A stretch of DNA of 64,000 bases from Knoellia remsis (GTDB lineage Bacteria > Actinomycetota > Actinomycetes > Actinomycetales > Dermatophilaceae). Under the pieces are notes generated by a model that saw nothing but the letters and a program-made list of their open reading frames with translations, had not been told where the DNA came from and did no database searches. The position numbers and the translations under genes are program-made. Where the stretch lies: NCBI RefSeq assembly GCF_003002895.1, contig NZ_PVTI01000018.1, positions 1-64,000 of the forward strand, written 5' to 3'. Shown in pieces: positions 1-64,000 of the stretch (position 1 is the first letter of the stretch; every line of letters begins with the position of its first letter).

Positions 1-5
1 CTAGC

Positions 6-1092
6 TGTACTCGGCCGCGAGGTTGGTGACACGTAGGCGTTGACGACGAGGAGAACCTCCGGGTGAGGTGTGGATTGTCGAAGTCCCAACCGCCCGGAGG
101 TTCTCGTGTCCCACGCTAACGCTCGTCTGAATGTTCATGGTCGTCGTCTGTTGGTCGACCGCGTTCGCCGCCAAGGGTGGGCAGTGGCTCATGCCGCGAA
201 GGCGATGGGGATCTCGCGTCAGTGCGCTCACAGGTGGGTGTCCAGGTTCGACACCGAGGGTGAGGCCGGGTTGTCGGACCGGTCCTCGGCGCCGCACTCC
301 AGCCCTCGCCGCACCGCGACATCGGTCGAGGACGCGGTGGTGGCTGCCCGGCGGGAGCACCGGCGTGGTCAGGACTGGATCGGGCCTGAACTGGGTGTCC
401 CGGCACGCACGGTCAGCCGAATCCTGCGCCGCCATGACCTGCCCTACCTGCGGCATTGCGACCCGCTCACCGGGGACGTGATCCGCGCCTCGAAGACCAC
501 CGCGGTCCGGTATGAACGCGACCGCCCCGGCGAGCTGGTTCACGTTGATGTCAAGAAGATCGGGCGCATCCCCGACGGTGGCGGGTGGAGAGCCCACGGC
601 CGCCAGATGGGCTCGACCGCGGCACGGAAGAAAGCGCGCATCGGGTACGACTACGTGCACTCCATGGTCGATGACCACTCCCGGCTCGCGTACAGCGAGA
701 TCCTCCCGGACGAGACCGGCCCCACCTGCGCCGCGTTCATCCTGCGCGCCGCCGAACACTTCGCCGCCCACGGCATCGCCGCCATCGAACGCGTCATCAC
801 CGACAACCACTTCAGCTACCGCAAAAGCAACGACGTCAGGGACGCGATGACCGCCATGGGGGCCACGCACAAGTTCATCCGGCCCCACTGCCCCTGGCAG
901 AACGGAAAAGTCGAGAGGTTCAACCGCACCCTGGCCACCGAGTGGGCCTACCGACAGGTCTTCACCAGCAACGCCAACCGTGCCGCCGCTCTTGCACCCT
1001 GGCTACACGAGTACAACACTCGACGACGCCACACCGCGCTCGGCGGACTCCCGCCGGTCAGCCGCCTGTCACCAACGTGATGGCCGGGTACA
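6..1092 (+). mobile_element. IS481-family insertion sequence, complete
   Basis: The element begins TGTAC at 6 and ends GTACA at 1092. The first 31 bases of the left end match the reverse complement of the right end with a few mismatches; both share TGTAC, CGGCC and GTTGGTGACA. It carries one transposase gene. The flanks are CTAGC on the left (1-5) and ACTAGC on the right (1093-1098), consistent with a 6-bp NCTAGN target duplication whose first base lies outside the window. CTAG targeting and TGT...ACA ends are known for IS481-type elements. Intact ends and an intact ORF suggest a recent, possibly active copy. Confidence 0.85.
106..1080 (+). CDS. IS481-family DDE transposase
   Basis: This 324-residue transposase catalyses movement of the surrounding element. 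The GTG start at 106 is preceded by GGAGG at 96-100 with a 5-nt gap; the upstream in-frame start at 70 has no such site. An N-terminal helix-turn-helix (about residues 10-60) is followed by an rve-type catalytic core. The DDE residues appear to be D148 (HVDVKKIG), D233 (VITDN) and E270 (WQNGKVERFN); the D-to-E spacing of 36 residues is right for the family. No frameshift or stop is seen. It lies inside the inverted repeats and interrupts a transporter gene whose tail follows at 1093. Confidence 0.93.
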   Translation: MSHANARLNVHGRRLLVDRVRRQGWAVAHAAKAMGISRQCAHRWVSRFDTEGEAGLSDRSSAPHSSPRRTATSVEDAVVAARREHRRGQDWIGPELGVPARTVSRILRRHDLPYLRHCDPLTGDVIRASKTTAVRYERDRPGELVHVDVKKIGRIPDGGGWRAHGRQMGSTAARKKARIGYDYVHSMVDDHSRLAYSEILPDETGPTCAAFILRAAEHFAAHGIAAIERVITDNHFSYRKSNDVRDAMTAMGATHKFIRPHCPWQNGKVERFNRTLATEWAYRQVFTSNANRAAALAPWLHEYNTRRRHTALGGLPPVSRLSPT

Positions 1093-1711
1093 ACTAGCCG
1101 GCGCCGCACACGAACGCCTGCTCGCGGCGTCTCCGCTGCTGATGCTGTTACAGATGCTGCTACTGCCGGTCTACCTGCGCCTGTTCGTCGGCCCAGGGCT
1201 GTTCGACGTCATCGATGTCGCCCCATTCGTTGAGGCGTTCCTCCTCCTGATCGTCACGCCCCTGACTCTCGCCGCAATCACGCAATCCCTGGCTGCGCGC
1301 CTTCGCGCCGCCCGGCGTCTCATGGACCTCATGCAGGCGCTCATGGTGCCGCTCATGATGGCCACCCTCGCGGTCGTGGTCGCCTCTCAGATTGACGCCG
1401 TCCGCGCCGATGCTTCTTCGCTGCTCGTCGTGGTCCCGATCTACATCACCTTTTTGATCGCCGTTATCCCTCTCGGCCTCCTCACCGCTCGCGCCCTCAA
1501 GCAGAACGTGCCGGCAACCCGGGCAATGGTCTTTTCGGGCGCCACCCGCAACTCCCTCGTCGTGCTGCCCCTAGCGCTGGCCCTACCCGAAACGCTCGCC
1601 CTGGCCGCCGTCGTCGTCGTCACCCAAACTCTTGTCGAGCTCGTCGGCATGGTCATCTACGTCCGGATCGTCCCCCACGTCGTCCCACACCCCGCGGCGG
1701 CCACGCCATGA
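1093..1711 (+). pseudogene. 3' remnant of BASS/arsenite-type transporter, split by IS
   Basis: About 205 codons are open from the right IS junction to a TGA at 1709-1711. The product is very hydrophobic, with roughly five or six membrane segments, and contains a segment ATRNSLVVLPLALALP typical of the bile acid:sodium symporter superfamily, including arsenite-type (ACR3-like) permeases. There is no start codon of its own after the IS; the reading frame runs in from the element, so the 5' half must lie left of the window. The expected role was export or uptake of a small anion, but the split copy should be inactive. The arsenic assignment is tentative; membership of the fold superfamily is more secure. 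Confidence 0.65.
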
Positions 1712-1909
1712 CAGCACCACCGACGTCATCGAAACCGCCGCCAGCGCCCTGGCGTCGGCGCCGGCTGACCGACCGCCACAGAGCACCGACAGAACCCCGC
1801 CACCTAAAGGCCAAGACCACAGCGAGCGGACGACGAGGCGCGGACCCGAGACGGCGCGCGGACGGCATACGGGCGCCTCGCACGAGGCGACCACGCGCGA
1901 TGGCGACGT
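1712..1909. other. Intergenic region between convergent genes
   Basis: I see no convincing gene in these 198 bases. ORFs that cross here read antisense to the neighbouring ligase gene and have atypical Arg/Pro-rich composition. One copy of the recurrent CGGCATAC sequence lies at 1863-1870, within GCGCGGACGGCATAC. Confidence 0.6.
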
Positions 1910-3400
1910 TCAGGGCAGCGGCCAGGTGTGCACCGGCTCGTTCGTCGCCATGTGCTCGGCGTAGAGCTCGAGCATCCGGTGCAGTGCCTCGCGGCGGTCG
2001 AGCCCGCTGTCCTCGAGCCGGCGCACGGCCTCGGTCTGCCACGTCGCCCCGTTGACGCCGGCGCGGCAGCGCTCCTCGATGATGCCGAGGTAGCGCTCGC
2101 GCACCGCATCCGAGACACCCCACTCCTTGAGGCCCTCGTGGGCGAGCGGCAGGAGGTGGCGCAGGACGAGCTCGTCGACGCCGAGCTCGCCGAAGCCGGG
2201 CCAGTAGAGCCGGGCGTCGATGCCGTCACGGGCACCCCGGCGGAAGTTCTCCTCGCACGCCGCAAAGCTCAGCTTGGTCCAGACCGGTCGGTCGTCGCTC
2301 GCGAGCTTGCGGACCGCGCCGTAGTAGAAGGCGGCGTTGGCGAGGGTGTCGGCGATCGTCGGGCCGGCGGGCAGGACCCGGTTCTCCACGCGCAGGTGCG
2401 GCCGGCCGTCGACGATGTCGTAGATCGGCCGGTTCCACCGGTAGACCGTGCCGTTGTGCAGACGCAGCTCGGACAGGTCCGGAGCGACGCCCTCCTCGAG
2501 CTTGGCCATCGGGTCCTCGTCGGTGCTCTCCGCGAGCAGCGCCGGGAAGTAGCGGACGTTCTCCTCGAAGAGATCGAAGATGCTCGTGATCCAGCGCTCG
2601 CCGAACCACACCCGCGGACGGACGCCCTGGTTCTTGAGCTCGATCGGGCGGGTGTCGGTGGCCTGCGCGAAGAGCTCGATCCGGGTCTCGGCGTGGAGGC
2701 GCTGGCCGAAGAAGAACGGCGAGTTCGCGGCGAGCGCCACCTGGACCGCGGAGAGCGCCTGCGCGGCGTTCCAGTGGTCCGCGAAGTCCCCCGGCGCGAC
2801 CTGGAGGTGCAGCTGGACGCTCGTGCACGCCGACTCGGGCGCGATCGAGTCGCAGTAGGTCGCGACCCGCTCCCCCTGCGGCCCGCTGATGTCGAGGAAG
2901 ATGTCCTCCCCGCGGGCGACGAAGATCGAGTCGTTGAGGGCGGTGTAGCGGTTGTTGTCGCTGATCCACTCCCCCTCGTAGTGCTCCGGCATGATCGTCG
3001 GGAGGATGCCGATCGTCACGAGCCGTGAGCCGACCTCGCGGGCCTTGGCGTCCGCCTCGTTGAGCGAGTCGCGCAGGTCCTTCTCGAGCTCGAGCGCGGA
3101 GTCGCCGGGCAGCGGCCGCGGCGGCACGTTGAGCTCGATGTTGTAGCGGGCGAGCTCGGTCTGGTAGCCGGGGTCGGCGATCGCGTGCAACACCTCGTCG
3201 TTGGCGAACGAGGGGTCGTATGCCGCGTCGACGAGGTTGAGTTCGATCTCCAGTCCCGTGAGCGGCCGGTCGAACTCGAAGGAGTGCTGGGTGAGCATCC
3301 GCTCGAACACGTCGAGGTTCTGGCGGACCTTCTCGCGGTAGCGCTGGCGTTCTTCGCGCGTGTAGCTCTGAGCGCTGACCTCGGCACCCACGGCACTCAC
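1910..3400 (-). CDS. Glutamate-cysteine ligase family (GCS2-type) protein
   Basis: This 496-residue protein belongs to the GCS2 carboxylate-amine ligase family (glutamate plus an amine or thiol, ATP dependent). Family-like segments include TGLEIELNLVD near residues 48-58, ALNDSIFVARGED, and RVENRVLPAGPTIAD in the C-terminal half. It is cytoplasmic, with no signal or membrane segment. The gene stands alone, divergent from sbcD. Actinobacteria generally use mycothiol rather than glutathione, so true gamma-glutamylcysteine synthesis is not assured; ergothioneine-type (EgtA-like) or another ligase activity is possible. The start is the first ATG of the frame and was not checked against homologues. 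Confidence 0.75.
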   Translation of the reverse strand: MSAVGAEVSAQSYTREERQRYREKVRQNLDVFERMLTQHSFEFDRPLTGLEIELNLVDAAYDPSFANDEVLHAIADPGYQTELARYNIELNVPPRPLPGDSALELEKDLRDSLNEADAKAREVGSRLVTIGILPTIMPEHYEGEWISDNNRYTALNDSIFVARGEDIFLDISGPQGERVATYCDSIAPESACTSVQLHLQVAPGDFADHWNAAQALSAVQVALAANSPFFFGQRLHAETRIELFAQATDTRPIELKNQGVRPRVWFGERWITSIFDLFEENVRYFPALLAESTDEDPMAKLEEGVAPDLSELRLHNGTVYRWNRPIYDIVDGRPHLRVENRVLPAGPTIADTLANAAFYYGAVRKLASDDRPVWTKLSFAACEENFRRGARDGIDARLYWPGFGELGVDELVLRHLLPLAHEGLKEWGVSDAVRERYLGIIEERCRAGVNGATWQTEAVRRLEDSGLDRREALHRMLELYAEHMATNEPVHTWPLP

Positions 3401-3507
3401 CTCCGGCTCTCGTCGCCCGAACGTCGGGTCGGCTCTCGTCGGCCGGCTCGGGCGGTCGTCGCCGTCACCGGGATGCTCAACTCAACACCATGGGAGCACG
3501 CCGTGCG

Positions 3508-3527
3508 ACCCCTGCGTGGGGGTTTTT
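3508..3527 (+). terminator. Short terminator-like hairpin upstream of sbcD
   Basis: ACCCC (3508-3512) pairs with GGGGT (3519-3523) across a 6-nt loop, followed by five Ts at 3523-3527. It lies between divergent genes, upstream of the likely sbcD promoter, so what it would terminate is unclear. The stem is short and may be fortuitous. Confidence 0.4.
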
Positions 3528-3562
3528 GCGTTTCGGTCCCGGGGGCTGTCGGTGGGTCCACC

Positions 3563-3568
3563 TAGCCT
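3563..3568 (+). promoter_or_regulatory. -10 element for leaderless sbcD
   Basis: TAGCCT lies exactly 7 nt before the GTG at 3576, and no Shine-Dalgarno precedes that codon. This fits transcription starting at the start codon. Confidence 0.55.
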
Positions 3569-3575
3569 CGGTGTC

Positions 3576-4784
3576 GTGCGCATGATCCACACCTCCGACT
3601 GGCACCTGGGGCGTTCGTTCCACCAGGTGGGGCTGCTCACTGCCCAGGCGGAGTACCTCGACCACCTCGTCGAGGTGGTGCGTAGCGAGTCGGTCGATGC
3701 CGTGGTCGTCTCCGGGGACGTCTACGACCGCGCGATGCCGGCGCCGGACACCGTCGAGCTGCTGTCCGAGTCGCTGACCCGGCTGGTCGACGCGGGCGCC
3801 ACCGTCGTCCTCTCGTCGGGCAACCACGACTCGGCGATCCGGCTCGGGTTCGGCGCCGGGCTGCTCGAGCGGGCCGGGCTGCATATCCGCTCCTCGGTGT
3901 CGTCGATCGGCCGGCCCGTCGTCGTGGAGGGCGTCGCCATCCACCCCCTCCCCTACCTCGAGCCGTCGGTCGCCGGGGTGGCGCTCGGCACGGATGAGCG
4001 CACCCACGCCGGCGTTCTCGGGGCGGCGATGGACCGGGTGCGTGCCGATGTCGAGTCGCGCGGCCTGCCGTCGGTCGTCATGGCACATGCCTTCGTCACC
4101 GGTGGCGCGACGAGCGACTCCGAGCGGGACATCTCCGTCGGCGGGGTGAGCGCGGTGCACCCGTCGGTCTTCGACGGAGTGTCGTATGCCGCCCTCGGTC
4201 ACCTTCACGGTCGGCAGCAGGTGTCCGAGACGGTGCGCTACAGCGGCTCGCCGGTCGCCATGTCGTTCAGCGAGTGGCGGCACACCAAGGGCTCGCTGCT
4301 CGTCGACGTGGCCGCGTCGGGTGCGGTGACCGTCGAGGACGTGGCGGCGCCGGTGCACCGGCGGCTCGCGGTGCTGCGCGGCGACCTCGAGGACCTGCTG
4401 TCCTCCCCGGAGCACGAGGCCGCCGAGGACGCGTGGTGCCAGGTGACGCTGACCGACCCGGTGCGCCCGCTCGGCGCGATGGAGCAGCTGCGCCGCCGCT
4501 TCCCGCACACGCTGCGCCTCGAGTTCGACCCGCAGGGCGTCATCGTTCCGGTGCGGACGTATGCCGAGCGGGCCGCCGCCGCCGACCCGGTCGACGTGTG
4601 CTGCGACTTCCTCGCGCACGTGCGCGAGGGGTATGCCGCCACGGACGCCGAGCGTGGCCTGCTCGCCGAGGCGGTCGAGGCCGTCCGTCTCGACCGGGGC
4701 GAGCGGGACGACGAAGGTCGCGCGGGGGCTGGTGCGGGCAGCGAGAAGGCGAGCGGACGGCATACGCGGCGGGGTGTGGCATGA
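3576..4784 (+). CDS. sbcD: DNA double-strand break repair nuclease SbcD
   Basis: This 402-residue calcineurin-like phosphoesterase is the nuclease half of the SbcCD (Mre11-Rad50-like) complex, which cuts hairpins and processes blocked DNA ends. Metal-binding motifs are visible in order: SDWHLGR (residues 7-13), GDVYDR, GNHDSAIRL, VMAHAF and LGHLHGR. The start is taken as the GTG at 3576 (VRMIHTSDWH) because a -10-like TAGCCT lies 7 nt upstream; ATG 3582 is the alternative. The C-terminal tail (SEKASGRHTRRGVA) is low complexity and contains a copy of the recurrent GAGCGGACGGCATAC sequence at 4751-4765. The stop overlaps the sbcC start as ATGA. Confidence 0.93.
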   Translation: MRMIHTSDWHLGRSFHQVGLLTAQAEYLDHLVEVVRSESVDAVVVSGDVYDRAMPAPDTVELLSESLTRLVDAGATVVLSSGNHDSAIRLGFGAGLLERAGLHIRSSVSSIGRPVVVEGVAIHPLPYLEPSVAGVALGTDERTHAGVLGAAMDRVRADVESRGLPSVVMAHAFVTGGATSDSERDISVGGVSAVHPSVFDGVSYAALGHLHGRQQVSETVRYSGSPVAMSFSEWRHTKGSLLVDVAASGAVTVEDVAAPVHRRLAVLRGDLEDLLSSPEHEAAEDAWCQVTLTDPVRPLGAMEQLRRRFPHTLRLEFDPQGVIVPVRTYAERAAAADPVDVCCDFLAHVREGYAATDAERGLLAEAVEAVRLDRGERDDEGRAGAGAGSEKASGRHTRRGVA

Positions 4785-7700
4785 GGCTGCACCGGCTCAC
4801 GGCGACGGCGTTCGGCCCGTTCGCGGACACCGTGAGCGTCGACCTCGACGAGGTCGGCGCGGACGGGATCTTCCTCATCCGCGGCGCGACTGGCGCCGGC
4901 AAGACGAGCCTGCTCGACGCCATCTGCTTCGCGCTGTTCGCCGACCTGCCGGGTGCGCGGACCAAGAAGGGCCTGCACAGCGACCACGCCGAGCGCGGCA
5001 CCGTGCCGTCGGTCGAGCTCGAGCTGACCGCGGCCGGTCGGCGGCTGCGGGTCGAGCGCTCGCCGGAGTTCCGGCGGCCCAAGGCGCGTGGGACGGGCGA
5101 GGTGTCCGTCCCGGCGAAGGCACAGCTGTGGGAGCTGCGGGACGGGGACTGGCAGGCGCTCAGCACCCGGCACGACGAGATCGCCGAGGTCGTCGACGAC
5201 GTGCTCGGGATGGGCCTGGCGCAGTTCAGCAAGGTGGTGCTGCTGCCGCAGGGCGACTTCGCGACGTTCCTACGCGCGACGCCCGAGGAGCGGCGGGCCC
5301 TCTTGGAGCGGCTGTTCGACGTGGCCGGGTTCGTCGGGATCGAGGAGTGGTTCGCGAAGGCGCGCAAGGACTCCGCCGCCGACGTCGAGGAGACGCGCCG
5401 CGAGCTGCGCACCGTGCTCACGCTGGTGAGTGAGCAGCTCGCCGGGTCTCCGGTGTCGGTGGTCGACTCCGGGGACGACGAGGACGGGCCGGGCGGGACG
5501 GACCTGGTCGAGCTCGAGCCGGCGCTGGTGCCGGCCGCCCTGAACGAGGTCATCGCCGGCCTCGAGGGCGCGGCCGCCGAGTCGCTGACAGCCCTCGACG
5601 AGGCCCGCGGCCGGGCCGAAGTCGCCGGGGCCGCACTCTCGGCAGGGCGACAGTGTGCCGCGACGCAGGCTCGTGGGCGCGGTGCCGCGGTGACGCTCGC
5701 CGAGCTGGACGAGGCCGCCGAGGCACACGACGAGGTCGTCACCCGGGTGGACGCTGCGACGCGCGCGGCACCCGTCGCCGGTGAGCTGTCCGCCCTCACG
5801 CGAGCCGCCGCCGCGCTCGAGTCAGCGCGCGCCGTGCTCGCCTCCACTTCGGCCGGGACCGCTCCCCTGGGCTGTGCGGACGCGACGGCGTCCTCCCTCG
5901 CCGAGCTCGACTCCCGGATGGTCGAGTCCGGTGCGCTCCTTGCCGACGCCGCACGAGCCGGCGGCACCCTGGAGCGGCTGGCGACACAGGTGTCCCGTCA
6001 TGACGCGCAGGTGACCCGTGACTCCGAGCGCGCTCGCGCCGTCGTCGCGGCGTTGGATGACCTCACCACGCGCCGGTCGGAGGTCGAGTCGCGTCTCGCG
6101 ACAGCCGCCGCTGCCGAGCAGTCTCTGACGCGGGCGCGTCAGGACGTCGAAGCACTCCGGCGCCAGCAGACCCTCCGCGCCGAGAACGCCCGCGACGAGT
6201 CGACGCTGGCCACTCATCGCAGCCGTCACCACGAGCTCATCTCCGCCGAGCAGGACGCTCGGGACACCTATCTCGACCTGCGCGAGGCGCGGCTGGACGG
6301 CATGGCCGCAGAGCTCGCCGCCGGCCTCGCCGACGACGAGCCGTGCCCCGTCTGCGGTGCCGCGGACCACCCGACCCCGGCAACCGCCGAGCGTCGTGTC
6401 GCTGCCGAGGACGTCGCCACCGCCGAAGCCGCCTGGCACACCGCCCAGACCGCGAGCCGGGAGCTGGGCGCCGTCATCACCGCCCTCGAGGCCACGGTCG
6501 CGCAGCGTTCCGCCGAGGTCATCCACCATGACGACCTCGAGGCCACGCTCGGCGTCCGCGAGGCCGCGCTGGACGTGCTGGAGACCGAGGCTGCGGGCCG
6601 ACCAGCCCTCAGCGACGCCCTCGCCACGCTGGACGACGAAGGGAAGGCTCTGACCGACGAGGCCGCCGCCCTGCGGGAGTCGATCGCCGGGGCGACGGCG
6701 GCGCGGACCGAGGTGACCGCTGAGATCGAGCAGGTCCGTGCCGCGGTGGCGCTGGCCCTGGAGGAGCACGCCCACCTCTGCCCGTGTGCCTCCGGACAGG
6801 GTGCGGGTCCGGAGCTGCCGGCCGACATGGGAGACCTCACTGTGCTGGCGGACGTCCGTCGCCGCCATGACGCTGCGGCCCTGGCCCTCGAGGCGCACCT
6901 CGATGCGCTCCGCGCCGTGGAGCAGCGCACCGAGGACCATGCGGCAGCGGTGGCGGCGGTCGAGGCTGCCGTCTCCGAAGCCGGGTTCGCGGACGCCGAC
7001 GAGCTCAGTGCGGCGCTCCTCCCACCCGCCACGTTGGCGCAGCTGCGATCGGCCGTGGCCGACCGTGACCGGGCCCGGGCCGTGGCCACGGCCACCCTTG
7101 CCGAGGACGACGTCCTGGCCGCCATGCAGCTGCCCGAGCCGGACCTCGACGCGCTGGAGACGGCGGCGTCCGAGGCGACGGGGGCGGTGACGTCCGCGAC
7201 GTCCACTGACGCGCTCGTGCGTGCTTCACTCACGTCGGTGCGGCGCATGGCGACGACCGTGACGACGCTCTGCGACCGGCTCAGCAGCTCCGGCGCCCGC
7301 GCCGACGCGATGCGCGAGCTCGCCGACACCCTCGCCGGCCTCGGACCGAACAACGCGCTGCGCATGCGACTGTCAGCGTTCGTCCTCGCGGCCCGGCTCG
7401 AGAAGGTCGCCGAGCTCGCCAACGAGCGGCTCGCGTCCATGGGCGGCGGCCGCTACCAGCTGCGGCACAGTGACGGACTCGCGGCGCGCGGTGCCCGCAG
7501 CGGCCTCGGGCTCGACGTCCTCGACCTGTGGACCGGTCAGACCCGGGCCACGAGCTCACTGTCCGGCGGCGAGTCGTTCATGGCGTCCCTGGCGCTGGCG
7601 CTCGGCCTGGCGGATGCGGTGCGTGAGGAGGCCGGCGGGTTCGACCTGCAGACCCTCTTCATCGACGAAGGCTTCGGCACGCTCGACGACGAGAGTCTGG

Positions 7701-7876
7701 AGCAGGTGCTCGACGTCCTCGACGGGCTGCGCGAAGGTGGCCGCGCCGTCGGGGTCGTCAGCCACGTCGCCGAGCTGCGCACCCGAATCACGAACCAGGT
7801 TGTCGTCACCAAGACCGAGCACGGGTCCTCGGTCCGCACCATCGCTGCCGGTTCCACCGCCGAACCCGCTGCCTAG
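4781..7876 (+). CDS. sbcC: DNA double-strand break repair ATPase SbcC
   Basis: This 1031-residue SMC-like ATPase partners SbcD in end processing. Walker A, GATGAGKTS, is at about residues 35-43. Two long Ala/Glu/Arg-rich coiled-coil stretches flank a CPVCGAADHP zinc hook near residue 521. The ABC signature SLSGGESF is near residue 925 and Walker B LFIDEGFGTLDD near 959. The ATG at 4781 overlaps the sbcD stop by four bases, so the pair is translationally coupled. Length is normal for actinobacterial SbcC. The gene ends in a convergent region full of palindromic repeats. Confidence 0.95.
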   Translation: MRLHRLTATAFGPFADTVSVDLDEVGADGIFLIRGATGAGKTSLLDAICFALFADLPGARTKKGLHSDHAERGTVPSVELELTAAGRRLRVERSPEFRRPKARGTGEVSVPAKAQLWELRDGDWQALSTRHDEIAEVVDDVLGMGLAQFSKVVLLPQGDFATFLRATPEERRALLERLFDVAGFVGIEEWFAKARKDSAADVEETRRELRTVLTLVSEQLAGSPVSVVDSGDDEDGPGGTDLVELEPALVPAALNEVIAGLEGAAAESLTALDEARGRAEVAGAALSAGRQCAATQARGRGAAVTLAELDEAAEAHDEVVTRVDAATRAAPVAGELSALTRAAAALESARAVLASTSAGTAPLGCADATASSLAELDSRMVESGALLADAARAGGTLERLATQVSRHDAQVTRDSERARAVVAALDDLTTRRSEVESRLATAAAAEQSLTRARQDVEALRRQQTLRAENARDESTLATHRSRHHELISAEQDARDTYLDLREARLDGMAAELAAGLADDEPCPVCGAADHPTPATAERRVAAEDVATAEAAWHTAQTASRELGAVITALEATVAQRSAEVIHHDDLEATLGVREAALDVLETEAAGRPALSDALATLDDEGKALTDEAAALRESIAGATAARTEVTAEIEQVRAAVALALEEHAHLCPCASGQGAGPELPADMGDLTVLADVRRRHDAAALALEAHLDALRAVEQRTEDHAAAVAAVEAAVSEAGFADADELSAALLPPATLAQLRSAVADRDRARAVATATLAEDDVLAAMQLPEPDLDALETAASEATGAVTSATSTDALVRASLTSVRRMATTVTTLCDRLSSSGARADAMRELADTLAGLGPNNALRMRLSAFVLAARLEKVAELANERLASMGGGRYQLRHSDGLAARGARSGLGLDVLDLWTGQTRATSSLSGGESFMASLALALGLADAVREEAGGFDLQTLFIDEGFGTLDDESLEQVLDVLDGLREGGRAVGVVSHVAELRTRITNQVVVTKTEHGSSVRTIAAGSTAEPAA

Positions 7877-7900
7877 AACCCAAGCCCCAGCCGAGCGTCC

Positions 7901-7984
7901 TACCGACGACTGATTGCGCACAGTTCGCATGTCCACGCACCTCGGCCGCCCGGCATACCGACGACTGATTGCGCACAGTTCGCA
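7901..7984. repeat. Two direct copies of a 29-bp intergenic repeat
   Basis: The 29 bases at 7901-7929 recur exactly at 7956-7984. Both contain CGACTGATTGCGCACAGTTC. The second copy is entered directly from a CGGCATACC sequence (7951-7959). The same core forms the hairpin between the genes ending at 33827 and 33868. Confidence 0.85.
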
Positions 7985-8014
7985 GGCCCGCGGACCCCAC
8001 GCCCGGCACACGAA

Positions 8015-8057
8015 CGACTTATTGCCCGTTGTGGCAGCCACAACGGGCAATAAGTCG
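8015..8057. terminator. Long perfect hairpin between sbcC and gcvP
   Basis: Perfect 20-bp arms at 8015-8034 and 8038-8057 (core ATTGCCCGTTGTGG) enclose a 3-nt loop. It lies 9 bp beyond the gcvP stop and downstream of sbcC, so it probably acts as a bidirectional transcription terminator, although neither side has a T-run. The AACGGGCAAT core also appears in the tandem repeats at 24341-24468. Confidence 0.6.
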
Positions 8058-8066
8058 GACAGGGGC

Positions 8067-10973
8067 TCAGTCCTCGAAGGCCTCGGGCGGCGGGCAGGAG
8101 CAGACGAGGTGACGGTCGCCGTACGCTCCGTCGATGCGGCGCACCGGCGGCCAGTACTTCGCGAGCGGGTCGACCCCGGCCGGGAACGCCGCCTCCTCGC
8201 GGGAGTACTCGACGTCCCACTCCCCCGCGAGCGACTGCGCGGTGTGCGGTGCCCCGCGCAGGACGCTGCCCGCGACGTTGCCGGACGCACCGGCTGCGTC
8301 GATCTCGCCCCGGATCGCGATCATCGCGTCGCAGAACCGGTCGAGCTCGGCGGTGTCCTCGCTCTCGGTCGGCTCGACCATGAGCGTCCCGGCGACGGGG
8401 AACGACATCGTCGGTGCGTGGAAGCCGTAGTCGATGAGCCGCTTGGCGATGTCGTCGACGGTGACGCCGGTCTGCTTCGTCAGCGGCCGAATGTCGAGGA
8501 TGCACTCGTGCGCGACGAGACCGTCCTCGCCGGAGTACAGCACCGGGTAGTGCTCACGCAGCCGCGCCGCGATGTAGTTCGCGTTGAGCACCGCCACCTC
8601 GGTCGCGCGGCGCAGGCCGGCGCCGCCCATGAGCCGCACATACGCCCACGAGATCGGCAGGATCCCCGCCGAGCCGTAGGGCGCAGCCGACACCGGCCCG
8701 ACACCCGTCTCCGGGCCAGCCTCCGGGGCGAGCGGGTGGTTCGGCAGGAACGGCGCGAGGTGCTCGCGGCACGCGACCGGGCCGACACCGGGACCGCCGC
8801 CACCGTGCGGGATGCAGAACGTCTTGTGCAGGTTGAGGTGCGACACGTCGGCGCCGAACCGCCCCGGCTGCGCAAGCCCGACGAGCGCGTTGAGGTTGGC
8901 GCCGTCGACATACACCTGACCACCGGCGTCGTGCACCATCGCACAGAGCTCGGTGATGGTGTCCTCGAAGACGCCGTGCGTCGAGGGGTAGGTCACCATG
9001 ATCGCCGCGAGGGCGTCCCGGTGCTCCTCGACCTTGGTCTTGAGGTCGAGCAGGTCGACGTTGCCGGTGGCCGGGTCGGTGGCGACGACGACGACCTTCA
9101 TGCCGGCCATGACCGCGCTCGCCGCGTTGGTCCCGTGCGCGCTCGACGGGATGAGGCAGATCGTGCGCTCCTCGTCACCCTGCGAGCGGTGGTATGCCGC
9201 GATCGCGAGCAGGCCGGCCAGCTCACCCTGCGAGCCGGCGTTGGGCTGCAGGGAGACCGCGTCGTAGCCGGTGACGTCGCAGAGCCACTGCGACAGCTCG
9301 GCGATGAGGTGGCGGATCCCCTCGGTCTGGTCAGCCGGCGCGAAGGGGTGCAGCGACGCGAACTCCGGCCACGTCACCGCGAGCATCTCGGTCGTCGCGT
9401 TGAGCTTCATCGTGCACGACCCGAGCGGGATCATGCCGCGGTCGAGGGCGAAGTCGCGGTCGGACAGTCGCCGCAGGTAGCGCAGCATCGACGTCTCGCT
9501 GTGGTGGCTCGAGAAGACCGGGTGCGTGAGGTACCCGCTCGTCCGGTCCAGCCCCTCGCCCCAGTTCGGTTCTGCAACAGGCACATTCGTCGGCGCGTCG
9601 ACACCGAACGCCCGGCACACGGCGACGAGGTCGTCGAGGTAGGTCGTCTCGTCCACGGACACAAGGACGGTGTCGCCGTCGTGGCGCCACAGGTTGACGC
9701 CCTCGGCGACAGCGGCCGCGACGACGTCGTCGGCGCGGCCCTCGACGCGCGCAGACAGGGTGTCGAAGCCCGCTCCGTCGAGCACGTCCACACCGCCGGC
9801 GCGCAGCGCCGCGACGAGCGCTTCGCGGTGCGCGTGGATGCGCAGCGCGATGGCGCGCAGCCCGCGCGGGCCGTGGTAGACGGCATACATGCTCGCCATC
9901 ACGGCGAGGAGCACCTGCGCCGTGCAGATGTTCGACGTCGCCTTCTCGCGGCGGATGTGCTGTTCGCGGGTCTGCAGCGCGAGCCGGTATGCCGGTGCGC
10001 CGGTCGCGTCGACGGAGACGCCGACGAGGCGGCCGGGCAGGGTGCGCTCGAGCCCGGAACGGACAGACATGTAGCCCGCGTGCGGGCCGCCGAAGCCGAG
10101 CGGCACGCCGAAGCGCTGGGTCGTCCCGACGGCGATGTCCGCGCCCCACTCCCCCGGTGCGGTGGCCAGGGTGAGGGCCATGAGGTCGGCGGCGGCCGTG
10201 ACGAGCGCACCTGCCGCATGGGCGCTTTCGGCGAGGGCACGGTGGTCGCGCAGCCGGCCGTGCAGGTCCGGGTACTGGACGATGACGCCGAAGACCGGAC
10301 GTCCTCCCGCAGCCTCGGACAGACCCTCGGCGGTGGTCACGTCGGTGAGGTCGGCGACGACGAGGTCGATCCCGAGCGGCAGCGCACGGGTCCGCATCAC
10401 GGCGAGGGTCTGCGGGAAGACAGCCTCGTCGACGAGCAGGACGGCGTCGGACGCGACCTTGCTCGCCCGGCGCATGAGCGTCATGGCTTCCGCGGCGGCG
10501 GTGGCCTCGTCGAGCAGGGACGCCCCGGCCGTGGTGAGCCCGGTGAGGTCGGCGACGACCGTCTGGAAGTTGAGCAGGGCCTCGAGCCGGCCCTGGGAGA
10601 TCTCCGGCTGGTAGGGCGTGTAGGCGGTGTACCACGCGGGGTTCTCGAGGACGTTGCGCTGGATCACCAGCGGGGTGATCGTGCCGTAGTAGCCCAGCCC
10701 GATCATCGGCGTGAGGACCGTGTTGCGGTCGGCGAGAGCACGCAGCTCCTCGACGACAGCGTACTCGGAGTCGGCCGGGACGATGTCGATCGACCCGGTC
10801 GCCCGGATCGCGGCGGGCACGGCCGTCGACGCAAGGTCGTCGAGGCTGGAGCGGCCGATCGCTTCGAGCATGCGCGCGACGTCGGCCTCGCTGGGCCCGA
10901 TGTGTCGTCCGGCGAACGCGGGCAGTGTGGTCGCGGTGGACGAGCTTGTGGTGAGGTCGATGGGGTCGGTCAT
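8067..10973 (-). CDS. gcvP: Glycine dehydrogenase (decarboxylating), P protein
   Basis: This 968-residue PLP enzyme decarboxylates glycine and transfers the methylamine group to lipoyl-GcvH. It is a single-chain P protein with both halves; the PLP lysine lies in [17 protein letters not shown] near residue 715. N-terminal features include [13 protein letters not shown] and the glycine-rich GLGYYGT segment. The start ATG has AGGAG about 10 nt upstream. A glycine riboswitch precedes it, and gcvH is in the same strand cluster at 13736. The gcvT and lipoamide dehydrogenase genes are not in the window. Confidence 0.97.
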
Positions 10974-11034
10974 CGGGCGAGGCTCCTGGCGCGTGGGACG
11001 GGCTCGGACCTCCCCATCTGTCGCGGCGTCGAGC

Positions 11035-11142
11035 CGTCTCAGAGGTGCCTGATCCGTGCGGTCCTTTGCGCCTGAGAGGTTCCGGGGAGTTTGCCCCTTC
11101 GGCGCCCCGGGCCCGACCGGACCCGAGGACTCTCCCGCACGG
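11035..11142 (-). ncRNA. Glycine riboswitch upstream of gcvP
   Basis: On the minus strand, GGGAGAG (near 11137-11131) is followed by GCGCCGAAGGGGCAAACTCC and then CTCTCAGGCGCAAAGGACCG, the conserved core of the glycine aptamer. A downstream segment ending CACCTCTGAGA can close or extend the basal helix. I see one complete aptamer and no convincing second one. It lies about 60 nt before gcvP, so glycine should control gcvP expression directly. No strong terminator follows the aptamer, so whether control is transcriptional or translational is unclear. Confidence 0.9.
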
Positions 11143-11158
11143 TGTTGGCGGCCCCGTC

Positions 11159-11164
11159 AGGGTA
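11159..11164 (-). promoter_or_regulatory. -10 element for the gcvP riboswitch transcript
   Basis: On the minus strand TACCCT lies about 17 nt before the GGGAGAG start of the aptamer, giving a leader of roughly 180 nt. No clear -35 was found because that position falls inside the preceding terminator hairpin. Confidence 0.4.
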
Positions 11165-11165
11165 G

Positions 11166-11196
11166 CAAAACGGCGCGCACCCGTCGGGTGCGCGCC
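11166..11196 (-). terminator. Rho-independent terminator after the first MerR gene
   Basis: GGCGCGCACCC (11172-11182) pairs perfectly with GGGTGCGCGCC (11186-11196) across a 3-nt loop. On the minus strand the stem is followed by GTTTTGC, giving a four-T tail. It sits 17 bp past the MerR stop and separates that transcript from the riboswitch unit. Confidence 0.8.
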
Positions 11197-11212
11197 GGTG
11201 CGTGAGCCGCGG

Positions 11213-11788
11213 TCAGGCCAGCCGGGCCTGCCGGCGGGCGCTGAGCTCGTCGCCGGGGTGGGCCGCCGGCATCTCGTCGCTCGGACGCTCGCTCGGCAGG
11301 TGCGAGAGGTCGCCCTCGACCTCGCGCCACACCTTGCCGACGGCGATGCCGAAGACGCCCTGGCCGCCCTGGAGCAGGTCGATGACCTCTTCGTTCGACG
11401 TGCACTCGTAGACGGACGCCCCGTCACTCATGAGGGTGACGTGAGCGAGGTCGTCGACGCCGCGGTCGCGCAGCACCTGCACGGCACCGCGGATCTGCTG
11501 GAGCGAGACACCGGTATCGAGGAGCCGCTTGACGACCTTGAGGGCGAGGATGTCGCGGAAGCCGTAGAGGCGCTGCGAGCCGGACCCGGCCGCTCCCCGC
11601 ACGCTCGGCTCGACGAGGCCGGTGCGAGCCCAGTAGTCGAGCTGGCGGTAGGTGATGCCGGCGGCCTTGCACGCGGTCGGGCCGCGGTAGCCGGTCTCCT
11701 CGTCGAGCTCAGGCAGGTCATCGGTGAAGAGCAGACCCTGAGCCAGCACGGGCACGTGCCCCGTCGGCTTCTCGTTGATGGCGTTCAC
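11213..11788 (-). CDS. MerR-family transcriptional regulator (Rv1830-like)
   Basis: This 191-residue cytoplasmic regulator has an N-terminal winged helix (GYRGPTACKAAGITYRQLDYWARTGLVEPSVR, about residues 30-61) with the MerR YRQLDYWARTGL recognition segment, then a dimerisation helix and an unusual C-terminal domain. The GTG start at 11788 is chosen because AGGAGG precedes it; the longer frame to 11911 would run over the promoter. Gene order (gcvP, this gene, DUF151, MerR, FHA, gcvH) matches Rv1832-Rv1826 of M. tuberculosis, so orthology to Rv1830 is likely. It may regulate cell-division or metabolic genes, but its targets cannot be read from the sequence. Confidence 0.88.
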   Translation of the reverse strand: MNAINEKPTGHVPVLAQGLLFTDDLPELDEETGYRGPTACKAAGITYRQLDYWARTGLVEPSVRGAAGSGSQRLYGFRDILALKVVKRLLDTGVSLQQIRGAVQVLRDRGVDDLAHVTLMSDGASVYECTSNEEVIDLLQGGQGVFGIAVGKVWREVEGDLSHLPSERPSDEMPAAHPGDELSARRQARLA

Positions 11789-11882
11789 GCCGTCCTCCTG
11801 CACCTTCCGAGACTTCTCACGAAGTCGTCCCACGACGCGAACCACATGGACGTGACTACACGGACGTCGTTTCCTTGAGTCG

Positions 11883-11911
11883 AAGGTAGAACCCGGGCAC
11901 CTCGGGGTCAA
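11883..11911 (-). promoter_or_regulatory. Sigma-A-type promoter of the Rv1830-like MerR gene
   Basis: On the minus strand TTGACC (11911-11906) and TACCTT (11888-11883) are separated by exactly 17 bp. The start would fall near 11876, giving an 88-nt leader before the GTG. The leader contains two near-repeats (ACGTCCGTGT and ACGTCCATGT), which could be regulator sites. Confidence 0.65.
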
Positions 11912-11967
11912 CTACCACTCGACCCTATTCACACGCGTGTCGTGAGCAACATCCGCAACACTCACCC

Positions 11968-12468
11968 TCAACTGGAGGGTTGGTCTCCGGTGTCGAAGTC
12001 GTCGGCAGAGACGTGGTCGAGGAACTCCTTGAACTTCTCGACCTCGTCCTCCTCCTGCTCCCCCGCCATCTCGACGCCGGCCTCGTCGAGCATGGCATCG
12101 TCGGTGACGATGTCGACCCCGGCTCGCAGCGCAAGGGCGATGGCATCCGAGGAGCGCGAGTCGATGCTCCGCCCGCCTCCATCGGCCCCGCCGTCGACGT
12201 CGATGGTCGCGTGGAAGACCCCGGAGTCGAGCGCGGTGATGCGCACCCGGTCAATGGTGTGGCCGAGCTCCTCGAGGACGTTTTTCAGCAGGTCGTGCGT
12301 GAGCGGCCGCGGCGGCACGACCCCCTGCTGGGCGTAGGCGATCGCCGCGGCCTCGGCGGCACCGATCCAGATCGGGAGGTACCTGCTGCCGTCACGCTCT
12401 CGCAGCAGGACGATGGGTTGGTTCGTCGGCATCTCGACACGGACACCGAGGACGTCCAGTGACTTCAC
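11968..12468 (-). CDS. DUF151 bifunctional nuclease-domain protein (Rv1829-like)
   Basis: This 166-residue protein has the DUF151/BFN domain over most of its length (LGVRVEMPTNQPIVLLRE, then YLPIWIGAAEAAAIA, then SRSSDAIALALRAGV). The family has reported nuclease activity in a few members, but its role in actinobacteria is unknown. The C-terminus is strongly acidic (about residues 135-166). The GTG start at 12468 follows GGTGGAG; an upstream in-frame ATG at 12522 would overlap the neighbouring MerR gene. It lies 16 bp after that gene, in the same operon. Confidence 0.9.
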   Translation of the reverse strand: MKSLDVLGVRVEMPTNQPIVLLRERDGSRYLPIWIGAAEAAAIAYAQQGVVPPRPLTHDLLKNVLEELGHTIDRVRITALDSGVFHATIDVDGGADGGGRSIDSRSSDAIALALRAGVDIVTDDAMLDEAGVEMAGEQEEDEVEKFKEFLDHVSADDFDTGDQPSS

Positions 12469-12484
12469 GTCTCCACCGTACGTC

Positions 12485-13189
12485 TCAGGACCGGGCGAGA
12501 CCACCCTTGACCAGGGCGGCATGGAGCTGCAGGCAGAGCCGCGCGATCGCCGCCTCGTCGTCGGCTCGCCCGCCGCCTCGGCGGGTGCTCATCGCCTGCT
12601 CGACGAGGCCGACCTCGCGGTCGGCAGCCGTGCGAAAGGGCCGGAGGTGCCGCGCCTCGATGCCGTATGCCGCGAGGCCGGCGGCCGCGTGCGCGGCCTG
12701 CAGGTCCGTGGCCGAGTAGTGACCGCTCTTGTCGGGACGGAGGACACCGAACCCCTCGAGCGAGTCCACGACGTCCGCGTCCAGACCGGTCGCCTCAACG
12801 AGCTCGGCACGGGTGAGCCGGACGCTACGGACGCGCGTGAGCTCGGCCGCCGACGGCACGTCGGGGTCCTCCGCCGGCTTGGGGGCGCGCGGCCGCTCGG
12901 CGTCACCCCCGGTGCCGGGCGGCTCGAGCCCGCGGTCGAGCGCGTCGAGGGCCTCGCGGATGACCCGGAGCGGCCAGAACCGGTCCCGTTGCGCCCGCAG
13001 CACGTAGCGCAGCCTGTCGACATCGGCCGGCGTGTAGGTGCGGTAGCCGGCCGGGGTGCGGTCCGGGGTGACCAGACCCTCTCCCTCGAGGAAGCGCAGC
13101 TTGGAGATGCTGATGTCGGGGAACTCCTCGCGCAGCGCGTCGAGGACCTTCCCGATCGTCAGCGGGCGCTCAGGCCTGCTTGGCGGCAT
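12485..13189 (-). CDS. MerR-family regulator FtsR-like (Rv1828-like)
   Basis: This 234-residue regulator has an N-terminal MerR winged helix (ISKLRFLEGEGLVTPDRTPAGYRTY, about residues 24-48), an Arg/Pro-rich linker and a C-terminal helical domain. The orthologue in Corynebacterium (FtsR) activates ftsZ; the one in M. tuberculosis is Rv1828. The ATG at 13189 lies inside the end of the FHA gene, overlapping by 20 bp, which indicates translational coupling. A longer open frame upstream is a shadow of the FHA gene. Cluster context supports the assignment; the regulatory target is inferred from the family. Confidence 0.88.
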   Translation of the reverse strand: MPPSRPERPLTIGKVLDALREEFPDISISKLRFLEGEGLVTPDRTPAGYRTYTPADVDRLRYVLRAQRDRFWPLRVIREALDALDRGLEPPGTGGDAERPRAPKPAEDPDVPSAAELTRVRSVRLTRAELVEATGLDADVVDSLEGFGVLRPDKSGHYSATDLQAAHAAAGLAAYGIEARHLRPFRTAADREVGLVEQAMSTRRGGGRADDEAAIARLCLQLHAALVKGGLARS

Positions 13190-13628
13190 AGAAGACGAGG
13201 CGGTACTTGCCGATCTGGACCTCGTCGCCGGTCTGGAGGGTGGCCTCGTCGATGCGCTCACGGTTGACGTAGGTGCCGTTGAGCGAGCCCACGTCCTTGA
13301 CGACGAACTGGCCACCGGTTCGCTCGAAGGTCGCGTGGCTGCGCGACACCGTCACGTCGTCGAGGAAGATGTCGCTCTCGGGGTGACGCCCCGAGCTGAC
13401 GAGGTCGTCGTCGAGGAGGAACCGCGCGCCGGTGTTGGGGCCGCGCAGCACGACAAGGAGAGCCGTGCCGGGGCGCAGCGCGTCGACGGTCGCCTGGTCG
13501 GCACGGGTGAGGACGTGCTCGCTCTCGTGGACGACGTCGGACTGCTCGAGCCCTTCCACCGCCTGGAAGCGCATCGTCGTCGACGACTCCGGTTCGCGCT
13601 CCGGCGTCTCGCGACCCTGGTCACTCAT
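13170..13628 (-). CDS. garA: FHA-domain protein, GarA/OdhI-like
   Basis: This 152-residue protein carries an FHA phosphothreonine-binding domain (about residues 58-140: GARFLLDDDLVSSGRHPESDIFLDDVTVSRSHA, then VGSLNGTYVN). An N-terminal tail has a Thr-Thr pair (SSTTMRF), like the ETTS-type site that PknB or PknG phosphorylates in GarA/OdhI. Such proteins inhibit 2-oxoglutarate dehydrogenase and stimulate glutamate synthesis when unphosphorylated. The ATG at 13628 has AGGAG upstream. It sits between gcvH and the MerR gene, as Rv1827 does. Confidence 0.9.
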   Translation of the reverse strand: MSDQGRETPEREPESSTTMRFQAVEGLEQSDVVHESEHVLTRADQATVDALRPGTALLVVLRGPNTGARFLLDDDLVSSGRHPESDIFLDDVTVSRSHATFERTGGQFVVKDVGSLNGTYVNRERIDEATLQTGDEVQIGKYRLVFYAAKQA

Positions 13629-13666
13629 CAGTGCGGCTCCTGTCTCGGCTCGTCGGTGAAGCACTC

Positions 13667-13695
13667 ACCCTAGATGACCCCTTGAGGGATGAACA
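13667..13695 (-). promoter_or_regulatory. Possible promoter of the garA-merR-DUF151 operon
   Basis: On the minus strand TGTTCA (13695-13690), a 17-bp spacer and TAGGGT (13672-13667) precede garA by about 40 nt. The -10 is good, the -35 weak. It would let the regulator genes be transcribed apart from gcvH. Confidence 0.45.
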
Positions 13696-13735
13696 GGGCG
13701 TTGGCAAAAAGCGGGCTGTGAATATGCCTGCGACG

Positions 13736-14122
13736 TCAGCCCAGCTGCTGCTGGTACGACTCGACGTCGAGCAGACCCTCGACGGCGGCGGCGTCGCTCG
13801 GCCGGAGCTCGTACATCCAGCCCTCGCCGTAGGGGTCGGAGTTGACCAGCTCGGGTGAGGCGTCGAGGGCCTCGTTGACGGCGGTGACCTCGCCGGCCAG
13901 CGGCGCGTAGAGGTCGCTCACCGACTTCGTCGACTCGACCTCGCCGCACGCTTCGCCGACCGCCACCGTGTCGCCCACACCAGGCAGGCTCACGTACACG
14001 ACGTCGCCGAGGGCGTCCTGCGCAAAGGAGGTGATCCCGATCCGGACGACATCGCCGGAGGAGCGCACCCACTCGTGCTCGGCGGTGTAGCGCAGGTCGC
14101 TCGGGTACTCGAGGTCACTCAT
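13736..14122 (-). CDS. gcvH: Glycine cleavage system H protein
   Basis: This 128-residue lipoyl carrier shuttles the methylamine intermediate between the P, T and L proteins of glycine cleavage. The lipoyl-lysine site is in GEVESTKSVSDLYAPLAGE (Lys near residue 65). Length is standard. ATG 14122 has AAGGAG upstream. It lies between the DUF881 genes and garA, the usual actinobacterial arrangement, and shares its strand with gcvP 3 kb away. Confidence 0.97.
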   Translation of the reverse strand: MSDLEYPSDLRYTAEHEWVRSSGDVVRIGITSFAQDALGDVVYVSLPGVGDTVAVGEACGEVESTKSVSDLYAPLAGEVTAVNEALDASPELVNSDPYGEGWMYELRPSDAAAVEGLLDVESYQQQLG

Positions 14123-14143
14123 CGGGAATGCTCCTTGCGGGCG

Positions 14144-14965
14144 TCAGGAGGAACTGGGACTGGGAACAGGTCGAGCGTACTGAGGCTCGGAAACGGTCTG
14201 CAATGCGGACACCGTCACCGACTCCTGGGTGTCGATGACGGCCTCTCCCCCGAGGCTGCGCACCGAGTTGGTCACTCCGCCCGGGATCTGCATCGCCGAG
14301 GCGAGGGTCTGGGCGTCACCGATGGCGGTGATGACGTAGGGGGCGCTCACGTCCTTGCCGGAGACGGCGATGCCGCCCTCCCCGTCGGTGAAGTAGGTGT
14401 TCACGACGACGCGGATGCCGTTGATCTCGATCGCCTCGGCTCCGGCGTCGCGCAGCTCCTGGAGGGTGTCGAGGAGCAGCGGTGCCGTCACGGCGTTCTT
14501 GGGGTCGTTGATGGTGATGACGATGCCCGGACCCTTGGCAGGCACCGTGCCGGCGAGGATGCCCAGCGAGTCGAGTCGCTGCTGGGCGGCTCCCCTGGCC
14601 TCGCTGAGGCTGGTCGAGTCGTTCTGCAGCCGGTCGCGCGACTGCTGCAGCTCCTGGATCTCCTGGGCGAGGCGGTTGCCGTCCTGGTCCACGGAGTCGA
14701 GGATGCGGATCAGCTCGTCCTCCCGCAGGTCCTCGAGCCCCTCGATGGAGGTCTGGCGGACCTGCGCGGCGATGGCGAACCCCAGCCCGAGGGCCAGCAC
14801 CGTCGCGAGCACGTTGGCCTTGGTCGGGCGGGGCCGTCCGGCGCGCGCGAGCCGCTGCCAGGCCGTGCGGGTCCCGCCGGCATCGCTCCCGTCAGGACGG
14901 GTCGTGTCGCGCTCCGGTGCGCCGGCTTCGTGCCGACCGGTTCGCGATGGGGTCTGCTCCGTCAT
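14144..14965 (-). CDS. DUF881 family membrane-anchored protein (Rv1825-like)
   Basis: This 273-residue protein has an N-terminal cytoplasmic tail, one membrane segment (VLATVLALGLGFAIAAQV, about residues 48-65), a coiled coil (about 85-125) and a C-terminal extracytoplasmic DUF881 domain. Related proteins have unknown biochemical function and are common near pgsA in actinobacteria. The ATG at 14965 lies 10 bp after the DUF1290 stop. A second DUF881 paralogue lies two genes upstream, so the two may form a complex. Confidence 0.9.
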   Translation of the reverse strand: MTEQTPSRTGRHEAGAPERDTTRPDGSDAGGTRTAWQRLARAGRPRPTKANVLATVLALGLGFAIAAQVRQTSIEGLEDLREDELIRILDSVDQDGNRLAQEIQELQQSRDRLQNDSTSLSEARGAAQQRLDSLGILAGTVPAKGPGIVITINDPKNAVTAPLLLDTLQELRDAGAEAIEINGIRVVVNTYFTDGEGGIAVSGKDVSAPYVITAIGDAQTLASAMQIPGGVTNSVRSLGGEAVIDTQESVTVSALQTVSEPQYARPVPSPSSS

Positions 14966-14975
14966 GCCCCGGTCC

Positions 14976-15308
14976 TCACGCGCTGAACAGGTGGCGCCGG
15001 ATCGAGGCGACGTTGGAGAAGATCCGCACGCCGAGGACCACGACGACGCCAGTCGAGAGCTGGCTCCCGACTCCGAGCTGGTCGCCGAGGAAGACGATGA
15101 ACGCGGCCACGACGACGTTCGACAGGAACGAGATGACGAAGACCTTGTCGTTGAAGATGCCGTCGAGGACCGCCCGGACAGCACCGAACACCGCGTCCAG
15201 GGCTGCGACGACGGCGATCGGGAGGTAGGGCTGCAGCCAGATGGGCACCTCGGGCTGCAGCAGCACGCCGACGACGATGCCCGCGACGAGTCCGAGCGCA
15301 GGGATCAC
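14976..15308 (-). CDS. DUF1290 small membrane protein (Rv1824-like)
   Basis: This 110-residue protein has about three membrane segments (MIPALGLVAGIVVGVLL; AVVAALDAVFGAVRAVLDGIF; VFVISFLSNVVVAAFIVFLGD). It belongs to the small basic DUF1290 family found between DUF881 genes in actinobacteria and firmicutes; function unknown. Translation starts at a GTG. Its fixed position between the two DUF881 genes suggests a shared membrane complex. Confidence 0.88.
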   Translation of the reverse strand: MIPALGLVAGIVVGVLLQPEVPIWLQPYLPIAVVAALDAVFGAVRAVLDGIFNDKVFVISFLSNVVVAAFIVFLGDQLGVGSQLSTGVVVVLGVRIFSNVASIRRHLFSA

Positions 15309-15362
15309 GGGGTCACTCCTCGAGTCGATGGGGCGGGCAGTGCCATGGCAGGCTCCCCGACC

Positions 15363-16235
15363 CTAACCGGCAGGCCGGGCGGCGCGGGTCGCGAGGGTCG
15401 CCGATGCCGGAATCGTGACCTCCTTGCGCACCGAGGTCTCGACGCGGATACCGAAGGAGTTCTTCAGGGTCGACAGGTAGCTGCCACCGTTGCCGTCGGC
15501 GAACGTCGCGGGCAGCGAACCGGGATCACCGATGGCTGTGACGACATACGGCCGCTTGAGCGGGCGGTAGTCGACGAGGATCGCCTCCCCGGCGAACCGG
15601 ATCGACGCGGTCGAGGTCAGCCGCTGTCCGTTGACGGAGACGGCTTCGGCTCCTGCCTCCCAGAGGCTGTTGACGACGATCTGCAGGTCTCGCGAGATGA
15701 CCTTGCCGTCCTTGTTCTCCGTCGTCTCCTCTCGCGGAGCCGCATTGGTGCCCTCACCCTCCTGCGAGGGCGCGTCGTCGATCGTCACGACGAAACCGGG
15801 ACCACGCACTGGCACCGCACCGGCGACAAGGGAGAGCCGTTGGACGTCCTCGGCGAGCTCGTCACTGACCTGGGAGAGCGTTTGGACGTCGAGGGCGGCG
15901 ATCTCCGAGCGCAGCTGCCCGGCCGTGGCCGCCCGCTCGTCGACGACCGACTGACCCTTCTCGATGCGCTCGATGAGGCTCGACTTGGTCCGCTGCTTCG
16001 TCGTCTCGGTGCCGCGCAGCTGCACCGCTGCGATCCCGACGAGGACCCCGATGACGAGGACGAAGGCGAGCAGCCACGGGGATCGCAGGCTCGTCGCGCG
16101 CGGCAGTCCGGCGGCCTCACGCCGTTCGGCCGCAGCGGCGTACCCCGGGTCGAGCGGCCGCTCGAGCATCGAGGTGATCAGGGTCATCGACGCGTCCGGG
16201 CGACGCCCCGGGTCGGGTGTGCGCTTCGCGCTCAT
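15363..16235 (-). CDS. DUF881 family membrane-anchored protein (Rv1823-like)
   Basis: This 290-residue paralogue of the DUF881 protein at 14144 has a membrane segment at about residues 53-73 (SPWLLAFVLVIGVLVGIAAV), a short coiled coil, and an extracytoplasmic DUF881 domain (VRGPGFVVTIDDAP, LQIVVNSLWEAGAEAVSVNGQRL, RPYVVTAIGDP). The ATG at 16235 overlaps the pgsA stop as ATGA, so the two are translationally coupled. A longer frame upstream is a shadow of pgsA. Confidence 0.9.
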   Translation of the reverse strand: MSAKRTPDPGRRPDASMTLITSMLERPLDPGYAAAAERREAAGLPRATSLRSPWLLAFVLVIGVLVGIAAVQLRGTETTKQRTKSSLIERIEKGQSVVDERAATAGQLRSEIAALDVQTLSQVSDELAEDVQRLSLVAGAVPVRGPGFVVTIDDAPSQEGEGTNAAPREETTENKDGKVISRDLQIVVNSLWEAGAEAVSVNGQRLTSTASIRFAGEAILVDYRPLKRPYVVTAIGDPGSLPATFADGNGGSYLSTLKNSFGIRVETSVRKEVTIPASATLATRAARPAG

Positions 16236-16834
16236 CGACCCCTCCGGTGAGCGAGCAGACCACGCAGCTGGACGGCATACAGGATCCCGGCGACCCAGTA
16301 GAGGACGGTGCCCCACCACGCGAAGCCCCACCCGATCGGCCGGGCGATGGTCGCCAACCAGCCGTCGCCCTCGGCCATGAGCAGCGCCGGGAAGGCGTAG
16401 AGGAGGTTGAACGTCGCGGCCTTGCCGATGAAGTGCACCGGGAGGCCCGTCCACCCGTGCCGCTTGGCGACGAGGACGACGACCGCCATGAACGCCTCGC
16501 GAGCGAAGAGCACACCGACGAGCCACCACGGGATGATGTCGCGCCACGCGAGGCCGACGAGCGTCGTCACGATGTAGAGCCGGTCGGCGATGGGGTCGAG
16601 CAGCTGCCCGACGCGCGAGACGAGGCCGTAGCGGCGGGCGATCTTGCCATCCAGGTAGTCGGTGATGCCGGAGGCCATGAGGATGACGAGGGCGATGGCG
16701 TCGTGCTTCGTCGCGATGGCCCAGATGAACGCCGGGACGCCGAGCAGCCGCAGCGCCGAGAGGGCGTTGGGCACGGTGACGACGCGGTCGACAGGGGCGC
16801 CTTCGGTCCCCCGGACGCTCTCACCGGCAGTCAT
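16232..16834 (-). CDS. CDP-alcohol phosphatidyltransferase (PgsA2-like)
   Basis: This 200-residue integral membrane enzyme exchanges CMP of CDP-diacylglycerol for an alcohol such as glycerol-3-phosphate. The family signature DYLDGKIARRYGLVSRVGQLLDPIAD (about residues 59-84) has all four metal-binding Asp residues. About five or six membrane helices are present. It matches Rv1822 (pgsA2) by position; the exact lipid product is not proven. A -10-like TAGGCT lies 7 nt before the ATG. Confidence 0.88.
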   Translation of the reverse strand: MTAGESVRGTEGAPVDRVVTVPNALSALRLLGVPAFIWAIATKHDAIALVILMASGITDYLDGKIARRYGLVSRVGQLLDPIADRLYIVTTLVGLAWRDIIPWWLVGVLFAREAFMAVVVLVAKRHGWTGLPVHFIGKAATFNLLYAFPALLMAEGDGWLATIARPIGWGFAWWGTVLYWVAGILYAVQLRGLLAHRRGR

Positions 16835-16841
16835 GCCGAGC

Positions 16842-16847
16842 AGCCTA
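16842..16847 (-). promoter_or_regulatory. -10 element for leaderless pgsA-like gene
   Basis: TAGGCT on the minus strand lies 7 nt before the ATG at 16834. It is 12 bp from the opposing -10 of the aminotransferase gene, so the two promoters overlap. Confidence 0.55.
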
Positions 16848-16859
16848 TGCGGTGCGATC

Positions 16860-16865
16860 TAGAGT
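16860..16865 (+). promoter_or_regulatory. -10 element for leaderless MalY-type gene
   Basis: TAGAGT lies 6 nt before the ATG at 16872 and no Shine-Dalgarno is seen. Its -35 region would overlap the opposing pgsA promoter. Confidence 0.55.
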
Positions 16866-16871
16866 CGGCCC

Positions 16872-18011
16872 ATGACATCCCGGATCCTCAGTGGTGATGC
16901 CGATTTCTGGCGATCGCGGCGCACCGGTGTGAAGTGGGGGCTGTATGCCGCGGACGTCCTGCCGCTGTGGGTGGCGGAGATGGACGCGGCGCCGTGCGAC
17001 CCCGTGGTTGCGGCCGTGGCAGCCGCCATGCGGCGCGGTGACACGGGCTATCCGCTCGGGCGCTCGTTCGTCGAGGCGGCGGTCTCGTATGCCGCCCGCA
17101 CCTGGTCGTGGACCGTGCCGGCTTCCCGGGCGATGCCGGTCGCGGACGTCATGACCGGGCTGAGCGAGGTCGTGCGCGTCGTGACGGATCCGGGCGGGCC
17201 GGTCGTCGTGTCGTCCCCGGTCTACAACGCGTTCTTCGACCACCTCGACCTCGTGGACCGCCGCGTCGTCGACGCCCCGCTCACCGATGCCGGGCGGCTG
17301 GACCTCGACCTGCTGGACCGGACGTTCGGCGAGGTGCGCGCGCGAGGCGAGCGGGCGGCATACCTGCTGTGCAACCCGCAGAACCCCACCGGCACGGTGC
17401 ACACGCGCGACGAGCTGACCGCGCTCGCTGCCCTCGCCGAGACGCACGACGTCGTCGTCATCTCCGACGAGATCCACGCGCCGATCGTGCACGACGGACC
17501 GTTCGTGCCGTACCTGTCGGTGCCGGGCGGGTCGCGAGGGGTGGCGCTGGTGTCGGCGTCGAAGGCGTGGAACCTCGCCGGGCTCAAGGCAGCCGTGGTC
17601 GTCATCGGCGAGGACGCGCGCCCCGATGTCGCGCTGCACGAGGTCCTGACCCACGGTTCCGGCCACCTCGGCCAGGTCGCGGCGATCGCGGCGTGGGGCG
17701 AGGGCGAGGCGTGGCTGCGGCAGCTGACCGGTGAGGTGGCCGAGAACGCTGCGCTACTGGGTCGCCTTCTCGCGCAACGGATTCCGGCGATCGGGTATGC
17801 CGCGCCCGCATCGACCTATCTTGCGTGGCTCGACTGTCGTGCGCTCGGGTTGGGTGACGACCCGGCGGCGGTCTTCCGGGAACGGGGGCGCGTGGCGTTC
17901 TCGTCGGGGCCGTCGTTCGGCGAGCGCGGGCGCGGGTTCACCCGGGTCAACCTCGCGACGTCGCCGGAGATCCTCGAGGAGGCCGTGACCCGGATGGAGA
18001 ACGCACTGTGA
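16872..18011 (+). CDS. MalY/PatB-type PLP aminotransferase (C-S lyase)
   Basis: This 379-residue fold-type I PLP enzyme has the PLP lysine in SASKAWNLAGLK (near residue 225) and the Asn/Asp/Tyr cofactor contacts in NPQNPTGTVH and ISDEIHAPIV. N-terminal residues (GVKWGLYAADVLPLWVAEMDA) are typical of MalY/PatB cystathionine beta-lyases, which also act as class II aminotransferases. It therefore probably cleaves cystathionine or a related thioether. The start is ATG 16872. Its stop overlaps the phospholipase D start as GTGA. Confidence 0.85.
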   Translation: MTSRILSGDADFWRSRRTGVKWGLYAADVLPLWVAEMDAAPCDPVVAAVAAAMRRGDTGYPLGRSFVEAAVSYAARTWSWTVPASRAMPVADVMTGLSEVVRVVTDPGGPVVVSSPVYNAFFDHLDLVDRRVVDAPLTDAGRLDLDLLDRTFGEVRARGERAAYLLCNPQNPTGTVHTRDELTALAALAETHDVVVISDEIHAPIVHDGPFVPYLSVPGGSRGVALVSASKAWNLAGLKAAVVVIGEDARPDVALHEVLTHGSGHLGQVAAIAAWGEGEAWLRQLTGEVAENAALLGRLLAQRIPAIGYAAPASTYLAWLDCRALGLGDDPAAVFRERGRVAFSSGPSFGERGRGFTRVNLATSPEILEEAVTRMENAL

Positions 18012-19639
18012 CCGAGTCCGACAGCGTCCCGCAGCACGTCGCCCGATGGCTGCTCCCCCGCAGCGAACGCGACAACCCGGCGACGAGCATCGACGAGGGC
18101 CACCCCAGCGAGCAGGCGTGGTCGTCGGGCAACGTCGTCACGCCGATCGTCGACGGCGCCGACTACTTCGCGCAGCTCAAGGAGGTCATCGACGCGACGG
18201 GTGAGGGCGACCTGGTGCTCTATGCCGGGTGGCGCGCCGACGCCGACGAGCAGCTCACCGACGACCCGGGGTCCACGCTGCTCGACGTCCTCGACGCGGC
18301 CGAGGACCGCGAGGTGCTCGTGCGCGCCCTCGTGTGGCGCTCGCACGCGGAGGCGATGGACTTCTCGGCCGAGGCGAACCGAGAGACGGCCGAGGGGCTG
18401 AGCGAGGTCGACGACGAGCACGCCGAGTTCCTGCTCGACATGCGGGTGCGGCACACCGGCGCCCACCACCAGAAGTTCGTCGTCGTCCGGCACCGGGACG
18501 ACAGCTCGCGCGACATCGCCTTCGTCGGCGGCATCGACGTGGCTCATTCACGGCGTGACACGAGCGAGCACCACGGGGACCCGCAGCAACAGGGGCTGTC
18601 CGACGAGTACGGGCCCCGGCCGGGATGGCACGACGTGCAGTGCTCGATCGTCGGGCCGGCCGTCGCCGACGTGGAGCGGGTGTTCCGGGAGCGGTGGGAC
18701 GACCCGAGCCCGCTCGAGCCGTCACTGCTGCACCGCGTGGTCAACCGGGTGCGCGGCACGGTGCCGATGGCGGCCGAGCCGCTGCCTGCTGCGTGGCCCG
18801 CTCCGCCGCCCGTGGACGGCGGTCGGCACGTCGTCCAGCTGCTCCGGACCTACCCGCGGCTGCGGCGCACGCGGTCGTACCCCTTCGCGCCGTTCGGTGA
18901 GCGGTCCATCGCGCGTGGTCTCGCCCGGGCGCTGGGGCAGGCGCGCGGGCTGGTCTACATCGAGGACCAGTACCTGTGGTCGCGCTCGATCATGGCTGCC
19001 TTCGCGAAGGTGCTGCGCGAGAACCCCGAGCTGCGGATGATCGCCGTCCTCCCCCACCACACCGACGTCACCGGGTTCGGGCGGCGGCTGCAGCAGGAGG
19101 GGCGGGCCGAGGCACTGCGGGACCTGGAGGAGGCGGCACCCGGGCGCTTCGCGGCATACGGCATCGAGAACCACGCGGGCTGGCCGGTCTACGTCCACGC
19201 GAAGGTCAAGATCATCGACGACTGGTACGCGACGATCGGCTCGGACAACCTCAACCGCCGTTCGTGGACGCACGACTCGGAGCTGGCTGCGCTTGTCATC
19301 GATGGCGAGGGTGTGGATCACTCGCCGTTCGCTCGGGGGCTGCGGCTGCGGCTCGCGGCGGAGCACCTGGACCGGCCGCTGTCCGGCCCGTCTCACGAGG
19401 AGGCCCTGGCGGACTGCGTGTCACCGGAGGGGATGTTCGAGGCGTATGCCTCGTCGGCGGCGGCCTTGCAGGCCTGGCACGACGGTGGCCGGGTCGGTCC
19501 GCGTCCGGCCGGGCGGCTGCGGCCGCTCGAGGTGGTGTCGCTGGGTCGGGTTCTCGAGCGGGTGCTCGAGGTGCCCCAGCGGATCGTCGGCGACCCGGAC
19601 GGGCGGCCCCGGACGATGCGGATGCGCCGGCTCTTCTGA
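18008..19639 (+). CDS. Phospholipase D-family protein, two HKD motifs
   Basis: This 543-residue protein has two PLD half-domains: HHQKFVVVRHRDD followed by GGIDVAHS (about residues 153-185), and HAKVKIIDDWYATIGSDNLNRRS (about residues 396-418). Both have the H-x-K residues needed for phosphatidyltransfer or hydrolysis. The second matches the HxKx4Dx6GSxN pattern. No clear signal peptide or membrane anchor is seen, so it may be cytoplasmic, acting on phospholipid at the inner face. The GTG start overlaps the upstream stop, so it is coupled to the MalY-type gene; the functional link is unknown. Confidence 0.87.
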   Translation: MTESDSVPQHVARWLLPRSERDNPATSIDEGHPSEQAWSSGNVVTPIVDGADYFAQLKEVIDATGEGDLVLYAGWRADADEQLTDDPGSTLLDVLDAAEDREVLVRALVWRSHAEAMDFSAEANRETAEGLSEVDDEHAEFLLDMRVRHTGAHHQKFVVVRHRDDSSRDIAFVGGIDVAHSRRDTSEHHGDPQQQGLSDEYGPRPGWHDVQCSIVGPAVADVERVFRERWDDPSPLEPSLLHRVVNRVRGTVPMAAEPLPAAWPAPPPVDGGRHVVQLLRTYPRLRRTRSYPFAPFGERSIARGLARALGQARGLVYIEDQYLWSRSIMAAFAKVLRENPELRMIAVLPHHTDVTGFGRRLQQEGRAEALRDLEEAAPGRFAAYGIENHAGWPVYVHAKVKIIDDWYATIGSDNLNRRSWTHDSELAALVIDGEGVDHSPFARGLRLRLAAEHLDRPLSGPSHEEALADCVSPEGMFEAYASSAAALQAWHDGGRVGPRPAGRLRPLEVVSLGRVLERVLEVPQRIVGDPDGRPRTMRMRRLF

Positions 19640-19662
19640 GGGAGGGGGCGACGAGTTCACGA

Positions 19663-19685
19663 GCGGGTCCGCGCCAGTGACCCGC
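19663..19685. terminator. Hairpin between phospholipase and toxin genes
   Basis: GCGGGTC (19663-19669) pairs with GACCCGC (19679-19685), enclosed by an outer AGGGGGCG/CGCCCCCT pairing. It sits between convergent genes and probably terminates both. Confidence 0.55.
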
Positions 19686-19690
19686 CCCCT

Positions 19691-20056
19691 TCAGCGCACG
19701 CGTCGTGGATGCGCAATGAGCGCGTCAGGTCGAAGCTCTACGAGGTCGTATTCGTCGAGGGCGTCCACCAGTGCCTCGAGCGCGTCATCAAACAACGCAA
19801 GCAGCGCGTCGTTCGTGATGTTTCCAGTGGCGACGATCAGCAGCTTCGCGGGGCGTCCCGTCAGAAGGTGACTGTCCCGGAAGTCACGATCCTTGGTGAC
19901 GACGACCCGTTGTTCGTTATCCGCGAACTCGGTGATCTGTTGATCGGTCGAACGGTTGCCATCGGGTAGGGCGCTTGTGTGAATGGTCGGGTGCCCAGCG
20001 GCGTGGATGGCCACCGCCAACCGTGGTGGCAGTTGCGCATCAACGAGAAACTTCAC
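19691..20056 (-). CDS. DUF5615 PIN-like toxin
   Basis: This 121-residue protein begins KFLVDAQLPPRLA, the N-terminus typical of DUF5615 PIN-like proteins, with a conserved VVTKDRDF motif near residue 52 and GRPAKLLIVATGNI after it. These are predicted RNases of type II toxin-antitoxin modules. The GTG start at 20056 overlaps the stop of the DUF433 antitoxin gene by GTGA, so the two are co-translated with antitoxin first. Confidence 0.85.
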   Translation of the reverse strand: MKFLVDAQLPPRLAVAIHAAGHPTIHTSALPDGNRSTDQQITEFADNEQRVVVTKDRDFRDSHLLTGRPAKLLIVATGNITNDALLALFDDALEALVDALDEYDLVELRPDALIAHPRRVR

Positions 20057-20286
20057 GCCGCCCCGAGGGGCCCTATGTGATGTCCACCGGCCGCCAGAGC
20101 GCCGAACTCAAGGGCCGCCAAAAGGTCGTCGCGTTCGAGGTCCGGATAGTCCGCCACAACCTCATCAATACTCATGCCGCTGGAGAGAAGCTCCAAGAGC
20201 ATCTGTACGGGGTAACGAAGGCCCCGGACCACCGGCTGACCATGGCACACCGCGGCATCGGTGGTGATGCGGTCCAGTCGCGACAT
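20053..20286 (-). CDS. DUF433 antitoxin
   Basis: This 77-residue protein (MSRLDRITTDAAVCHGQPVVRGLRYPVQ...) matches the small DUF433 family: ITxDxxVCxGxPxIRGxR, then MLLELLSSGMSIDEVVADYPDLERDDLLAALEFG with a helix-turn-helix. DUF433 proteins are usual partners of DUF5615 toxins. ATG 20286 is chosen because TACCAT lies 7 nt upstream; ATG 20295 is possible. It probably binds its own promoter and neutralises the toxin. Confidence 0.85.
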   Translation of the reverse strand: MSRLDRITTDAAVCHGQPVVRGLRYPVQMLLELLSSGMSIDEVVADYPDLERDDLLAALEFGALAAGGHHIGPLGAA

Positions 20287-20293
20287 GTCGTCC

Positions 20294-20299
20294 ATGGTA
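20294..20299 (-). promoter_or_regulatory. -10 element for the DUF433/DUF5615 module
   Basis: TACCAT on the minus strand lies 7 nt before ATG 20286, the same geometry as other leaderless starts in the window. Confidence 0.45.
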
Positions 20300-20442
20300 G
20301 CGACGGAGTGGGACAGCAGAATCCGACCGGCCGGCCACGGAACTTCCGGTCCTTGGAAAGGCGTGAGATGCGCCGCCTTCGAGAGGACCGGGAAGACGGG
20401 CTCAGGCGGCGGCCCGAGCTTTCGGACCACCGCCTCCCTGTG

Positions 20443-20516
<74 letters not shown>

Positions 20517-20618
20517 TGGCTCGCCCTCTCGTTGCCTTGAGAGCGAACGAAACCATATCCCACGCTGCCGGTGCTCTCCCAATCGCCCCAAGGCACGTCG
20601 CACGCCGGCTCCGCCCAC

Positions 20619-21323
20619 CTAGGGACAGCCGAGGATGCCCGCCGGATCGGCGATGTCGACGACCTCTCCGCGCGGGTTGAGGGTCACCGTCACGTCCCCG
20701 CGGTCGAAAGAGGTCAAGACGAGTCGCCCCTCTCCGTCCATGACCACGGACTCCAGGCTGTTGTCGGGACTGTCGCCGTTGATGCAGGCGATCTCGCTCT
20801 CCCGCGCGAAAACCCCGCTGGTGTCGCGGATCGACACGATCCACAGCGGGTCGATGACCGCGAGCCCTTCGGTCACCAGCACCTCGTAGTTCGTGTCCGA
20901 CACCCGCACGGACTCGGGCGTGCCGACTCGGAAGACCGCGCCGATGAGCACGAGCGCCCCCACCGCCGACGTCGTCAGCAGTACCGTGACGACCTTCACG
21001 CCCCGATCCCAGCGGGAGGTGAGGGCGGCCACGCAGACACATGCGCCTGCGGCGATGACGAGAACCGTCGTCGTGGGGAACGACGCGGGCAGAGCACTGA
21101 GGGACCAGCCACCCGATACGGCGATCCCGGCGAGAACGAGCATCAGCGCGGCACCCCCGAGCCAGCCGAGGACAACTGGCCAGGAGCTTCTTCGTGCCGT
21201 CGCCCGTTGGACGCCATCCCCCTGCCGCAGTGGCGGCCATGAGTCCGGCCGGGTGGAGCCCGGTGCCTCAGTGCGCCTGTCATCGGCCGACCCTCGACTC
21301 ATGGGCCGATTGTCACCTGTCAT
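20619..21323 (-). CDS. Hypothetical membrane protein
   Basis: I do not recognise a family for this 234-residue protein. An N-terminal charged tail is followed by three membrane segments (about residues 50-70, 84-106 and 113-133) and a C-terminal domain of about 100 residues that is probably extracytoplasmic. The GC content and codon use look normal. It starts 6 bp after the chrA stop, so it is probably co-transcribed. ATG 21302 (MSRGSADDRR) with AGGTGA upstream is an alternative start. Confidence 0.7.
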   Translation of the reverse strand: MTGDNRPMSRGSADDRRTEAPGSTRPDSWPPLRQGDGVQRATARRSSWPVVLGWLGGAALMLVLAGIAVSGGWSLSALPASFPTTTVLVIAAGACVCVAALTSRWDRGVKVVTVLLTTSAVGALVLIGAVFRVGTPESVRVSDTNYEVLVTEGLAVIDPLWIVSIRDTSGVFARESEIACINGDSPDNSLESVVMDGEGRLVLTSFDRGDVTVTLNPRGEVVDIADPAGILGCP

Positions 21324-21329
21324 TCGCGC

Positions 21330-22736
21330 TCAGCGGATGAGACTCGCGACAAAGGTTGCGAGCCCGAGGGCGGCGCACAGACCGAGGGTGCGCAGCGGGC
21401 TCCAGCCGCGCCAGAAGATCATCGCCAGCGCCACACCCGTGATCCCGAACGCCACCGGATCCCACGTGTCGAGGACGGGCAGCTCGAGACGCACGGGGCC
21501 GGACTGGACCTTCCGCGTGACGTCTAACAGCGTGTGCAGGGAGAAGAAGACAGCGAGGTTGGCGATGACGCCGACCACCCCGGCCGTGATTCCGGTGAGC
21601 GCCGCCGAGAGATGCGTGTTGCTGCGCAACCGCTCGACGTAGGGCGCCCCCAGCAGGACGAAGAGGAAGCACGGCACGAACGTCACCCACGTCACGAGCA
21701 GCGACGCGAGCACGGCCGCGACCCACGGGTCGAGGACACCGGGGTTGCGGTACGCCCCGACGAAGGCGACGAACTGGACGACCATGATGAGCGGTCCGGG
21801 GGTCGTCTCCGCGAGGGCGAGGCCGCGCACCATCTCGCCGGGAGCGAGCCAGCCATACACGCTGACGGCCTGCTGTGCGACATATGCGAGGACGGCATAC
21901 GCCCCGCCGAAGGTGACCACGGCGGCACCGGAGAAGAAGAGCCCCTGGTCGGTGAAGACGCTGGTGCCGAGGCTGCCCGCGAGGAGCGCGACCACCGCGA
22001 CGGGCGCGAACCACAGCACCAGACCCAGCACGACGACGCCGAGGGACCGGCGGGCCGACGGCAGCTCGTGGTGCAGGGCGTCGTCGCTGACGAGAGGGGC
22101 GGGCCCGTCGTCGCCGCCGTCGCTGGAGCCGCCGCCGAGGTCACCGACACGGCGGCTGAGGAGCCAGCCGGCGACCGCGGACGCGAACACGACCACCGGG
22201 AACGGCACCCCGAACAGGGTCAGCGCGGCGAACGCTCCGACGGCGATCGCGACGAGTCCGGGATGGCGCAGCGCGCGCCGGCCCACGCGGTACACGGCGT
22301 GCACGACGATCGCGATGACGGCCGGCGCGACCCCGGCGAAGAGCGCTGCCACGAGGTCGGTTTCGCCGTACGCGACGTAGATCCCCGACAGGACGAGCAG
22401 GGCCACGACCCCGGGCAGGACGAAGAGTCCGCCGGCGATGAGGCCTCCCCGCACGCCGTTGAGCAGCCAGCCGGTGTAGATCGCCAGCTGCTGCGCCTCC
22501 GGCCCGGGCAGGAGCATGCAGTAGTTCAGGGCGTGGAGGAACCGCCTCTGACCGATCCAGCGCTTCTCGTCGACGAGCTTGTGCTGCATGACGGCGATCT
22601 GGCCGGCCGGCCCACCGAACGTCTGCAGCGAGATGGCGAACCACGCGCGCGTCGCCTCCCGCAGCGGGATGACGTCACCGCCCGTCGGGTGGGCTCCGCC
22701 CCCGGCGGGTGGTTCGGTGTGGTCGGCGGCAGTCAC
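21330..22736 (-). CDS. chrA: Chromate transporter ChrA, long-chain type
   Basis: This 468-residue membrane protein of the CHR superfamily has two homologous halves. The first has FGGPAGQIAVMQHKLVDEKRW and LPGPEAQQLAIYTGW, the second FGGAYAVLAYVAQQAV and ETTPGPLIMVVQFVAFVGAY. About ten membrane helices are visible. Members export chromate, although related anions such as sulfate are possible. The GTG at 22736 is chosen because the frame upstream is the shadow of der. It lies 25 bp after der, on the same strand. Confidence 0.9.
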   Translation of the reverse strand: MTAADHTEPPAGGGAHPTGGDVIPLREATRAWFAISLQTFGGPAGQIAVMQHKLVDEKRWIGQRRFLHALNYCMLLPGPEAQQLAIYTGWLLNGVRGGLIAGGLFVLPGVVALLVLSGIYVAYGETDLVAALFAGVAPAVIAIVVHAVYRVGRRALRHPGLVAIAVGAFAALTLFGVPFPVVVFASAVAGWLLSRRVGDLGGGSSDGGDDGPAPLVSDDALHHELPSARRSLGVVVLGLVLWFAPVAVVALLAGSLGTSVFTDQGLFFSGAAVVTFGGAYAVLAYVAQQAVSVYGWLAPGEMVRGLALAETTPGPLIMVVQFVAFVGAYRNPGVLDPWVAAVLASLLVTWVTFVPCFLFVLLGAPYVERLRSNTHLSAALTGITAGVVGVIANLAVFFSLHTLLDVTRKVQSGPVRLELPVLDTWDPVAFGITGVALAMIFWRGWSPLRTLGLCAALGLATFVASLIR

Positions 22737-22761
22737 ACCGGAGAGTCTGCCGCGAGGAGGC

Positions 22762-24243
22762 TCAGCGGCGGGAGCGCTTCTCACGCACGCGCACGGACAC
22801 CTCGATGGGCGTGCCCTCGAAGCCGAACTCCTCACGCAGGCGGCGCTCGACGAACCGGCGGTACCCGGCCTCGATGAAGCCGGACGCGAAGAGCACGAAC
22901 CGCGGCGGCCGCGTCGACGCCTGGGTGGCGAAGAGGATGCGCGGCTGCTTGCCGCCGCGCACTGGGTGCGGGTGCCCGGCGACGATCTCACCGAGGAAGC
23001 TGTTGAGCCGGCCGGTCGGGATCCGGGTGTCCCAGGAGTCGAGCGAGGTCTCGAGCGCCGGCACGAGCCGGTCCATGTGCCGGCCCGTCGTCGCGGACAC
23101 GTTGACCCGCGGGGCCCACGGGATCTGCACGAGCTCGCGCTCGATCTCCCGCTCGAGGTAGTGGCGGCGCTCCTCGTCGGTGAGGTCCCACTTGTTGTAG
23201 GCAATGACCAGAGCACGACCGGCGTCGACGACCTGCTGGACGATGCGGATGTCCTGCTCGGTGATCGGCACCGACGCGTCGATGAGGACGATCGCGACCT
23301 CCGCCTTCTCGAGCGCGGTCTGGGTGCGCAGCGAGGCGTAGAAGTCGGCGCCGCGGGTCTGGTGCACCCGGCGGCGGATACCGGCCGTGTCGACGAAGCG
23401 CCACTCCTTGCCGCCGAGCTCGATGAGCTCGTCGACGGGGTCGCGGGTCGTGCCGGCGACGTCGTCGACGACGACGCGGTCCGACCCGGCAAGACGGTTG
23501 AGCAGCGAGGACTTGCCGACGTTCGGGCGACCGAGGAGGGCGACCCGGCGAGGCCCCCCGCGGGCATACGCACCGAAGACCGCGGACTTCTCCGGGAGCA
23601 CGTCGAGAATGGCATCGAGGGCGTCACCACTGCCCCGGCCGTGGAGCGCCGACACCGGCCACGGTTGCCCGAGGCCGAGGTTCCACAGCGCGGCGGCGTC
23701 GGCCTCGAACCGTTGGTCGTCGACCTTGTTCGCGACGAGGACGACGGGCTTGCCCGAACGGCGCAGCAGCTTGACGACCGCGGCGTCGTCGTCGGTCGCG
23801 CCCACGACGGCGTCGACGACGAAGAGGACGACGTCGGCGAGCTCGACGGCGATCTCGGCCTGCTCGGCGACGCGCAGGTGGATGCCCTTCGCGTCGATGG
23901 CCCAGCCGCCGGTGTCGACGAGGGTGAACCGGCGCCCGCTCCACTCGGCGTCGTAGGCGACGCGGTCGCGCGTGACCCCGGGGACGTCCTCGACGACGGC
24001 TTCGCGCCGGCCGAGGATGCGGTTGACGAGGGTCGACTTGCCGACGTTCGGGCGGCCGACGACAGCGACGACTGGAACCTGCTCGAGGGCCGCTTCGTGG
24101 GCGATGTCGGCGTCGTCGCGGTCGACAAGCGCAAGGTCCTCGTCGCTGAGGTCGAACTCGTCGAGACCCGCCCGCAGGGCCGTGGCGACGGACTCGTCGG
24201 TCGCGGCGCCCTCGTCAGGAGTCGGGTTCTCGGAAGTCGTCAT
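22762..24243 (-). CDS. der: Ribosome biogenesis GTPase Der (EngA)
   Basis: This protein of about 493 residues has two tandem GTPase domains needed for 50S assembly. First domain: [19 protein letters not shown]. Second domain: [23 protein letters not shown]-terminal KH-like domain follows. An acidic N-terminal extension of about 55 residues is usual in actinobacteria. ATG 24243 is favoured over 24252 because GAGAAT lies 7 nt upstream. The block cmk-(hydrolase)-der resembles the M. tuberculosis Rv1712-Rv1713 order. Confidence 0.96.
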
Positions 24244-24250
24244 GCCGACC

Positions 24251-24256
24251 ATTCTC
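24251..24256 (-). promoter_or_regulatory. -10 element for der
   Basis: GAGAAT on the minus strand lies 7 nt before ATG 24243. It would drive der, and perhaps chrA, separately from the hydrolase upstream. Confidence 0.4.
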
Positions 24257-24340
24257 CCCCAGCCGTGGCCATGCTCGGTTCAGTGTGGCGGAGGGGAGGA
24301 ATTGGTGAGTTGCGCACGCACGGCGAGCGGCCGGCATACC

Positions 24341-24468
24341 GCAGGCTGCAACCGCAACGGACAATCAGTGCGGCAGGCTGCAGCCGCAACGGGCAATCAG
24401 TGCGGCGCAACGCGACCGCAACGGGCAATCAGTGCGGCGGGGCGCAACCAGAACGGGCAATCAGTCGG
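24341..24468. repeat. Four tandem 32-bp repeats downstream of hydrolase gene
   Basis: Four units of exactly 32 bp (24341, 24373, 24405 and 24437) share the core CGCAACGGGCAATCAGTGCG, with small differences. They begin right after a GAGCGGCCGGCATACC sequence (24325-24340) and stop 3 bp before the hydrolase stop codon. The reverse-complement core ACTGATTGCCCGTT is related to the hairpins at 8015-8057 and 33823-33872. No cas genes or non-repetitive spacers are present, so this is not a CRISPR array. Confidence 0.85.
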
Positions 24469-24471
24469 GAG

Positions 24472-25356
24472 TCAGGGGGTGGGGCGGACGCGGTCGAGGA
24501 TCGTCCGGGCCACGAGGGCCGGCTCGGTCTCGGGGAGCCAGTGGCCGCCGTCGACCTCGACGAACCGGTAGTCGGCATCCACCCACCGCGCTGTCGCCTC
24601 GGCGGCCTCGCGCCCCAGGGCCGGATCCTTCGACCCCCACAGCAGCGTCGCCGGTACCTGGATCCGCCGCGTACCAGCGCCGTCGCTGCCACCCCGAGCG
24701 CCGCGCAACCGGCGCGGCAGCAGCTCACGCGGCCCCGGCATGAGGTCCCCGCCGAGCGGCAACGCGCGGTACCACGCGAGCCCGCCCGCGGCCGCACCCG
24801 GCTCACGGAAGCGGGCGGCATACCGCTTCGCCTCCTCGCGCGGCAGACCGATGCCGCGCAACACGGCATACAGGCGCCGCCCGAGGAACGCCTCGGGCAG
24901 CTTCGGCACCTGGAACGCCGCCATGTACCAGCTCATCCGTGCCTGCTGGGGTCGCCGCAGCGCCGCCGCGAACGCGCGATGGTGCGGCACCGACACCGAC
25001 ATGACGGAGTGCAGCCGCTCGGGGTGCTGCTCGGCGAACGCCCACGCGACGGCGCCGCCCCAGTCGTGCCCGACGAGATGGACCTTTTCGGCGCCTGTCG
25101 CGTCGATCGCCGCGACGACATCGGCGACGAGCTCCTTCATGGCGTATGCCGCCCGCTCGCGCGGTCGCGCGCGCGGTGAGTAGCCGCGCTGGTCGAAGGC
25201 GACGACGCGCAGGCCTTCGGCGGTGAGCTCGCGGCCGACGGCGTCCCACGTCCCCCGGTCCTGCGGCCAGCCGTGCAGGAGCATGACGACCTCGCCGTCC
25301 TCCGGTCCGGTGTCGGTGACGTCGAAGGTCAGACCGTCTCGGGTGAACTCACGCAT
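24472..25356 (-). CDS. Alpha/beta hydrolase, epoxide hydrolase-like
   Basis: This 294-residue protein has the oxyanion motif HGWPQD (residues 29-34), the nucleophile elbow GHDWGG with Asp nucleophile (about residues 96-101), a helical cap, and the late His in GGHWLPE. An Asp nucleophile with an HGWP motif is typical of soluble epoxide hydrolases and haloalkane dehalogenase relatives; the substrate is unknown. TAGGTT lies 6 nt before ATG 25356. It separates cmk from der, which are usually adjacent, and so looks like a lineage-specific insertion. Confidence 0.85.
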   Translation of the reverse strand: MREFTRDGLTFDVTDTGPEDGEVVMLLHGWPQDRGTWDAVGRELTAEGLRVVAFDQRGYSPRARPRERAAYAMKELVADVVAAIDATGAEKVHLVGHDWGGAVAWAFAEQHPERLHSVMSVSVPHHRAFAAALRRPQQARMSWYMAAFQVPKLPEAFLGRRLYAVLRGIGLPREEAKRYAARFREPGAAAGGLAWYRALPLGGDLMPGPRELLPRRLRGARGGSDGAGTRRIQVPATLLWGSKDPALGREAAEATARWVDADYRFVEVDGGHWLPETEPALVARTILDRVRPTP

Positions 25357-25362
25357 GGGCGC

Positions 25363-25368
25363 AACCTA
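25363..25368 (-). promoter_or_regulatory. -10 element for leaderless hydrolase gene
   Basis: TAGGTT on the minus strand lies 6 nt before ATG 25356, with no Shine-Dalgarno between them. Confidence 0.5.
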
Positions 25369-25458
25369 CCGGCGGTGCTGGCTGTGGCCCGGCGAGCGTG
25401 CCCCGTCCCACAGCGGGGCCGATGGTCAGCCGCGATCGACGGTCGGACGCGACCGAGG

Positions 25459-26178
25459 TCAGGCCCGTGCGTGGCCGGCGACAGAGGCGACGACGGCGAG
25501 GACGGCCTCGACGCTCTCGTCGAAGTCGAGGTCCGAGGTGTCCACCGTGACGACGCCGTCCGCGGCGACGGTGAACTGCGAGACGGCCGAGTCGTCCCGG
25601 TCGCGGCGCAGCACCTGGTCGCGGGTCGCGGCGATGGCGGCCTCGTCGGCGGTTCCGTGGACCTCGGTGGAGCGACGGCGCAGCCGCGCCTCCTCGCTCG
25701 CCGTGAGCAGGATCCGCACGAGCGCGTCCGGTGCGACGACGGTCGTGATGTCACGCCCCTCCGCCACGACGCCACCGGTCTCGGCGGCGATGGCCGCCAT
25801 CCGGTCGCGCTGCAGCTGTTGCAGGATCGGGCGGACGCCGACGTTCGTCGCGACCTTGGACACCTGCGAGCTGATCTCGGTGGTCCGGATGTCGGCGGTG
25901 ACGTCGGTGCCGCCGACGATGACGCGCTGGTTGCTCGGGTCGGTCGTCTGCTCCAGCGGCCAGTCCTGCGCGACCGTGACGACCGCGGCCTCGTCGGTGA
26001 GGTCGACGCCCTGGTCGAGGCACCACCACGTGAGCGCGCGGTACATCGCACCGGTGTCGAGGTAGCCGACGCCGAGCCGGGTCGCAACGGCCTTCGAGAC
26101 GCTCGACTTGCCCGAGCCGGAGGGCCCGTCGATCGCGATCGTCAGTGCCGGGCCGGTGCTCGGGGTGTCAGCGCTCAT
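25459..26178 (-). CDS. cmk: Cytidylate kinase
   Basis: This 239-residue nucleotide kinase phosphorylates CMP and dCMP. The P-loop GPSGSGKSSVSK is at residues 18-29, followed by YLDTGAMYRALTW, the CMP-binding insert, and GRDITTVVAPDALVRILLTAS with the LID region after it. Length is normal. It starts about 54 bp after tyrA on the same strand and belongs to the scpA-scpB-rluB-tyrA-cmk string. A short GC hairpin (25400-25419) follows the stop. Confidence 0.95.
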   Translation of the reverse strand: MSADTPSTGPALTIAIDGPSGSGKSSVSKAVATRLGVGYLDTGAMYRALTWWCLDQGVDLTDEAAVVTVAQDWPLEQTTDPSNQRVIVGGTDVTADIRTTEISSQVSKVATNVGVRPILQQLQRDRMAAIAAETGGVVAEGRDITTVVAPDALVRILLTASEEARLRRRSTEVHGTADEAAIAATRDQVLRRDRDDSAVSQFTVAADGVVTVDTSDLDFDESVEAVLAVVASVAGHARA

Positions 26179-26232
26179 GGGTGGAGAGGATACGGTCCCG
26201 CGTCGGCCGGGCGGTCGTCAGCCAGGCCGGCG

Positions 26233-27390
26233 TCAGCCGTGCAGGCGCCAGCCGCGGGCCTGCAGCCCCTCGGCGAGCTCAGCGGCAGCGGCCGGCACGA
26301 CGTCGACCTCGGCGAGCCCGAACGCCTGGCCCAACCCGTGGTCGAGGTGGAACTCCTCGATGTTCGTGCCGATCTCGCCGACGTCGGCGAAGAGTCGCCC
26401 GAGCTGCCCCGGCTCGTCCGGGATGAGCACCCGGACCGTTTCGTATGCCGTGGGTGCGGCACCGTGCTTCCCGGGGATCCGCGCGTGGCCGGCGTTGCCT
26501 GCGGCGATGGCCCGGGCGAGGGTGCCGCGGGCACCGGGTGCGTCGGAGTCGGCATCCAGCGCGTCGAGGGCCGCGATGACGCCGTCGAGGTCGCTCGCGA
26601 TGGCGCGCAGCACGTCACGCACGGCGGTCGCGTTGCCGGAGAGGATCTGGGTCCACAGGTGCGGGTCGCTCGCGGCGATGCGGGTGACGTCCCGAAGTCC
26701 CTGCCCGGAGAGCGCGACGGCGGACCCGTCCAGGTCCTCGAGGCGGGCGGCGACGAGGCTCGCCATCAGCTGGGGCACGTGCGAGACCGACGCGACGGCG
26801 GCGTCGTGGTCGCCGGGTGGCAGGACGATGACCTCGGCGCCGACGGTGCGCGCGACGTGGGCGACGAGCTCCCGAGCCTGCTCGCCTGTCTCCTCGGTGG
26901 GCGTGAGGACCCACGCGCGTCCGTGGAAGAGGTCGTGCCGGCCGGCGACGGCCCCGCTGCGCTCGCGCCCGGCCATGGGGTGCGACCCGCAGAACCGCGT
27001 GAGGTCGGCGCCGCGAGCGCGCAGGTCGTCGATGACAGTCGCCTTGACGGACGCGACGTCGGTGACGGCGGCCTGCGGCCATCGGTCGAGCGCGTCCGCG
27101 ACGCAGCCGGCGGTGACGTCGGGCGGGGTGGCGACGACGACGAGGTCGGGGTGCGCTGCCGGCCCGTCGCCCTCTCCCCTCTGGCCGGGTGGTGCCGTGC
27201 TCGTCGGCGTCGTCGACCCGGCACCGAGGTCGCGGGCGAGAGCGGCGTTCGTGCTCGAGATGTCCTCGAGCGTCACCGGCCAGCCGGCCCGGGTCAGCGC
27301 GAGTCCGAGGCTGGTGCCGATGAGGCCGGTGCCGACGACGTGGACTCTGGGGTCCGTCGAGGTGGGGGTGGTCATGCCGGGCTCGCTCAC
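26233..27390 (-). CDS. tyrA: Prephenate dehydrogenase
   Basis: This 385-residue enzyme oxidatively decarboxylates prephenate in tyrosine synthesis. An N-terminal NAD-binding fold (VVGTGLIGTSLGLAL, about residues 19-33) is followed by the catalytic FCGSHPMAGRERSG segment and a helical domain. A C-terminal ACT domain (ETVRVLIPDEPGQLGRLFADVGEIGTNIEE, about residues 312-341) suggests allosteric control by an amino acid. The GTG at 27390 overlaps the rluB stop as GTGA; ATG 27375 is an alternative. Confidence 0.93.
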   Translation of the reverse strand: MSEPGMTTPTSTDPRVHVVGTGLIGTSLGLALTRAGWPVTLEDISSTNAALARDLGAGSTTPTSTAPPGQRGEGDGPAAHPDLVVVATPPDVTAGCVADALDRWPQAAVTDVASVKATVIDDLRARGADLTRFCGSHPMAGRERSGAVAGRHDLFHGRAWVLTPTEETGEQARELVAHVARTVGAEVIVLPPGDHDAAVASVSHVPQLMASLVAARLEDLDGSAVALSGQGLRDVTRIAASDPHLWTQILSGNATAVRDVLRAIASDLDGVIAALDALDADSDAPGARGTLARAIAAGNAGHARIPGKHGAAPTAYETVRVLIPDEPGQLGRLFADVGEIGTNIEEFHLDHGLGQAFGLAEVDVVPAAAAELAEGLQARGWRLHG

Positions 27391-28355
27391 ATGCCGGCTG
27401 CGGAGTAGAGGTCGCCGACCTCGCCCTTGGTGAGCTTGCGCCACTTGCCGGGCTTGGTGTCGCCCAGCCGGATCGGACCGACCTGCGTCCGCACGAGCGA
27501 CTGCACGGGGTGGCCCACCTCGGCGAGGAGCCGCCGCACGATGTGCTTGCGGCCTTCGTGCAGAACGACCTCGACGATCGCCTTGCCGGGCTGGCTGTCG
27601 ACGATGCGGAACGAGTCGACCGAGGCCGGGCCGTCGTCGAGCTCGACGCCCTCGCGCAGCCGCTTGCCGAGGTCGCGCGGGATCGGCCCGGGGACCTGCG
27701 CGAGGTAGGTCTTGAGGACGCCGTACTTCGGGTGCTGCAGCCGGTGCGCCAGCTCGCCGTCGTTGGTGAGGATGAGCAGGCCCTCGGTGTCGGCGTCGAG
27801 ACGGCCCACGTGGAAGAGACGCTCCTTGCGGTCGCCGACGTAGTTGCCGATGTCGATGCGGCCGAGCTCGTCGTTCATCGACGTGACGACGTTGAGCGGC
27901 TTGTTGAAGGCGAGGTAGACCCGGGACTCGTCGAGCGTGACGCGCACGCCGTCGACGTGGACGACCTGGTCGGGCCGGATGCGCACACCGAGCTCGGTGA
28001 CGATCTGGCCATCGACCTCGACGCGGCCGTCGGCGATGAGCTGCTCGCAGACCCGTCGCGAGCCGACTCCGGCTCCGGCGAGGAGCTTCTGCAGCCGTAT
28101 GCCGTCCGGGTCGTGGACGTCGACGCTCGGCTGTGGTGGTCGCTGCTTGGGCTGGGTCGGCTGGCTGCGCTTCGTCGTCGCGCCTCCGCGCGGGCGGCCG
28201 GATCCGCCCTGGCCGCCGCGGCTGGGTCCGCCGCGTCCCTGACCGGGGCCGCCCTGACCGGGTCGGCCCTGACCGGAGCCGCCCCGGCGGCCACCACCGG
28301 AGCCGGCGCCACGGCCCGCTCCCCCGCCTCCGCGGCGGTCCCTGGGGGGCGTCAT
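27387..28355 (-). CDS. rluB: 23S rRNA pseudouridine synthase (RluB/RsuA family)
   Basis: This 322-residue enzyme has a Gly/Arg/Gln-rich disordered N-terminus (about residues 1-65), an S4 RNA-binding domain (RLQKLLAGAGVGSRRVCEQLI), and the RsuA-family catalytic domain with the active-site Asp in GRLDADTEGLLILTNDG. The basic low-complexity tail is common in actinobacterial members. It overlaps scpB upstream and tyrA downstream by four bases each, so the string is translationally coupled. Confidence 0.93.
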   Translation of the reverse strand: MTPPRDRRGGGGAGRGAGSGGGRRGGSGQGRPGQGGPGQGRGGPSRGGQGGSGRPRGGATTKRSQPTQPKQRPPQPSVDVHDPDGIRLQKLLAGAGVGSRRVCEQLIADGRVEVDGQIVTELGVRIRPDQVVHVDGVRVTLDESRVYLAFNKPLNVVTSMNDELGRIDIGNYVGDRKERLFHVGRLDADTEGLLILTNDGELAHRLQHPKYGVLKTYLAQVPGPIPRDLGKRLREGVELDDGPASVDSFRIVDSQPGKAIVEVVLHEGRKHIVRRLLAEVGHPVQSLVRTQVGPIRLGDTKPGKWRKLTKGEVGDLYSAAGM

Positions 28356-29020
28356 GCCCGCCCGCTCTCAGCGATCTCGTCGAGCACGTCGACCTCCGGC
28401 AGGTAGGGGGCGAGGGCGGGCAGGTCGTCGAGGGACTGCAGCCCGAGCCGCTCGAGGAAGACCGAGGTCGTGCCGTAGAGCGTCGCCGTCGACTCGTCGT
28501 CGGTGCCGACCTCCTCGATGAGGCCGCGGGTGAGGAGGGTGCGGATGACGCCGTCGACGTTGACGCCACGCACCGACGCGACCCGCCCGCGCGAGACCGG
28601 CTGGCGGTAGGCGATGACGGCGAGGGTCTCGAGCGAGGCCTGGGTGAGCTTGGCCTGCTGGCCGTCGAGGATGAACCGGCTCACGACCGGGGCGTAGTCG
28701 GCGCGGCTGTACATGCGCCAGCCACCCGCGACCTGGCGCAGCGCGAATCCGCGCTGCTGTGCGGCATACCCCTCCTCGAGGCCCTCGAGGGCCTCCTCCA
28801 CGTCGGGGACGGGAACCTCGAGCGCGGAGGCGAGGGCCACCTCGGTGACCGGCTCGTCGACGACCATGAGGATGGCCTCGATGGCGCTTGGCAGGCCGCC
28901 GGGGACGTCGCCGACGTCGAAGGCGAGCTGTTCGGCCTCGGTCGGCCCGTCCGGCTCGACCGGCCCGTTCGGCTCGGGCGTCACGTCGTCCGTTTGTGCG
29001 GCATCAGTGGTGTCAGTCAT
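28352..29020 (-). CDS. scpB: Segregation and condensation protein B
   Basis: This 222-residue protein has two winged-helix domains (about residues 38-200), e.g. IEAILMVVDEPVTEVALASAL and SLETLAVIAYRQPVSRGRVASVRGVNVDGVIRTLL. ScpB pairs with ScpA and Smc in chromosome condensation. The acidic N-terminal tail is unstructured. The start overlaps the end of scpA by 8 bp. Confidence 0.95.
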   Translation of the reverse strand: MTDTTDAAQTDDVTPEPNGPVEPDGPTEAEQLAFDVGDVPGGLPSAIEAILMVVDEPVTEVALASALEVPVPDVEEALEGLEEGYAAQQRGFALRQVAGGWRMYSRADYAPVVSRFILDGQQAKLTQASLETLAVIAYRQPVSRGRVASVRGVNVDGVIRTLLTRGLIEEVGTDDESTATLYGTTSVFLERLGLQSLDDLPALAPYLPEVDVLDEIAESGRA

Positions 29021-29963
29021 GGTCAGCCTCTCGCTGATCAGGGGTGGCGTCGTCGGGGTTCTGGTCCGGCGCGGGTTCGCCGGTTCGGTCCTCGGAAGGC
29101 GCGGCCTCGTCGAACTCGTCGGTGACCTCGATATCGCCCTCCATCGCGCCCGTCCAGCGGACGGTGAGCTCGCCGAGCGCCTCGGCCTGCTCGAAGCTGA
29201 TCGAGGCCTCGCGGAAGAGCTCGAGGAGGGCGAGGAACCGGGCGACGATGACGAGGGTGTTGTCGGCGTCGCGCACGAGCGTGCGGAACGACGCGACCCG
29301 CTCGCGGCGCAGCCGCTCGCCGATGATCGTTGCCTGCTCGCGCACGCTCACCGCCGGGGCATGCAGGTGCGCCAGTCCGACGGTGTCCGGGGTCTTGGGG
29401 GTGAGCGCCCGCGCGGCGATCATCGCGAGCTGCTCCGGCGTCACCGACCAGATGAGCTCGGGCAGGAGCTTGGCGAACTGCGGCTCGATGCCGGCCTGGC
29501 GCGGGGTCATCCGGCCGGCCGTCGCCATCCGCTCGCCGAACGTGTGCGCGATGTCCTTGAAGGCGCGGTACTGCAGCAGCCGCGCGAAGAGCAGGTCGCG
29601 GGCCTCGATGAGGGCGAGGTCCTCCTCATCCTCCGGGCTCAGCTGCGGCAGGAGGCGCGCGGCCTTGAGGTCGAGCAGGGTCGCCGCGACGAGGAGGAAC
29701 TCCGACGCCTGCGAGAGGTCCCACCCCGCGTCGCCCTTGGCCTGCTCGGCCCGGATGTGCGCAATGAACTCGTCGGTGACCTTCGCGAGGGCGATCTCGG
29801 TGATGTCGAGCTTGTGCTTCGAGATGAGCCCGAGCAAAAGGTCGAAGGGTCCGGAGAAGTTCTCGAGGTGGACCTCGAAGGGGCTCGCCGCGGCCCGACG
29901 GGTGATGACGCCGCCGGGGGCGTCGGTCACGGCGTCGGGCGCGGTGTCAGGCTGCTCCGCCAC
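29013..29963 (-). CDS. scpA: Segregation and condensation protein A
   Basis: This 316-residue kleisin links the Smc heads and binds ScpB. It has the N-terminal FEVHLENFSGPFDLLLGLISKHKLDITEIALAKVTDEF helix-turn region (about residues 29-67), an acidic linker and a C-terminal winged helix. GTG 29963 is chosen because GAGGGAG precedes it; the longer frame to 30005 would overlap the ParA-like gene by 59 bp. The C-terminal tail is acidic. Confidence 0.93.
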   Translation of the reverse strand: MAEQPDTAPDAVTDAPGGVITRRAAASPFEVHLENFSGPFDLLLGLISKHKLDITEIALAKVTDEFIAHIRAEQAKGDAGWDLSQASEFLLVAATLLDLKAARLLPQLSPEDEEDLALIEARDLLFARLLQYRAFKDIAHTFGERMATAGRMTPRQAGIEPQFAKLLPELIWSVTPEQLAMIAARALTPKTPDTVGLAHLHAPAVSVREQATIIGERLRRERVASFRTLVRDADNTLVIVARFLALLELFREASISFEQAEALGELTVRWTGAMEGDIEVTDEFDEAAPSEDRTGEPAPDQNPDDATPDQREADHD

Positions 29964-31005
29964 GGGAGATGAGCTCCCTCGCGAGCTGCCGGTAGGCCCC
30001 GGCACCCTTGTGCGTCGAGTCGTAGGTCGTGATCGGCTCGGCGGCCAGGGTCGCGTCGGGGAACTTCACCGTGCGGCTGATGACGGTGTGGAACACCTGG
30101 TCGCCGAAGTGCTCGACGACGCTGGCGACGACCTCGCGCGAGTGCAGGGTGCGACCGTCGAACATCGTCGCGAGGATGCCGTCGATCTGCAGGCGCGGGT
30201 TGAGCCGGTCGGTGATCTTCTCGATCGTCTCGACGAGCAGGGCGACGCCGCGCATCGCGAAGAACTCGCACTCGAGCGGGATGAGCACGCCGTGCGCCGC
30301 GGTGAGGGCGTTGACGGTGAGCAGGCCGAGCGAGGGCTGGCAGTCGATGAGGATGACGTCGTAGTCGTCGAGGATGGGCCGCATGACCCGGGCGAGGATC
30401 TGCTCGCGCGCGACCTCGCCGACGAGCTGGACCTCGGCGGCCGAGAGGTCGATGTTGGCGGGCAGGACGTCGAGGCCCTCGACCTTGGTGTGCTGGATGA
30501 CGTCGCGTACGTCGTGGCCGCGCTCGGTGAGCAGGTTGTAGACGGTGACGTCGAGGTCGTGCGTCGCGATGCCGAGGCCGACCGAGAGCGCGCCCTGCGG
30601 GTCGAAGTCGACGAGGAGCACCTTGCGGCCGTACTCCGCCAGTGCGGCACCGAGGTTGATCGTCGTCGTCGTCTTGCCGACGCCGCCCTTCTGGTTGCAC
30701 ATGGCGATCACGCGGGCCGGGCCGTGCGCCGTGAGCGGCTGCGGCTCGGGGAAGCTCGGGAGCGGGCGACCGGTCGGGCCGAGCTGGCCGTCTCCGGCCT
30801 CCTCGGTGCCGGGGAGGTGACCGGAGCGGTTCGTCGCCGGGACCGGCTCGTTGGCGGGCGGCATCGGCTCGGGCTCGGGGCCGGGTCGGGTCGCCGGTCG
30901 TTCAGTGGCGTGCGTGGCGTCCTGTGTCGTCTGGGTCGACTCGGTCGGCTGGTCGGCCGTCTCGTCGGTCGACGGCATCACGGTCTGGGTCTCTGACGAG
31001 TCCAT
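29947..31005 (-). CDS. ParA-family chromosome partitioning ATPase (Rv1708-like)
   Basis: This 352-residue protein has an acidic/Pro-rich N-terminal extension of about 95 residues, then a deviant Walker A, CNQKGGVGKTTTTINLGAALA, the Walker A' Asp in LLVDFDPQGALSVGLG, and Walker B DVILIDCQPSLGLLTVNAL. It is the ParA/MinD-type ATPase that sits beside scpAB in actinobacteria, separate from the origin-proximal parA. No parB is nearby. It overlaps scpA by 17 bp. Confidence 0.92.
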   Translation of the reverse strand: MDSSETQTVMPSTDETADQPTESTQTTQDATHATERPATRPGPEPEPMPPANEPVPATNRSGHLPGTEEAGDGQLGPTGRPLPSFPEPQPLTAHGPARVIAMCNQKGGVGKTTTTINLGAALAEYGRKVLLVDFDPQGALSVGLGIATHDLDVTVYNLLTERGHDVRDVIQHTKVEGLDVLPANIDLSAAEVQLVGEVAREQILARVMRPILDDYDVILIDCQPSLGLLTVNALTAAHGVLIPLECEFFAMRGVALLVETIEKITDRLNPRLQIDGILATMFDGRTLHSREVVASVVEHFGDQVFHTVISRTVKFPDATLAAEPITTYDSTHKGAGAYRQLARELISRGGAA

Positions 31006-31061
31006 CTCTCTCCCGGAACAGGTCGTGCGCGGTCAGCGTCCCGCTGATCGCACCGACACTA

Positions 31062-31994
31062 TCAGCGGGCGCGGGGGTGGCTCTGGGCATAGACCTCGCG
31101 CAGCTGCTGCACGGTCACGAGCGTGTAGACCTGCGTCGTCGTCACCGAGGCGTGGCCGAGCAGCTCCTGCACGACCCGGACGTCAGCGCCGCCCTCGAGC
31201 AGGTGCGTCGCGAACGAGTGTCGCAGCGTGTGCGGCGAGATGTGCCCCGTGAGGTCGGCCCGCTCCGCCGCGGCGCGCAGCAGCGTCCAGGCGCTCTGCC
31301 GCGAGAGGCGCGACCCGCGCTGGTTGAGGAAGATCGCCGGAGTGCCCTTGCCCTTGGCCGCGAGGGCCGGTCGCCCGCGGACGAGGTATGCCGTGAGGGC
31401 CTCGCGTGCGTACGACCCCAGCGGCACGAGCCGCTGCTTGCCGCCCTTGCCCTCGAGGCGCACGACCGGCTGCTCCGCGTCGGTGGCGACGTCGTCGATG
31501 TCGAGGCCGACCGCCTCGGAGATGCGGGCGCCTGTCCCGTAGAGCACCTCGAGCAGCGCCCGGTCCCGCAGGCTCGCCGGGGTGTCCCCCACCGACGCGG
31601 CGTCGAGCAGGCGCTCGACCTCGGGCAGGCTGATCGCCTTGGGCAGCCGCGCGGGTGGCGGCGGCGGGCTCACCGCGGCCGCCGGGTCGGCGTCGAGGTC
31701 GCCCTCCATCGCGAGGAACCGGTGCAGGCCGCGCACCGCGACCAGGGTGCGCGCAGCACTGTTGGCCGCCAGCGGCGGGTGCTCGTCGTCACCCTCACGC
31801 AGCCGCGCGAGGAAGTCGGTCACGTGCGTCTCGGTCACCGTGTCGGGGTCGCTCACCCCGACCGAGGAGAGGTATGCCGTCCAGCGGCCGATGTCGCGCC
31901 GGTACGCCTTGAGCGTGTTGGCCGAGACCCCGCGCTCGACGTCGAGGTGGGTCAGCCAGCCGCGGGCGGCCCGCTCGATCGGCGTGGCAGACAC
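31062..31994 (-). CDS. xerD: Tyrosine recombinase XerD
   Basis: This 310-residue site-specific recombinase resolves chromosome dimers at dif with XerC. It has an N-terminal SAM-like core-binding domain ([22 protein letters not shown]) and a catalytic domain with Arg in [27 protein letters not shown] (HxxR), [13 protein letters not shown] and the Tyr nucleophile. GTG 31994 starts 1 bp after the ald stop. The longer frame to 32153 is a shadow of ald. Confidence 0.93.
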
Positions 31995-31995
31995 G

Positions 31996-33111
31996 TCAGG
32001 CGAGAGCCTCCGCGAGGTCACCGGACGGCATACCGTGCGCCTCGGCGACGGGACCGTAGACGACCTCACCGGCGTGGGTGTTGAGACCGAGCGCGAGCGA
32101 GGCGTCCGCGCGGCAGGCCTCGCGCCACCCCTGGTCGGCGAGGCGGACGGCATACGGCAGGGTCGCGTTGGTGAGCGCCCACGTCGAGGTGTTGGGCACG
32201 GCGCCCGGCATGTTCGCGACGCAGTAGAAGATCGAGTCGTGCACCTGGTAGGTCGGGTCCGCGTGCGTCGTCGGGCGGGTGTCCTCGAAGCAGCCGCCCT
32301 GGTCGACGGCGATGTCGACGAGGACCGAGCCGGGCTTCATCTGCGAGACGAGCTCGTTCGTCACGAGCTTGGGTGCCTTGGCGCCGGGGATGAGGACGGC
32401 CCCGATGACCATGTCGGCCTCCATGACCTGCTGACGGATCGCGAGCGTCGAGGAGGCGAGGCCGTGGACGCGGTTGTTGTAGCGCCAGAAACTCATCCGC
32501 AGCTTGTCGAGGTCGGTATCGAGGAGGGTGACGTCGGCGCCCATGCCCAGCGCGATGTTCGCGGCGTTCTGACCGGAGACGCCCGCGCCGATGATGACGA
32601 CCTTGGCGTTGGCGACACCGCCGACGCCGCCCATGAGGACGCCGCGGCCGCCCTGCGGCTTCATGAGGGCGTAGGCACCGACCTGTGGCGCGAGGCAGCC
32701 AGCGACCTCGGACATCGGGTAGAGCAGCGGCAGCAGCCCGCTGGGGAGCTGGACGGTCTCGTAGGCGATCGATGTCGTCCGCTTGGCGACGAGCTCCTTG
32801 GTGAGCGGCTCGTCGGCGGCGAGGTGGAGATAGGTGAAGAGGGTCAGGTCCTCGCGGAGGCGGTGGTACTCCTCGGCGATCGGCTCCTTGACCTTCATGA
32901 CCATCTCGGCGTCGCCCCAGACGTCGTCGGCGTCGTCGACGATGCGCGCACCCTGGCTTGCGAACTCCTCGTCGGTGATCGACGAGCCGAGGCCGGCACC
33001 CTTCTGGACGAGGACCTCGTGGCCGTGGCCGACGAGCTCGTGGACGCCGACGGGCGTGATGCCCACCCGGAACTCGTTGTTCTTGACCTCGCTGGGGACG
33101 CCGATGCGCAC
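31996..33111 (-). CDS. ald: Alanine dehydrogenase
   Basis: This 371-residue NAD-dependent enzyme interconverts L-alanine and pyruvate plus ammonia. N-terminal [19 protein letters not shown], catalytic Lys in EMVMKVKEP, His in TYLHLAADE, and the NAD fold [28 protein letters not shown] are present. Length is normal. The GTG start has AAGGAG 6 nt upstream. The C-terminal [13 protein letters not shown] overlaps a copy of the recurrent GGTATGCCGTCCG sequence. It lies upstream of xerD and divergent from a membrane protein gene. Confidence 0.95.
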
Positions 33112-33132
33112 GGGAGACTCCTTCGTCAGGCG

Positions 33133-33190
33133 GCGGTGGGTGTGCCGCCGGGACTTGCGTGACTGCGGTGGGACGCGGTGGGTGTGCCGC
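33133..33190. promoter_or_regulatory. Direct repeat of a 16-bp operator-like sequence by ald
   Basis: GCGGTGGGTGTGCCGC occurs at 33133-33148 and again, identically, at 33175-33190. The spacing is 42 bp, four helical turns, and each copy has GCGG/CCGC dyad ends. They lie between the divergent ald gene and the gene at 33210, where a regulator of alanine use (Lrp/AldR type in other actinobacteria) would bind. No regulator gene is adjacent. Confidence 0.5.
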
Positions 33191-33209
33191 GAGTGCGAGT
33201 CTAGGACCC

Positions 33210-33827
33210 GTGAAGCTCTATGCAGACCTGCCCGGTCGTCGCCTCGTCCAGATCCTCGCTGACCTCGGCATGGTGGCCTGGGTCATCGTGTGGGTCTGGG
33301 TCGGGCGGCGCGTCCACGACGTGACGATGGCGCTCGCCGAGCCGGGGCGCCGGCTCGAGGGTGCGGGTGCCGGGCTGCGCGACCGGCTCACCTCTGCCGG
33401 TAACAACGTCGACGACCTGCCGATCCTCGACGACCGGATCGCGGAGCCGTTCCGGTCGGCCGCGGGTGCGGGGACCTCGATCGAGGACGCGGGCCGTGAT
33501 CTCGTGACGGCGGTGGAGCGGTTCGCCCTCGTCATCGGGTGGACGACGGCGCTCGTCCCGATCCTCATCATCGTGCTGTGGTGGGCGCTCGCGCGGGGCC
33601 GGTTCGTGCGACGGGCGACGGCGGCTCAGCGGTTCGTCGACGCCGACGACGACCTCGACCTCTTCGCGTTGCGGGCCATGGCGAACCAGCCGATGGCAGC
33701 GCTCGCTCGCGTCTCGGACGACCCGAGTGGCGCGTGGCGGCGCGGCGACCGCGAGACGATCAGGGCGCTGGCCCTGCTCGAGCTCAAGGACTCCGGCCTC
33801 CGCCCACCGCCCGCTCTCCCCCACTGA
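33210..33827 (+). CDS. Hypothetical two-helix membrane protein
   Basis: I do not recognise a named family. The 205-residue protein has membrane segments at about residues 11-31 (VQILADLGMVAWVIVWVWVG) and 108-128 (FALVIGWTTALVPILIIVLWW) with about 75 extracytoplasmic residues between them, and a charged cytoplasmic C-terminus. GTG 33210 is chosen because the earlier frame lacks any initiation signal. It stops with TGA inside the palindromic repeat at 33823, convergent with hisS. Confidence 0.75.
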   Translation: MKLYADLPGRRLVQILADLGMVAWVIVWVWVGRRVHDVTMALAEPGRRLEGAGAGLRDRLTSAGNNVDDLPILDDRIAEPFRSAAGAGTSIEDAGRDLVTAVERFALVIGWTTALVPILIIVLWWALARGRFVRRATAAQRFVDADDDLDLFALRAMANQPMAALARVSDDPSGAWRRGDRETIRALALLELKDSGLRPPPALPH

Positions 33828-33872
33828 TTGCGCACAGTTCGCAGCCTCGGAGGCGAACTGTGCGCAATCAGT
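33823..33872. terminator. Bidirectional hairpin containing both convergent stop codons
   Basis: ACTGATTGCGCACAGTTCGC (33823-33842) pairs perfectly with its reverse complement at 33853-33872 across a 10-nt loop. The TGA in ACTGATTGC is the stop codon of the plus-strand gene, and the same TGA in the opposite arm is the stop of hisS. The arm is the same core as in the 29-bp repeats at 7901 and 7956. Confidence 0.8.
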
Positions 33873-35235
33873 CGGAGGTGTGGGCCGGGGCGGAGACGGT
33901 CGGGTGGAGGTCCTCGGCGGGCGGTGACCAGGACGATGCATCGGCGTCGACCTGCTCACCGGAACGGATGTCCTTGACCTGGTCACCCCCGGACTCGGCG
34001 GCACCCGGGAACCACACGAACGGCATACCGCGCCGCTCTGCATACCGGATCTGCTTGCCGAACTTCGCCGCCTTCGGCGCCACTTCGCACGGTATGCCGC
34101 GTGCGCGCAGCGCGGTCGCGACCCGTTGTGAGGTGGGCCGGTCCGCGTCGTCGTTGACGGCCACGAGGACCGCGGCCGGGGTGGCCCGGGACGCGACGAG
34201 CAGGCCCTCGGCGAGGACGAGCCCGAGCAGCCGCGAGACGCCGATGGAGATGCCGACGCCGGGATAGGTCGTCCTGCCGTCACTGGCCAGCGCGTCGTAG
34301 CGGCCGCCGGAGCAGAACGACCCCCATGACTCGTAGCCCTCGAGCTGGGTCTCGTAGACGGTGCCCGTGTAGTAGTCGAGGCCGCGGGCGATCTTGAGGT
34401 CGGCGACCATCGCGCCGGGCGCGTTCTCCATGCCGTTGCGGATGACCGCGGCGAGGGCGTCGAGGCCGGTGTCGAGGGTGGGGTGCTTGACGCCGAGGGT
34501 GCGGACCCGCTCGACGAAGCTCGTGTCCTCGGTGCGGATCGAGGCCAGCGCGAGGCACTGGTCGGCCTGCTCGTCGGTACGGCCGGCCTCGACGAGGAGC
34601 GCCTTGACCTTGTCCGGGCCGATCTTGTCGAGCTTGTCGACGATGCGCAGCGTGCCGATGATGTCGTCGGGCGCGATGCCGATGCCGAGGTAGAACCCCT
34701 CGGCAATACGCCGGTCGCTCACCTGGATCGTCATCCGCCCGATGGGCAGTCGGGCGAAGATCTCGGCCATGACGAGCGGGATCTCGGCCTCGAAGTGCGG
34801 GGCCAGCTCACCGACGTCGACGATGTCGATGTCGGCCTGGGTGAACTCGCGGTACCGCCCCTCCTGGGGCCGTTCGCCACGCCACACCTTCTGGATCTGG
34901 TAGCGGCGGTAGGGGAACGTCAGCTTGCCGGCGTTCTCGAGGACGAAGCGCGCGAAGGGCACCGTGAGGTCGAAGTGCAGCCCGAGGTCGGGGTCGCGCG
35001 ACGAGCCCTCTCCCTTGGCGGCCGACGCGTCGGCGAGGCGGGTCACGCCGTAGATCTCCTTGTCGGCGTCGCCACCCTTGCCGAGCAGCCGCTCGACCGG
35101 CTCGACGGCGCGCGTCTCGAGGGAGGTGAACCCGTGCAACTCGAAGGTCTCGCGGACGATGTCGAGGACGTGCTGCTCGACGATGCGCTCTGCCGGGAGG
35201 TACTCGGGGAATCCGCTCAGCTTGGTGACCTTCAC
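33868..35235 (-). CDS. hisS: Histidine--tRNA ligase
   Basis: This 455-residue class II synthetase charges tRNA-His. It has motif 2 (RRYQIQKVWRGERPQEGRYREFTQADID, about residues 114-141), HisA/HisB segments (RGLDYYTGTVYE; GGRYDALA), motif 3 (GVGISIGVSRLLGL) and a C-terminal anticodon domain. The GTG at 35235 overlaps the MBL hydrolase stop as GTGA. The C-terminal tail is acidic and Pro-rich. The hisS-MBL-cyclophilin-relA order matches Rv2580c-Rv2583c. Confidence 0.96.
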   Translation of the reverse strand: MKVTKLSGFPEYLPAERIVEQHVLDIVRETFELHGFTSLETRAVEPVERLLGKGGDADKEIYGVTRLADASAAKGEGSSRDPDLGLHFDLTVPFARFVLENAGKLTFPYRRYQIQKVWRGERPQEGRYREFTQADIDIVDVGELAPHFEAEIPLVMAEIFARLPIGRMTIQVSDRRIAEGFYLGIGIAPDDIIGTLRIVDKLDKIGPDKVKALLVEAGRTDEQADQCLALASIRTEDTSFVERVRTLGVKHPTLDTGLDALAAVIRNGMENAPGAMVADLKIARGLDYYTGTVYETQLEGYESWGSFCSGGRYDALASDGRTTYPGVGISIGVSRLLGLVLAEGLLVASRATPAAVLVAVNDDADRPTSQRVATALRARGIPCEVAPKAAKFGKQIRYAERRGMPFVWFPGAAESGGDQVKDIRSGEQVDADASSWSPPAEDLHPTVSAPAHTSD

Positions 35236-35933
35236 GCGCCCAATCCTTGCAGGTACGGGTTCGTGCCCCGCTCCCGGCGCATCGTCGTCGCCGGGCCGTG
35301 CCCGGGCAGGACGAGGGTGGAGTCCTCGAGCGGCATCACGACGTCGCGCAGCGACCGCTGCATCGCGTCGCCGTCGCCACCGGGCAGGTCGGTCCGCCCG
35401 ATGGAGCCGGCGAAGAGCACGTCGCCGGTGACCATCGTCCGGTCGAGCTCCTCGGGTGCGCGCACGCCGTCGGGCAGCCGGTCGAACCCGAACATCACCG
35501 ACCCCTCGGTGTGCCCCGGCGCGTGCAGCACCTCGAGGTCGAGTCCGGCGAGCGTGAGCGTCTCGCGGTCGGTGACCTCGACGACGTTGCTCGGCTCCTG
35601 CCACGTCGCCTTCGTCCCGAACTGCTGCTCGAGCATCCCGACGATGCCGGGGCTGGCCGACCCGAGCGGGTCGGTGAGGCGGTAGCGGTCGTCGCTGTGG
35701 ATGTATGCCGCGGTGTCGCCGCCGCAGACCGGCGTCACCGAGTAGACGTGGTCGACGTGGCCGTGGGTGAGCAGCACCGCGGCCGGCTTGAGCCGGTGCT
35801 CGGTGAGCACCTCGCGCAGGGTCTCCTCGATGCCGATGCCCGGGTCGACGATGACGCACTCCTCGCCTTCGCCGGGGGCGATGACGTAGCAGTTGGTCGC
35901 GAAGGCGGCGGCGGGGAAGGCGATCGTCAGCAC
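35232..35933 (-). CDS. Metallo-beta-lactamase fold hydrolase (Rv2581c-like, glyoxalase II type)
   Basis: This 233-residue protein has the zinc-binding THGHVDH motif near residue 56, HAPGHTEGSVMF, TGDVLFAGSIGRTDLP and the final PGHGPATTM. It matches the glyoxalase II-like hydrolases next to hisS in actinobacteria; the substrate (a thioester, possibly of mycothiol) is inferred. GTG 35933 is supported by TAGGGT 7 nt upstream. Confidence 0.88.
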   Translation of the reverse strand: MLTIAFPAAAFATNCYVIAPGEGEECVIVDPGIGIEETLREVLTEHRLKPAAVLLTHGHVDHVYSVTPVCGGDTAAYIHSDDRYRLTDPLGSASPGIVGMLEQQFGTKATWQEPSNVVEVTDRETLTLAGLDLEVLHAPGHTEGSVMFGFDRLPDGVRAPEELDRTMVTGDVLFAGSIGRTDLPGGDGDAMQRSLRDVVMPLEDSTLVLPGHGPATTMRRERGTNPYLQGLGA

Positions 35934-35940
35934 GTTCCCG

Positions 35941-35946
35941 ACCCTA
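35941..35946 (-). promoter_or_regulatory. -10 element for MBL hydrolase-hisS
   Basis: TAGGGT on the minus strand lies 7 nt before GTG 35933. It is divergent from the cyclophilin promoter 50 bp away. Confidence 0.6.
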
Positions 35947-35996
35947 TCGATCGGCGCGGTCGGGCACTCCGGCGAGCGGGCCACATACAGGCTCCC

Positions 35997-36002
35997 TACA
36001 CT
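35997..36002 (+). promoter_or_regulatory. -10 element for leaderless cyclophilin gene
   Basis: TACACT lies 7 nt before GTG 36010, with no Shine-Dalgarno in between. Confidence 0.6.
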
Positions 36003-36009
36003 CACCTGC

Positions 36010-36798
36010 GTGACGAAGAAGCAGGAGCGCGACCGGGCCCGGCGCCGGTGGGAGAAGCAGCAGGCGACCCAGCAGGCGAAGGCCGAGAAGCAGGCCCGGC
36101 TCAAGAGGATCGCCGCCATCGTGGCGACCGTCGCCGTCGTCGGTGGCCTCGTCGGTGCACTCGCCTGGCGGATGAAGCCCGAGCCCGACCCGGAGCCGCA
36201 GCGCACGGCTGCCGGGTGCGAGATGCCTCCCGAGCCGCTCGGAACGACGGCGAAGCTCGAGCTACCCGACAAGGCCACGGCAGCGGGCAAGACCTACACC
36301 GCGACGCTCACGACGAACTGCGGCGACATCGTCCTCGAGCTCGACGGCACCAAGGCGCCGCAGGCCGTCGCGTCGTTCGTCCAGCTCGCCAAGGCCGACT
36401 ACTGGCTCAACTCCCCCTGCCACCGTCTTGGCACCGGTGAGGGGTTCAAGCTGCTCCAGTGCGGTGACCCCACCGGTGGTGGACAGGGCACGCCGGGCTA
36501 CGGCTTCGCGGTCGAGAACGCCCCCAAGGACGGCACGTACCCTCGCGGCACCGTGGCCATGGCCCGGACGCAGGACCCGAAGAAGGGCAACGGCGGCCAG
36601 TTCTTCCTCGTCAACGGTGAGACGAAGCTGCCCGACCCGAACGGGTACACGATTTTCGGGACCATCACGCAAGGGTTGGATATCGTCGACAAGGTCGCCG
36701 CAGCAGGGGTCCAACCCGGCGGCGAGTCGGAGACCACCGGCGCCCCCGCGGCGCCCATCAGCATCCTGCGGGTTGCTGTGACCGAGAAGAAGGCGTGA
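36010..36798 (+). CDS. ppiB: Membrane-anchored cyclophilin-type peptidyl-prolyl isomerase
   Basis: This 262-residue protein has a short charged N-terminus with a basic coiled stretch, one membrane anchor (IAAIVATVAVVGGLVGALAW, about residues 34-54) and an extracytoplasmic cyclophilin domain (about 95-255). Active-site segments are visible: PCHRL, GFKLLQCGDPTGGG and NGGQFFLVNGET. It probably helps fold exported proteins after Sec translocation. It matches Rv2582 by position. DUF349 follows after 3 bp. Confidence 0.9.
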   Translation: MTKKQERDRARRRWEKQQATQQAKAEKQARLKRIAAIVATVAVVGGLVGALAWRMKPEPDPEPQRTAAGCEMPPEPLGTTAKLELPDKATAAGKTYTATLTTNCGDIVLELDGTKAPQAVASFVQLAKADYWLNSPCHRLGTGEGFKLLQCGDPTGGGQGTPGYGFAVENAPKDGTYPRGTVAMARTQDPKKGNGGQFFLVNGETKLPDPNGYTIFGTITQGLDIVDKVAAAGVQPGGESETTGAPAAPISILRVAVTEKKA

Positions 36799-36801
36799 GC
36801 C

Positions 36802-38394
36802 GTGAGCGACGAGACGACGAGCAGCACCCCCGAACCGCAGCCGGAGAACGCTGAGGCGCTGTCGGAGACGACGGCGAGCCCGGCCGAGGCTGCGACCGAG
36901 GCGGCGGCAGCCACCGAAGCCGAGGCGGCGACCGAGGCGGCGGCAGCCACCGAAGCCGCTCCGGTCACCGCACCGGAGGAGTCCACGGCCGGGAGCACAC
37001 CTGCCGCTGCCGCTCCCGCTCCTGCGCCCAAGCCGGCCGCGCCCGCGGTGCCCTCCCCCGCCGCTCTGGCATCGCGGATGTCCGCCCGCCCACGTCCCGC
37101 GGTCCCTGCGCCTCCCGCTGCGCCCGCCGTGGCGGAGCACTCCGAGTCGGCGAAGTTCGGTCGGGTCGACGACGAGGGTCACGTCTTCGTGAAGGTCGGC
37201 GAGGAGGAGCGCGAGGTCGGCTCCTACCCCGGCGCGACGCCGGACGAGGCGCTGCAGTACTTCGCCCGCAAGTACGACGAGCTCGCCGCATCGGCCGAGC
37301 TGCTCCAGCAGCGGCTCACCAACCCCGACGTCTCCGCCAAGGAGGTGGCCGACGGGCTCACGACGCTCAAGGACCACATCGCGCAGGCCAACGTCGTCGG
37401 CGACCTCGCTGCTCTGGACGCCACCGTCGAGGGCATCGAGTCGGGGCTCGCGACCAAGCGCGAGACCGAGCAGGCCGCCCGCGCCGAGGCCCGCGAGGCC
37501 GCGGCGAAGGAGCGCGAGGCCATCGTCGTCGAGGCCGAGTCCATTGCCGGCCAGGACCCGGAACGCACCCAGTGGAAGCAGAGCGGTGAGCGGATGCGTG
37601 CGCTGCTCGACCAGTGGAAGCAGCACCAGCGCTCCGGCGTGAAGCTCGACAAGCCCACCGAGAACGCGCTGTGGCAGCGGTTCAGCCACGCCCGCAACGC
37701 CTTCGACAAGGGCCGCCGCGGCTTCTTCGCCCAGCTCGACTCCACTCGGGCGGACGCCAAGAGCGCCAAGGAGCGCCTCGTCAAGGAGGCCGAGCTGCTG
37801 TCGACGAGCAAGGACTGGGGCCCGACGGCACGCGCCTTCAAAAACCTCATGGACCAGTGGCGTCAGGCCGGGCGCGCGTCCCGCGCCGACGACGACGCCC
37901 TGTGGGAGCGCTTCAAGGCGGCGCAGGACGCGTTCTTCAACGCCAAGGACGAGGTCGCGGCCGCCGAGGACGAGGAGTACCGCGCGAACCTCGCCGTCAA
38001 GGAGGAGCTGCTCAAGGAGGCCGAGCAGATCCTCCCCGTCACCGACCTCGAGTCGGCCAAGTCGCGGCTGCGGACCATCCAGGACAAGTGGGACGCCGCC
38101 GGCAAGGTCCCGCGCGCCGACATCGACCGCACCGAGAAGGCCATGCGCCGCATCGAGTCGGCGGTGCGTGAGGTCGAGGACGCGAAGTGGAAGTCCTCGA
38201 ACCCCGAGGTCGCCGCCCGCGCCAACTCGATGGTGACGCAGCTGCGCTCCTCGATCGAGTCGATCGAGTCCGACCTCGCCGCCGCCCAGGCCAAGGGCAA
38301 CGAGAAGAAGGTCAAGGACCTCACCGCCAAGCTCGAGTCGCAGAAGGCGTGGCTCGAGCAGGCCGAGAAGGCCGGCTCCGAGTTCGGCTCCTGA
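36802..38394 (+). CDS. DUF349-repeat protein
   Basis: This 530-residue protein has a low-complexity Ala/Glu/Pro-rich N-terminus (about residues 1-110, including two direct repeats of EAATEAAAATEA) followed by several DUF349 helical repeats with the W-x(n)-W/F pattern (e.g. QWKQSGERMRALLDQWKQHQRSG; WGPTARAFKNLMDQWRQAGRASR; RTIQDKWDAAGKVPR). It is likely an elongated coiled protein in the cytoplasm. The function of the family is unresolved. GTG 36802 follows the cyclophilin stop closely, so both are in one transcript. Confidence 0.88.
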   Translation: MSDETTSSTPEPQPENAEALSETTASPAEAATEAAAATEAEAATEAAAATEAAPVTAPEESTAGSTPAAAAPAPAPKPAAPAVPSPAALASRMSARPRPAVPAPPAAPAVAEHSESAKFGRVDDEGHVFVKVGEEEREVGSYPGATPDEALQYFARKYDELAASAELLQQRLTNPDVSAKEVADGLTTLKDHIAQANVVGDLAALDATVEGIESGLATKRETEQAARAEAREAAAKEREAIVVEAESIAGQDPERTQWKQSGERMRALLDQWKQHQRSGVKLDKPTENALWQRFSHARNAFDKGRRGFFAQLDSTRADAKSAKERLVKEAELLSTSKDWGPTARAFKNLMDQWRQAGRASRADDDALWERFKAAQDAFFNAKDEVAAAEDEEYRANLAVKEELLKEAEQILPVTDLESAKSRLRTIQDKWDAAGKVPRADIDRTEKAMRRIESAVREVEDAKWKSSNPEVAARANSMVTQLRSSIESIESDLAAAQAKGNEKKVKDLTAKLESQKAWLEQAEKAGSEFGS

Positions 38395-38431
38395 CGCGGG
38401 ACTTGAGAGCCGCTCACCCGCCGTCCGCCGT

Positions 38432-38526
38432 CCCAGCATTATCGGGTCACCCGATAAAGGCCGGCTCCACCCGAGAAGCCTTGTCGGGTCGGGCGGGACA
38501 GTATCGGGTCACCCGATAATGCTGGG
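38432..38526. terminator. Double palindrome between DUF349 and rel genes
   Basis: CCCAGCATTATCGGGT (38432-38447) pairs with ACCCGATAATGCTGGG (38511-38526). Inside, two further palindromes lie at 38439-38457 (TTATCGGGT-C-ACCCGATAA) and 38502-38518. The region can form either one long stem or two local hairpins. It lies between convergent genes and is probably a bidirectional terminator. Confidence 0.65.
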
Positions 38527-38569
38527 GCGTGTGTGACTCGGGGGCGCGCGGGCGGGCCCAGCGGCCCGG

Positions 38570-40870
38570 CTAGGACTGGGTGACGCGGTAGACGTCCATG
38601 ACGCCGCGCACGCCGCGCACCGTCTTCATGACGTGGTCGAGGTGGCTCGGGTCCCCCATCTCGAAGGTGAACTTCAGACCGGCCACCCGGTCCCGTGAGG
38701 TGTGCACCGTCGCCGACAGGATGTTGACGCCGCTCTCGGAGAGCACGCGGGTCACGTCGGACAGCAACGCGTTGCGGTCGAGCGCCTCGACGGCGAGCTG
38801 GACGAGGAACACACTCCCCGCCGTCGGCGCCCACTCGACGTCGATGATCTTGTCCTGCTGCTTGAGCAGCTCGGCCGCGTTGGTGCAGTCGCGCCGGTGC
38901 ACCGACACTCCCATGCCGCGGGTGACGAAACCGAGGATGTCGTCCCCCGGCACCGGCGTGCAGCACCGGGCGAGCTTGACCCACACGTCCGACATGCCCT
39001 TGACGACGACGCCCGGGTCCCCGGCGCGGCGGCGTCGGTCGGGACGGGCTCGCGGCATCGTCACCTCGGCGAGGTCCTCGCTCGCCTCCTCGCCACCCTG
39101 GGCGGCGACAAGGCGCGACACGACGTGCTGGGCCGACACGTGACCCTCGCCGATCGCGGCATACAGGGCGTCGATCCCACTGAGCCGTAGCTCCTCGGCG
39201 ACACCGGTCAGGGACTGGACCGAGGTGAGCCGAGCCACCGGCAGTGACCGTTTGCGCATCGCCTTGGCGAGCGACTCCTTGCCGGACTCGATCATCTCCT
39301 CGCGACGCTCGCGGGTGAACCAGTGCCGGATCTTGTTGCGGGCGCGCGCGGAGTGCACGAACGTCAGCCAGTCGCGCGACGGCCCGGCCCCGTCCGCCTT
39401 GGAGGTGAGCACCTCGACGGTGTCCCCGTTGTCGAGCCGCGACTCCAGCGGCACGAGCCGGCCGTTGACCTTGGCGCCGATGGTGCGGTGACCGACCTCG
39501 GTGTGCACGGCATACGCGAAATCCACGGGAGTTGACCCAGCCGGCAGACCGACGAGCTGCCCCTTGGGCGTGAAGACGTAGACCTCGCTGGCGTTGATCT
39601 CGAAGCGCAGCGACTCGAGGAACTCGCCCGGGTCGGCGGTCTCCTTCTGCCAGTCGAGCAGCTGACGCAGCCACGCCATGTCGTTGGCGCCGGTGCTGCC
39701 GCTCGTCGCGCTCGGGCCGTCCGCTCCGGCGGGGCCCTTCTCCTTGTACTTCCAGTGCGCGGCGACGCCGTACTCGGCCCGCCGGTGCATCGTGTGCGTG
39801 CGGATCTGGATCTCGACCGGCTTGCCCTCAGAACCGATGACCGTCGTGTGCAGCGACTGGTACATGTTGAACTTTGGCGTCGCGATGTAGTCCTTGAACC
39901 GCCCCGGCACCGGCGTCCACCGCGCGTGCATCGCCCCGAGCGCGGCATAGCAGTCGCGCACCGTGTCGACGAGGACCCGCACGGCGACGAGGTCATAGAT
40001 CTGCTCGAAGTCGCGACCCCCGACGATCATCTTCTGGTAGACGGAGTAGTAGTGCTTCGGCCGCCCCGTGACCGTCGCCTTGATCTTCGCGGCGCGCAGG
40101 TCGGACTCGACGCTCGCACGCACGGTCGTGAGGTACTCCTCGCGGGCCGGCGCGCGGTCGGCGACGAGCCGGACGATCTCCTCGTAGACCTTCGGGTAGA
40201 GCGTCGCGAACGACAGGTCCTCGAGCTCCCACTTGATCGTGTTCATGCCGAGCCGGTGCGCCAGCGGGGCATAGATCTCGAGCGTCTCGCGAGCCTTGCG
40301 CTGGGCCGACTCCTTGGACACGTAGCGCCACGTGCGGGCGTTGTGCAGCCGGTCGGCGAGCTTGATGACGAGCACGCGGATGTCGCGCGCCATCGCGACG
40401 ACCATCTTGCGCACCGTCTCGGACTGCGCCGCTTGGCCGTAGGTGACCTTGTCGAGCTTGGTCACGCCGTCGACGAGCATCGCGATCTCGTCACCGAAGT
40501 CCTGGGTCAGCTGCTCGAGGCTGTATGCCGTGTCCTCGACGGTGTCGTGGAGCAGCGCCGCCGCGAGCGTCGGTGGGGTCATGCCGAGCTCGGCGAGGAT
40601 CGTCGTCACCGCGAGCGGGTGGGTGATGTACGCGTCGCCGCTCTTGCGCAGCTGCCCCTCGTGGGCGCGCTCGGCGACCTCGTAGGCCCGCTCGATGACC
40701 GCGGTGTCGGCCTTGGGGTGGGTGAGGCGGACCGTCGTGAGCAGCGGCTCGAGCACGGGGTGCGCCGTCTGACGCGCTCCGCCGAACCTGGCGAGACGGG
40801 CACGCGCGCGGGCGCGTTGCGTGGCGTTCGCCCCGCTGCGCACCGGGATCGGCGTGGTCTCCTCTGCCAT
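38570..40870 (-). CDS. relA: Bifunctional (p)ppGpp synthetase/hydrolase Rel
   Basis: This 766-residue stringent-response enzyme has an N-terminal HD hydrolase domain with intact HDTVEDT (near residue 108), a synthetase domain ([21 protein letters not shown]), a TGS domain ([34 protein letters not shown]), a zinc-finger/helical region, and a C-terminal ACT domain. Both catalytic sites look complete, so it should make and degrade (p)ppGpp. TAGACT lies 6 nt before ATG 40870. Apt upstream ends 9 bp before. Confidence 0.96.
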
Positions 40871-40876
40871 GCAGGG

Positions 40877-40882
40877 AGTCTA
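40877..40882 (-). promoter_or_regulatory. -10 element for leaderless rel
   Basis: TAGACT on the minus strand lies 6 nt before ATG 40870 and overlaps the apt stop codon, giving rel its own transcript within the apt-rel string. Confidence 0.55.
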
Positions 40883-41560
40883 GTTGTCGGCTGTGCCCTC
40901 GACGACATGCAGGGCACGCACACTGCGCTCCCCCAACGCGGCCCGGCCACCGAGGAACGCGAGCTCGACGACCGTCTCGAACGCGACGACCTCCGCGCCC
41001 GCGCCCTCGAGCAGGTCCCAGGCCGCGATGGCCGTGCCGCCCGTTGCGAGGACGTCGTCGACGAGCAGCACCCGCTGCCCCGGCGTGACGGCGTCGGTGT
41101 GGATCTCGATCGTCGCCGTGCCGTACTCGAGGTCGTAGGTGCGCTGGACCGTTGCGCCGGGGAGCTTCCCCACCTTGCGGACCGGCACGAACCCGACCCC
41201 GAGCTCGTGCGCGAGGGCGCCGCCGATGATGAACCCGCGCGCCTCGATGCCTGCCACCGCGTCGATGCGTTGCGGCACAGGCGATCCGGTATGCCGTCCG
41301 CTCCCGGCCGCGGTGCGCCCCTCCCCCGCGGTCGTATGCCGTCCGCTCCCGTCCGCGGTGCGCCCCTCCCCTGCGGTCGTATGCCGTCTGCTCCCGTCCG
41401 CGTACCGCGCCGCGAGGGCGCGGATCACCTCACCGAAGGCCGGGCCGTCACCGAGCAGCGGCGTGATGTCCTTGAAGACGACCCCGGGCTTGGGGAAGTC
41501 CGGGACGTCGCGCAGGTGTGCCGCGACGAGGTCACTGACGTCCGGGTCGGAGGTCGTCAC
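40880..41560 (-). CDS. apt: Adenine phosphoribosyltransferase with repeat-derived insert
   Basis: This 226-residue enzyme converts adenine and PRPP to AMP. Core motifs are FPKPGVVFKDITPLLGD, AVAGIEARGFIIGGALA and the PRPP loop VLLVDDVLATGGTAIAA. It is about 40 residues longer than usual. The extra lies between ALAARYADG and IDAVAGIEARGF and consists of near-repeats of a 15-residue unit (SGRHTTAGEGRTADG type). The DNA there is a 45-bp tandem repeat of 2.6 copies at 41289-41404 that contains the recurrent GGGAGCGGACGGCATAC. The frame stays open, so the protein is probably still functional. Confidence 0.93.
   Translation of the reverse strand: MTTSDPDVSDLVAAHLRDVPDFPKPGVVFKDITPLLGDGPAFGEVIRALAARYADGSRRHTTAGEGRTADGSGRHTTAGEGRTAAGSGRHTGSPVPQRIDAVAGIEARGFIIGGALAHELGVGFVPVRKVGKLPGATVQRTYDLEYGTATIEIHTDAVTPGQRVLLVDDVLATGGTAIAAWDLLEGAGAEVVAFETVVELAFLGGRAALGERSVRALHVVEGTADN
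41289..41404. repeat. 45-bp in-frame tandem repeat inside apt
   Basis: Units start at 41289, 41334 and 41379; the third is truncated after 26 bp. Each opens with GTATGCCGTCCGCTCC (third copy GTCTGCTCC), the reverse complement of the window-wide GGAGCGGACGGCATAC sequence. The 45-bp length preserves the apt frame. Confidence 0.9.
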
Positions 41561-41614
41561 GGGTACCGGTGCTCCTTGGGGTGACGTGACGCGCGGCGGC
41601 GAACCGGGCCGCGA

Positions 41615-42844
41615 CTACTTGCGGCGGGACTTCGGAGTCTTCTTCGGCTGGTTGCGCGGACCGCCCTGGGCCCACTTGTGCACCGAGCGGCCGGTGAGCG
41701 TGGACCGCTCCTCGTCGGCTGCGCCGGGAGTCGCGCCGCTGCCGGCGGGCCGGCTCATCGAGGCTTCGGCCTGCTCGCGGCTGCGGTCCGAGGACTCGCT
41801 GATGGGCGAGCTCGGGCCACCCACGGTCGCGAGCTGGGCCTCGCGGTTGCGTGCCTCGCGCTCGCGCGCCGCCTGCGAGCGGGAGGCGCGCTTGTCCAGC
41901 TCGATGACGGCTGGGTCCTTGCGGCGCAGGCTGACGAGCAGCGGGGTCGCGAGGAAGATCGACGAGTACGCACCGACGAGGATGCCGATGAACAGGACCA
42001 GCGCCAGGTCGAGCAGCGTGCCCGGGCCGAGGAAGATCGCGCCGACGACGAGCACCGCGAGGATCGGCAGCAGGCCGATGACGGTGGTGTTGATCGACCG
42101 GACGAGAGTCTGGTTGACCGCGAGGTTCGCCGCCTGGGCGAAGGACATGCGCCCGTTCGCGAACGCCTCGTTCGTGTTCTCACGGACCTTGTCGAAGACG
42201 ACGACGGTGTCGTAGATCGAGTAGCCGAGCACGGTGAGGAAGCCGATCATCGTCGCCGGCGACACCTCGAACTTCGAGAACGAGTAGATGCCGACGGTGA
42301 TGACGAGGTCGTGCGCCAGCGCGATGAGCGCCGCTACGGCCATCTTCCAGTTCCGGAAGTAGATCGACAGGACGATCGCCACGAGGATGAGGAAGATGAC
42401 GAGGGCACGCAGCGCCTGCTTCGTCACCGAGTCGCCCCAGGACGGGCCGATGAACGTCGCGCTCACCTGGTTCTCGTTGACGCCGAAGGACTTCGCCAGG
42501 GCCGTGCGCACCTGTGCGCTCTCGGCGTCGTCGAGGCGCTCCGTCTGCACCCGGACGGTGCTCGTGCCGACCTGGGAGACACGGACCCCGGAGGTGCTGT
42601 CGTCGGTCGCGCCGAACGCCTCCCGGGCCTTGGCCTCGTAGTCCTCGGGAATGGACTGGTTGGTGACCCGGAACTCCGAGCCGCCGGTGAACTCGAGGCC
42701 GAGGTTGAGCTTGTTGATCCCCAGACCCGCGATCGCGATCGCCATGAGGACGAGCGAGACGATGTAGAAGTTCTTGCGCTTGGGGACGACCGGGATGGAC
42801 CGCTTCCCGGTGTAGAGGTCGTTACCGAAGTCGGCGAAGCTCAT
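41615..42844 (-). CDS. secF: Protein translocase subunit SecF
   Basis: This 409-residue inner-membrane protein works with SecD to complete protein export. It has an N-terminal membrane helix (NFYIVSLVLMAIAIAGLGI), a periplasmic P1-like domain (LEFTGGSEFRV) and five C-terminal helices with the conserved GYSIYDTVVVFDKVREN. A long charged C-terminal tail (about residues 320-409) is unstructured. The start overlaps the secD stop by 4 bp. Confidence 0.95.
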   Translation of the reverse strand: MSFADFGNDLYTGKRSIPVVPKRKNFYIVSLVLMAIAIAGLGINKLNLGLEFTGGSEFRVTNQSIPEDYEAKAREAFGATDDSTSGVRVSQVGTSTVRVQTERLDDAESAQVRTALAKSFGVNENQVSATFIGPSWGDSVTKQALRALVIFLILVAIVLSIYFRNWKMAVAALIALAHDLVITVGIYSFSKFEVSPATMIGFLTVLGYSIYDTVVVFDKVRENTNEAFANGRMSFAQAANLAVNQTLVRSINTTVIGLLPILAVLVVGAIFLGPGTLLDLALVLFIGILVGAYSSIFLATPLLVSLRRKDPAVIELDKRASRSQAAREREARNREAQLATVGGPSSPISESSDRSREQAEASMSRPAGSGATPGAADEERSTLTGRSVHKWAQGGPRNQPKKTPKSRRK

Positions 42845-44712
42845 CGGGCGCTCCCTTCGGCGCTGGCCACGCGGGCGTCGGCGCCCACCGTGCGAGGCGA
42901 GGTGGTCGTGAAGCGACCTCGGCCGGCATACGAGGTCTTCTTCACCGCACCGAGCTTGCGCGGGTCGAGACCTGACCAGGGGTGGCCCTCGCGGAAGAAC
43001 TTCCGGCGCGCGAGCAGCGTCACGAGCGGGTGGGTGAAGGCGAAGACGATGAGGATGTCGAGCAGGGTCGTCAGGCCGAGCGTGAAGGCGAAGCCTCGAA
43101 CGCTCGAGCTGGCGAGGAGGTAGAGCACGATCGCGGCGAGGAAGTTCACGCCGTCGGCGATGAGGATGGTGCGCTTGGCGCGGTCCCAGCCGGTGGCGAC
43201 GGCACTCTCGAGGGAGCGCCCCTCGCGCAGCTCGTCACGGATACGTTCGAAGTAGACGATGAAGCTGTCCGCCGTGAACCCGATGGCGACGATGAGGCCG
43301 GTGACACCGGCCATGTCGAGGCGGTAGTTGTGCGACCAGCCGAGGATCGTGATCGCCAGGTAGGTGAGCACTGCGGCGGCGAGGATCGAGGCGATCGTGA
43401 CGAAGCCGAGGACGCGGTACTGCATGAGCGAGTAGATGACGACGAGGAGGAGGCCGACGAGGCCCGCGATGAGGCCGTAGCGCAGCTGCTCACCGCCGAG
43501 CGTGGGGCTGATCTGGTCACGCGTCTCGAGGTCGAAGCTGATGGGCAGGGCGCCGAACTTCAGCTGCTGGGCGAGGTCACGGGCGTCCTGGATGCTGAAG
43601 GCGCCGGTGATCTGGGCCTGGCCGTTGGGGATGGCCTCGTTGAAGCTCGGGGCCACGATGACCCGCGAGTCGAGGACCGACGCGAGCTGGTTCTGCGGCT
43701 GCTGCATCGCGACCATCTTGCGGGAGACGTCGGCGTACTGCTTGGTGCCTTCACCGTCGAGCGAGAGGTTGATCGCGACCTGGCTCGTCTGCTGACCCTG
43801 CGGGGTGGTCACGTAGCCGGCGGAGGCGTCGCTGATGCGCTCGCCGGAGACGACGACCGGGCCGAGGATGTACTTGACGGAGCCGTCCTGCTCACAGGTG
43901 ACGAGCGGCTTCTTCGCGTCGTCGACGATGTTCTCCAGAGCGTCTGGCTTGGAGCAGTCGAGAGCGGTGAACTGCTGCGTCAGCTCGGGGGTGATCTGCT
44001 CGAGGCTGTAGGGGTCTGTCGTCGCCGGGGCGGAGCCGCTGGGGCTCGGGCTCGGGGCCGGGGCGCCGGACGCGGACGGGCTGGGCGCCACGCTCTGCTG
44101 CAGGGTCGGCGTCGGCGACGGGCTGGGGGCCGTCGTCTCCGAGGTCAGGGCGCCGGGAAGGGCCGAGTTGTTGCTCGACGTCGAGGGTGCCGGGTTGGCC
44201 GACGGGGCGCTCGCGGACGGGCTGGAGCTCGGCGACGCGGACGGGTTGGCCGAGCCGCTGGGGCTGGGCGATGCGGAGCCGCTGGGCGAGGCCGACGGCT
44301 GCGGCTGCGGCGACCCGGGCGCGATCGCCAGGACGGGACGGAACTGGAGCTGCGAGGACTGACGGATCGCGTCCTCGTCCTTCTTGCTCGGGATGCCGGG
44401 CATGCTGACGACGATGTTGCGGCCGCCCTGGGTCGTGACCTCGGCGTTGGCGACGCCGCTGGCGTCGATGCGCTGGACGATGATGTCGCGGGCCTGGGAG
44501 AGCTGCTCGGGGCCGACGTTGCTGTTCCCGGTGACGCGCGGCTTGAGGATCATCTGGGTGCCGCCCTCGAGGTCGAGGCCGAGCTTGGGCGCGTAGCTGC
44601 CGTTGCTCAGCTGCGCAGCGCCGACGAGCAGGCCCGTGAGCGCGAGGGTGAAGACGGCGATGCCGATGAGCGCCCGGCGGGCGAAGGAGACCTGGCTCAG
44701 CGGTGCCATCAC
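42841..44712 (-). CDS. secD: Protein translocase subunit SecD
   Basis: This 623-residue protein has an N-terminal helix (ALIGIAVFTLALTGLLVGA), the LGLDLEGGTQMILKP segment, a periplasmic domain interrupted by a Pro/Ser/Ala-rich stretch (about residues 130-230), and a C-terminal five-helix RND-like domain (DMAGVTGLIVAIGFTADSFIVYFERIRDELREG). The low-complexity Ser/Pro insert is longer than in most SecD proteins and is probably a flexible extracytoplasmic linker. The GTG at 44712 overlaps the yajC stop; ATG 44709 is equally plausible. Confidence 0.95.
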   Translation of the reverse strand: MMAPLSQVSFARRALIGIAVFTLALTGLLVGAAQLSNGSYAPKLGLDLEGGTQMILKPRVTGNSNVGPEQLSQARDIIVQRIDASGVANAEVTTQGGRNIVVSMPGIPSKKDEDAIRQSSQLQFRPVLAIAPGSPQPQPSASPSGSASPSPSGSANPSASPSSSPSASAPSANPAPSTSSNNSALPGALTSETTAPSPSPTPTLQQSVAPSPSASGAPAPSPSPSGSAPATTDPYSLEQITPELTQQFTALDCSKPDALENIVDDAKKPLVTCEQDGSVKYILGPVVVSGERISDASAGYVTTPQGQQTSQVAINLSLDGEGTKQYADVSRKMVAMQQPQNQLASVLDSRVIVAPSFNEAIPNGQAQITGAFSIQDARDLAQQLKFGALPISFDLETRDQISPTLGGEQLRYGLIAGLVGLLLVVIYSLMQYRVLGFVTIASILAAAVLTYLAITILGWSHNYRLDMAGVTGLIVAIGFTADSFIVYFERIRDELREGRSLESAVATGWDRAKRTILIADGVNFLAAIVLYLLASSSVRGFAFTLGLTTLLDILIVFAFTHPLVTLLARRKFFREGHPWSGLDPRKLGAVKKTSYAGRGRFTTTSPRTVGADARVASAEGSAR

Positions 44713-45005
44713 TCGGTCTCTTCGGCGTTCGGCGTGGTGGCCTCGGGCTGCTTCATGCCGACGGCGCGACGGTCCACGCGCACCTGCACCCCCGGGGCGA
44801 CCTCGAGCGTCGCGGTGACCGGGTCGAGCGCGATGACGGTGCCGTAGAGACCCGACGTCATGACGACCTTGTCCCCGACGGCGAGGGCGTCCTGGAACGC
44901 CTGGATCTCACGGCCGCGGCGACGCTGGCTGAACATGAGGAACGCCAGGAGCAACAGCGGCAGGGCGAGCACGAGCAGGTTGCCGAGGCCGGCACCGGAA
45001 TTCAT
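44709..45005 (-). CDS. yajC: Sec translocase accessory protein YajC
   Basis: This 98-residue protein has one N-terminal membrane helix (NLLVLALPLLLLAFLMFSQRRR, about residues 9-30) and a small cytoplasmic beta domain (FQDALAVGDKVVMTSGLYGTVIALD). It belongs to the SecDF-YajC complex. AAGGATCC precedes the ATG. Its mRNA probably has a 73-nt structured leader. Confidence 0.92.
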   Translation of the reverse strand: MNSGAGLGNLLVLALPLLLLAFLMFSQRRRGREIQAFQDALAVGDKVVMTSGLYGTVIALDPVTATLEVAPGVQVRVDRRAVGMKQPEATTPNAEETE

Positions 45006-45027
45006 GAGGATCCTTCGAGTCGGTCAG

Positions 45028-45090
45028 CGCGTCCGCATGCTGCCGGACGCGTCAACGGCCCGGTCGACGCCGGGCCGCCACGTCAGCATA
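45028..45090 (-). promoter_or_regulatory. Promoter and two-hairpin leader of yajC-secDF
   Basis: On the minus strand a -10-like TATGCT (45090-45085) precedes two perfect 8-bp hairpins, CGGCCCGG/CCGGGCCG (45056-45077) and CGCGTCCG/CGGACGCG (45028-45051), within about 75 nt of the ATG. The -35 is weak (TTGGTC, 18-bp spacer). Confidence 0.45.
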
Positions 45091-45202
45091 GGTGACGCCG
45101 TCTGAGTCGACCAACGCGCAACGCGGACCCATCGTGCCCGCTTCCGCAGTACTTCGCACCCGCACCGCCGAACCTGTCCGGCCCCTCTGCCCCCTCGCGT
45201 CA

Positions 45203-45368
45203 AGAGGTGCCTTTGCTCCAGCTCCTTGGAGCAAATCACGCTGGTGCTCCAGTTCCTTGGAGCAACTCACGCTGGTGCTCCAGTTCCTTGGAGCAATTCA
45301 CGCCGGTGCTGCGGCTCCTTGGAGCACCGGCGTGAGTTGCTTCCGTATGCCGCAGCAAAGGCACCTCT
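45203..45368. repeat. Intergenic element: three 31-bp repeats in a 15-bp inverted repeat
   Basis: AGAGGTGCCTTTGCT (45203-45217) and its exact reverse complement (45354-45368) bracket three 31-bp tandem units (45216, 45247 and 45278). Each unit contains the hairpin TGCTCCA-GTTCCT-TGGAGCA or a close variant. A fourth, degenerate unit (from 45309) ends in an inverted copy (GGAGCACCGGCGTGAGTTGC). One CGGCATAC sequence lies near the right end. It may act as a terminator for yajC-side or ruvB-side transcripts. Confidence 0.85.
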
Positions 45369-45416
45369 CCGAGCAGGCGGGTACTCGCGGTGCGAGGTCG
45401 CTGGTTCCGACGTGGC

Positions 45417-46628
45417 TCAGCCGCCGAGGCGGCCGGGGCCGTCGTCGAGGGGCAGCGCGTCCTGGGCGCCGAACGCCGCCTCGCGCGGCGGGGTGAGACC
45501 GAGGTGCGACCACGCCTTCGGTGAGGCCGCACGCCCCCGCGGGGTGCGCACCATGAATCCCTCGCGCACGAGATATGGCTCCGCAACCGTCTCGACGGTG
45601 TCGGACTCCTCCCCGACGGCGATGGCGAGCGTCGACAGCCCCACCGGTCCCCCACCGAAGCGGCGGCACAGCGCGTCGAGCACGGCCCGGTCGAGCCGGT
45701 CCAGCCCCGCGTCGTCCACGTCGAACAACCCGAGCGCCGCATGTGCGGCAGCCTCGTCGACCACACCGGACCCGTGCACCTGCGCCCAGTCCCGCACCCG
45801 GCGCAGCAGGCGGTTGGCGATTCGGGGCGTCCCCCGCGACCGGCCGGCGATCTCGGCAATCCCCGCCGCATCCGCGTCGACGCCGAGCAGCCCGGCCGAG
45901 CGCGTGAGGATCGTCGTGAGGTCGGCGGCGTCGTAGTAGTCCAGGTGCCCGGTGAACCCGAACCGGTCGCGCAGCGGCGCGGGCAGCAGCCCCGACCGGG
46001 TCGTCGCGCCGACGACGGTGAACGGCGGCAGCTCGAGCGGGATCGCCGTCGCACCCGGCCCCTTGCCGACGATGACGTCGACCCGGAAGTCCTCCATCGC
46101 GAGATAGAGCATCTCCTCCGCCGACCGCGACATGCGATGGATCTCGTCGAGGAACAGCACCTCACCCTCGTCGAGCGAGGACAGCACCGCCGCGAGGTCA
46201 CCAGCATGCTGGATGGCCGGTCCGGAGGTCACCCGGATCGGGCGCTCGAGCTCAGCCGCGACGATGAGCGCGAGTGTCGTCTTGCCGAGCCCGGGCGGTC
46301 CGGACAGCAGGATGTGGTCGGGCACGCTCCCCCGGCGACGCGCAGCCTCCAGCACCAGCCCCAGCTGGTCGCGCACCCGCGCCTGCCCCGGGAAGTCCGC
46401 GAGCCGCTTCGGGCGCAGCGCCGCCTCGACGACCCGCTCGTCGTCGCTGTCCGCTCCCGCGTCGACGATCCGCGCGGTCGCGTCGAGCGACCCGTCACTC
46501 TCCCGCTGACTGTCCCCGTCCCACTCACGGCCAGTCCGACCGCCACCCGCGAGCCCAGCAGAGCCATCCGCCCCCTCGACGATGTCGGACCGGAACCCGT
46601 CGCGGCCGCCGGCCATGCCCGGGCTCAC
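45417..46628 (-). CDS. ruvB: Holliday junction branch migration ATPase RuvB
   Basis: This 403-residue AAA+ motor drives branch migration with RuvA. Walker [13 protein letters not shown], Walker B LFLDEIHR, sensor [17 protein letters not shown] and the C-terminal winged helix are present. It is about 50 residues longer than the usual RuvB because of a Gly/Asp/Ser-rich N-terminus before [21 protein letters not shown]. The GTG at 46628 overlaps the ruvA stop as GTGA. A start nearer residue 50 cannot be excluded, but no better signal was seen. Confidence 0.95.
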
Positions 46629-47236
46629 CGCCCGAGGTCCCGCAGCGCCAGGCGCAGCAGCGTCGCCACCGTCGCGTCGTCGTCGGCGGACGCCACGACC
46701 CGACCGACCGCGTCACCGGCCTGCTTGCCGGTCCAGCCGAGTCCGACGAGGGCCTCGGTCACCTGCTCCACCCGACCGTCACCACCGGAGGCGACCGCAG
46801 CGGCAGGTGCGGACTCACCGACGCCCGCAGCGGACGGCATACCGACCTTGTCGCCCAGCTCGAGGACGAGACGCTCCGCGCTCTTCTTGCCCACACCGGG
46901 GATCTTCGTCAGCGTCGCGACGTCCTTCGTCGTCAGCGCGGCGCGCACCTCGTCGGGGGTGAGCACCGACAGCATCGCCAGCGCGAGCCGCGGCCCGACC
47001 CCCGACACGGTCTGCACCGTCTCGAACATGTCACGTTCCCCCGCCGACCCGAACCCGTAGAGCGTCAGCGAGTCCTCGCGCACGACGAGCGTCGTCGACA
47101 CGGTGACGTCCTCGCCGGCGCGCAGCTCGGCCGCGGTGCGCGGCGTCGTGTGCACGAGCATGCCGACGCCGCCGACTTCGACGACGAGCCGGTCGAGTCC
47201 GACGTGGCCGACCCGTCCGGACAGCGACGCGATCAT
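46625..47236 (-). CDS. ruvA: Holliday junction-binding protein RuvA
   Basis: This 203-residue protein binds four-way junctions and loads RuvB. It has an N-terminal OB fold ([25 protein letters not shown]), two HhH motifs ([32 protein letters not shown]) and a C-terminal RuvB-binding domain. The linker between domains II and III contains GMPSAAG, encoded by a GGTATGCCGTCCGCT copy of the recurrent sequence (46829-46843). ATG 47236 overlaps the ruvC stop. Confidence 0.95.
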
Positions 47237-47745
47237 CGCGCGCCCGCCTTCGCGAGAGCGTCGAGCCGAGCCGTGGCCGCGCCGCGCCAGAGGTGGCAGA
47301 TCGCCAGCGCCAGCGCGTCCGCGGCGTCGGCGGGCCGCGGCGCCTCGGTGAGCTTGAGGATCCGGGTCACCATCGTCGTCACCTGCGCCTTGTCGGCGCG
47401 GCCGGTGCCGGTCACCGCGGCCTTGACCTCCGTCGGCGTGTGGAAGACGACCGGTATGCCGCGCTTGCCGGCCGTGAGGAGCGCGATCGCCGTCGCGTGG
47501 GCCGTCGTCATGACGGACGTGACGTTGCTGTCGGCGAAGACCCGCTCGACGGCGACGACCTCCGGCGTGAACCGGTCGAGCCACCCGTCGAGCTCGCGCT
47601 CGAGGAAGATCAGCCGCTCCCCCGGGTCACCGTCGCTCGGGGTGCGCACGACCCCGACGGCGACCATGCTCGCGCGGCCGGCCCGGCCGTCGACGACGCC
47701 GAGGCCGCACCGGGTGAGGCCAGGGTCGATGCCGAGAACGCGCAC
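47233..47745 (-). CDS. ruvC: Crossover junction endodeoxyribonuclease RuvC
   Basis: This 170-residue resolvase cuts Holliday junctions. The catalytic acidic residues are in [11 protein letters not shown] (Asp near residue 6), [12 protein letters not shown] (Glu near 68) and [14 protein letters not shown] (Asp pair near 140). GTG 47745 is chosen because GGAAGG lies upstream; an upstream GTG (47784) would add 13 residues. The ruvC-ruvA-ruvB genes are translationally coupled. Confidence 0.94.
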
Positions 47746-47898
47746 GCGCGCCGCCTTCCGTCGTCGTGCCGGGTGAGCGCCCACTGCACCTCAGCGGGCT
47801 CCGAACAGGTGTTCGGTGCCACGCTACACAGGCGCGCCGGACGCGCCCGGCAGCAACACGCGCGGGTGCGCGGCCGGCATACGGCAGCAGCGTGGAAC

Positions 47899-48657
47899 TC
47901 AGGCGTCGGCGTCGAGCTCGGCGAGGACTTCGTCGGAGATGTCGCCGTTGGCGAAGACGTCCTGCACGTCGTCGGAGTCCTCGAGGGCCTCGATGACGCG
48001 GATCATCTTCTTCGCGCCCTCGGCGTCGAGCGGCACCTGGAGGTTCGGGACCCACGACGCCTCGGCGGAGTCGTAGTCGATGCCGGCGTCCTGGACGGCC
48101 TGGCGCACCCCGACGAAGTCGGTCGCCTCGGACACGACCTCCCAGGTGTCGCCGTTGTCGTTGACCTCCTCGGCGCCGGCCTCGAGGACGACCTCGAGGA
48201 GCTGGTCCTCGGTCGCGGCCTCCTTGGGCACGAGCACGACGCCCTTGCGGTTGAAGACGTAGGCGACCGAGCCCGGGTCTGCGAGCTGGCCACCGTTGCG
48301 GGTGAGCGCGGTGCGCACCTCGGCGGCGGCGCGGTTGCGGTTGTCGGTGAGGCACTCGATGAGGACGGCGACACCGCCGGGCGCGTAGCCCTCGTAGGTG
48401 ATCGTCTCCCAGTCCGCACCGCCGGCGGTCGCGCCGGAGCCGCGCTTGACGGCGTTGTCGATGTTGTTGTTGGGGACCGAGCTCTTCTTCGCCTTCTGGA
48501 TGGCGTCGTAGAGGGTCGGGTTGCCGGCCGGGTCACCGCCGCCGGTGCGGGCCGCGACCTCGATGTTCTTGATGAGTTTGGCGAAGAGCTTGCCCCGCTT
48601 GGCGTCGATGACCGCCTTCTTGTGCTTCGTGGTCGCCCATTTGCTGTGGCCGCTCAT
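47899..48657 (-). CDS. yebC: YebC/PmpR-family regulatory protein
   Basis: This 252-residue protein has the N-terminal [35 protein letters not shown] and the three-domain YebC fold ([39 protein letters not shown]). YebC proteins have been described as transcription regulators and, more recently, as translation factors that relieve stalling at proline stretches; which applies here is unknown. ATG 48657 overlaps the pdxT stop as ATGA. Confidence 0.94.
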
Positions 48658-49262
48658 GCGCCCTCTTTCACGATCTCGACGAACAACTGGTGGAACCGGT
48701 GGTCACCGGTCACTTCCGGGTGGAAGGAGGTGGCCAGCAACGGCCCCTGACGAACGGCGACGATCCTACCCGCGGCCGGTCCGGTCTCCACGCGCGCCAG
48801 CACGTCGACGGCCTCTCCGACCTGCTCGACCCACGGCGCGCGGATGAACACGGCACGCACCGGCTGCGGCCCGAGCTCGCGGATGTGCAGGTCCTCCTCG
48901 AAGGAGTCGACCTGCCGCCCGAAGGCGTTGCGGCGCACCGTGATGTCGAGCCCGCCGAGGGTCTGCTGGTCGCGGTGGCCGTCGAGGATCCGGTCGGCGA
49001 GCATGATCATGCCCGCGCAGGACCCGTATGCCGGGAGGCCGGCTTCCAGCCGTGCCTTCAGTGGTGCGTGGAGGTCGAAGAGGCGGACGAGCTTGTCCAT
49101 CGTGGTCGACTCCCCGCCGGGGATGACGAGGCCGTCGACGGCCTCGAGCTCGGCGGGCCGGCGCACGGTCACGGCGGCGGCACCCGCGGCCTCGAGCGCG
49201 CGGACGTGCTCGCGCACGTCACCCTGGACGGCGAGGACTCCGATGGTCGGCTGGGCGGTCAC
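48654..49262 (-). CDS. pdxT: Pyridoxal 5'-phosphate synthase glutaminase subunit PdxT
   Basis: This 202-residue class I glutaminase supplies ammonia to PdxS. Motifs are [22 protein letters not shown], the Cys nucleophile in GSCAGMIML and the His/Glu pair in [12 protein letters not shown] 49262 is supported by TAGCAT 7 nt upstream. Its partner pdxS is 6 kb away, unlike the usual close pairing. Confidence 0.95.
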
Positions 49263-49269
49263 GCCCGGA

Positions 49270-49275
49270 ATGCTA
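49270..49275 (-). promoter_or_regulatory. -10 element for leaderless pdxT
   Basis: TAGCAT on the minus strand lies 7 nt before GTG 49262. Confidence 0.5.
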
Positions 49276-49362
49276 CGTCCGGGTGAATGGACCCCGGCTC
49301 CCGGTTCGGCGGGACGGCGGCGCCCCTTCGGAAAAGCGGGAGCGACGGCGACGTTGGTCCGC

Positions 49363-49368
49363 GAGAAT
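49363..49368 (+). promoter_or_regulatory. -10 element for the unknown gene at 49375
   Basis: GAGAAT lies 6 nt before ATG 49375, and no Shine-Dalgarno is present. Confidence 0.45.
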
Positions 49369-49374
49369 GCCGCC

Positions 49375-49986
49375 ATGACCGGACAGGCCGCGACACCGAC
49401 CCAGCTCTTGAGCGATGCCCTCCGCTCGCAGGCCCCGGTCGGCATCGCTCGTGACCTCCTCGCGGATGCAGATGACGTGTGGGGTTACGTCGTGGCGTTG
49501 TCCGCGCGATGGGTGGTCCTGCAGTCGCTGGAGGCCGCCGTATACATCGACGGGTACGACGTCATCCGTGTGGATGACATCACGGAGGTCTGGGAGGACG
49601 GCGCTGCTGGCTACATCGAGCGCGCTGTTGCTGCACTTGGGCGCCCGGCTCCCGATGTCGCGCTGTCCCAGACCGCAGGGACGGCGGACGTCCTGCAGGT
49701 GGCCCGCGATGCCGCGGACTTGATGTGCGTCCACTTCGAGAAGGACGACGACGCTCCGATGCTCGTGGGACATCTCGTGCGCCTGGACGAGACGACGTTC
49801 GACCTGCAGCTCATCGACCCGGGAGGTGTCTGGGAGGTCGATGTCGCCCAGATCGCCTGTACGGAGGTCACACGCGTCGAGTTCGGTGACCGCTACTCGG
49901 TCGCGCTGACGAGGTTCGGAGACCGTAGACCCGAGCCCGAGGGAGCCCGTGCGCTCGACTCGTTCTGTACTGACGAGGTCGACTAA
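49375..49986 (+). CDS. Hypothetical cytoplasmic protein
   Basis: I do not recognise a family. The 203-residue acidic protein has no membrane or signal segment. Two similar halves can be suspected: [37 protein letters not shown] (about residues 36-72) and [46 protein letters not shown] (about 129-174) both look like a small beta-barrel with a closing D-I-T/A-x-x-x-V strand. An Sm-like or WYL-like barrel is conceivable. It lies divergent from pdxT, convergent with the mraY-like gene. Confidence 0.7.
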
Positions 49987-50016
49987 CCCACTGACCCGAG
50001 CATTACCGCGCGCGGC

Positions 50017-51102
50017 TCAGGCGAGCCAGGCGATGTAGAAGATGCTGAGGCCGGTGAGGACGAAGACACCGGCGATGACCCAGAAGCGAATGACGACGTT
50101 GACCTCGGACCAGCCGAGGTGCTCGAAGTGGTGGTGGATCGGCGTGATCCGGAAGATCCGCCGGCCCGTCCCGGTGAAGCGCCGGGTGAGCTTGAACCAC
50201 GTCACCTGCAGCATGACCGACATCGTCTCGAGGACGAGAACTCCCGCGATGACGGCCATGAGCACCTCGGTGCGGGACATGATCGCGAACCCGGCGAGTG
50301 CTCCCCCGATGGCGAGCGACCCGACGTCGCCCATGATGATCTGGGCCGGCTTGGCGTTCCACCAGAGGAAGCCGACGCAGGCACCCGAGATCGCCGCGGC
50401 ATACACCGCGAGGTCGAGCGGGTCGCGCACCTGGTAGCACTGCTCCGCGACGACGTTGGGCCGCGCCGAGCCGCACAGCTGGTTGCTCTGCCAGACGTTG
50501 ATGAGCAGGTAGGCGCCGAAGATCATCGCGCCGATGCCGGTGAGCAGGCCGTCGACGCCGTCGGTGAGGTTGGCGGCGTTGGAGGTCGCCGTGACGATGA
50601 ACCAGATGAGCAGCAGGACGACAACGAGCGGCAGCTTCACGCCCCAGTCCTGCGTGATCGACAGCGACTGCGAGGCCGGCCGGACACCGCGCTCGTCGGC
50701 GAAGAACTGTGTCGCGAGGACGCCGAACACCAGCGCGATCGCCGTCTGCCCGAGCATCTTCGCCTTGCCGGGCAGGCCGCGGTTGTCCTGCTGGTAGACC
50801 TTGATGAAGTCGTCAAGGAACCCGAGGACCGCGCAGCCGACGAAGAGCAGCATGAGCAGCCAGGCGCTCGCGCTCGGGGTGTGGCCGGTCGCGAACGTGG
50901 CGACGAGGTATGCCGCGGTGGAACCGAGGACGATGACGACGCCACCCATCGTCGGGGTGCCGCGCTTGACGAGGTGGGTCGTCGGTCCGTCGACGCGGAT
51001 GGGCTGGCCGAAGCCGTGCTTGCGGAACCAGGCGACGGCTGCTCGGGTGCCGAACAGGGTGAGGGTCAGCGCGATGGCGCCACTGAGCGCGACGCCCCGC
51101 AT
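50017..51102 (-). CDS. MraY-like phospho-N-acetylmuramoyl-pentapeptide transferase
   Basis: This 361-residue, ten-helix membrane protein has the MraY signatures: TPTMGGV, LGFLDDFIKVYQQDNRGLPGKAKM with the catalytic Asp pair, SNAANLTDGVDGLLTG, and the PIHHHFEHLGW motif. These would transfer phospho-MurNAc-pentapeptide to undecaprenyl phosphate to form lipid I. Active-site residues are intact. ATG 51102 has GAGGAGG upstream. It is not in a dcw (mur/fts) cluster here, so it may be a second copy or an orphan; the window cannot tell. Confidence 0.88.
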   Translation of the reverse strand: MRGVALSGAIALTLTLFGTRAAVAWFRKHGFGQPIRVDGPTTHLVKRGTPTMGGVVIVLGSTAAYLVATFATGHTPSASAWLLMLLFVGCAVLGFLDDFIKVYQQDNRGLPGKAKMLGQTAIALVFGVLATQFFADERGVRPASQSLSITQDWGVKLPLVVVLLLIWFIVTATSNAANLTDGVDGLLTGIGAMIFGAYLLINVWQSNQLCGSARPNVVAEQCYQVRDPLDLAVYAAAISGACVGFLWWNAKPAQIIMGDVGSLAIGGALAGFAIMSRTEVLMAVIAGVLVLETMSVMLQVTWFKLTRRFTGTGRRIFRITPIHHHFEHLGWSEVNVVIRFWVIAGVFVLTGLSIFYIAWLA

Positions 51103-51235
51103 GCGTTCCTCCTCGGTCGACCCGGACTGCCCGGTCATCCTTCCGCAGTCGCGAGGCCCGGACGGTGACCGACACCCCCCTGCTTCCCGCCTGCCGCGAG
51201 GGGAGGCCGCCACAGACCCGGTCCCTCTTTGTCCG

Positions 51236-51279
51236 GTCTATGACGGATAGGTATGTACAAGTACCTATCCGTCATAGAC
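51236..51279. promoter_or_regulatory. Long AT-rich inverted repeat between mraY-like gene and kynU
   Basis: GTCTATGACGGATAGGTA (51236-51253) is followed after 8 nt by its exact reverse complement (51262-51279). The 18-bp perfect dyad is much more AT-rich than its surroundings and lies between divergent genes. It looks like an operator, but a hairpin in a leader is also possible. Confidence 0.6.
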
Positions 51280-51328
51280 GTCTGAACGCACCCATGAGGT
51301 CCGGCGCGGGGCGCATCTCGCCGGGTGA

Positions 51329-51334
51329 GAGAGT
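51329..51334 (+). promoter_or_regulatory. -10 element for kynU
   Basis: GAGAGT lies 6 nt before ATG 51341, consistent with the window's leaderless pattern. Confidence 0.35.
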
Positions 51335-51340
51335 CAGGGC

Positions 51341-52594
51341 ATGAGCGACGACGCCCTCACCGAGCTCCGCCAGCGCGCCGACCGGCTCGACGCCGAGCAC
51401 GTCGCCACCGACCGGCGCGACGCGTTCGAGCTGCCGGAGGGCGTGACCTACCTCGACGGCAACTCCCTCGGCGCGCTGTCGCTTGCCGCCCGTGACGCCC
51501 TGCGCGACGCCGTCGACCGACAGTGGGGCCGGCAGCTCATCCGCGCCTGGAACGAGTCGCGGTGGTGGACCGCCCCCGAGCGAGTCGGCGACCGCATCGC
51601 CGAGCTCGTCGGCGCGCCGGCGGGCAGCATCGTCGTCGGAGACTCGACGACGGTGAGCCTCTACAAGGCCGTGTATGCCGCGGCGCGGCTGCGCGCGGAC
51701 GACTCACGTCGCGTCGTGCTCACCGACCCCGACTCGTTCCCCACCGACGTCCACGTCACCCGCGGCGTGTGCGACCAGCTCGGACTCACCCTCGAGCTCG
51801 TGCACCCGACAGAAGCCGCCTCGCGCCTCGAGGGCTCGAACGACGTTCTCCTCGCGGCCTACTCGCACGTGGACTACCGCACCGGCGAGCTCTGGGACCT
51901 CGCCGCGATCACCCGGGCCGCCCACGACGCCGGCGCCCTCGCCTGCTGGGACCTGTGCCACTCGGCCGGCGTCGTCGACGTCGACCTCGCCGGCGGTGGC
52001 GCGGACTTCGCCGTGGGCTGCGGCTACAAGTACCTCTCCGGCGGCCCCGGCGCCCCGGCGTTCCTCTATGTCGCACCGGCTCACCTGCCGCGGTTCACCA
52101 ACCCCATCCTCGGCTGGAACGGTCACGCCACCCCCTTCGCGATGTCGCCCGAGCACGTCCCCGCCGAGGGCATCACCCGGGCCCGGGTCGGCACCCCGCC
52201 CGTCCTCGGGATCGTCGCGCTGGAAGGCGCGCTCACGGCATACGACGGCCTCTCGGTCGGCGACGTCCGGGCACGCTCGCTCTCGCTCACCGGCTTCTTC
52301 CTCGACTGCCTCGACCTGCTGGGCATCGACCTGCCGGTCGCCACCCCGCGCGAGGACACGCGGCGCGGCTCACAGGTCAGCCTGCGGCACCCCGATGCGT
52401 ATGCCGTGGTGCAGGCCCTCATCGCGCGCGGGGTCATCGGCGACTTCCGTGAGCCGGACATCGTGCGGCTGGGTTTCGCGCCGCTCTACCTCTCGCACGG
52501 CGACGTGCTCGACGCGGCGACGGCACTGCGGGAGGTCCTCGTCGGCGAGGAGTTCGCGCGTCCCGAGCACCGGCGGCGTGACCTCGTGACCTGA
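51341..52594 (+). CDS. kynU: Kynureninase
   Basis: This 417-residue PLP enzyme cleaves kynurenine to anthranilate and alanine. Family features include YLDGNSLGAL (residues 33-42), the PLP lysine in GCGYKYLSGGPGAPAFLYV (near residue 229), and WDLCHSAGVVDVDLAG. No other tryptophan-catabolic gene (dioxygenase, formamidase) is in the window. It is preceded by the 18-bp inverted repeat. fdhD follows 18 bp after its stop with its own -10-like element. Confidence 0.92.
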   Translation: MSDDALTELRQRADRLDAEHVATDRRDAFELPEGVTYLDGNSLGALSLAARDALRDAVDRQWGRQLIRAWNESRWWTAPERVGDRIAELVGAPAGSIVVGDSTTVSLYKAVYAAARLRADDSRRVVLTDPDSFPTDVHVTRGVCDQLGLTLELVHPTEAASRLEGSNDVLLAAYSHVDYRTGELWDLAAITRAAHDAGALACWDLCHSAGVVDVDLAGGGADFAVGCGYKYLSGGPGAPAFLYVAPAHLPRFTNPILGWNGHATPFAMSPEHVPAEGITRARVGTPPVLGIVALEGALTAYDGLSVGDVRARSLSLTGFFLDCLDLLGIDLPVATPREDTRRGSQVSLRHPDAYAVVQALIARGVIGDFREPDIVRLGFAPLYLSHGDVLDAATALREVLVGEEFARPEHRRRDLVT

Positions 52595-52600
52595 CCGGGT

Positions 52601-52606
52601 GACAAT
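52601..52606 (+). promoter_or_regulatory. -10 element for fdhD
   Basis: GACAAT lies 6 nt before ATG 52613. Confidence 0.45.
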
Positions 52607-52612
52607 GGGGCG

Positions 52613-53419
52613 ATGGGACGCGTGACATCGAGACACAAGGTCCTCCGCCTCGACGTCGGCGGGGACTCCTCGCGCGTCATCGACACCGTGGCGTGCGAGG
52701 AGCCGCTCGAGATCCGCCTCGGTGACGAGGTGTTCACCGTGACAATGCGCACCCCGGGCCACGACATCGACCTCGCCCACGGGCTGCTGCGCGCCGAGGG
52801 CGTCATCTCCTCGCGCGAGGACGTCGTGTCGGCGCGGTTCTGCTCGGACCTCGACACCCTCAACGTGCTGCGTCTCGACGTGCCCGGTCGCGACCCGTCG
52901 CGCGCGGTGACCTCCACCCGCAACCTCGCCTCGCTCGGCGGGTGCGGGCTCTGCGGAACGACGGCGGTCGACGCCATCGAGAACGTCGTCGCGGCCAAGC
53001 CTCCGGAGACCCTGTGGGAGCCAACCCAGATCGTCGCTGCCCTCGACGAGCTGCGTTCTCGCCAGCCGGTGTTCGACAAGACCGGCGGCGTGCACGCGGC
53101 CGGTCTCGTGCCGGCGGGGACGAGCGGGCTCGCGATCGTGCGCGAGGACATCGGCCGGCACAATGCCGTCGACAAGGTCCTCGGCGCTGCCCTGGTCACC
53201 GACGTCGACACCCGCGGCGCGCTGCTCGTCGTGTCGAGCCGGGCCAGTTTCGAGATCGTGCAGAAGGCGGCCGTCGCCGGCATCTCGGTGCTCGCCTGCG
53301 TCTCAGCGCCGAGCTCGCTCGCCATCGAGGCCGCCGACCGGCTCGGCGTGACGCTGGTCGCCTTCGCCCGCGGCTCGAAGATGGGCGTCTACACGCACGA
53401 CCACCGCATCCCGCACTGA
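52613..53419 (+). CDS. fdhD: Formate dehydrogenase accessory sulfurtransferase FdhD
   Basis: This 268-residue protein transfers sulfur to the molybdenum cofactor for formate dehydrogenase. Family motifs include TPGHDIDLAHGLL, the redox CxxC in GGCGLCGTTAVDAI (about residues 105-118), the GGVHAAGL segment, and REDIGRHNAVDKVLGAAL. No formate dehydrogenase subunit is in the window. A GAGCGGACGGCATACC copy lies 12 bp past the stop (53431-53446). Confidence 0.94.
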   Translation: MGRVTSRHKVLRLDVGGDSSRVIDTVACEEPLEIRLGDEVFTVTMRTPGHDIDLAHGLLRAEGVISSREDVVSARFCSDLDTLNVLRLDVPGRDPSRAVTSTRNLASLGGCGLCGTTAVDAIENVVAAKPPETLWEPTQIVAALDELRSRQPVFDKTGGVHAAGLVPAGTSGLAIVREDIGRHNAVDKVLGAALVTDVDTRGALLVVSSRASFEIVQKAAVAGISVLACVSAPSSLAIEAADRLGVTLVAFARGSKMGVYTHDHRIPH

Positions 53420-53455
53420 CCCGCGAACCGGAGCGGACGGCATACCGCAAAGAGC

Positions 53456-53950
53456 TCAGCGGCTCACCTGCGCCCCGTGCCATGCCAGCATCGCGAGGAA
53501 CTCGTCGGCATAGCGCCGCTCGCGGATGTCCTTGAAGTCGTTGTCCACCAAAGCGTTGATGTGCTCGTGACTCACGGTGAGGTTGATCCGCCCGGTCTGT
53601 GGCGAGTCGAGCCAGATCTCGGACAAGGCGAGCACGCTGTTCTTGCCGCCCCGGAACTGGTGGGCCGGCACGAGCCAGGTCGGCTCGGGACCACGCCCCT
53701 CGTGGAATCCGAGCCAGCCGTTCTCGATCCGGACGTGCCCCTTGCGGCCCCGGAAGCTCGGATGCTTGCCGTCATCGGTGACGACAGCGTTCCACTCCCC
53801 CGAGCGGGCGCCAGGCTGGACCTGCACGAAGCCCGGCGCCCCGCTGTTCTTCACCCGCCGGCCGTGCGTCGCGATCCGGTAGTTCACATAGAGGCCCACG
53901 AGGATGATCAGGATCGGACCGGCCCAGGACACCACGTCGAGTGCTTTCAC
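53456..53950 (-). CDS. Hypothetical membrane-anchored protein
   Basis: This 164-residue protein has one N-terminal membrane segment (VVSWAGPILIILVGLYVNYRI, about residues 6-26) and a cytoplasmic C-terminal domain rich in Trp and Gly. I do not recognise a named family. GTG 53950 is chosen because TACGGT lies 6 nt upstream; the -10 overlaps a CGGCATAC copy. An upstream ATG (54007) would cover that promoter. Confidence 0.7.
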   Translation of the reverse strand: MKALDVVSWAGPILIILVGLYVNYRIATHGRRVKNSGAPGFVQVQPGARSGEWNAVVTDDGKHPSFRGRKGHVRIENGWLGFHEGRGPEPTWLVPAHQFRGGKNSVLALSEIWLDSPQTGRINLTVSHEHINALVDNDFKDIRERRYADEFLAMLAWHGAQVSR

Positions 53951-53956
53951 GGACCT

Positions 53957-53962
53957 ACCGTA
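53957..53962 (-). promoter_or_regulatory. -10 element for the gene at 53456
   Basis: TACGGT on the minus strand lies 6 nt before GTG 53950. Confidence 0.4.
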
Positions 53963-54051
53963 TGCCGACCCGGATCCGGACGGGCCGGGTCCGCGGGGTC
54001 GTGCCAAGGCGCGGGTGACTCTCGCGGCTCGCCCATGTCAGACACACGTAC

Positions 54052-54057
54052 TACAGT
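54052..54057 (+). promoter_or_regulatory. -10 element for the Phd-like antitoxin gene
   Basis: TACAGT lies 6 nt before ATG 54064. Confidence 0.5.
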
Positions 54058-54063
54058 CATGGC

Positions 54064-54342
54064 ATGAAGATCGTCTCCAAGCGGGAGCTGAACCAGCACA
54101 CCGCAGCCGTGCTCAGTGAAGTCACGGACGCCGACGACGTGGTCGTGACCGAGCGCGGCGTCCCGCGCTGGCGGGTCAGCACCGTGCGCGAGGCCGAGTC
54201 GACGCTGTCCCGCCTGGAGCGCGAAGGCCTCTACACCCCGCCCGCCGCCGAGGCCAGTCCGTGGCCGCGCCGAGCCCTCGGTCGCCGGTACTCCGAAGCC
54301 GAGCTGGGTGACCTCCTCGCCGAGATGCGAGAGGACCACTGA
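54064..54342 (+). CDS. Phd/YefM-family antitoxin
   Basis: This 92-residue protein begins MKIVSKRELNQHTAAVLSEV and has VVVTERGVPRWRV, the Phd/YefM DNA-binding fold. The C-terminus is the likely toxin-binding region. It starts 3 bp before the PIN gene, so the two form a type II toxin-antitoxin pair. Confidence 0.88.
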   Translation: MKIVSKRELNQHTAAVLSEVTDADDVVVTERGVPRWRVSTVREAESTLSRLEREGLYTPPAAEASPWPRRALGRRYSEAELGDLLAEMREDH

Positions 54343-54345
54343 TCG

Positions 54346-54750
54346 ATGGCGACCGGGATCGTCTATCTCGACTCGTCCGTGGCACTGCGCACCATTCTCG
54401 ACGTGCCACAACGCCCACGGCTCCAGGCGTGGGTCGATGCCCTCTCCGGCCCGCTGGTGTCGTCCAGGCTGCTGCGAACCGAGATGGTTCGCGTGCTCCG
54501 CCGCGAAGGTCGACCGCTCGACCAGGCCGACGCGCTCCTCACCCGCACGGGGCTCCTTGACATCACCCGAGAGACACACACCGTGGCCGAGTCCATCGGA
54601 CCACACGTCAGGACGCTCGACGCCATGCACCTTGCCACGGCGCTTTTGGTCGGCGAACCCGTCACCGTGGCGACCCACGACACCTCGATGATGTCGGTCG
54701 CACGAGACCTCGGGCTCGCGGTGACCGACCCCGTCGCGGACCTGAGCTGA
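54346..54750 (+). CDS. PIN-domain ribonuclease toxin (VapC-like)
   Basis: This 134-residue protein has the PIN acidic residues in YLDSSVALR (Asp8), SRLLRTEMVRVLRR (Glu near 46), TLDAMHLATAL (Asp near 92) and ATHDTSMM (Asp near 110). It probably cleaves RNA when free of the preceding antitoxin. Confidence 0.9.
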   Translation: MATGIVYLDSSVALRTILDVPQRPRLQAWVDALSGPLVSSRLLRTEMVRVLRREGRPLDQADALLTRTGLLDITRETHTVAESIGPHVRTLDAMHLATALLVGEPVTVATHDTSMMSVARDLGLAVTDPVADLS

Positions 54751-54811
54751 CCGCGTCGGCCCCGGCAGCGTCAAGCAGCGTCAGGCAGCGCCCGTATGCC
54801 GCCCGCTCACC

Positions 54812-55768
54812 TCACCAGCCGCGCTCGGCGAGGCGGTGCGGCTGCGGGATGTCGTCGACGTTGATGCCGACCATGGCCTCCCCGAGGCCGCGCGACACCT
54901 TGGCGATGACGTCGGGGTCGTCGTGGAACGTCGTCGCCTTGACGATCGCCTCCGCGCGCTGGGCGGGGTTGCCCGACTTGAAGATTCCCGAGCCGACGAA
55001 GACGCCCTCGGCGCCGAGCTGCATCATCATCGCCGCGTCCGCGGGAGTCGCGATGCCGCCGGCGGTGAAGAGGACGACCGGCAGCTTGCCCGCCTCGGCG
55101 ACCTCGCGGACGAGCTCGTAGGGCGCCTGCAGCTCCTTGGCCGCGACGTAGAGCTCGTCCTCGGGAAGGCTCTGCAGGCGCCGGATCTCCTGGCGGATCT
55201 GGCGCATGTGCGTCGTCGCGTTGGAGACGTCGCCCGTGCCGGCCTCGCCCTTGGAACGGATCATCGCCGCCCCCTCGGTGATCCGGCGCAGCGCCTCGCC
55301 GAGGTTCGTCGCGCCGCAGACGAAGGGAACCGTGAAGGCCCACTTGTCGATGTGGTTGCTGTAGTCGGCCGGCGTGAGCACCTCGGACTCGTCGATGTAG
55401 TCGACGCCGAGGCTCTGCAGCACCTGCGCCTCGACGAAGTGGCCGATGCGGGCCTTGGCCATGACCGGGATCGAGACGGCCTCGATGATGCCGTCGATCA
55501 TGTCGGGGTCGGACATGCGCGAGACGCCGCCCTGGGCGCGGATGTCGGCCGGGACCCGCTCGAGCGCCATGACCGCGACCGCGCCGGCGTCCTCGGCGAT
55601 CTTCGCCTGCTCGGGCGTGACGACGTCCATGATGACGCCGCCCTTGAGCATCTCCGCCATGCCCCGCTTGACCCGCGTCGTGCCGGTCGCGCCGGTGACG
55701 GCGGCGGTCGCCTCGGCTGGGGTGGACGGATCGGTGGAGGACGCTGCAGGCAGGGAGGGCTGGCTCAT
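54812..55768 (-). CDS. pdxS: Pyridoxal 5'-phosphate synthase lyase subunit PdxS
   Basis: This 318-residue (beta/alpha)8 enzyme makes PLP from ribose 5-phosphate, glyceraldehyde 3-phosphate and ammonia from PdxT. Characteristic segments are [41 protein letters not shown] and [18 protein letters not shown] 55768 is supported by TAGACT 7 nt upstream. It is separated from pdxT by the 49375-54750 island. Confidence 0.96.
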
Positions 55769-55775
55769 GCGACGA

Positions 55776-55781
55776 AGTCTA
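55776..55781 (-). promoter_or_regulatory. -10 element for leaderless pdxS
   Basis: TAGACT on the minus strand lies 7 nt before ATG 55768. Confidence 0.55.
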
Positions 55782-55842
55782 GGACCGACGCGAGAGTGCC
55801 ACGGACCGCGTCCACGGCGGCCCGTTCGCGAGCGATCCTCTG

Positions 55843-56433
55843 TCAGTCGACGACGGCCGGAGGCAGGTCGTCGTCGAACTCGACCGGCTCGGGCAGCGCG
55901 GCCCGACCGGCGAGCCGGAACAGCCGGACGAACCACTTCTCGCGCACGCGGCGCACCTCGCGGACCGCGTCGTTGTGGAAGCGTCGCGCCATCTGCGCGC
56001 GCAGGGCGCTGGCCTCGACCCGGGCCAGCGCATCGGAGCCGGGACCTTGGGGATCGGCACGGAGCTCGGCCACCGTCTCGGGCGTCAGCGCCGCCTTGAG
56101 CGCGTCGGTGAGGTCGGTCTCGGTGTGCTCGCGCCCGGCGAAGTTCTGTCCGTCGAGCAGGTCGTGGCTGAGCGGGTGGTGCGTATGCCGTTCGAGGGCT
56201 CCGCTCGCGGCGTCTGCGAGCAGGAGGGAGGTGGCCGGGTCCACGGCGCCGCTCGTCGCGAGCTCGAGAGTGGCCTCGGCGCGACGGACGAGCTGGGCGT
56301 CGAGGGCGGACACCGCCCCCTCGACCTTGGCGTGCAGCCGGTCGAGGCGGGAAGCGGAGTAGGAGAGGTACCACGCCGCGGCGAGTACGACGAGGGCGAC
56401 GATCGTCGCGACCTGGAGGATGTCGACCTGCAT
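55843..56433 (-). CDS. LemA-like membrane-anchored protein
   Basis: This 196-residue protein has an N-terminal membrane helix ([19 protein letters not shown], about residues 5-23) and an extracytoplasmic helical domain. [24 protein letters not shown] and [24 protein letters not shown] resemble the LemA family, whose role is not settled. The start overlaps pimA by 1 bp, so the genes are coupled. The LemA assignment is moderate. Confidence 0.7.
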
Positions 56434-57632
56434 CAGCTCTCACCTCTCGCGGGCCAGCGCAGCCGGCTCAGCAGCCCCGGTCGCTGGATCGGGTCCAGGG
56501 GCGCGCGGTCAGCGCCGTCGATCACCGTCTCGTAGACCGCCATGACCCGCTCGGCGACGACGTCCCAGTCGAAGGAGCGAGCCCGGCGCAGGCCGAGGTC
56601 ACGAAGTCGCGACCTCTCGTCCGGGGTGCGGAGCAGCTCGACCACGGCCTGCGACAACGCCGGCGAGTCGCCGTTGGCGAAGGTCGCACCGGCGGGCCCG
56701 TCCGGGCCGTCCCCGAGGACGGCCGTGAAGGCGCACAGGTCGCTCGCGAGCACCGGCGCGCCAGCGGCCATCGCCTCGACGAGGACGATGCCGAAGCTTT
56801 CCCCGCCAGTGTGCGGTGCGACGTAGACGTCGGCGGAGCGCAGCAGGTCGACCTTGTCGGCCTCCGAGACCGCACCGAGGAACTCGGTCGCCGCCCGCAC
56901 GCGCGGGTCCAACGCGCCGCGGATCTCGTCGACGTCACCGGGACCTGCGACGACGAGCCGGACGCCCGGCACCGCGTCGAGGATCGCCGGCATCGCGTCG
57001 GTGAGGACCGACAGGCCCTTGCGCGGCTCGTCGATCCGACCGAGGAACGCCAGGACCGGGCGCTCGGCCGTCCCGGAGAAGCGGGTCGTCTCCCCCGACG
57101 GCGTGAACCGGCCGGTGTCGACGCCGTTCGGGATGATGTAGGCGTCGCCCCCGAGGTGCCTCACCACCGTGCTGCGCGCCTCCTCCGAGACGGCGATGCG
57201 GGCGCGGATCTTCTCGGTCGACGGCCGCAGCAGCGGGTTCGCCGCGTGCATGGCCCGTGAGCGGAGGTTCGCCGTGTGGAAGGTCGCGACGACCGGTTCG
57301 GAGGACGCCCACAGCGCCATGAGCGACGCGCTCGGCGTCACCGGCTCGTGCAGGTGCAGGACGTCGAACTCGCCCTCCTCGAGCCAGCGGCTCACCCGCG
57401 ACGACGTCACCGGCCCGAAGGTCAGCCGGGCGACGGACCCGTTGTAGCGCACCGGGACGGCGCGTCCGCTGGAGGTGACGTATGCCGGGAGGTCGCCGAC
57501 GGGGTCGTCGACCGGAGCGAGGACGCCCACCTCGTGCCCCTGGGCCGTGAAGTGCTCGGCAAGGTCGCGGACGTGGAACTGCACGCCCCCTGGCACGTCG
57601 AAGGCGTAGGGGCAGACGAGGCCGATCCTCAC
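56433..57632 (-). CDS. pimA: Phosphatidylinositol alpha-mannosyltransferase PimA
   Basis: This 399-residue GT4-family enzyme adds the first mannose to phosphatidylinositol. It begins [26 protein letters not shown] with the GGVQ loop and has the C-terminal donor site ([39 protein letters not shown]). The start overlaps the acyltransferase stop by 4 bp. With the next two genes it forms the PIM biosynthesis block (Rv2610c-Rv2612c order). Confidence 0.94.
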
Positions 57633-58654
57633 CGCGCCTCCCCCGCGGTTGTCTCACCCGCAGCGGCCTCCCCCGCCGCCTCCGACCCCGGGACGTGCGC
57701 CGCCCCGGCCCGGGCCAGGCGGTCCGCGTCGAGGTCCTTGGTGAAGACCGGCTGGAGCATGTGCCAGTCCGCGGTATGGGTGCGGACGGCGCCACCGAGG
57801 GCGTCCGCGCACGCCTGGGTCATCGCCGCGACCCGTTCGGCCGTCGTCCCGGTCCCGGGGTCGGCCACGGCCGGGTGGAAGGTGATGACGATCCCCCATC
57901 GGGCGCCGCTCCCCACGGGCAACTTCTCGTGCCGGATGGACACCGGGAACAGCGGTCGTCGCTCCGCGATCGCGAGGGCCGCCGGACCGGCCGCCATGCG
58001 AGCGGGAGACCCGCAGAAGTCGACTTCGACCCCGGAACGCGACAGGTCGCGGTCCGCGAGCAGCGGGATGAGCCCGCGCCGCCGCGCCGCCTCCCGCAGC
58101 AACGGGAACGGCGCCGGTCCGCCGGTGAGCGGGTGGATGGTCATCCCGAGTCCGGTGCGGAACGCGAGGAACTCCTCGAAGACCTCCTCCGGCTCGAGCC
58201 GCTCCGCGACGGTTGTCACGGGGGCGAGGTGGACGGCACCCCACGCGCCGGCGAGGTCCCAGTTGCCGAGGTGGCCGAGGAAGCAGACGACCGACCCGCC
58301 GTCGTCGAGCACGGCCCGGACCGGCTCGTCGCCCTCGACCCGCACCCGGGCCGCGAGCTCGTCCGGACCGAGGACGGGCAGCCGGAAGGCCTCGCAGTAG
58401 TAGCGCAGGTACGCCCGCATGCCGTCACGGACCAGCGCGTCGAGGGCTGCGTCGTCGAGCTCGGGCCGCACGATGGCGTAGTTCGAGCGCATCCGCGCGG
58501 CCCCGCCGCGCGCCACGGTGAGGTCAGCGATCCGGTCGAAGAGCGCGTACGCCGCGCCCTCCGGCATACGGCGAAGGAAGGCCCAGCCGCCCCGGAAGCC
58601 GGCCACGGTCGCCGCGTCCCGGACCCGGCCGAGCACCCCCATCGCGCCGGTCAC
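57629..58654 (-). CDS. PIM acyltransferase PatA-type
   Basis: This 341-residue acyltransferase of the LpxL/PatA family has the HLGNWD (HX4D-type) motif near residue 124 and a later conserved Glu. It is expected to acylate the mannose of PIM1/PIM2 at the inner membrane face. The C-terminal 30 residues are Ala/Gly/Glu rich. The GTG at 58654 overlaps the PIP synthase stop as GTGA. Confidence 0.9.
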   Translation of the reverse strand: MTGAMGVLGRVRDAATVAGFRGGWAFLRRMPEGAAYALFDRIADLTVARGGAARMRSNYAIVRPELDDAALDALVRDGMRAYLRYYCEAFRLPVLGPDELAARVRVEGDEPVRAVLDDGGSVVCFLGHLGNWDLAGAWGAVHLAPVTTVAERLEPEEVFEEFLAFRTGLGMTIHPLTGGPAPFPLLREAARRRGLIPLLADRDLSRSGVEVDFCGSPARMAAGPAALAIAERRPLFPVSIRHEKLPVGSGARWGIVITFHPAVADPGTGTTAERVAAMTQACADALGGAVRTHTADWHMLQPVFTKDLDADRLARAGAAHVPGSEAAGEAAAGETTAGEAR

Positions 58655-59292
58655 CGCGCGGCGAGGACCTGGCGGCGGACCTCGAGCATGCGCTGCACGA
58701 CCGTGATGAGGCTGGCCAGCGCGAGGAGCGCGAGGACGACGGTGAGGAAGACCTCGGGGAGGAACCAGCCGACGAGGCCGGTCGTCACGAGGACGGCGAC
58801 GAGCCGCTCGGCACGCTCGGCGATGCCGACGTTCGCGGTCATGCCGAGGCCTTCGGCGCGAGCCTTCGCGTAGGAGACGACCATGCCGAGGATGAGGCAC
58901 GCCAGCGCGAGGGCGGCCATGACACCGGGACGCACCTGCAGCCAGCCGTCCGGACGCAGGTTGCGCCCGCCGGCGTAGAAGAGGACGAGCCCGCCGAAGA
59001 CCGACGCGTCCGCCACGCGGTCGAGGGTGGAGTCGAGGAAGGCACCCCACGTGCTTGAGCGCTCCATGCGGCGCGCCATGATCCCGTCGACGGTGTCGGA
59101 GAAGACGAAGGCCGTGATGACGAGCGTCCCGATGAGGAACTCGCCGCGCGGGTAGAACAGCAGCGCGCCCAGGCTCACCCCGAGGGTGCCGACGACCGTG
59201 ACGACGTCGGGGCTGATCCCGAGCCGGATCAGCAGCGACGCCAGGGGCGTGAAGAGCTTCGTGAAGAAGGGCCGCGCGTACTTGTTGAGCAT
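58651..59292 (-). CDS. Phosphatidylinositol phosphate synthase (PgsA1-like)
   Basis: This 213-residue CDP-alcohol phosphatidyltransferase makes phosphatidylinositol phosphate from CDP-diacylglycerol and inositol phosphate in actinobacteria. The motif SDTVDGIMARRMERSSTWGAFLDSTLDR (about residues 65-92) has all four Asp residues. Six helices are visible. By position it matches Rv2612c, and the pimA context supports the inositol substrate. Confidence 0.92.
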   Translation of the reverse strand: MLNKYARPFFTKLFTPLASLLIRLGISPDVVTVVGTLGVSLGALLFYPRGEFLIGTLVITAFVFSDTVDGIMARRMERSSTWGAFLDSTLDRVADASVFGGLVLFYAGGRNLRPDGWLQVRPGVMAALALACLILGMVVSYAKARAEGLGMTANVGIAERAERLVAVLVTTGLVGWFLPEVFLTVVLALLALASLITVVQRMLEVRRQVLAAR

Positions 59293-59330
59293 GGTGGCGC
59301 CAGCCTAGTGGCCAGTGGCCGTCATCCCGC

Positions 59331-59879
59331 TCAGGCCGACGGCCAAGCGGCGACGAGCCGTGTCCGGGCGTCCTCGAGCAGCACCGGCAGCGCCTTGGTC
59401 TGCCCCACGACGGGCAGGAAGTTCATGTCCCCGCCCCAGCGCGGCACGATGTGCTGGTGCAGGTGCGCGGCGACGCCCGCGCCGGCGACCTCGCCCTGGT
59501 TCATCCCGATGTTGAAGCCGTGCGGACCCGAGCTCTCGGTCAGCGCGCGAATCGCGGACTTGGTCAGGGCGGTGAACTCGGCCGTCTCCTCGTCGGTGAG
59601 GTCGACGTAGAGGGACACGTGCCGGTACGGGCAGACGAGGACGTGCCCCGGGTTGTAGGGGAAGAGGTTCATGACGACGTAGCAGTGCTCGCCGCGGTGG
59701 ACGATGAGCCCCTCGGCGTCCTCGCGCTCCGGCGCTGCGCAGAACGGGCAGCCCTCGCCGGCCTCCTTCGACGGCCGCTCCCCCGTGACATAGGCGAGGC
59801 GGTGGGGAGTCCAGAGCCGGTCGAACCCGTCCGGCTCGCCCGCGAAGTCGGCGGCGGGAGTCGTCGGGACGTCGCTCAT
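59331..59879 (-). CDS. HIT-family hydrolase/phosphorylase (Rv2613c-like)
   Basis: This 182-residue protein has the HIT motif HLHQHIVPR (near residue 138) and an N-terminal zinc-binding pair (CPFC). M. tuberculosis Rv2613c is a diadenosine tetraphosphate phosphorylase, so a similar nucleotide role is likely. TAGGAT lies 6 nt before the ATG. Confidence 0.92.
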   Translation of the reverse strand: MSDVPTTPAADFAGEPDGFDRLWTPHRLAYVTGERPSKEAGEGCPFCAAPEREDAEGLIVHRGEHCYVVMNLFPYNPGHVLVCPYRHVSLYVDLTDEETAEFTALTKSAIRALTESSGPHGFNIGMNQGEVAGAGVAAHLHQHIVPRWGGDMNFLPVVGQTKALPVLLEDARTRLVAAWPSA

Positions 59880-59885
59880 GGTCCG

Positions 59886-59891
59886 ATCCTA
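59886..59891 (-). promoter_or_regulatory. -10 element for leaderless HIT gene
   Basis: TAGGAT on the minus strand lies 6 nt before ATG 59879. Confidence 0.55.
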
Positions 59892-59943
59892 AGCACCCGG
59901 TAGGGCACCCGCTGCCGCCGGCAGCGTCGGGCGACACGTGTGA

Positions 59944-59981
59944 GGGCCGCGGTGCCGTCCCCTGACTCGGCACCGCGGCCC
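59944..59981. terminator. Strong hairpin in a divergent intergenic region
   Basis: GGGCCGCGGTGCC (59944-59956) pairs with GGCACCGCGGCCC (59969-59981) across a 12-nt loop. It lies between divergent HIT and transporter genes, so it may insulate the two promoters or be part of a small RNA; no T-run follows. Confidence 0.45.
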
Positions 59982-60061
59982 TTCACCCACTCAGACGCCT
60001 GAAATGCCCGTGAGGTTGCCTCGTGTCGGAAACAATTTCCGTCTCGGCTGTCGGGCGCCGC

Positions 60062-60090
60062 TTGTCGTGCACGCTCCGTCGTCGCAGGGT
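60062..60090 (+). promoter_or_regulatory. Promoter of the MHS transporter gene
   Basis: TTGTCG (60062-60067), a 17-bp spacer and CAGGGT (60085-60090) precede ATG 60097 by 6 nt. The -10 is poor. Confidence 0.4.
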
Positions 60091-60096
60091 GCAGGG

Positions 60097-61437
60097 ATGA
60101 CCACGACTCCCGGCACCCCCTCCGGACCGTCCGCGCCCGACGCCTCCGGGTCCACGAGCACCCTGGAGCGCGCCCGCGCCCACTCGCCCCGCCAGCTCGC
60201 CGCGGCCTCGGTCGGCAACCTCGTCGAGTGGTACGACTGGTACGCCTACAGCTTCCTCGCCGTGTACTTCGCGACCCAGGTCTTCCCCGAGTCGGAGTCG
60301 GGTCTTACCCAGCTGCTCAACACCTTCGCGATCTTCGCGGTCGGCTTCTTCTTCCGCCCCGTCGGCGGTCTGCTCATGGGTGCACTCGCCGACCGGATCG
60401 GGCGCAAGCCGGCCCTCACCGCGACGATCCTGCTCATGGGGGCCGGGTCGCTGCTCATCGCCGTCCTGCCGACCTACGCGAGCGTGGGCATCCTCTCGCC
60501 GATCCTCCTGGTCCTCGCCCGCGTCATCCAGGGCCTGTCGGTCGGCGGTGAGTTCGCCGCCGCGACGACGTTCCTCGTCGAGAGCGCGCCACCGAAGCGC
60601 CGCGGGTTCTTCTCGAGCTTCCAGTACGTCTCGACGACCATCGGTCAGCTGCTCGCGTCCGGTCTCGCGGCGTGGCTCGCGTCGTCGCTCTCCGAGGGCG
60701 ACATGCAGTCGTGGGGCTGGCGCATCCCGTTCTTCGTCGGGGCCGGGCTCTCGCTCGTCGGTCTCGTCATCCGCGCCGGCGCCCACGAGACACTCGAGGA
60801 CGCCGAGGACCTGCGGACCGGCCGCACCGCCCGACCGGGCCTGTTCGACGCGCTCAAGCACCACCCCCGCGAGTCGCTCCTCATCGTCGGCATCACCATC
60901 GCCGGCACCATCGCGTACTACACGTGGACGACCTACCTGCCCACCTATGCCCAGACCTACGCGGACGTCTCCAAGGCGGACTCGCTCCAGGCCGGGACGA
61001 TCGCGCTCGTCTTCTTCGCGCTGCTCCAGCCGGTCATGGGCACGATCTCGGACCGCATCGGCCGCAAGCCGCTGCTCATCACGTTCGCGGCGTTCTTCGT
61101 CGTGGCGACGGTGCCGCTGCTGCGCCTCCTCGACACGTCGATGTCGCGGCTGCTGCTCGTGCAGTGCATCGGCATGGTCTTCCTCGCGATGTTCACCTCG
61201 ATCTCGGCCGCGGTGAACGCCGAGACGATCCCCGCCCGCGTGCGAGCGTCGGGGATCGGCTTCCCGTACTCGCTCTCCGTCGCCCTCTTCGGCGGGACCG
61301 CGCCCTACGTCGGGACGTGGTTCAAGGGACAGGGCATGGACTCGGCCTTCCCCATCTACATCAGCGTGCTCTGCCTCGTGTCGCTGCTCGTCTACGTCTT
61401 CGCACTGCGCGAGACGGCGCACAAACCGCTCCCGTGA
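60097..61437 (+). CDS. MFS transporter, metabolite:H+ symporter (MHS/KgtP-like) family
   Basis: This 446-residue, twelve-helix transporter has the MHS signature NLVEWYDWYAYSFLAVYFA (about residues 41-59), GALADRIGRKPAL, and GLSVGGEFAAATTFLVESAP, and a second loop motif SDRIGRKPLL. Members carry alpha-ketoglutarate, citrate, proline/betaine or similar compounds; the substrate is unknown. It stands alone, convergent with a secreted protein gene. Confidence 0.9.
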   Translation: MTTTPGTPSGPSAPDASGSTSTLERARAHSPRQLAAASVGNLVEWYDWYAYSFLAVYFATQVFPESESGLTQLLNTFAIFAVGFFFRPVGGLLMGALADRIGRKPALTATILLMGAGSLLIAVLPTYASVGILSPILLVLARVIQGLSVGGEFAAATTFLVESAPPKRRGFFSSFQYVSTTIGQLLASGLAAWLASSLSEGDMQSWGWRIPFFVGAGLSLVGLVIRAGAHETLEDAEDLRTGRTARPGLFDALKHHPRESLLIVGITIAGTIAYYTWTTYLPTYAQTYADVSKADSLQAGTIALVFFALLQPVMGTISDRIGRKPLLITFAAFFVVATVPLLRLLDTSMSRLLLVQCIGMVFLAMFTSISAAVNAETIPARVRASGIGFPYSLSVALFGGTAPYVGTWFKGQGMDSAFPIYISVLCLVSLLVYVFALRETAHKPLP

Positions 61438-61442
61438 GGTGA

Positions 61443-61483
61443 GCGGACGGCATACCGGCGCGCCGTGTCGGTATGCCGTCCGC
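61443..61483. terminator. Bidirectional hairpin built from the recurrent GCGGACGGCATACCG sequence
   Basis: GCGGACGGCATACCG (61443-61457) and its exact reverse complement (61469-61483) form a 15-bp stem with an 11-nt loop, 5 bp after the transporter stop. It lies between convergent genes. Two copies of the recurrent sequence are facing each other here. Confidence 0.75.
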
Positions 61484-61507
61484 CCGCCCTCCGCGGGCCC
61501 CCTCGAC

Positions 61508-62083
61508 TCAGAAGTTGTCGAGGGTGTCCTCCACGCCCGCGATGGCGGCCTCGCGGGCCTCCTCCGGGGTCGCGGCGTCGCCGGACCAGTCCCGGATCAC
61601 CACGGAGACGACGTACTTGCCCTGGGCCACCACGGCCGCGTAGCTGTCACCGTCGGTGAGGAGCAGGTGAGTCCTGGGGTTCGTGCCCTCCCACGTCGTC
61701 GGCGCCCAGCCCTCGATGAGCGAGCACACACCGCCGTCCGTGGCGACGTCCTGGAGAGCGTTCCTCGCGTTCTTCCACAGCGTGACGGTGAGGTCCGCAC
61801 TGAGCTGGTCGAGGTCGTTCGACCCGTCGTAGTACGTCCACTGGCGCCCCATGAGGGTCGCCGTTGCTCCCTCGTTCGCGGGGTCGCACACCTGCGCACC
61901 GCTGACCGTCGGCGTCAGCGGGTAGTTGCCGAGGTCCCACTGGAGCGGCTGGCCCGCCATGGTCTCCGGCGCGACGTCCGGGATGGTCGGCGCCGGACGG
62001 GCGGCGACCGCCTGCGTGCTGGCACCGACGAGCACAGCCCCCGAGACGAGTGCCGTCGAGAGAATGCGTGTGTATCTGGACAT
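61508..62083 (-). CDS. Secreted protein of unknown function
   Basis: This 191-residue protein has a Sec signal peptide (RYTRILSTALVSGAVLVGASTQAVA, cleavage likely after about residue 27) and no lipobox Cys. The mature part has two Cys residues that could form a disulfide. I recognise no family. AAGGGGA precedes the ATG, and an ECF-type promoter lies upstream. Confidence 0.75.
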   Translation of the reverse strand: MSRYTRILSTALVSGAVLVGASTQAVAARPAPTIPDVAPETMAGQPLQWDLGNYPLTPTVSGAQVCDPANEGATATLMGRQWTYYDGSNDLDQLSADLTVTLWKNARNALQDVATDGGVCSLIEGWAPTTWEGTNPRTHLLLTDGDSYAAVVAQGKYVVSVVIRDWSGDAATPEEAREAAIAGVEDTLDNF

Positions 62084-62135
62084 GCCTGATCCCCTTGCTG
62101 TCCGGGGCGGGCCCCTCGCCCGCCCTCACCGACGC

Positions 62136-62162
62136 AGACGCACGCCGGACGGAGAAAGGTTG
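62136..62162 (-). promoter_or_regulatory. ECF sigma-type promoter of the secreted-protein gene
   Basis: On the minus strand CAACC (62162-62158) is followed after 17 bp by CGTCT (62140-62136). CAACC and CGTC boxes at this spacing are typical of ECF sigma factor promoters. The start would lie near 62129, about 45 nt before the ATG. Confidence 0.5.
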
Positions 62163-62175
62163 CATCCGTGGCGGG

Positions 62176-62637
62176 TCAACCCCGCCGCCACTCCATGAGT
62201 CGGCTGTCCGGAGTGGTGAAGCCGGCGCGCTCGTAGAGGCTGCGCGCCTTGGGATCCGCGCTGAGCTGCATGCGCGTGACCCCGTTGTCACTCGCCCACA
62301 CCTGCAGGGCCTCGATCAGGCGGCCACCGAGCCCGGCTCCCCGCGCGTCGGCGGTGACGAAGAGCAGGCTCACGTGCAGCCAGCGCTCGTCGGGTCGGCG
62401 CGAGCTCGGCAGCTTCGTCACGATGGCAGCCGTGACCATGCCGAGCGGCCGCCCGTCGGCTGCTTCCGCGAGGAACGTGACGCGCCGCCGGTCGGCGAGC
62501 CACGCGTCGGCGTACCGGTCGAGGAACCCGGGCTCGATGGTGGCTCCGCATTCCCGGTCGTCCTGCATCGTCAGCGCCGCGACGGCGAACGCGTCACGGG
62601 GCTCGGCGAGCCGGACGACGGGGGCGGCCAGGGTCAT
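62176..62637 (-). CDS. GNAT-family N-acetyltransferase
   Basis: This 153-residue protein has the GNAT acetyl-CoA loop ARGAGLGGRLIEALQVWA (about residues 100-117) and the closing SLYERAGFTTP. The substrate is unknown. ATG 62637 is 13 bp after the thrS stop. The longer frame upstream is a shadow of thrS. Confidence 0.85.
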   Translation of the reverse strand: MTLAAPVVRLAEPRDAFAVAALTMQDDRECGATIEPGFLDRYADAWLADRRRVTFLAEAADGRPLGMVTAAIVTKLPSSRRPDERWLHVSLLFVTADARGAGLGGRLIEALQVWASDNGVTRMQLSADPKARSLYERAGFTTPDSRLMEWRRG

Positions 62638-62650
62638 GTCCGGGTGCGCC

Positions 62651-64000
62651 TCAGACCTGTGCTCGCGTCTCGATCGCGGTGAGCACCTCGGCGATCGCGT
62701 CCTCGACCGGCACGCCGTTCTTCTGCGAGCCGTCGCGGTAGCGGAAGGACACCGCACCGTTGCTGCGGTCCTCGTCGCCGGCGATGAGGATGAATGGCAC
62801 CTTGGACTTGGACGCGTTGCGGATCTTCTTGGGGAAGCGGTCGTCGGAGTCGTCGAGCTCGACGCGAATCCCCTTGGCGCGCATCTGCTTCAGGACGTCG
62901 TTCAGGTAGTCGGCGAACTCGTCGGCCACGGGCACGCCGAGCACCTGCACCGGGCTCAGCCACACGGGGAAGGCGCCCGCGTAGTGCTCGGTGAGGACGC
63001 CGATGAACCGCTCGATCGAGCCGAACTTCGCCGAGTGGATCATCACCGGCTCCTGACGAGACCCGTCGGAGGCCTGGTACTCGAGACCGAACCGGTGCGG
63101 CTGGTTGAAGTCGTACTGGATCGTCGACAGCTGCCAGGTGCGGCCGATGGCGTCGCGCGCCTGGACCGAGATCTTCGGCCCGTAGTAGGCCGCGCCACCG
63201 GGGTCGGGCACGAGCTCGAGCCCGGACTCGGTCGCGACCTCCTCAAGGATCGCGGTCGCCTCGGCCCACTGCTCGTCGGTGCCGATGAACTTGTCCTTCT
63301 TCTCGCCCTCCTCGTCCCGGGTGGACAGCTCGAGGTAGAAGTCGTCGAGGCCGAAGTCGCGCAGCAGCCCGAGGACGAAGTCGAGCAGGTGCTTGATCTC
63401 CCCCGGCGCCTGCTCGCGGGTGACGTAGGAGTGCGAGTCGTCCTGGGTCAGGCCCCGCACGCGGGTGAGGCCGTGGACGACGCCGGACTTCTCGTTGCGG
63501 TAGACCGACCCGAACTCGAAGAGCCGCAGCGGCAGCTCGCGGTAGGACCGGCCGCGCGAGCGGAAGATGAGGTTGTGCAGGGGGCAGTTCATCGCCTTGA
63601 GGCGGTAGTCCGTGCCGTCGAGGTCGAACGGCGGGAACATCCCGTCGGCGAAGAACGGCAGGTGCCCCGAGGTGTGGAACAGCGCCTCCTTGGAGATGTG
63701 CGGCGTCCCGACGTAGTCGAAGCCCTCCTCGATGTGCCGACGGCGGACGTAGTCCTCCATCTCGCGCTTGATGACGCCGCCCTTGGGGTGGAAGACCGGC
63801 AGCCCCGACCCGAGCTCGTCGGGGAAGCTGAAGAGGTCGAGCTCGGCGCCGAGCTTGCGGTGGTCGCGCTTCTCGGCCTCGGCGAGGCGATCGAGGTAGG
63901 CCTTGAGGTCGGCCTTGTCGGCCCACGCGGTGCCGTAGATGCGCTGCAGCTGCGGGTTCTTCTCGCTGCCGCGCCAGTAGGCGCCGCCGGAGCGCATGAG
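62651..64000 (-). CDS. thrS: Threonine--tRNA ligase (5' end off window)
   Basis: At least 449 C-terminal residues of this class II synthetase are present. The catalytic core shows [54 protein letters not shown] (motif 2 and the Zn-binding Cys), the second Zn His, motif 3 ([15 protein letters not shown]), and the C-terminal anticodon-binding domain. The frame is open to the window edge; the TGS and editing domains lie beyond it, so the apparent start near 63997 is not real. Confidence 0.96.

Follow-up and report, generated by a model that had tools for sequence, protein, structure and literature searches.

Two diderm proteobacterial families, Neisseriaceae and Pasteurellaceae, are the ones for which self-tag-gated DNA uptake has been described. 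Another kind of iterated word is HIP1, a very abundant palindromic octamer found throughout cyanobacterial genomes. In the available text of the respective papers, the DNA uptake sequence (DUS) of Neisseriaceae is present in 943-5,918 copies per genome and S. muelleri has two DUS dialects in one genome (Frye et al. 2013, PMC3630211), inverted pairs of uptake sequences are mentioned as hairpins with a terminator role called contentious (PMC2346458), and natural transformation of Micrococcus luteus depends on the Flp pilus (Angelov et al. 2015, PMC4322843). Here we analysed a stretch of 64,000 nucleotides from Knoellia remsis (the window), together with the rest of the genome and its relatives. 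We put the probability at about 0.77 that the octamer CGGCATAC is the core of a DNA uptake sequence in this Knoellia genome and in many Dermatophilaceae/Intrasporangiaceae genera, read by a Tad/Flp pilus.

An abundant, strand-symmetric octamer

An earlier note on the window had reported an over-representation of GGCATAC and its reverse complement, nearly always preceded by C. We count 59 copies of this 7-mer (26 forward, 33 reverse), the same number as its hand count, and 57 of them are CGGCATAC (25 forward, 32 reverse). The chance level for CGGCATAC in the window is a mean of 0.86 and a maximum of 4 copies (100 dinucleotide shuffles), and the Markov expectation is 0.84, 1.59 and 2.81 at orders 1, 2 and 3; the order-4 value of 16.8 comes from a model that already holds most of the word. 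The sites are listed below, where "core" denotes CGGCATAC and mismatches refer to the 16-mer consensus GAGCGGACGGCATACC.

1863..1870, +, core, intergenic; 16-mer 1856-1871, 2 mismatches
3218..3225, -, core
4184..4191, -, core
4559..4566, -, core
4631..4638, -, core
4758..4765, +, core; 16-mer 4751-4766, 1 mismatch
7951..7958, +, core, intergenic
9192..9199, -, core
9881..9888, +, core
9987..9994, -, core
12665..12672, -, core
16273..16280, +, core
16943..16950, -, core
17087..17094, -, core
17356..17363, +, core; 16-mer 17349-17364, 1 mismatch
17795..17802, -, core
19152..19159, +, core
21893..21900, +, core
24332..24339, +, core, intergenic; 16-mer 24325-24340, 1 mismatch
24816..24823, +, core; 16-mer 24809-24824, 2 mismatches
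24864..24871, +, core
25144..25151, -, core; 16-mer 25143-25158, 2 mismatches
26443..26450, -, core
28097..28104, -, core
28762..28769, +, core
31386..31393, -, core
31872..31879, -, core
32026..32033, +, core; 16-mer 32019-32034, 2 mismatches
32148..32155, +, core
34021..34028, +, core
34092..34099, -, core
35703..35710, -, core
39157..39164, +, core
39508..39515, +, core
40523..40530, -, core
41289..41296, -, core; 16-mer 41288-41303, exact
41334..41341, -, core; 16-mer 1 mismatch; 45-base spacing
41379..41386, -, core; 16-mer 2 mismatches; 45-base spacing
42924..42931, +, core
45345..45352, -, core, intergenic
46835..46842, +, core; 16-mer 46828-46843, 1 mismatch
47454..47461, -, core
47875..47882, +, core, intergenic
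49026..49033, -, core
50397..50404, +, core
50908..50915, -, core
51673..51680, -, core
52236..52243, +, core
52399..52406, -, core
53438..53445, +, core, intergenic; 16-mer 53431-53446, exact
53960..53967, -, core, intergenic
54794..54801, -, core, intergenic; 16-mer 54793-54808, 2 mismatches
56183..56190, -, core
57480..57487, -, core
58562..58569, +, core
61448..61455, +, core, left arm of hairpin, intergenic; 16-mer 61441-61456, exact
61471..61478, -, core, right arm of hairpin, intergenic; 16-mer 61470-61485, 1 mismatch
61443..61483, no strand, inverted pair of extended motifs forming a hairpin; the called genes on either side are convergent

A genome-wide count, which the earlier note had proposed, gives 3,277 copies of CGGCATAC in 3.57 Mb (1,655 forward, 1,622 reverse) versus 276 copies of the reversed control word. 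There is no strand bias in the window (p = 0.43) or in the genome (p = 0.58), and replication polarity is absent from a contiguous 200 kb of C1 (97:99) and, by eye, from the other stretches examined. Over-represented octamers of the Chi and KOPS kind exist, but a polar recombination or segregation signal of this type is contradicted by the strand symmetry of CGGCATAC; we regard it as very improbable, in agreement with what the earlier note had concluded from the two common orientations. Even spacing, for which it had proposed a test, is not what we see: the distances are exponentially distributed, as for random placement (window KS p = 0.91; CV 1.00 over 498 kb), and the sites are therefore neither clustered nor even. 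Gene calls covering 464 kb of the genome contain 317 TAT codons, 130 of them within GTATGCCG, and 32 ATA codons, 20 of them within CGGCATAC; the suggestion that the word often forces TAT for tyrosine is borne out. Tag-poor stretches include a 10.5-kb gap in CGGCATAC that holds CBASS-like genes and the examined part of an insert in the genome's own tadA.

Extended consensus, origin of the sites and hairpins

The eleven long-consensus sites named earlier are all present, at most one base from where they had been placed and with 0-2 mismatches to GAGCGGACGGCATACC; four further 16-mers with 1-2 mismatches start at 1856, 17349, 24809 and 32019. Near-copies of the 16-mer thus exist, as had been claimed, but the 16-mer does not behave as a fixed unit: only its 8-mer core is invariant, whereas the bases upstream, approximately GGCGMGCGGA, follow a weak and mainly intergenic preference. 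Sites are denser between genes (2.10 versus 0.74 per kb), where the consensus is also longer. Called genes contain 307 of 486 sites, 146 in sense and 161 in antisense orientation (p 0.42).

We compared the sites with eight congeners. Leaving out 205 unaligned cases from 456 comparisons, sites are kept in 143 of 251, and control 8-mers, matched on AT and not on codon position, in 30-37%. Retention is about 1.5-2.1 times this control in the larger congener comparisons (6-7 of the 8); in the smallest one (G001), with 4 of 11 sites kept, it is 1.05 times the control and no better than background. Where congeners lack a site, the alignments show substitutions, with indels in 13 of the 251 comparisons. 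CGGCATAC sites arise through point mutation and are held above background. These data bear on the idea that GAGCGGACGGCATACC belongs to the unit of a small, dispersed REP/MITE-like mobile repeat. In its favour some longer near-identical copies could be cited, three of them at 45-base spacing (41288-41393). Flanks more than about 10 bases upstream show no conservation, the majority of sites are genic, absences in congeners are substitutions, and the 16-mer occurs in 13 viral contigs in a single copy each, about chance by our estimate. The flanks and the few indels do not show a conserved unit with insertion polymorphism, and we give such a repeat hardly any credence.

Opposite-facing neighbours less than 45 bases apart make up 21 of 472 neighbour pairs versus 10.3 expected, an approximately two-fold excess; same-facing pairs less than 40 bases apart are mildly in excess as well (13 versus 9.2). 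Twelve of the 21 lie between tandem genes, five between convergent and none between divergent genes, three within genes and one at an edge. Four selected pairs, one of them in the CGGCGTAC dialect described below, fold as unbroken hairpins. The window hairpin (61443..61483) has 19 unbroken pairs, two of them G-U as RNA, and folding of 61436-61492 yields -46.1 kcal/mol (z -8.5). Intergenic inverted pairs that form hairpins, a trait of DUS and of the Pasteurellaceae USS, are thus present here. The strong intergenic hairpins and the lack of pairs between divergent genes would also suit a family of transcription terminators with a standardised stem sequence. Close opposite-facing pairs are, however, few, most copies are single and genic, and a T-run terminator was looked for at the window hairpin and none was found. 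Termination as the primary role is contradicted and most implausible; it would be a secondary use at most.

Dialects and competence genes in the family

Comparison with related genomes, also suggested by the earlier note, revealed that CGGCATAC is enriched in 30 of the 53 genera of the family Dermatophilaceae/Intrasporangiaceae and that spelling variants are found in others; with these, dialect-bearing genera number about 37 of 53 (author-set thresholds in both cases). Within the order, CGGCATAC is limited to this family: it was the one spelling counted in 362 genomes of 19 other families, and its copies stayed below 400 in every one of them. Several genera without CGGCATAC have a one-letter variant, CGGCATCC or CGGCGTAC, each single-letter dialect being abundant in its own genera, and such variants are the top 8-mer by unbiased ranking in four genomes (G082, G033, G121 and G030). 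The enrichment of CGGCGTAC is weaker over a higher natural background (46 seen versus 9.7 expected in 60 kb). In other genera, CGTCATAC is a co-dialect beside CGGCATAC. Two dialects coexist in G084/G085 (CGGCATAC and CGGCATCC) and in G011 and g27 (CGGCATAC and CGTCATAC), and a cobalamin gene cluster is spelled in CGGCATAC within a CGGCATCC genome.

The Knoellia genome carries comEA, comEC and two tad clusters. Of 80 relatives, 79 have ComEC, whether they carry the word or not; the sole genome without a match (G193, 760 contigs) has 1,407 word copies. The tad-1 ATPase is absent from 9 of the 80 genomes, all nine of which lack every tested dialect (Fisher p 1.7e-4 by genome and 5.7e-4 by genus, kinship ignored). 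Many genera have an intact tad-1 yet no dialect, among them G141 and G065 with a complete tad-1 and neither CGGCATAC nor any tested variant; the machinery therefore does not predict the word. The genome's own tad-1 tadA is interrupted by an insert, and this strain may therefore not be competent now. Candidate pilins for a sequence-specific receptor were found, and a test of whether the tad-1 pilins diverge according to dialect detected no signal (one-sided p 0.24-0.95). Our literature searches on Dermatophilaceae found no uptake or transformation experiment.

The presence of ComEC and tad-1 in most family members regardless of the word would suit a highly iterated chromosomal maintenance motif, HIP1-like or nucleoid-organising, which a house-keeping protein binds or methylates and which has no role in uptake. 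Such a motif could equally be genome-wide, on both strands, conserved, confined to one family and variable in spelling, its dialects tracking changes in the DNA-binding specificity of the protein. HIP1 is likewise a very abundant genome-wide octamer, but it is palindromic whereas the CGGCATAC core is asymmetric, and we know of no hairpin pairs or dialects of this sort for it. The surplus of intergenic opposite-facing pairs, the extended intergenic consensus, the CGGCATAC-spelled cobalamin cluster in a CGGCATCC genome and a dialect pattern that repeats several particulars of Neisseriaceae DUS also argue against a maintenance motif, which we consider unlikely.

The uptake reading and known systems

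Three options had been offered for the word. The dispersed repeat is not supported, given the few indels, and the uptake-like option fits best because of the density, the non-polarity, the intergenic hairpins, the family-wide spread and the spelling dialects. Also in its favour are the retention of sites, the comEA/comEC and tad genes, the lack of every tested dialect in genomes without the tad-1 ATPase, and the tag-poor stretches; the dialect-free genera with intact tad-1, the interrupted tadA and the missing pilin signal weigh against it. We infer sequence-selective uptake, competence of the cells and a tag-reading protein as follows. Competent cells would bind double-stranded DNA with the word via a receptor associated with the pilus, for which a TadE/TadF/TadG-like minor pilin of the tad-1 Flp pilus is the simplest candidate. 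The bound DNA would be drawn in through ComEA/ComEC and then recombined. Because tagged DNA would be preferred in uptake, the tag would spread and persist by transformation, as a molecular drive. It would build up where it is cheapest, between genes and at Ala-Tyr/Tyr-Ala codons, and be reused for hairpins between genes; a shift in receptor specificity could lead to another spelling in other genera.

It is rather likely that this represents an independent origin of uptake-sequence-gated natural transformation, without precedent among Gram-positive phyla, read by a Tad/Flp instead of a classical type IV pilus, with at least four spellings (CGGCATAC, CGTCATAC, CGGCATCC and CGGCGTAC) and with pilus genes repeatedly broken by integrases and prophages. 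If so, an actinobacterial family would provide, in roughly two of every three of its genera, an independent replicate of the evolution of tag-gated uptake, and natural transformability would be predicted for these bacteria. The right tag on donor DNA would offer a handle for genetics, dialects would trace gene flow between genera, and minor pilins of Tad pili would be possible sequence-specific DNA receptors.

The machinery resembles that of M. luteus: comEA/comEC, two tad clusters whose genes run tadA-B-C-(flp)-tadE/F-tadG (PMC4322843, PMC8467076), the pilin motifs G/XXXXEF in tad-1 and G/XXXXEY in tad-2, and an FtsK/SpoIIIE-type ATPase beside tad-1 (here shown for G133). The term 'uptake sequence' is absent from the available text of both papers. 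With the USS, as described in the accessible parts of PMC2346458, CGGCATAC shares a similar density, the lack of a genome-wide orientation bias and a non-random reading-frame placement. Its sequence is unrelated, its extension lies upstream and is GC-rich, and the orientation bias of USS within genes (PMC2346458) is not marked here (146/161). From Neisseriaceae DUS the word differs in its unrelated phylum and sequence, its monoderm cells and its Tad/Flp clusters; a PilT model scores above the cut-off in a single one of 80 genomes, and pilins are candidates for a ComP-like receptor. The likenesses to DUS, as far as the available text of PMC3630211 describes it, are several: a short asymmetric word at about one per kb, a copy number of 3,277 within the DUS range, dialects that differ between genera by one or two letters, two dialects in one genome, some genera of the family without any, and local segments in a foreign dialect.

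The word and its placement

The over-represented 8-mer CGGCATAC (hereafter the word) probably serves as a DNA uptake sequence, recognised by a competence pilus of the Tad/Flp type; judging from genome sequence, we put this at roughly three in four. The word occurs 57 times in the 64-kb window against 0.86 expected from dinucleotide shuffles, and 3,277 times in the 3.57-Mb genome of Knoellia remsis (G000; 1,655 forward and 1,622 reverse), where the control, the word reversed, occurs 276 times. In 464 kb of this genome it has the top z-score among all 8-mers, with 456 copies seen and 25.5 expected from a third-order Markov model, a figure that the word's own copies inflate. The earlier note had counted GGCATAC about 59 times by hand, and our recount is 59; its eleven long-consensus sites all match the 16-mer GAGCGGACGGCATACC with zero to two mismatches. 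It had also thought a polar KOPS-type signal unlikely, and we rejected such a signal on the grounds of strand symmetry, both genome-wide and over 200 contiguous kb (97:99). Spacing is random (CV 1.00 in the fetched stretches; KS p 0.91 in the window). We found no mismatch halo around the word, the one-mismatch forms reaching at most 1.91 times the third-order expectation. Two further sequences are over-represented in the fetched G000 stretches, CCAATTGG (50 seen, 1.3 expected) and ACTGATTGC/GCAATCAGT (40 seen, 0.1 expected). The latter adjoins a word site near window position 7965 and is probably a separate dispersed repeat.

Over 498 kb, 307 of 486 sites lie in genes, 171 are intergenic and 8 straddle a boundary, which gives 2.10 per kb between genes versus 0.74 per kb within them, as called by a small purpose-written gene caller rather than an established one. 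The commonest base before the word is A, and the commonest after it are G and C; at intergenic sites, about ten upstream bases lean towards GGCGMGCGGA. Within genes, 247 of the 307 sites fall in two of the six frames, encoding Tyr-Ala (135, reverse word) or X-Ala-Tyr (112). The word was suspected of forcing TAT for tyrosine, and indeed 130 of 317 TAT codons lie inside it, as do 20 of 32 ATA codons. At 41288-41393 of the window, the extended motif is repeated three times at an exact 45-base spacing, as a short tandem array within one called gene.

Opposite-facing neighbours less than 45 bases apart make up 21 of 472 neighbour pairs, against 10.3 expected, and same-facing pairs closer than 40 bases are in mild excess (13 versus 9.2). 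The 21 lie in gaps between tandem genes (12), between convergent genes (5), between divergent genes (0), in genes (3) or at an edge (1). Four of them, selected by us and including one from a genome with the variant spelling CGGCGTAC, form uninterrupted hairpins with folding energies of -46 to -50 kcal/mol (z -7.7 to -10.1). The example in the window is:

61443-61483, hairpin between convergent genes

Scanning for terminators gave none of the T-run type at this hairpin.

Distribution and dialects in the family

Among 186 genomes of the family Dermatophilaceae/Intrasporangiaceae, 30 of 53 genera have members enriched in CGGCATAC. In 362 genomes from 19 other families of the order, the count of CGGCATAC, the one spelling counted there, stays below 400 throughout (maximum 180, control 195). 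Within the family, many members without CGGCATAC have variant spellings, or dialects. CGGCATCC is the variant in genera g17, g26 and g54 (up to 4,480 copies), and CGGCGTAC in g66, g23, g24, parts of g51 and g3, and genome G118 (up to 4,185). CGTCATAC co-occurs with CGGCATAC in G011 (1,557 copies) and in each of the five genomes of g27 (1,622-1,966); CGGCATAC and CGGCATCC coexist in G084 and G085. An unbiased 8-mer ranking places the variant first in G082, G033, G121 and G030. In the g27 genome G034, CGCCATAC, CGTCATAC and CGGCATAC all rank high; G118 has 1,463 copies of CGGCGTAC, and in 100 kb of it CGCCGTAC (rank 1) and CGTCGTAC are commoner still.

Dialect carriers are found in 37 of 53 genera, a genus being counted if one member passes. 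The minima, applied by eye, were 400 copies and a ratio of 2.4 to the reversed control for CGGCATAC, a ratio of 8 for CGGCATCC, and 1,000 copies with a ratio of 6 for CGGCGTAC; the intermediate genomes G009, G181, G026, G075 and G077 were counted as non-carriers. In the stretches examined, g63, g9, g10, g15 and others have no clear dialect, and g2 has at most a weak CGGCATCC signal. In G065, a species with none of the four spellings, CGTAGACC/GGTCTACG ranks first over 116 kb fetched (39 copies against 8.7 expected, spread over 36 different 1-kb bins) and might be another motif or a matter of codon use. A scan of named genomes with the 16-mer gave at least 109 loci. Among the matches listed, 37 are from Knoellia and the remainder from Janibacter sp. 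HTCC2649, Terrabacter, Humibacillus, Phycicoccus, Tetrasphaera and others, with single loci in unrelated bacteria. The 16-mer matches once in each of 13 viral contigs, which we estimate to be about what chance would give.

Maintenance of sites and word-poor DNA

We compared the sites with eight congeners at 80-83% identity, over the stretches that share synteny with the window (60 kb for six congeners, 20 kb for the two others). Of 456 comparisons, 205 did not align and were dropped; in the other 251 the word is conserved 143 times (57%), against 30-37% for control 8-mers with three A/T. The six larger sets keep the word at 49-69%, or 1.5-2.1 times the control. In the two smaller sets it is kept at 9 sites out of 17 and at 4 out of 11, the latter not exceeding the control. 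Where a congener lacks the word, the alignment shows substitutions, with indels in 13 of 251 comparisons. Since the word is kept above the control and its absences are substitutions, its sites are by and large maintained, with point mutations creating and removing them. On these alignments we rejected a mobile repeat; the earlier note had offered a dispersed small repeat family among its readings.

Within the fetched DNA, the longest interval lacking the word spans 10.5 kb (G000 contig C3, stretch L121:3294-13837) and encodes a SMODS nucleotidyltransferase with a weakly SLATT-like neighbour, a CBASS-like arrangement. An insert in the G000 tadA gene has no word in its fetched 5.8 kb. A small contig of G121 has 5 copies of CGGCGTAC in 20 kb, versus 46 in 60 kb of the G121 chromosome. 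On the 63.9-kb contig G121:C1 (stretch L161), an AAAACAAGTAG-like word occurs about ten times in 20 kb and is possibly an iteron or other plasmid repeat. G082 is a CGGCATCC genome (4,480 copies versus 361 of CGGCATAC), and its first 20 kb (G082:C1:1-20000, L167), which include a cobalamin cluster with CobN, CbiC, CbiM and tetrapyrrole methylases, have 13 CGGCATAC and 2 CGGCATCC. This cluster may have come from a relative that uses the other spelling, a mis-join at the assembly start being possible too. A parallel to such a foreign-dialect segment exists in Neisseria subflava (PMC3630211).

Competence genes and known uptake systems

G000 has comEA and comEC on contig C37, a tad-2-like cluster with the Flp motif GMTTAEY, and a tad-1-like cluster of tadA, tadB, tadC, a small pilin-like gene, two TadE-like genes and one TadG-like gene. 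We searched for these functions in 80 genomes of our choice from the 186, covering 49 of 53 genera. The tad-1 TadA (E 1e-60) is missing in nine, all nine with none of the tested dialects, and in none of the 47 dialect carriers (Fisher p 1.7e-4 by genome and 5.7e-4 by genus, kinship ignored). Here G061 (785 CGGCGTAC, 5.1 times) counts as a carrier, and moving it changes 1.7e-4 to 2.3e-4; by genus, g67, with tad-1 in one of two genomes, counts as having it. TadA is present in 24 of 33 non-carriers; tad-1 machinery does not predict the presence of the word. G141 and G065 had been considered as losses of the word through missing machinery, a reading that found no support: both have a complete tad-1 cluster. 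ComEC is uninformative because it is present in 79 of 80 genomes, and the sole miss, G193, carries the word. A classical type IV pilus was considered and rejected, the PilT model exceeding its cut-off in G032 alone of the 80, with strong sub-threshold matches in G013 and G095.

A 6.8-kb insert carrying two genes of the phage-integrase family interrupts the tad-1 tadA of G000 (C3:49260-57273; L205:13254-20000; L200). The gene is also split in G015 (11-kb insert) and G035 (35-kb insert), and partial TadA matches occur in several further genomes, both carriers and non-carriers. No pilin genes were found beyond tadC in the fetched stretches of G118, G060 and G033. Near the end of tadC there is a phage head gene in G060 and a phage tail-like gene in G118; no phage or other gene was identified near tadC in the G033 stretch. 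The cluster resembles a hot spot of integration. Competence genes elsewhere are known targets of repeated insertion, and insertion into tad-1 fits a role in DNA uptake. Loss of the word in G118 through its broken cluster was considered and dropped because this genome proved rich in CGGCGTAC.

The main rival to an uptake sequence is a maintenance or methylation motif. In most of the genomic features that we tested the word behaves as uptake sequences elsewhere do, with three exceptions. Residual divergence of tad-1 pilins between dialects gave no receptor signal; 24 of 38 loci entered this comparison, after dropping 7 no-dialect loci, those of the mixed genomes G084 and G171, the incomplete ones of G033, G060 and G120, and those of two congeners, G000 and G006. 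The machinery is not predictive. Orientation bias inside genes is not marked, unlike in known uptake sequences as described in PMC2346458. Among the open-access papers listed in our searches, bioRxiv preprints excepted, none describes an uptake sequence in Actinobacteria in its title or displayed abstract. An uptake pilus of the Tad/Flp kind would have a counterpart in Micrococcus luteus, whose transformation, according to PMC4322843, requires two tad clusters. The two clusters of G000 match these, and the tad-1 cluster of family member G133 adjoins a divergent FHA-FtsK/SpoIIIE gene, much as tad-1 of M. luteus adjoins the FtsK/SpoIIIE gene Mlut_07490.
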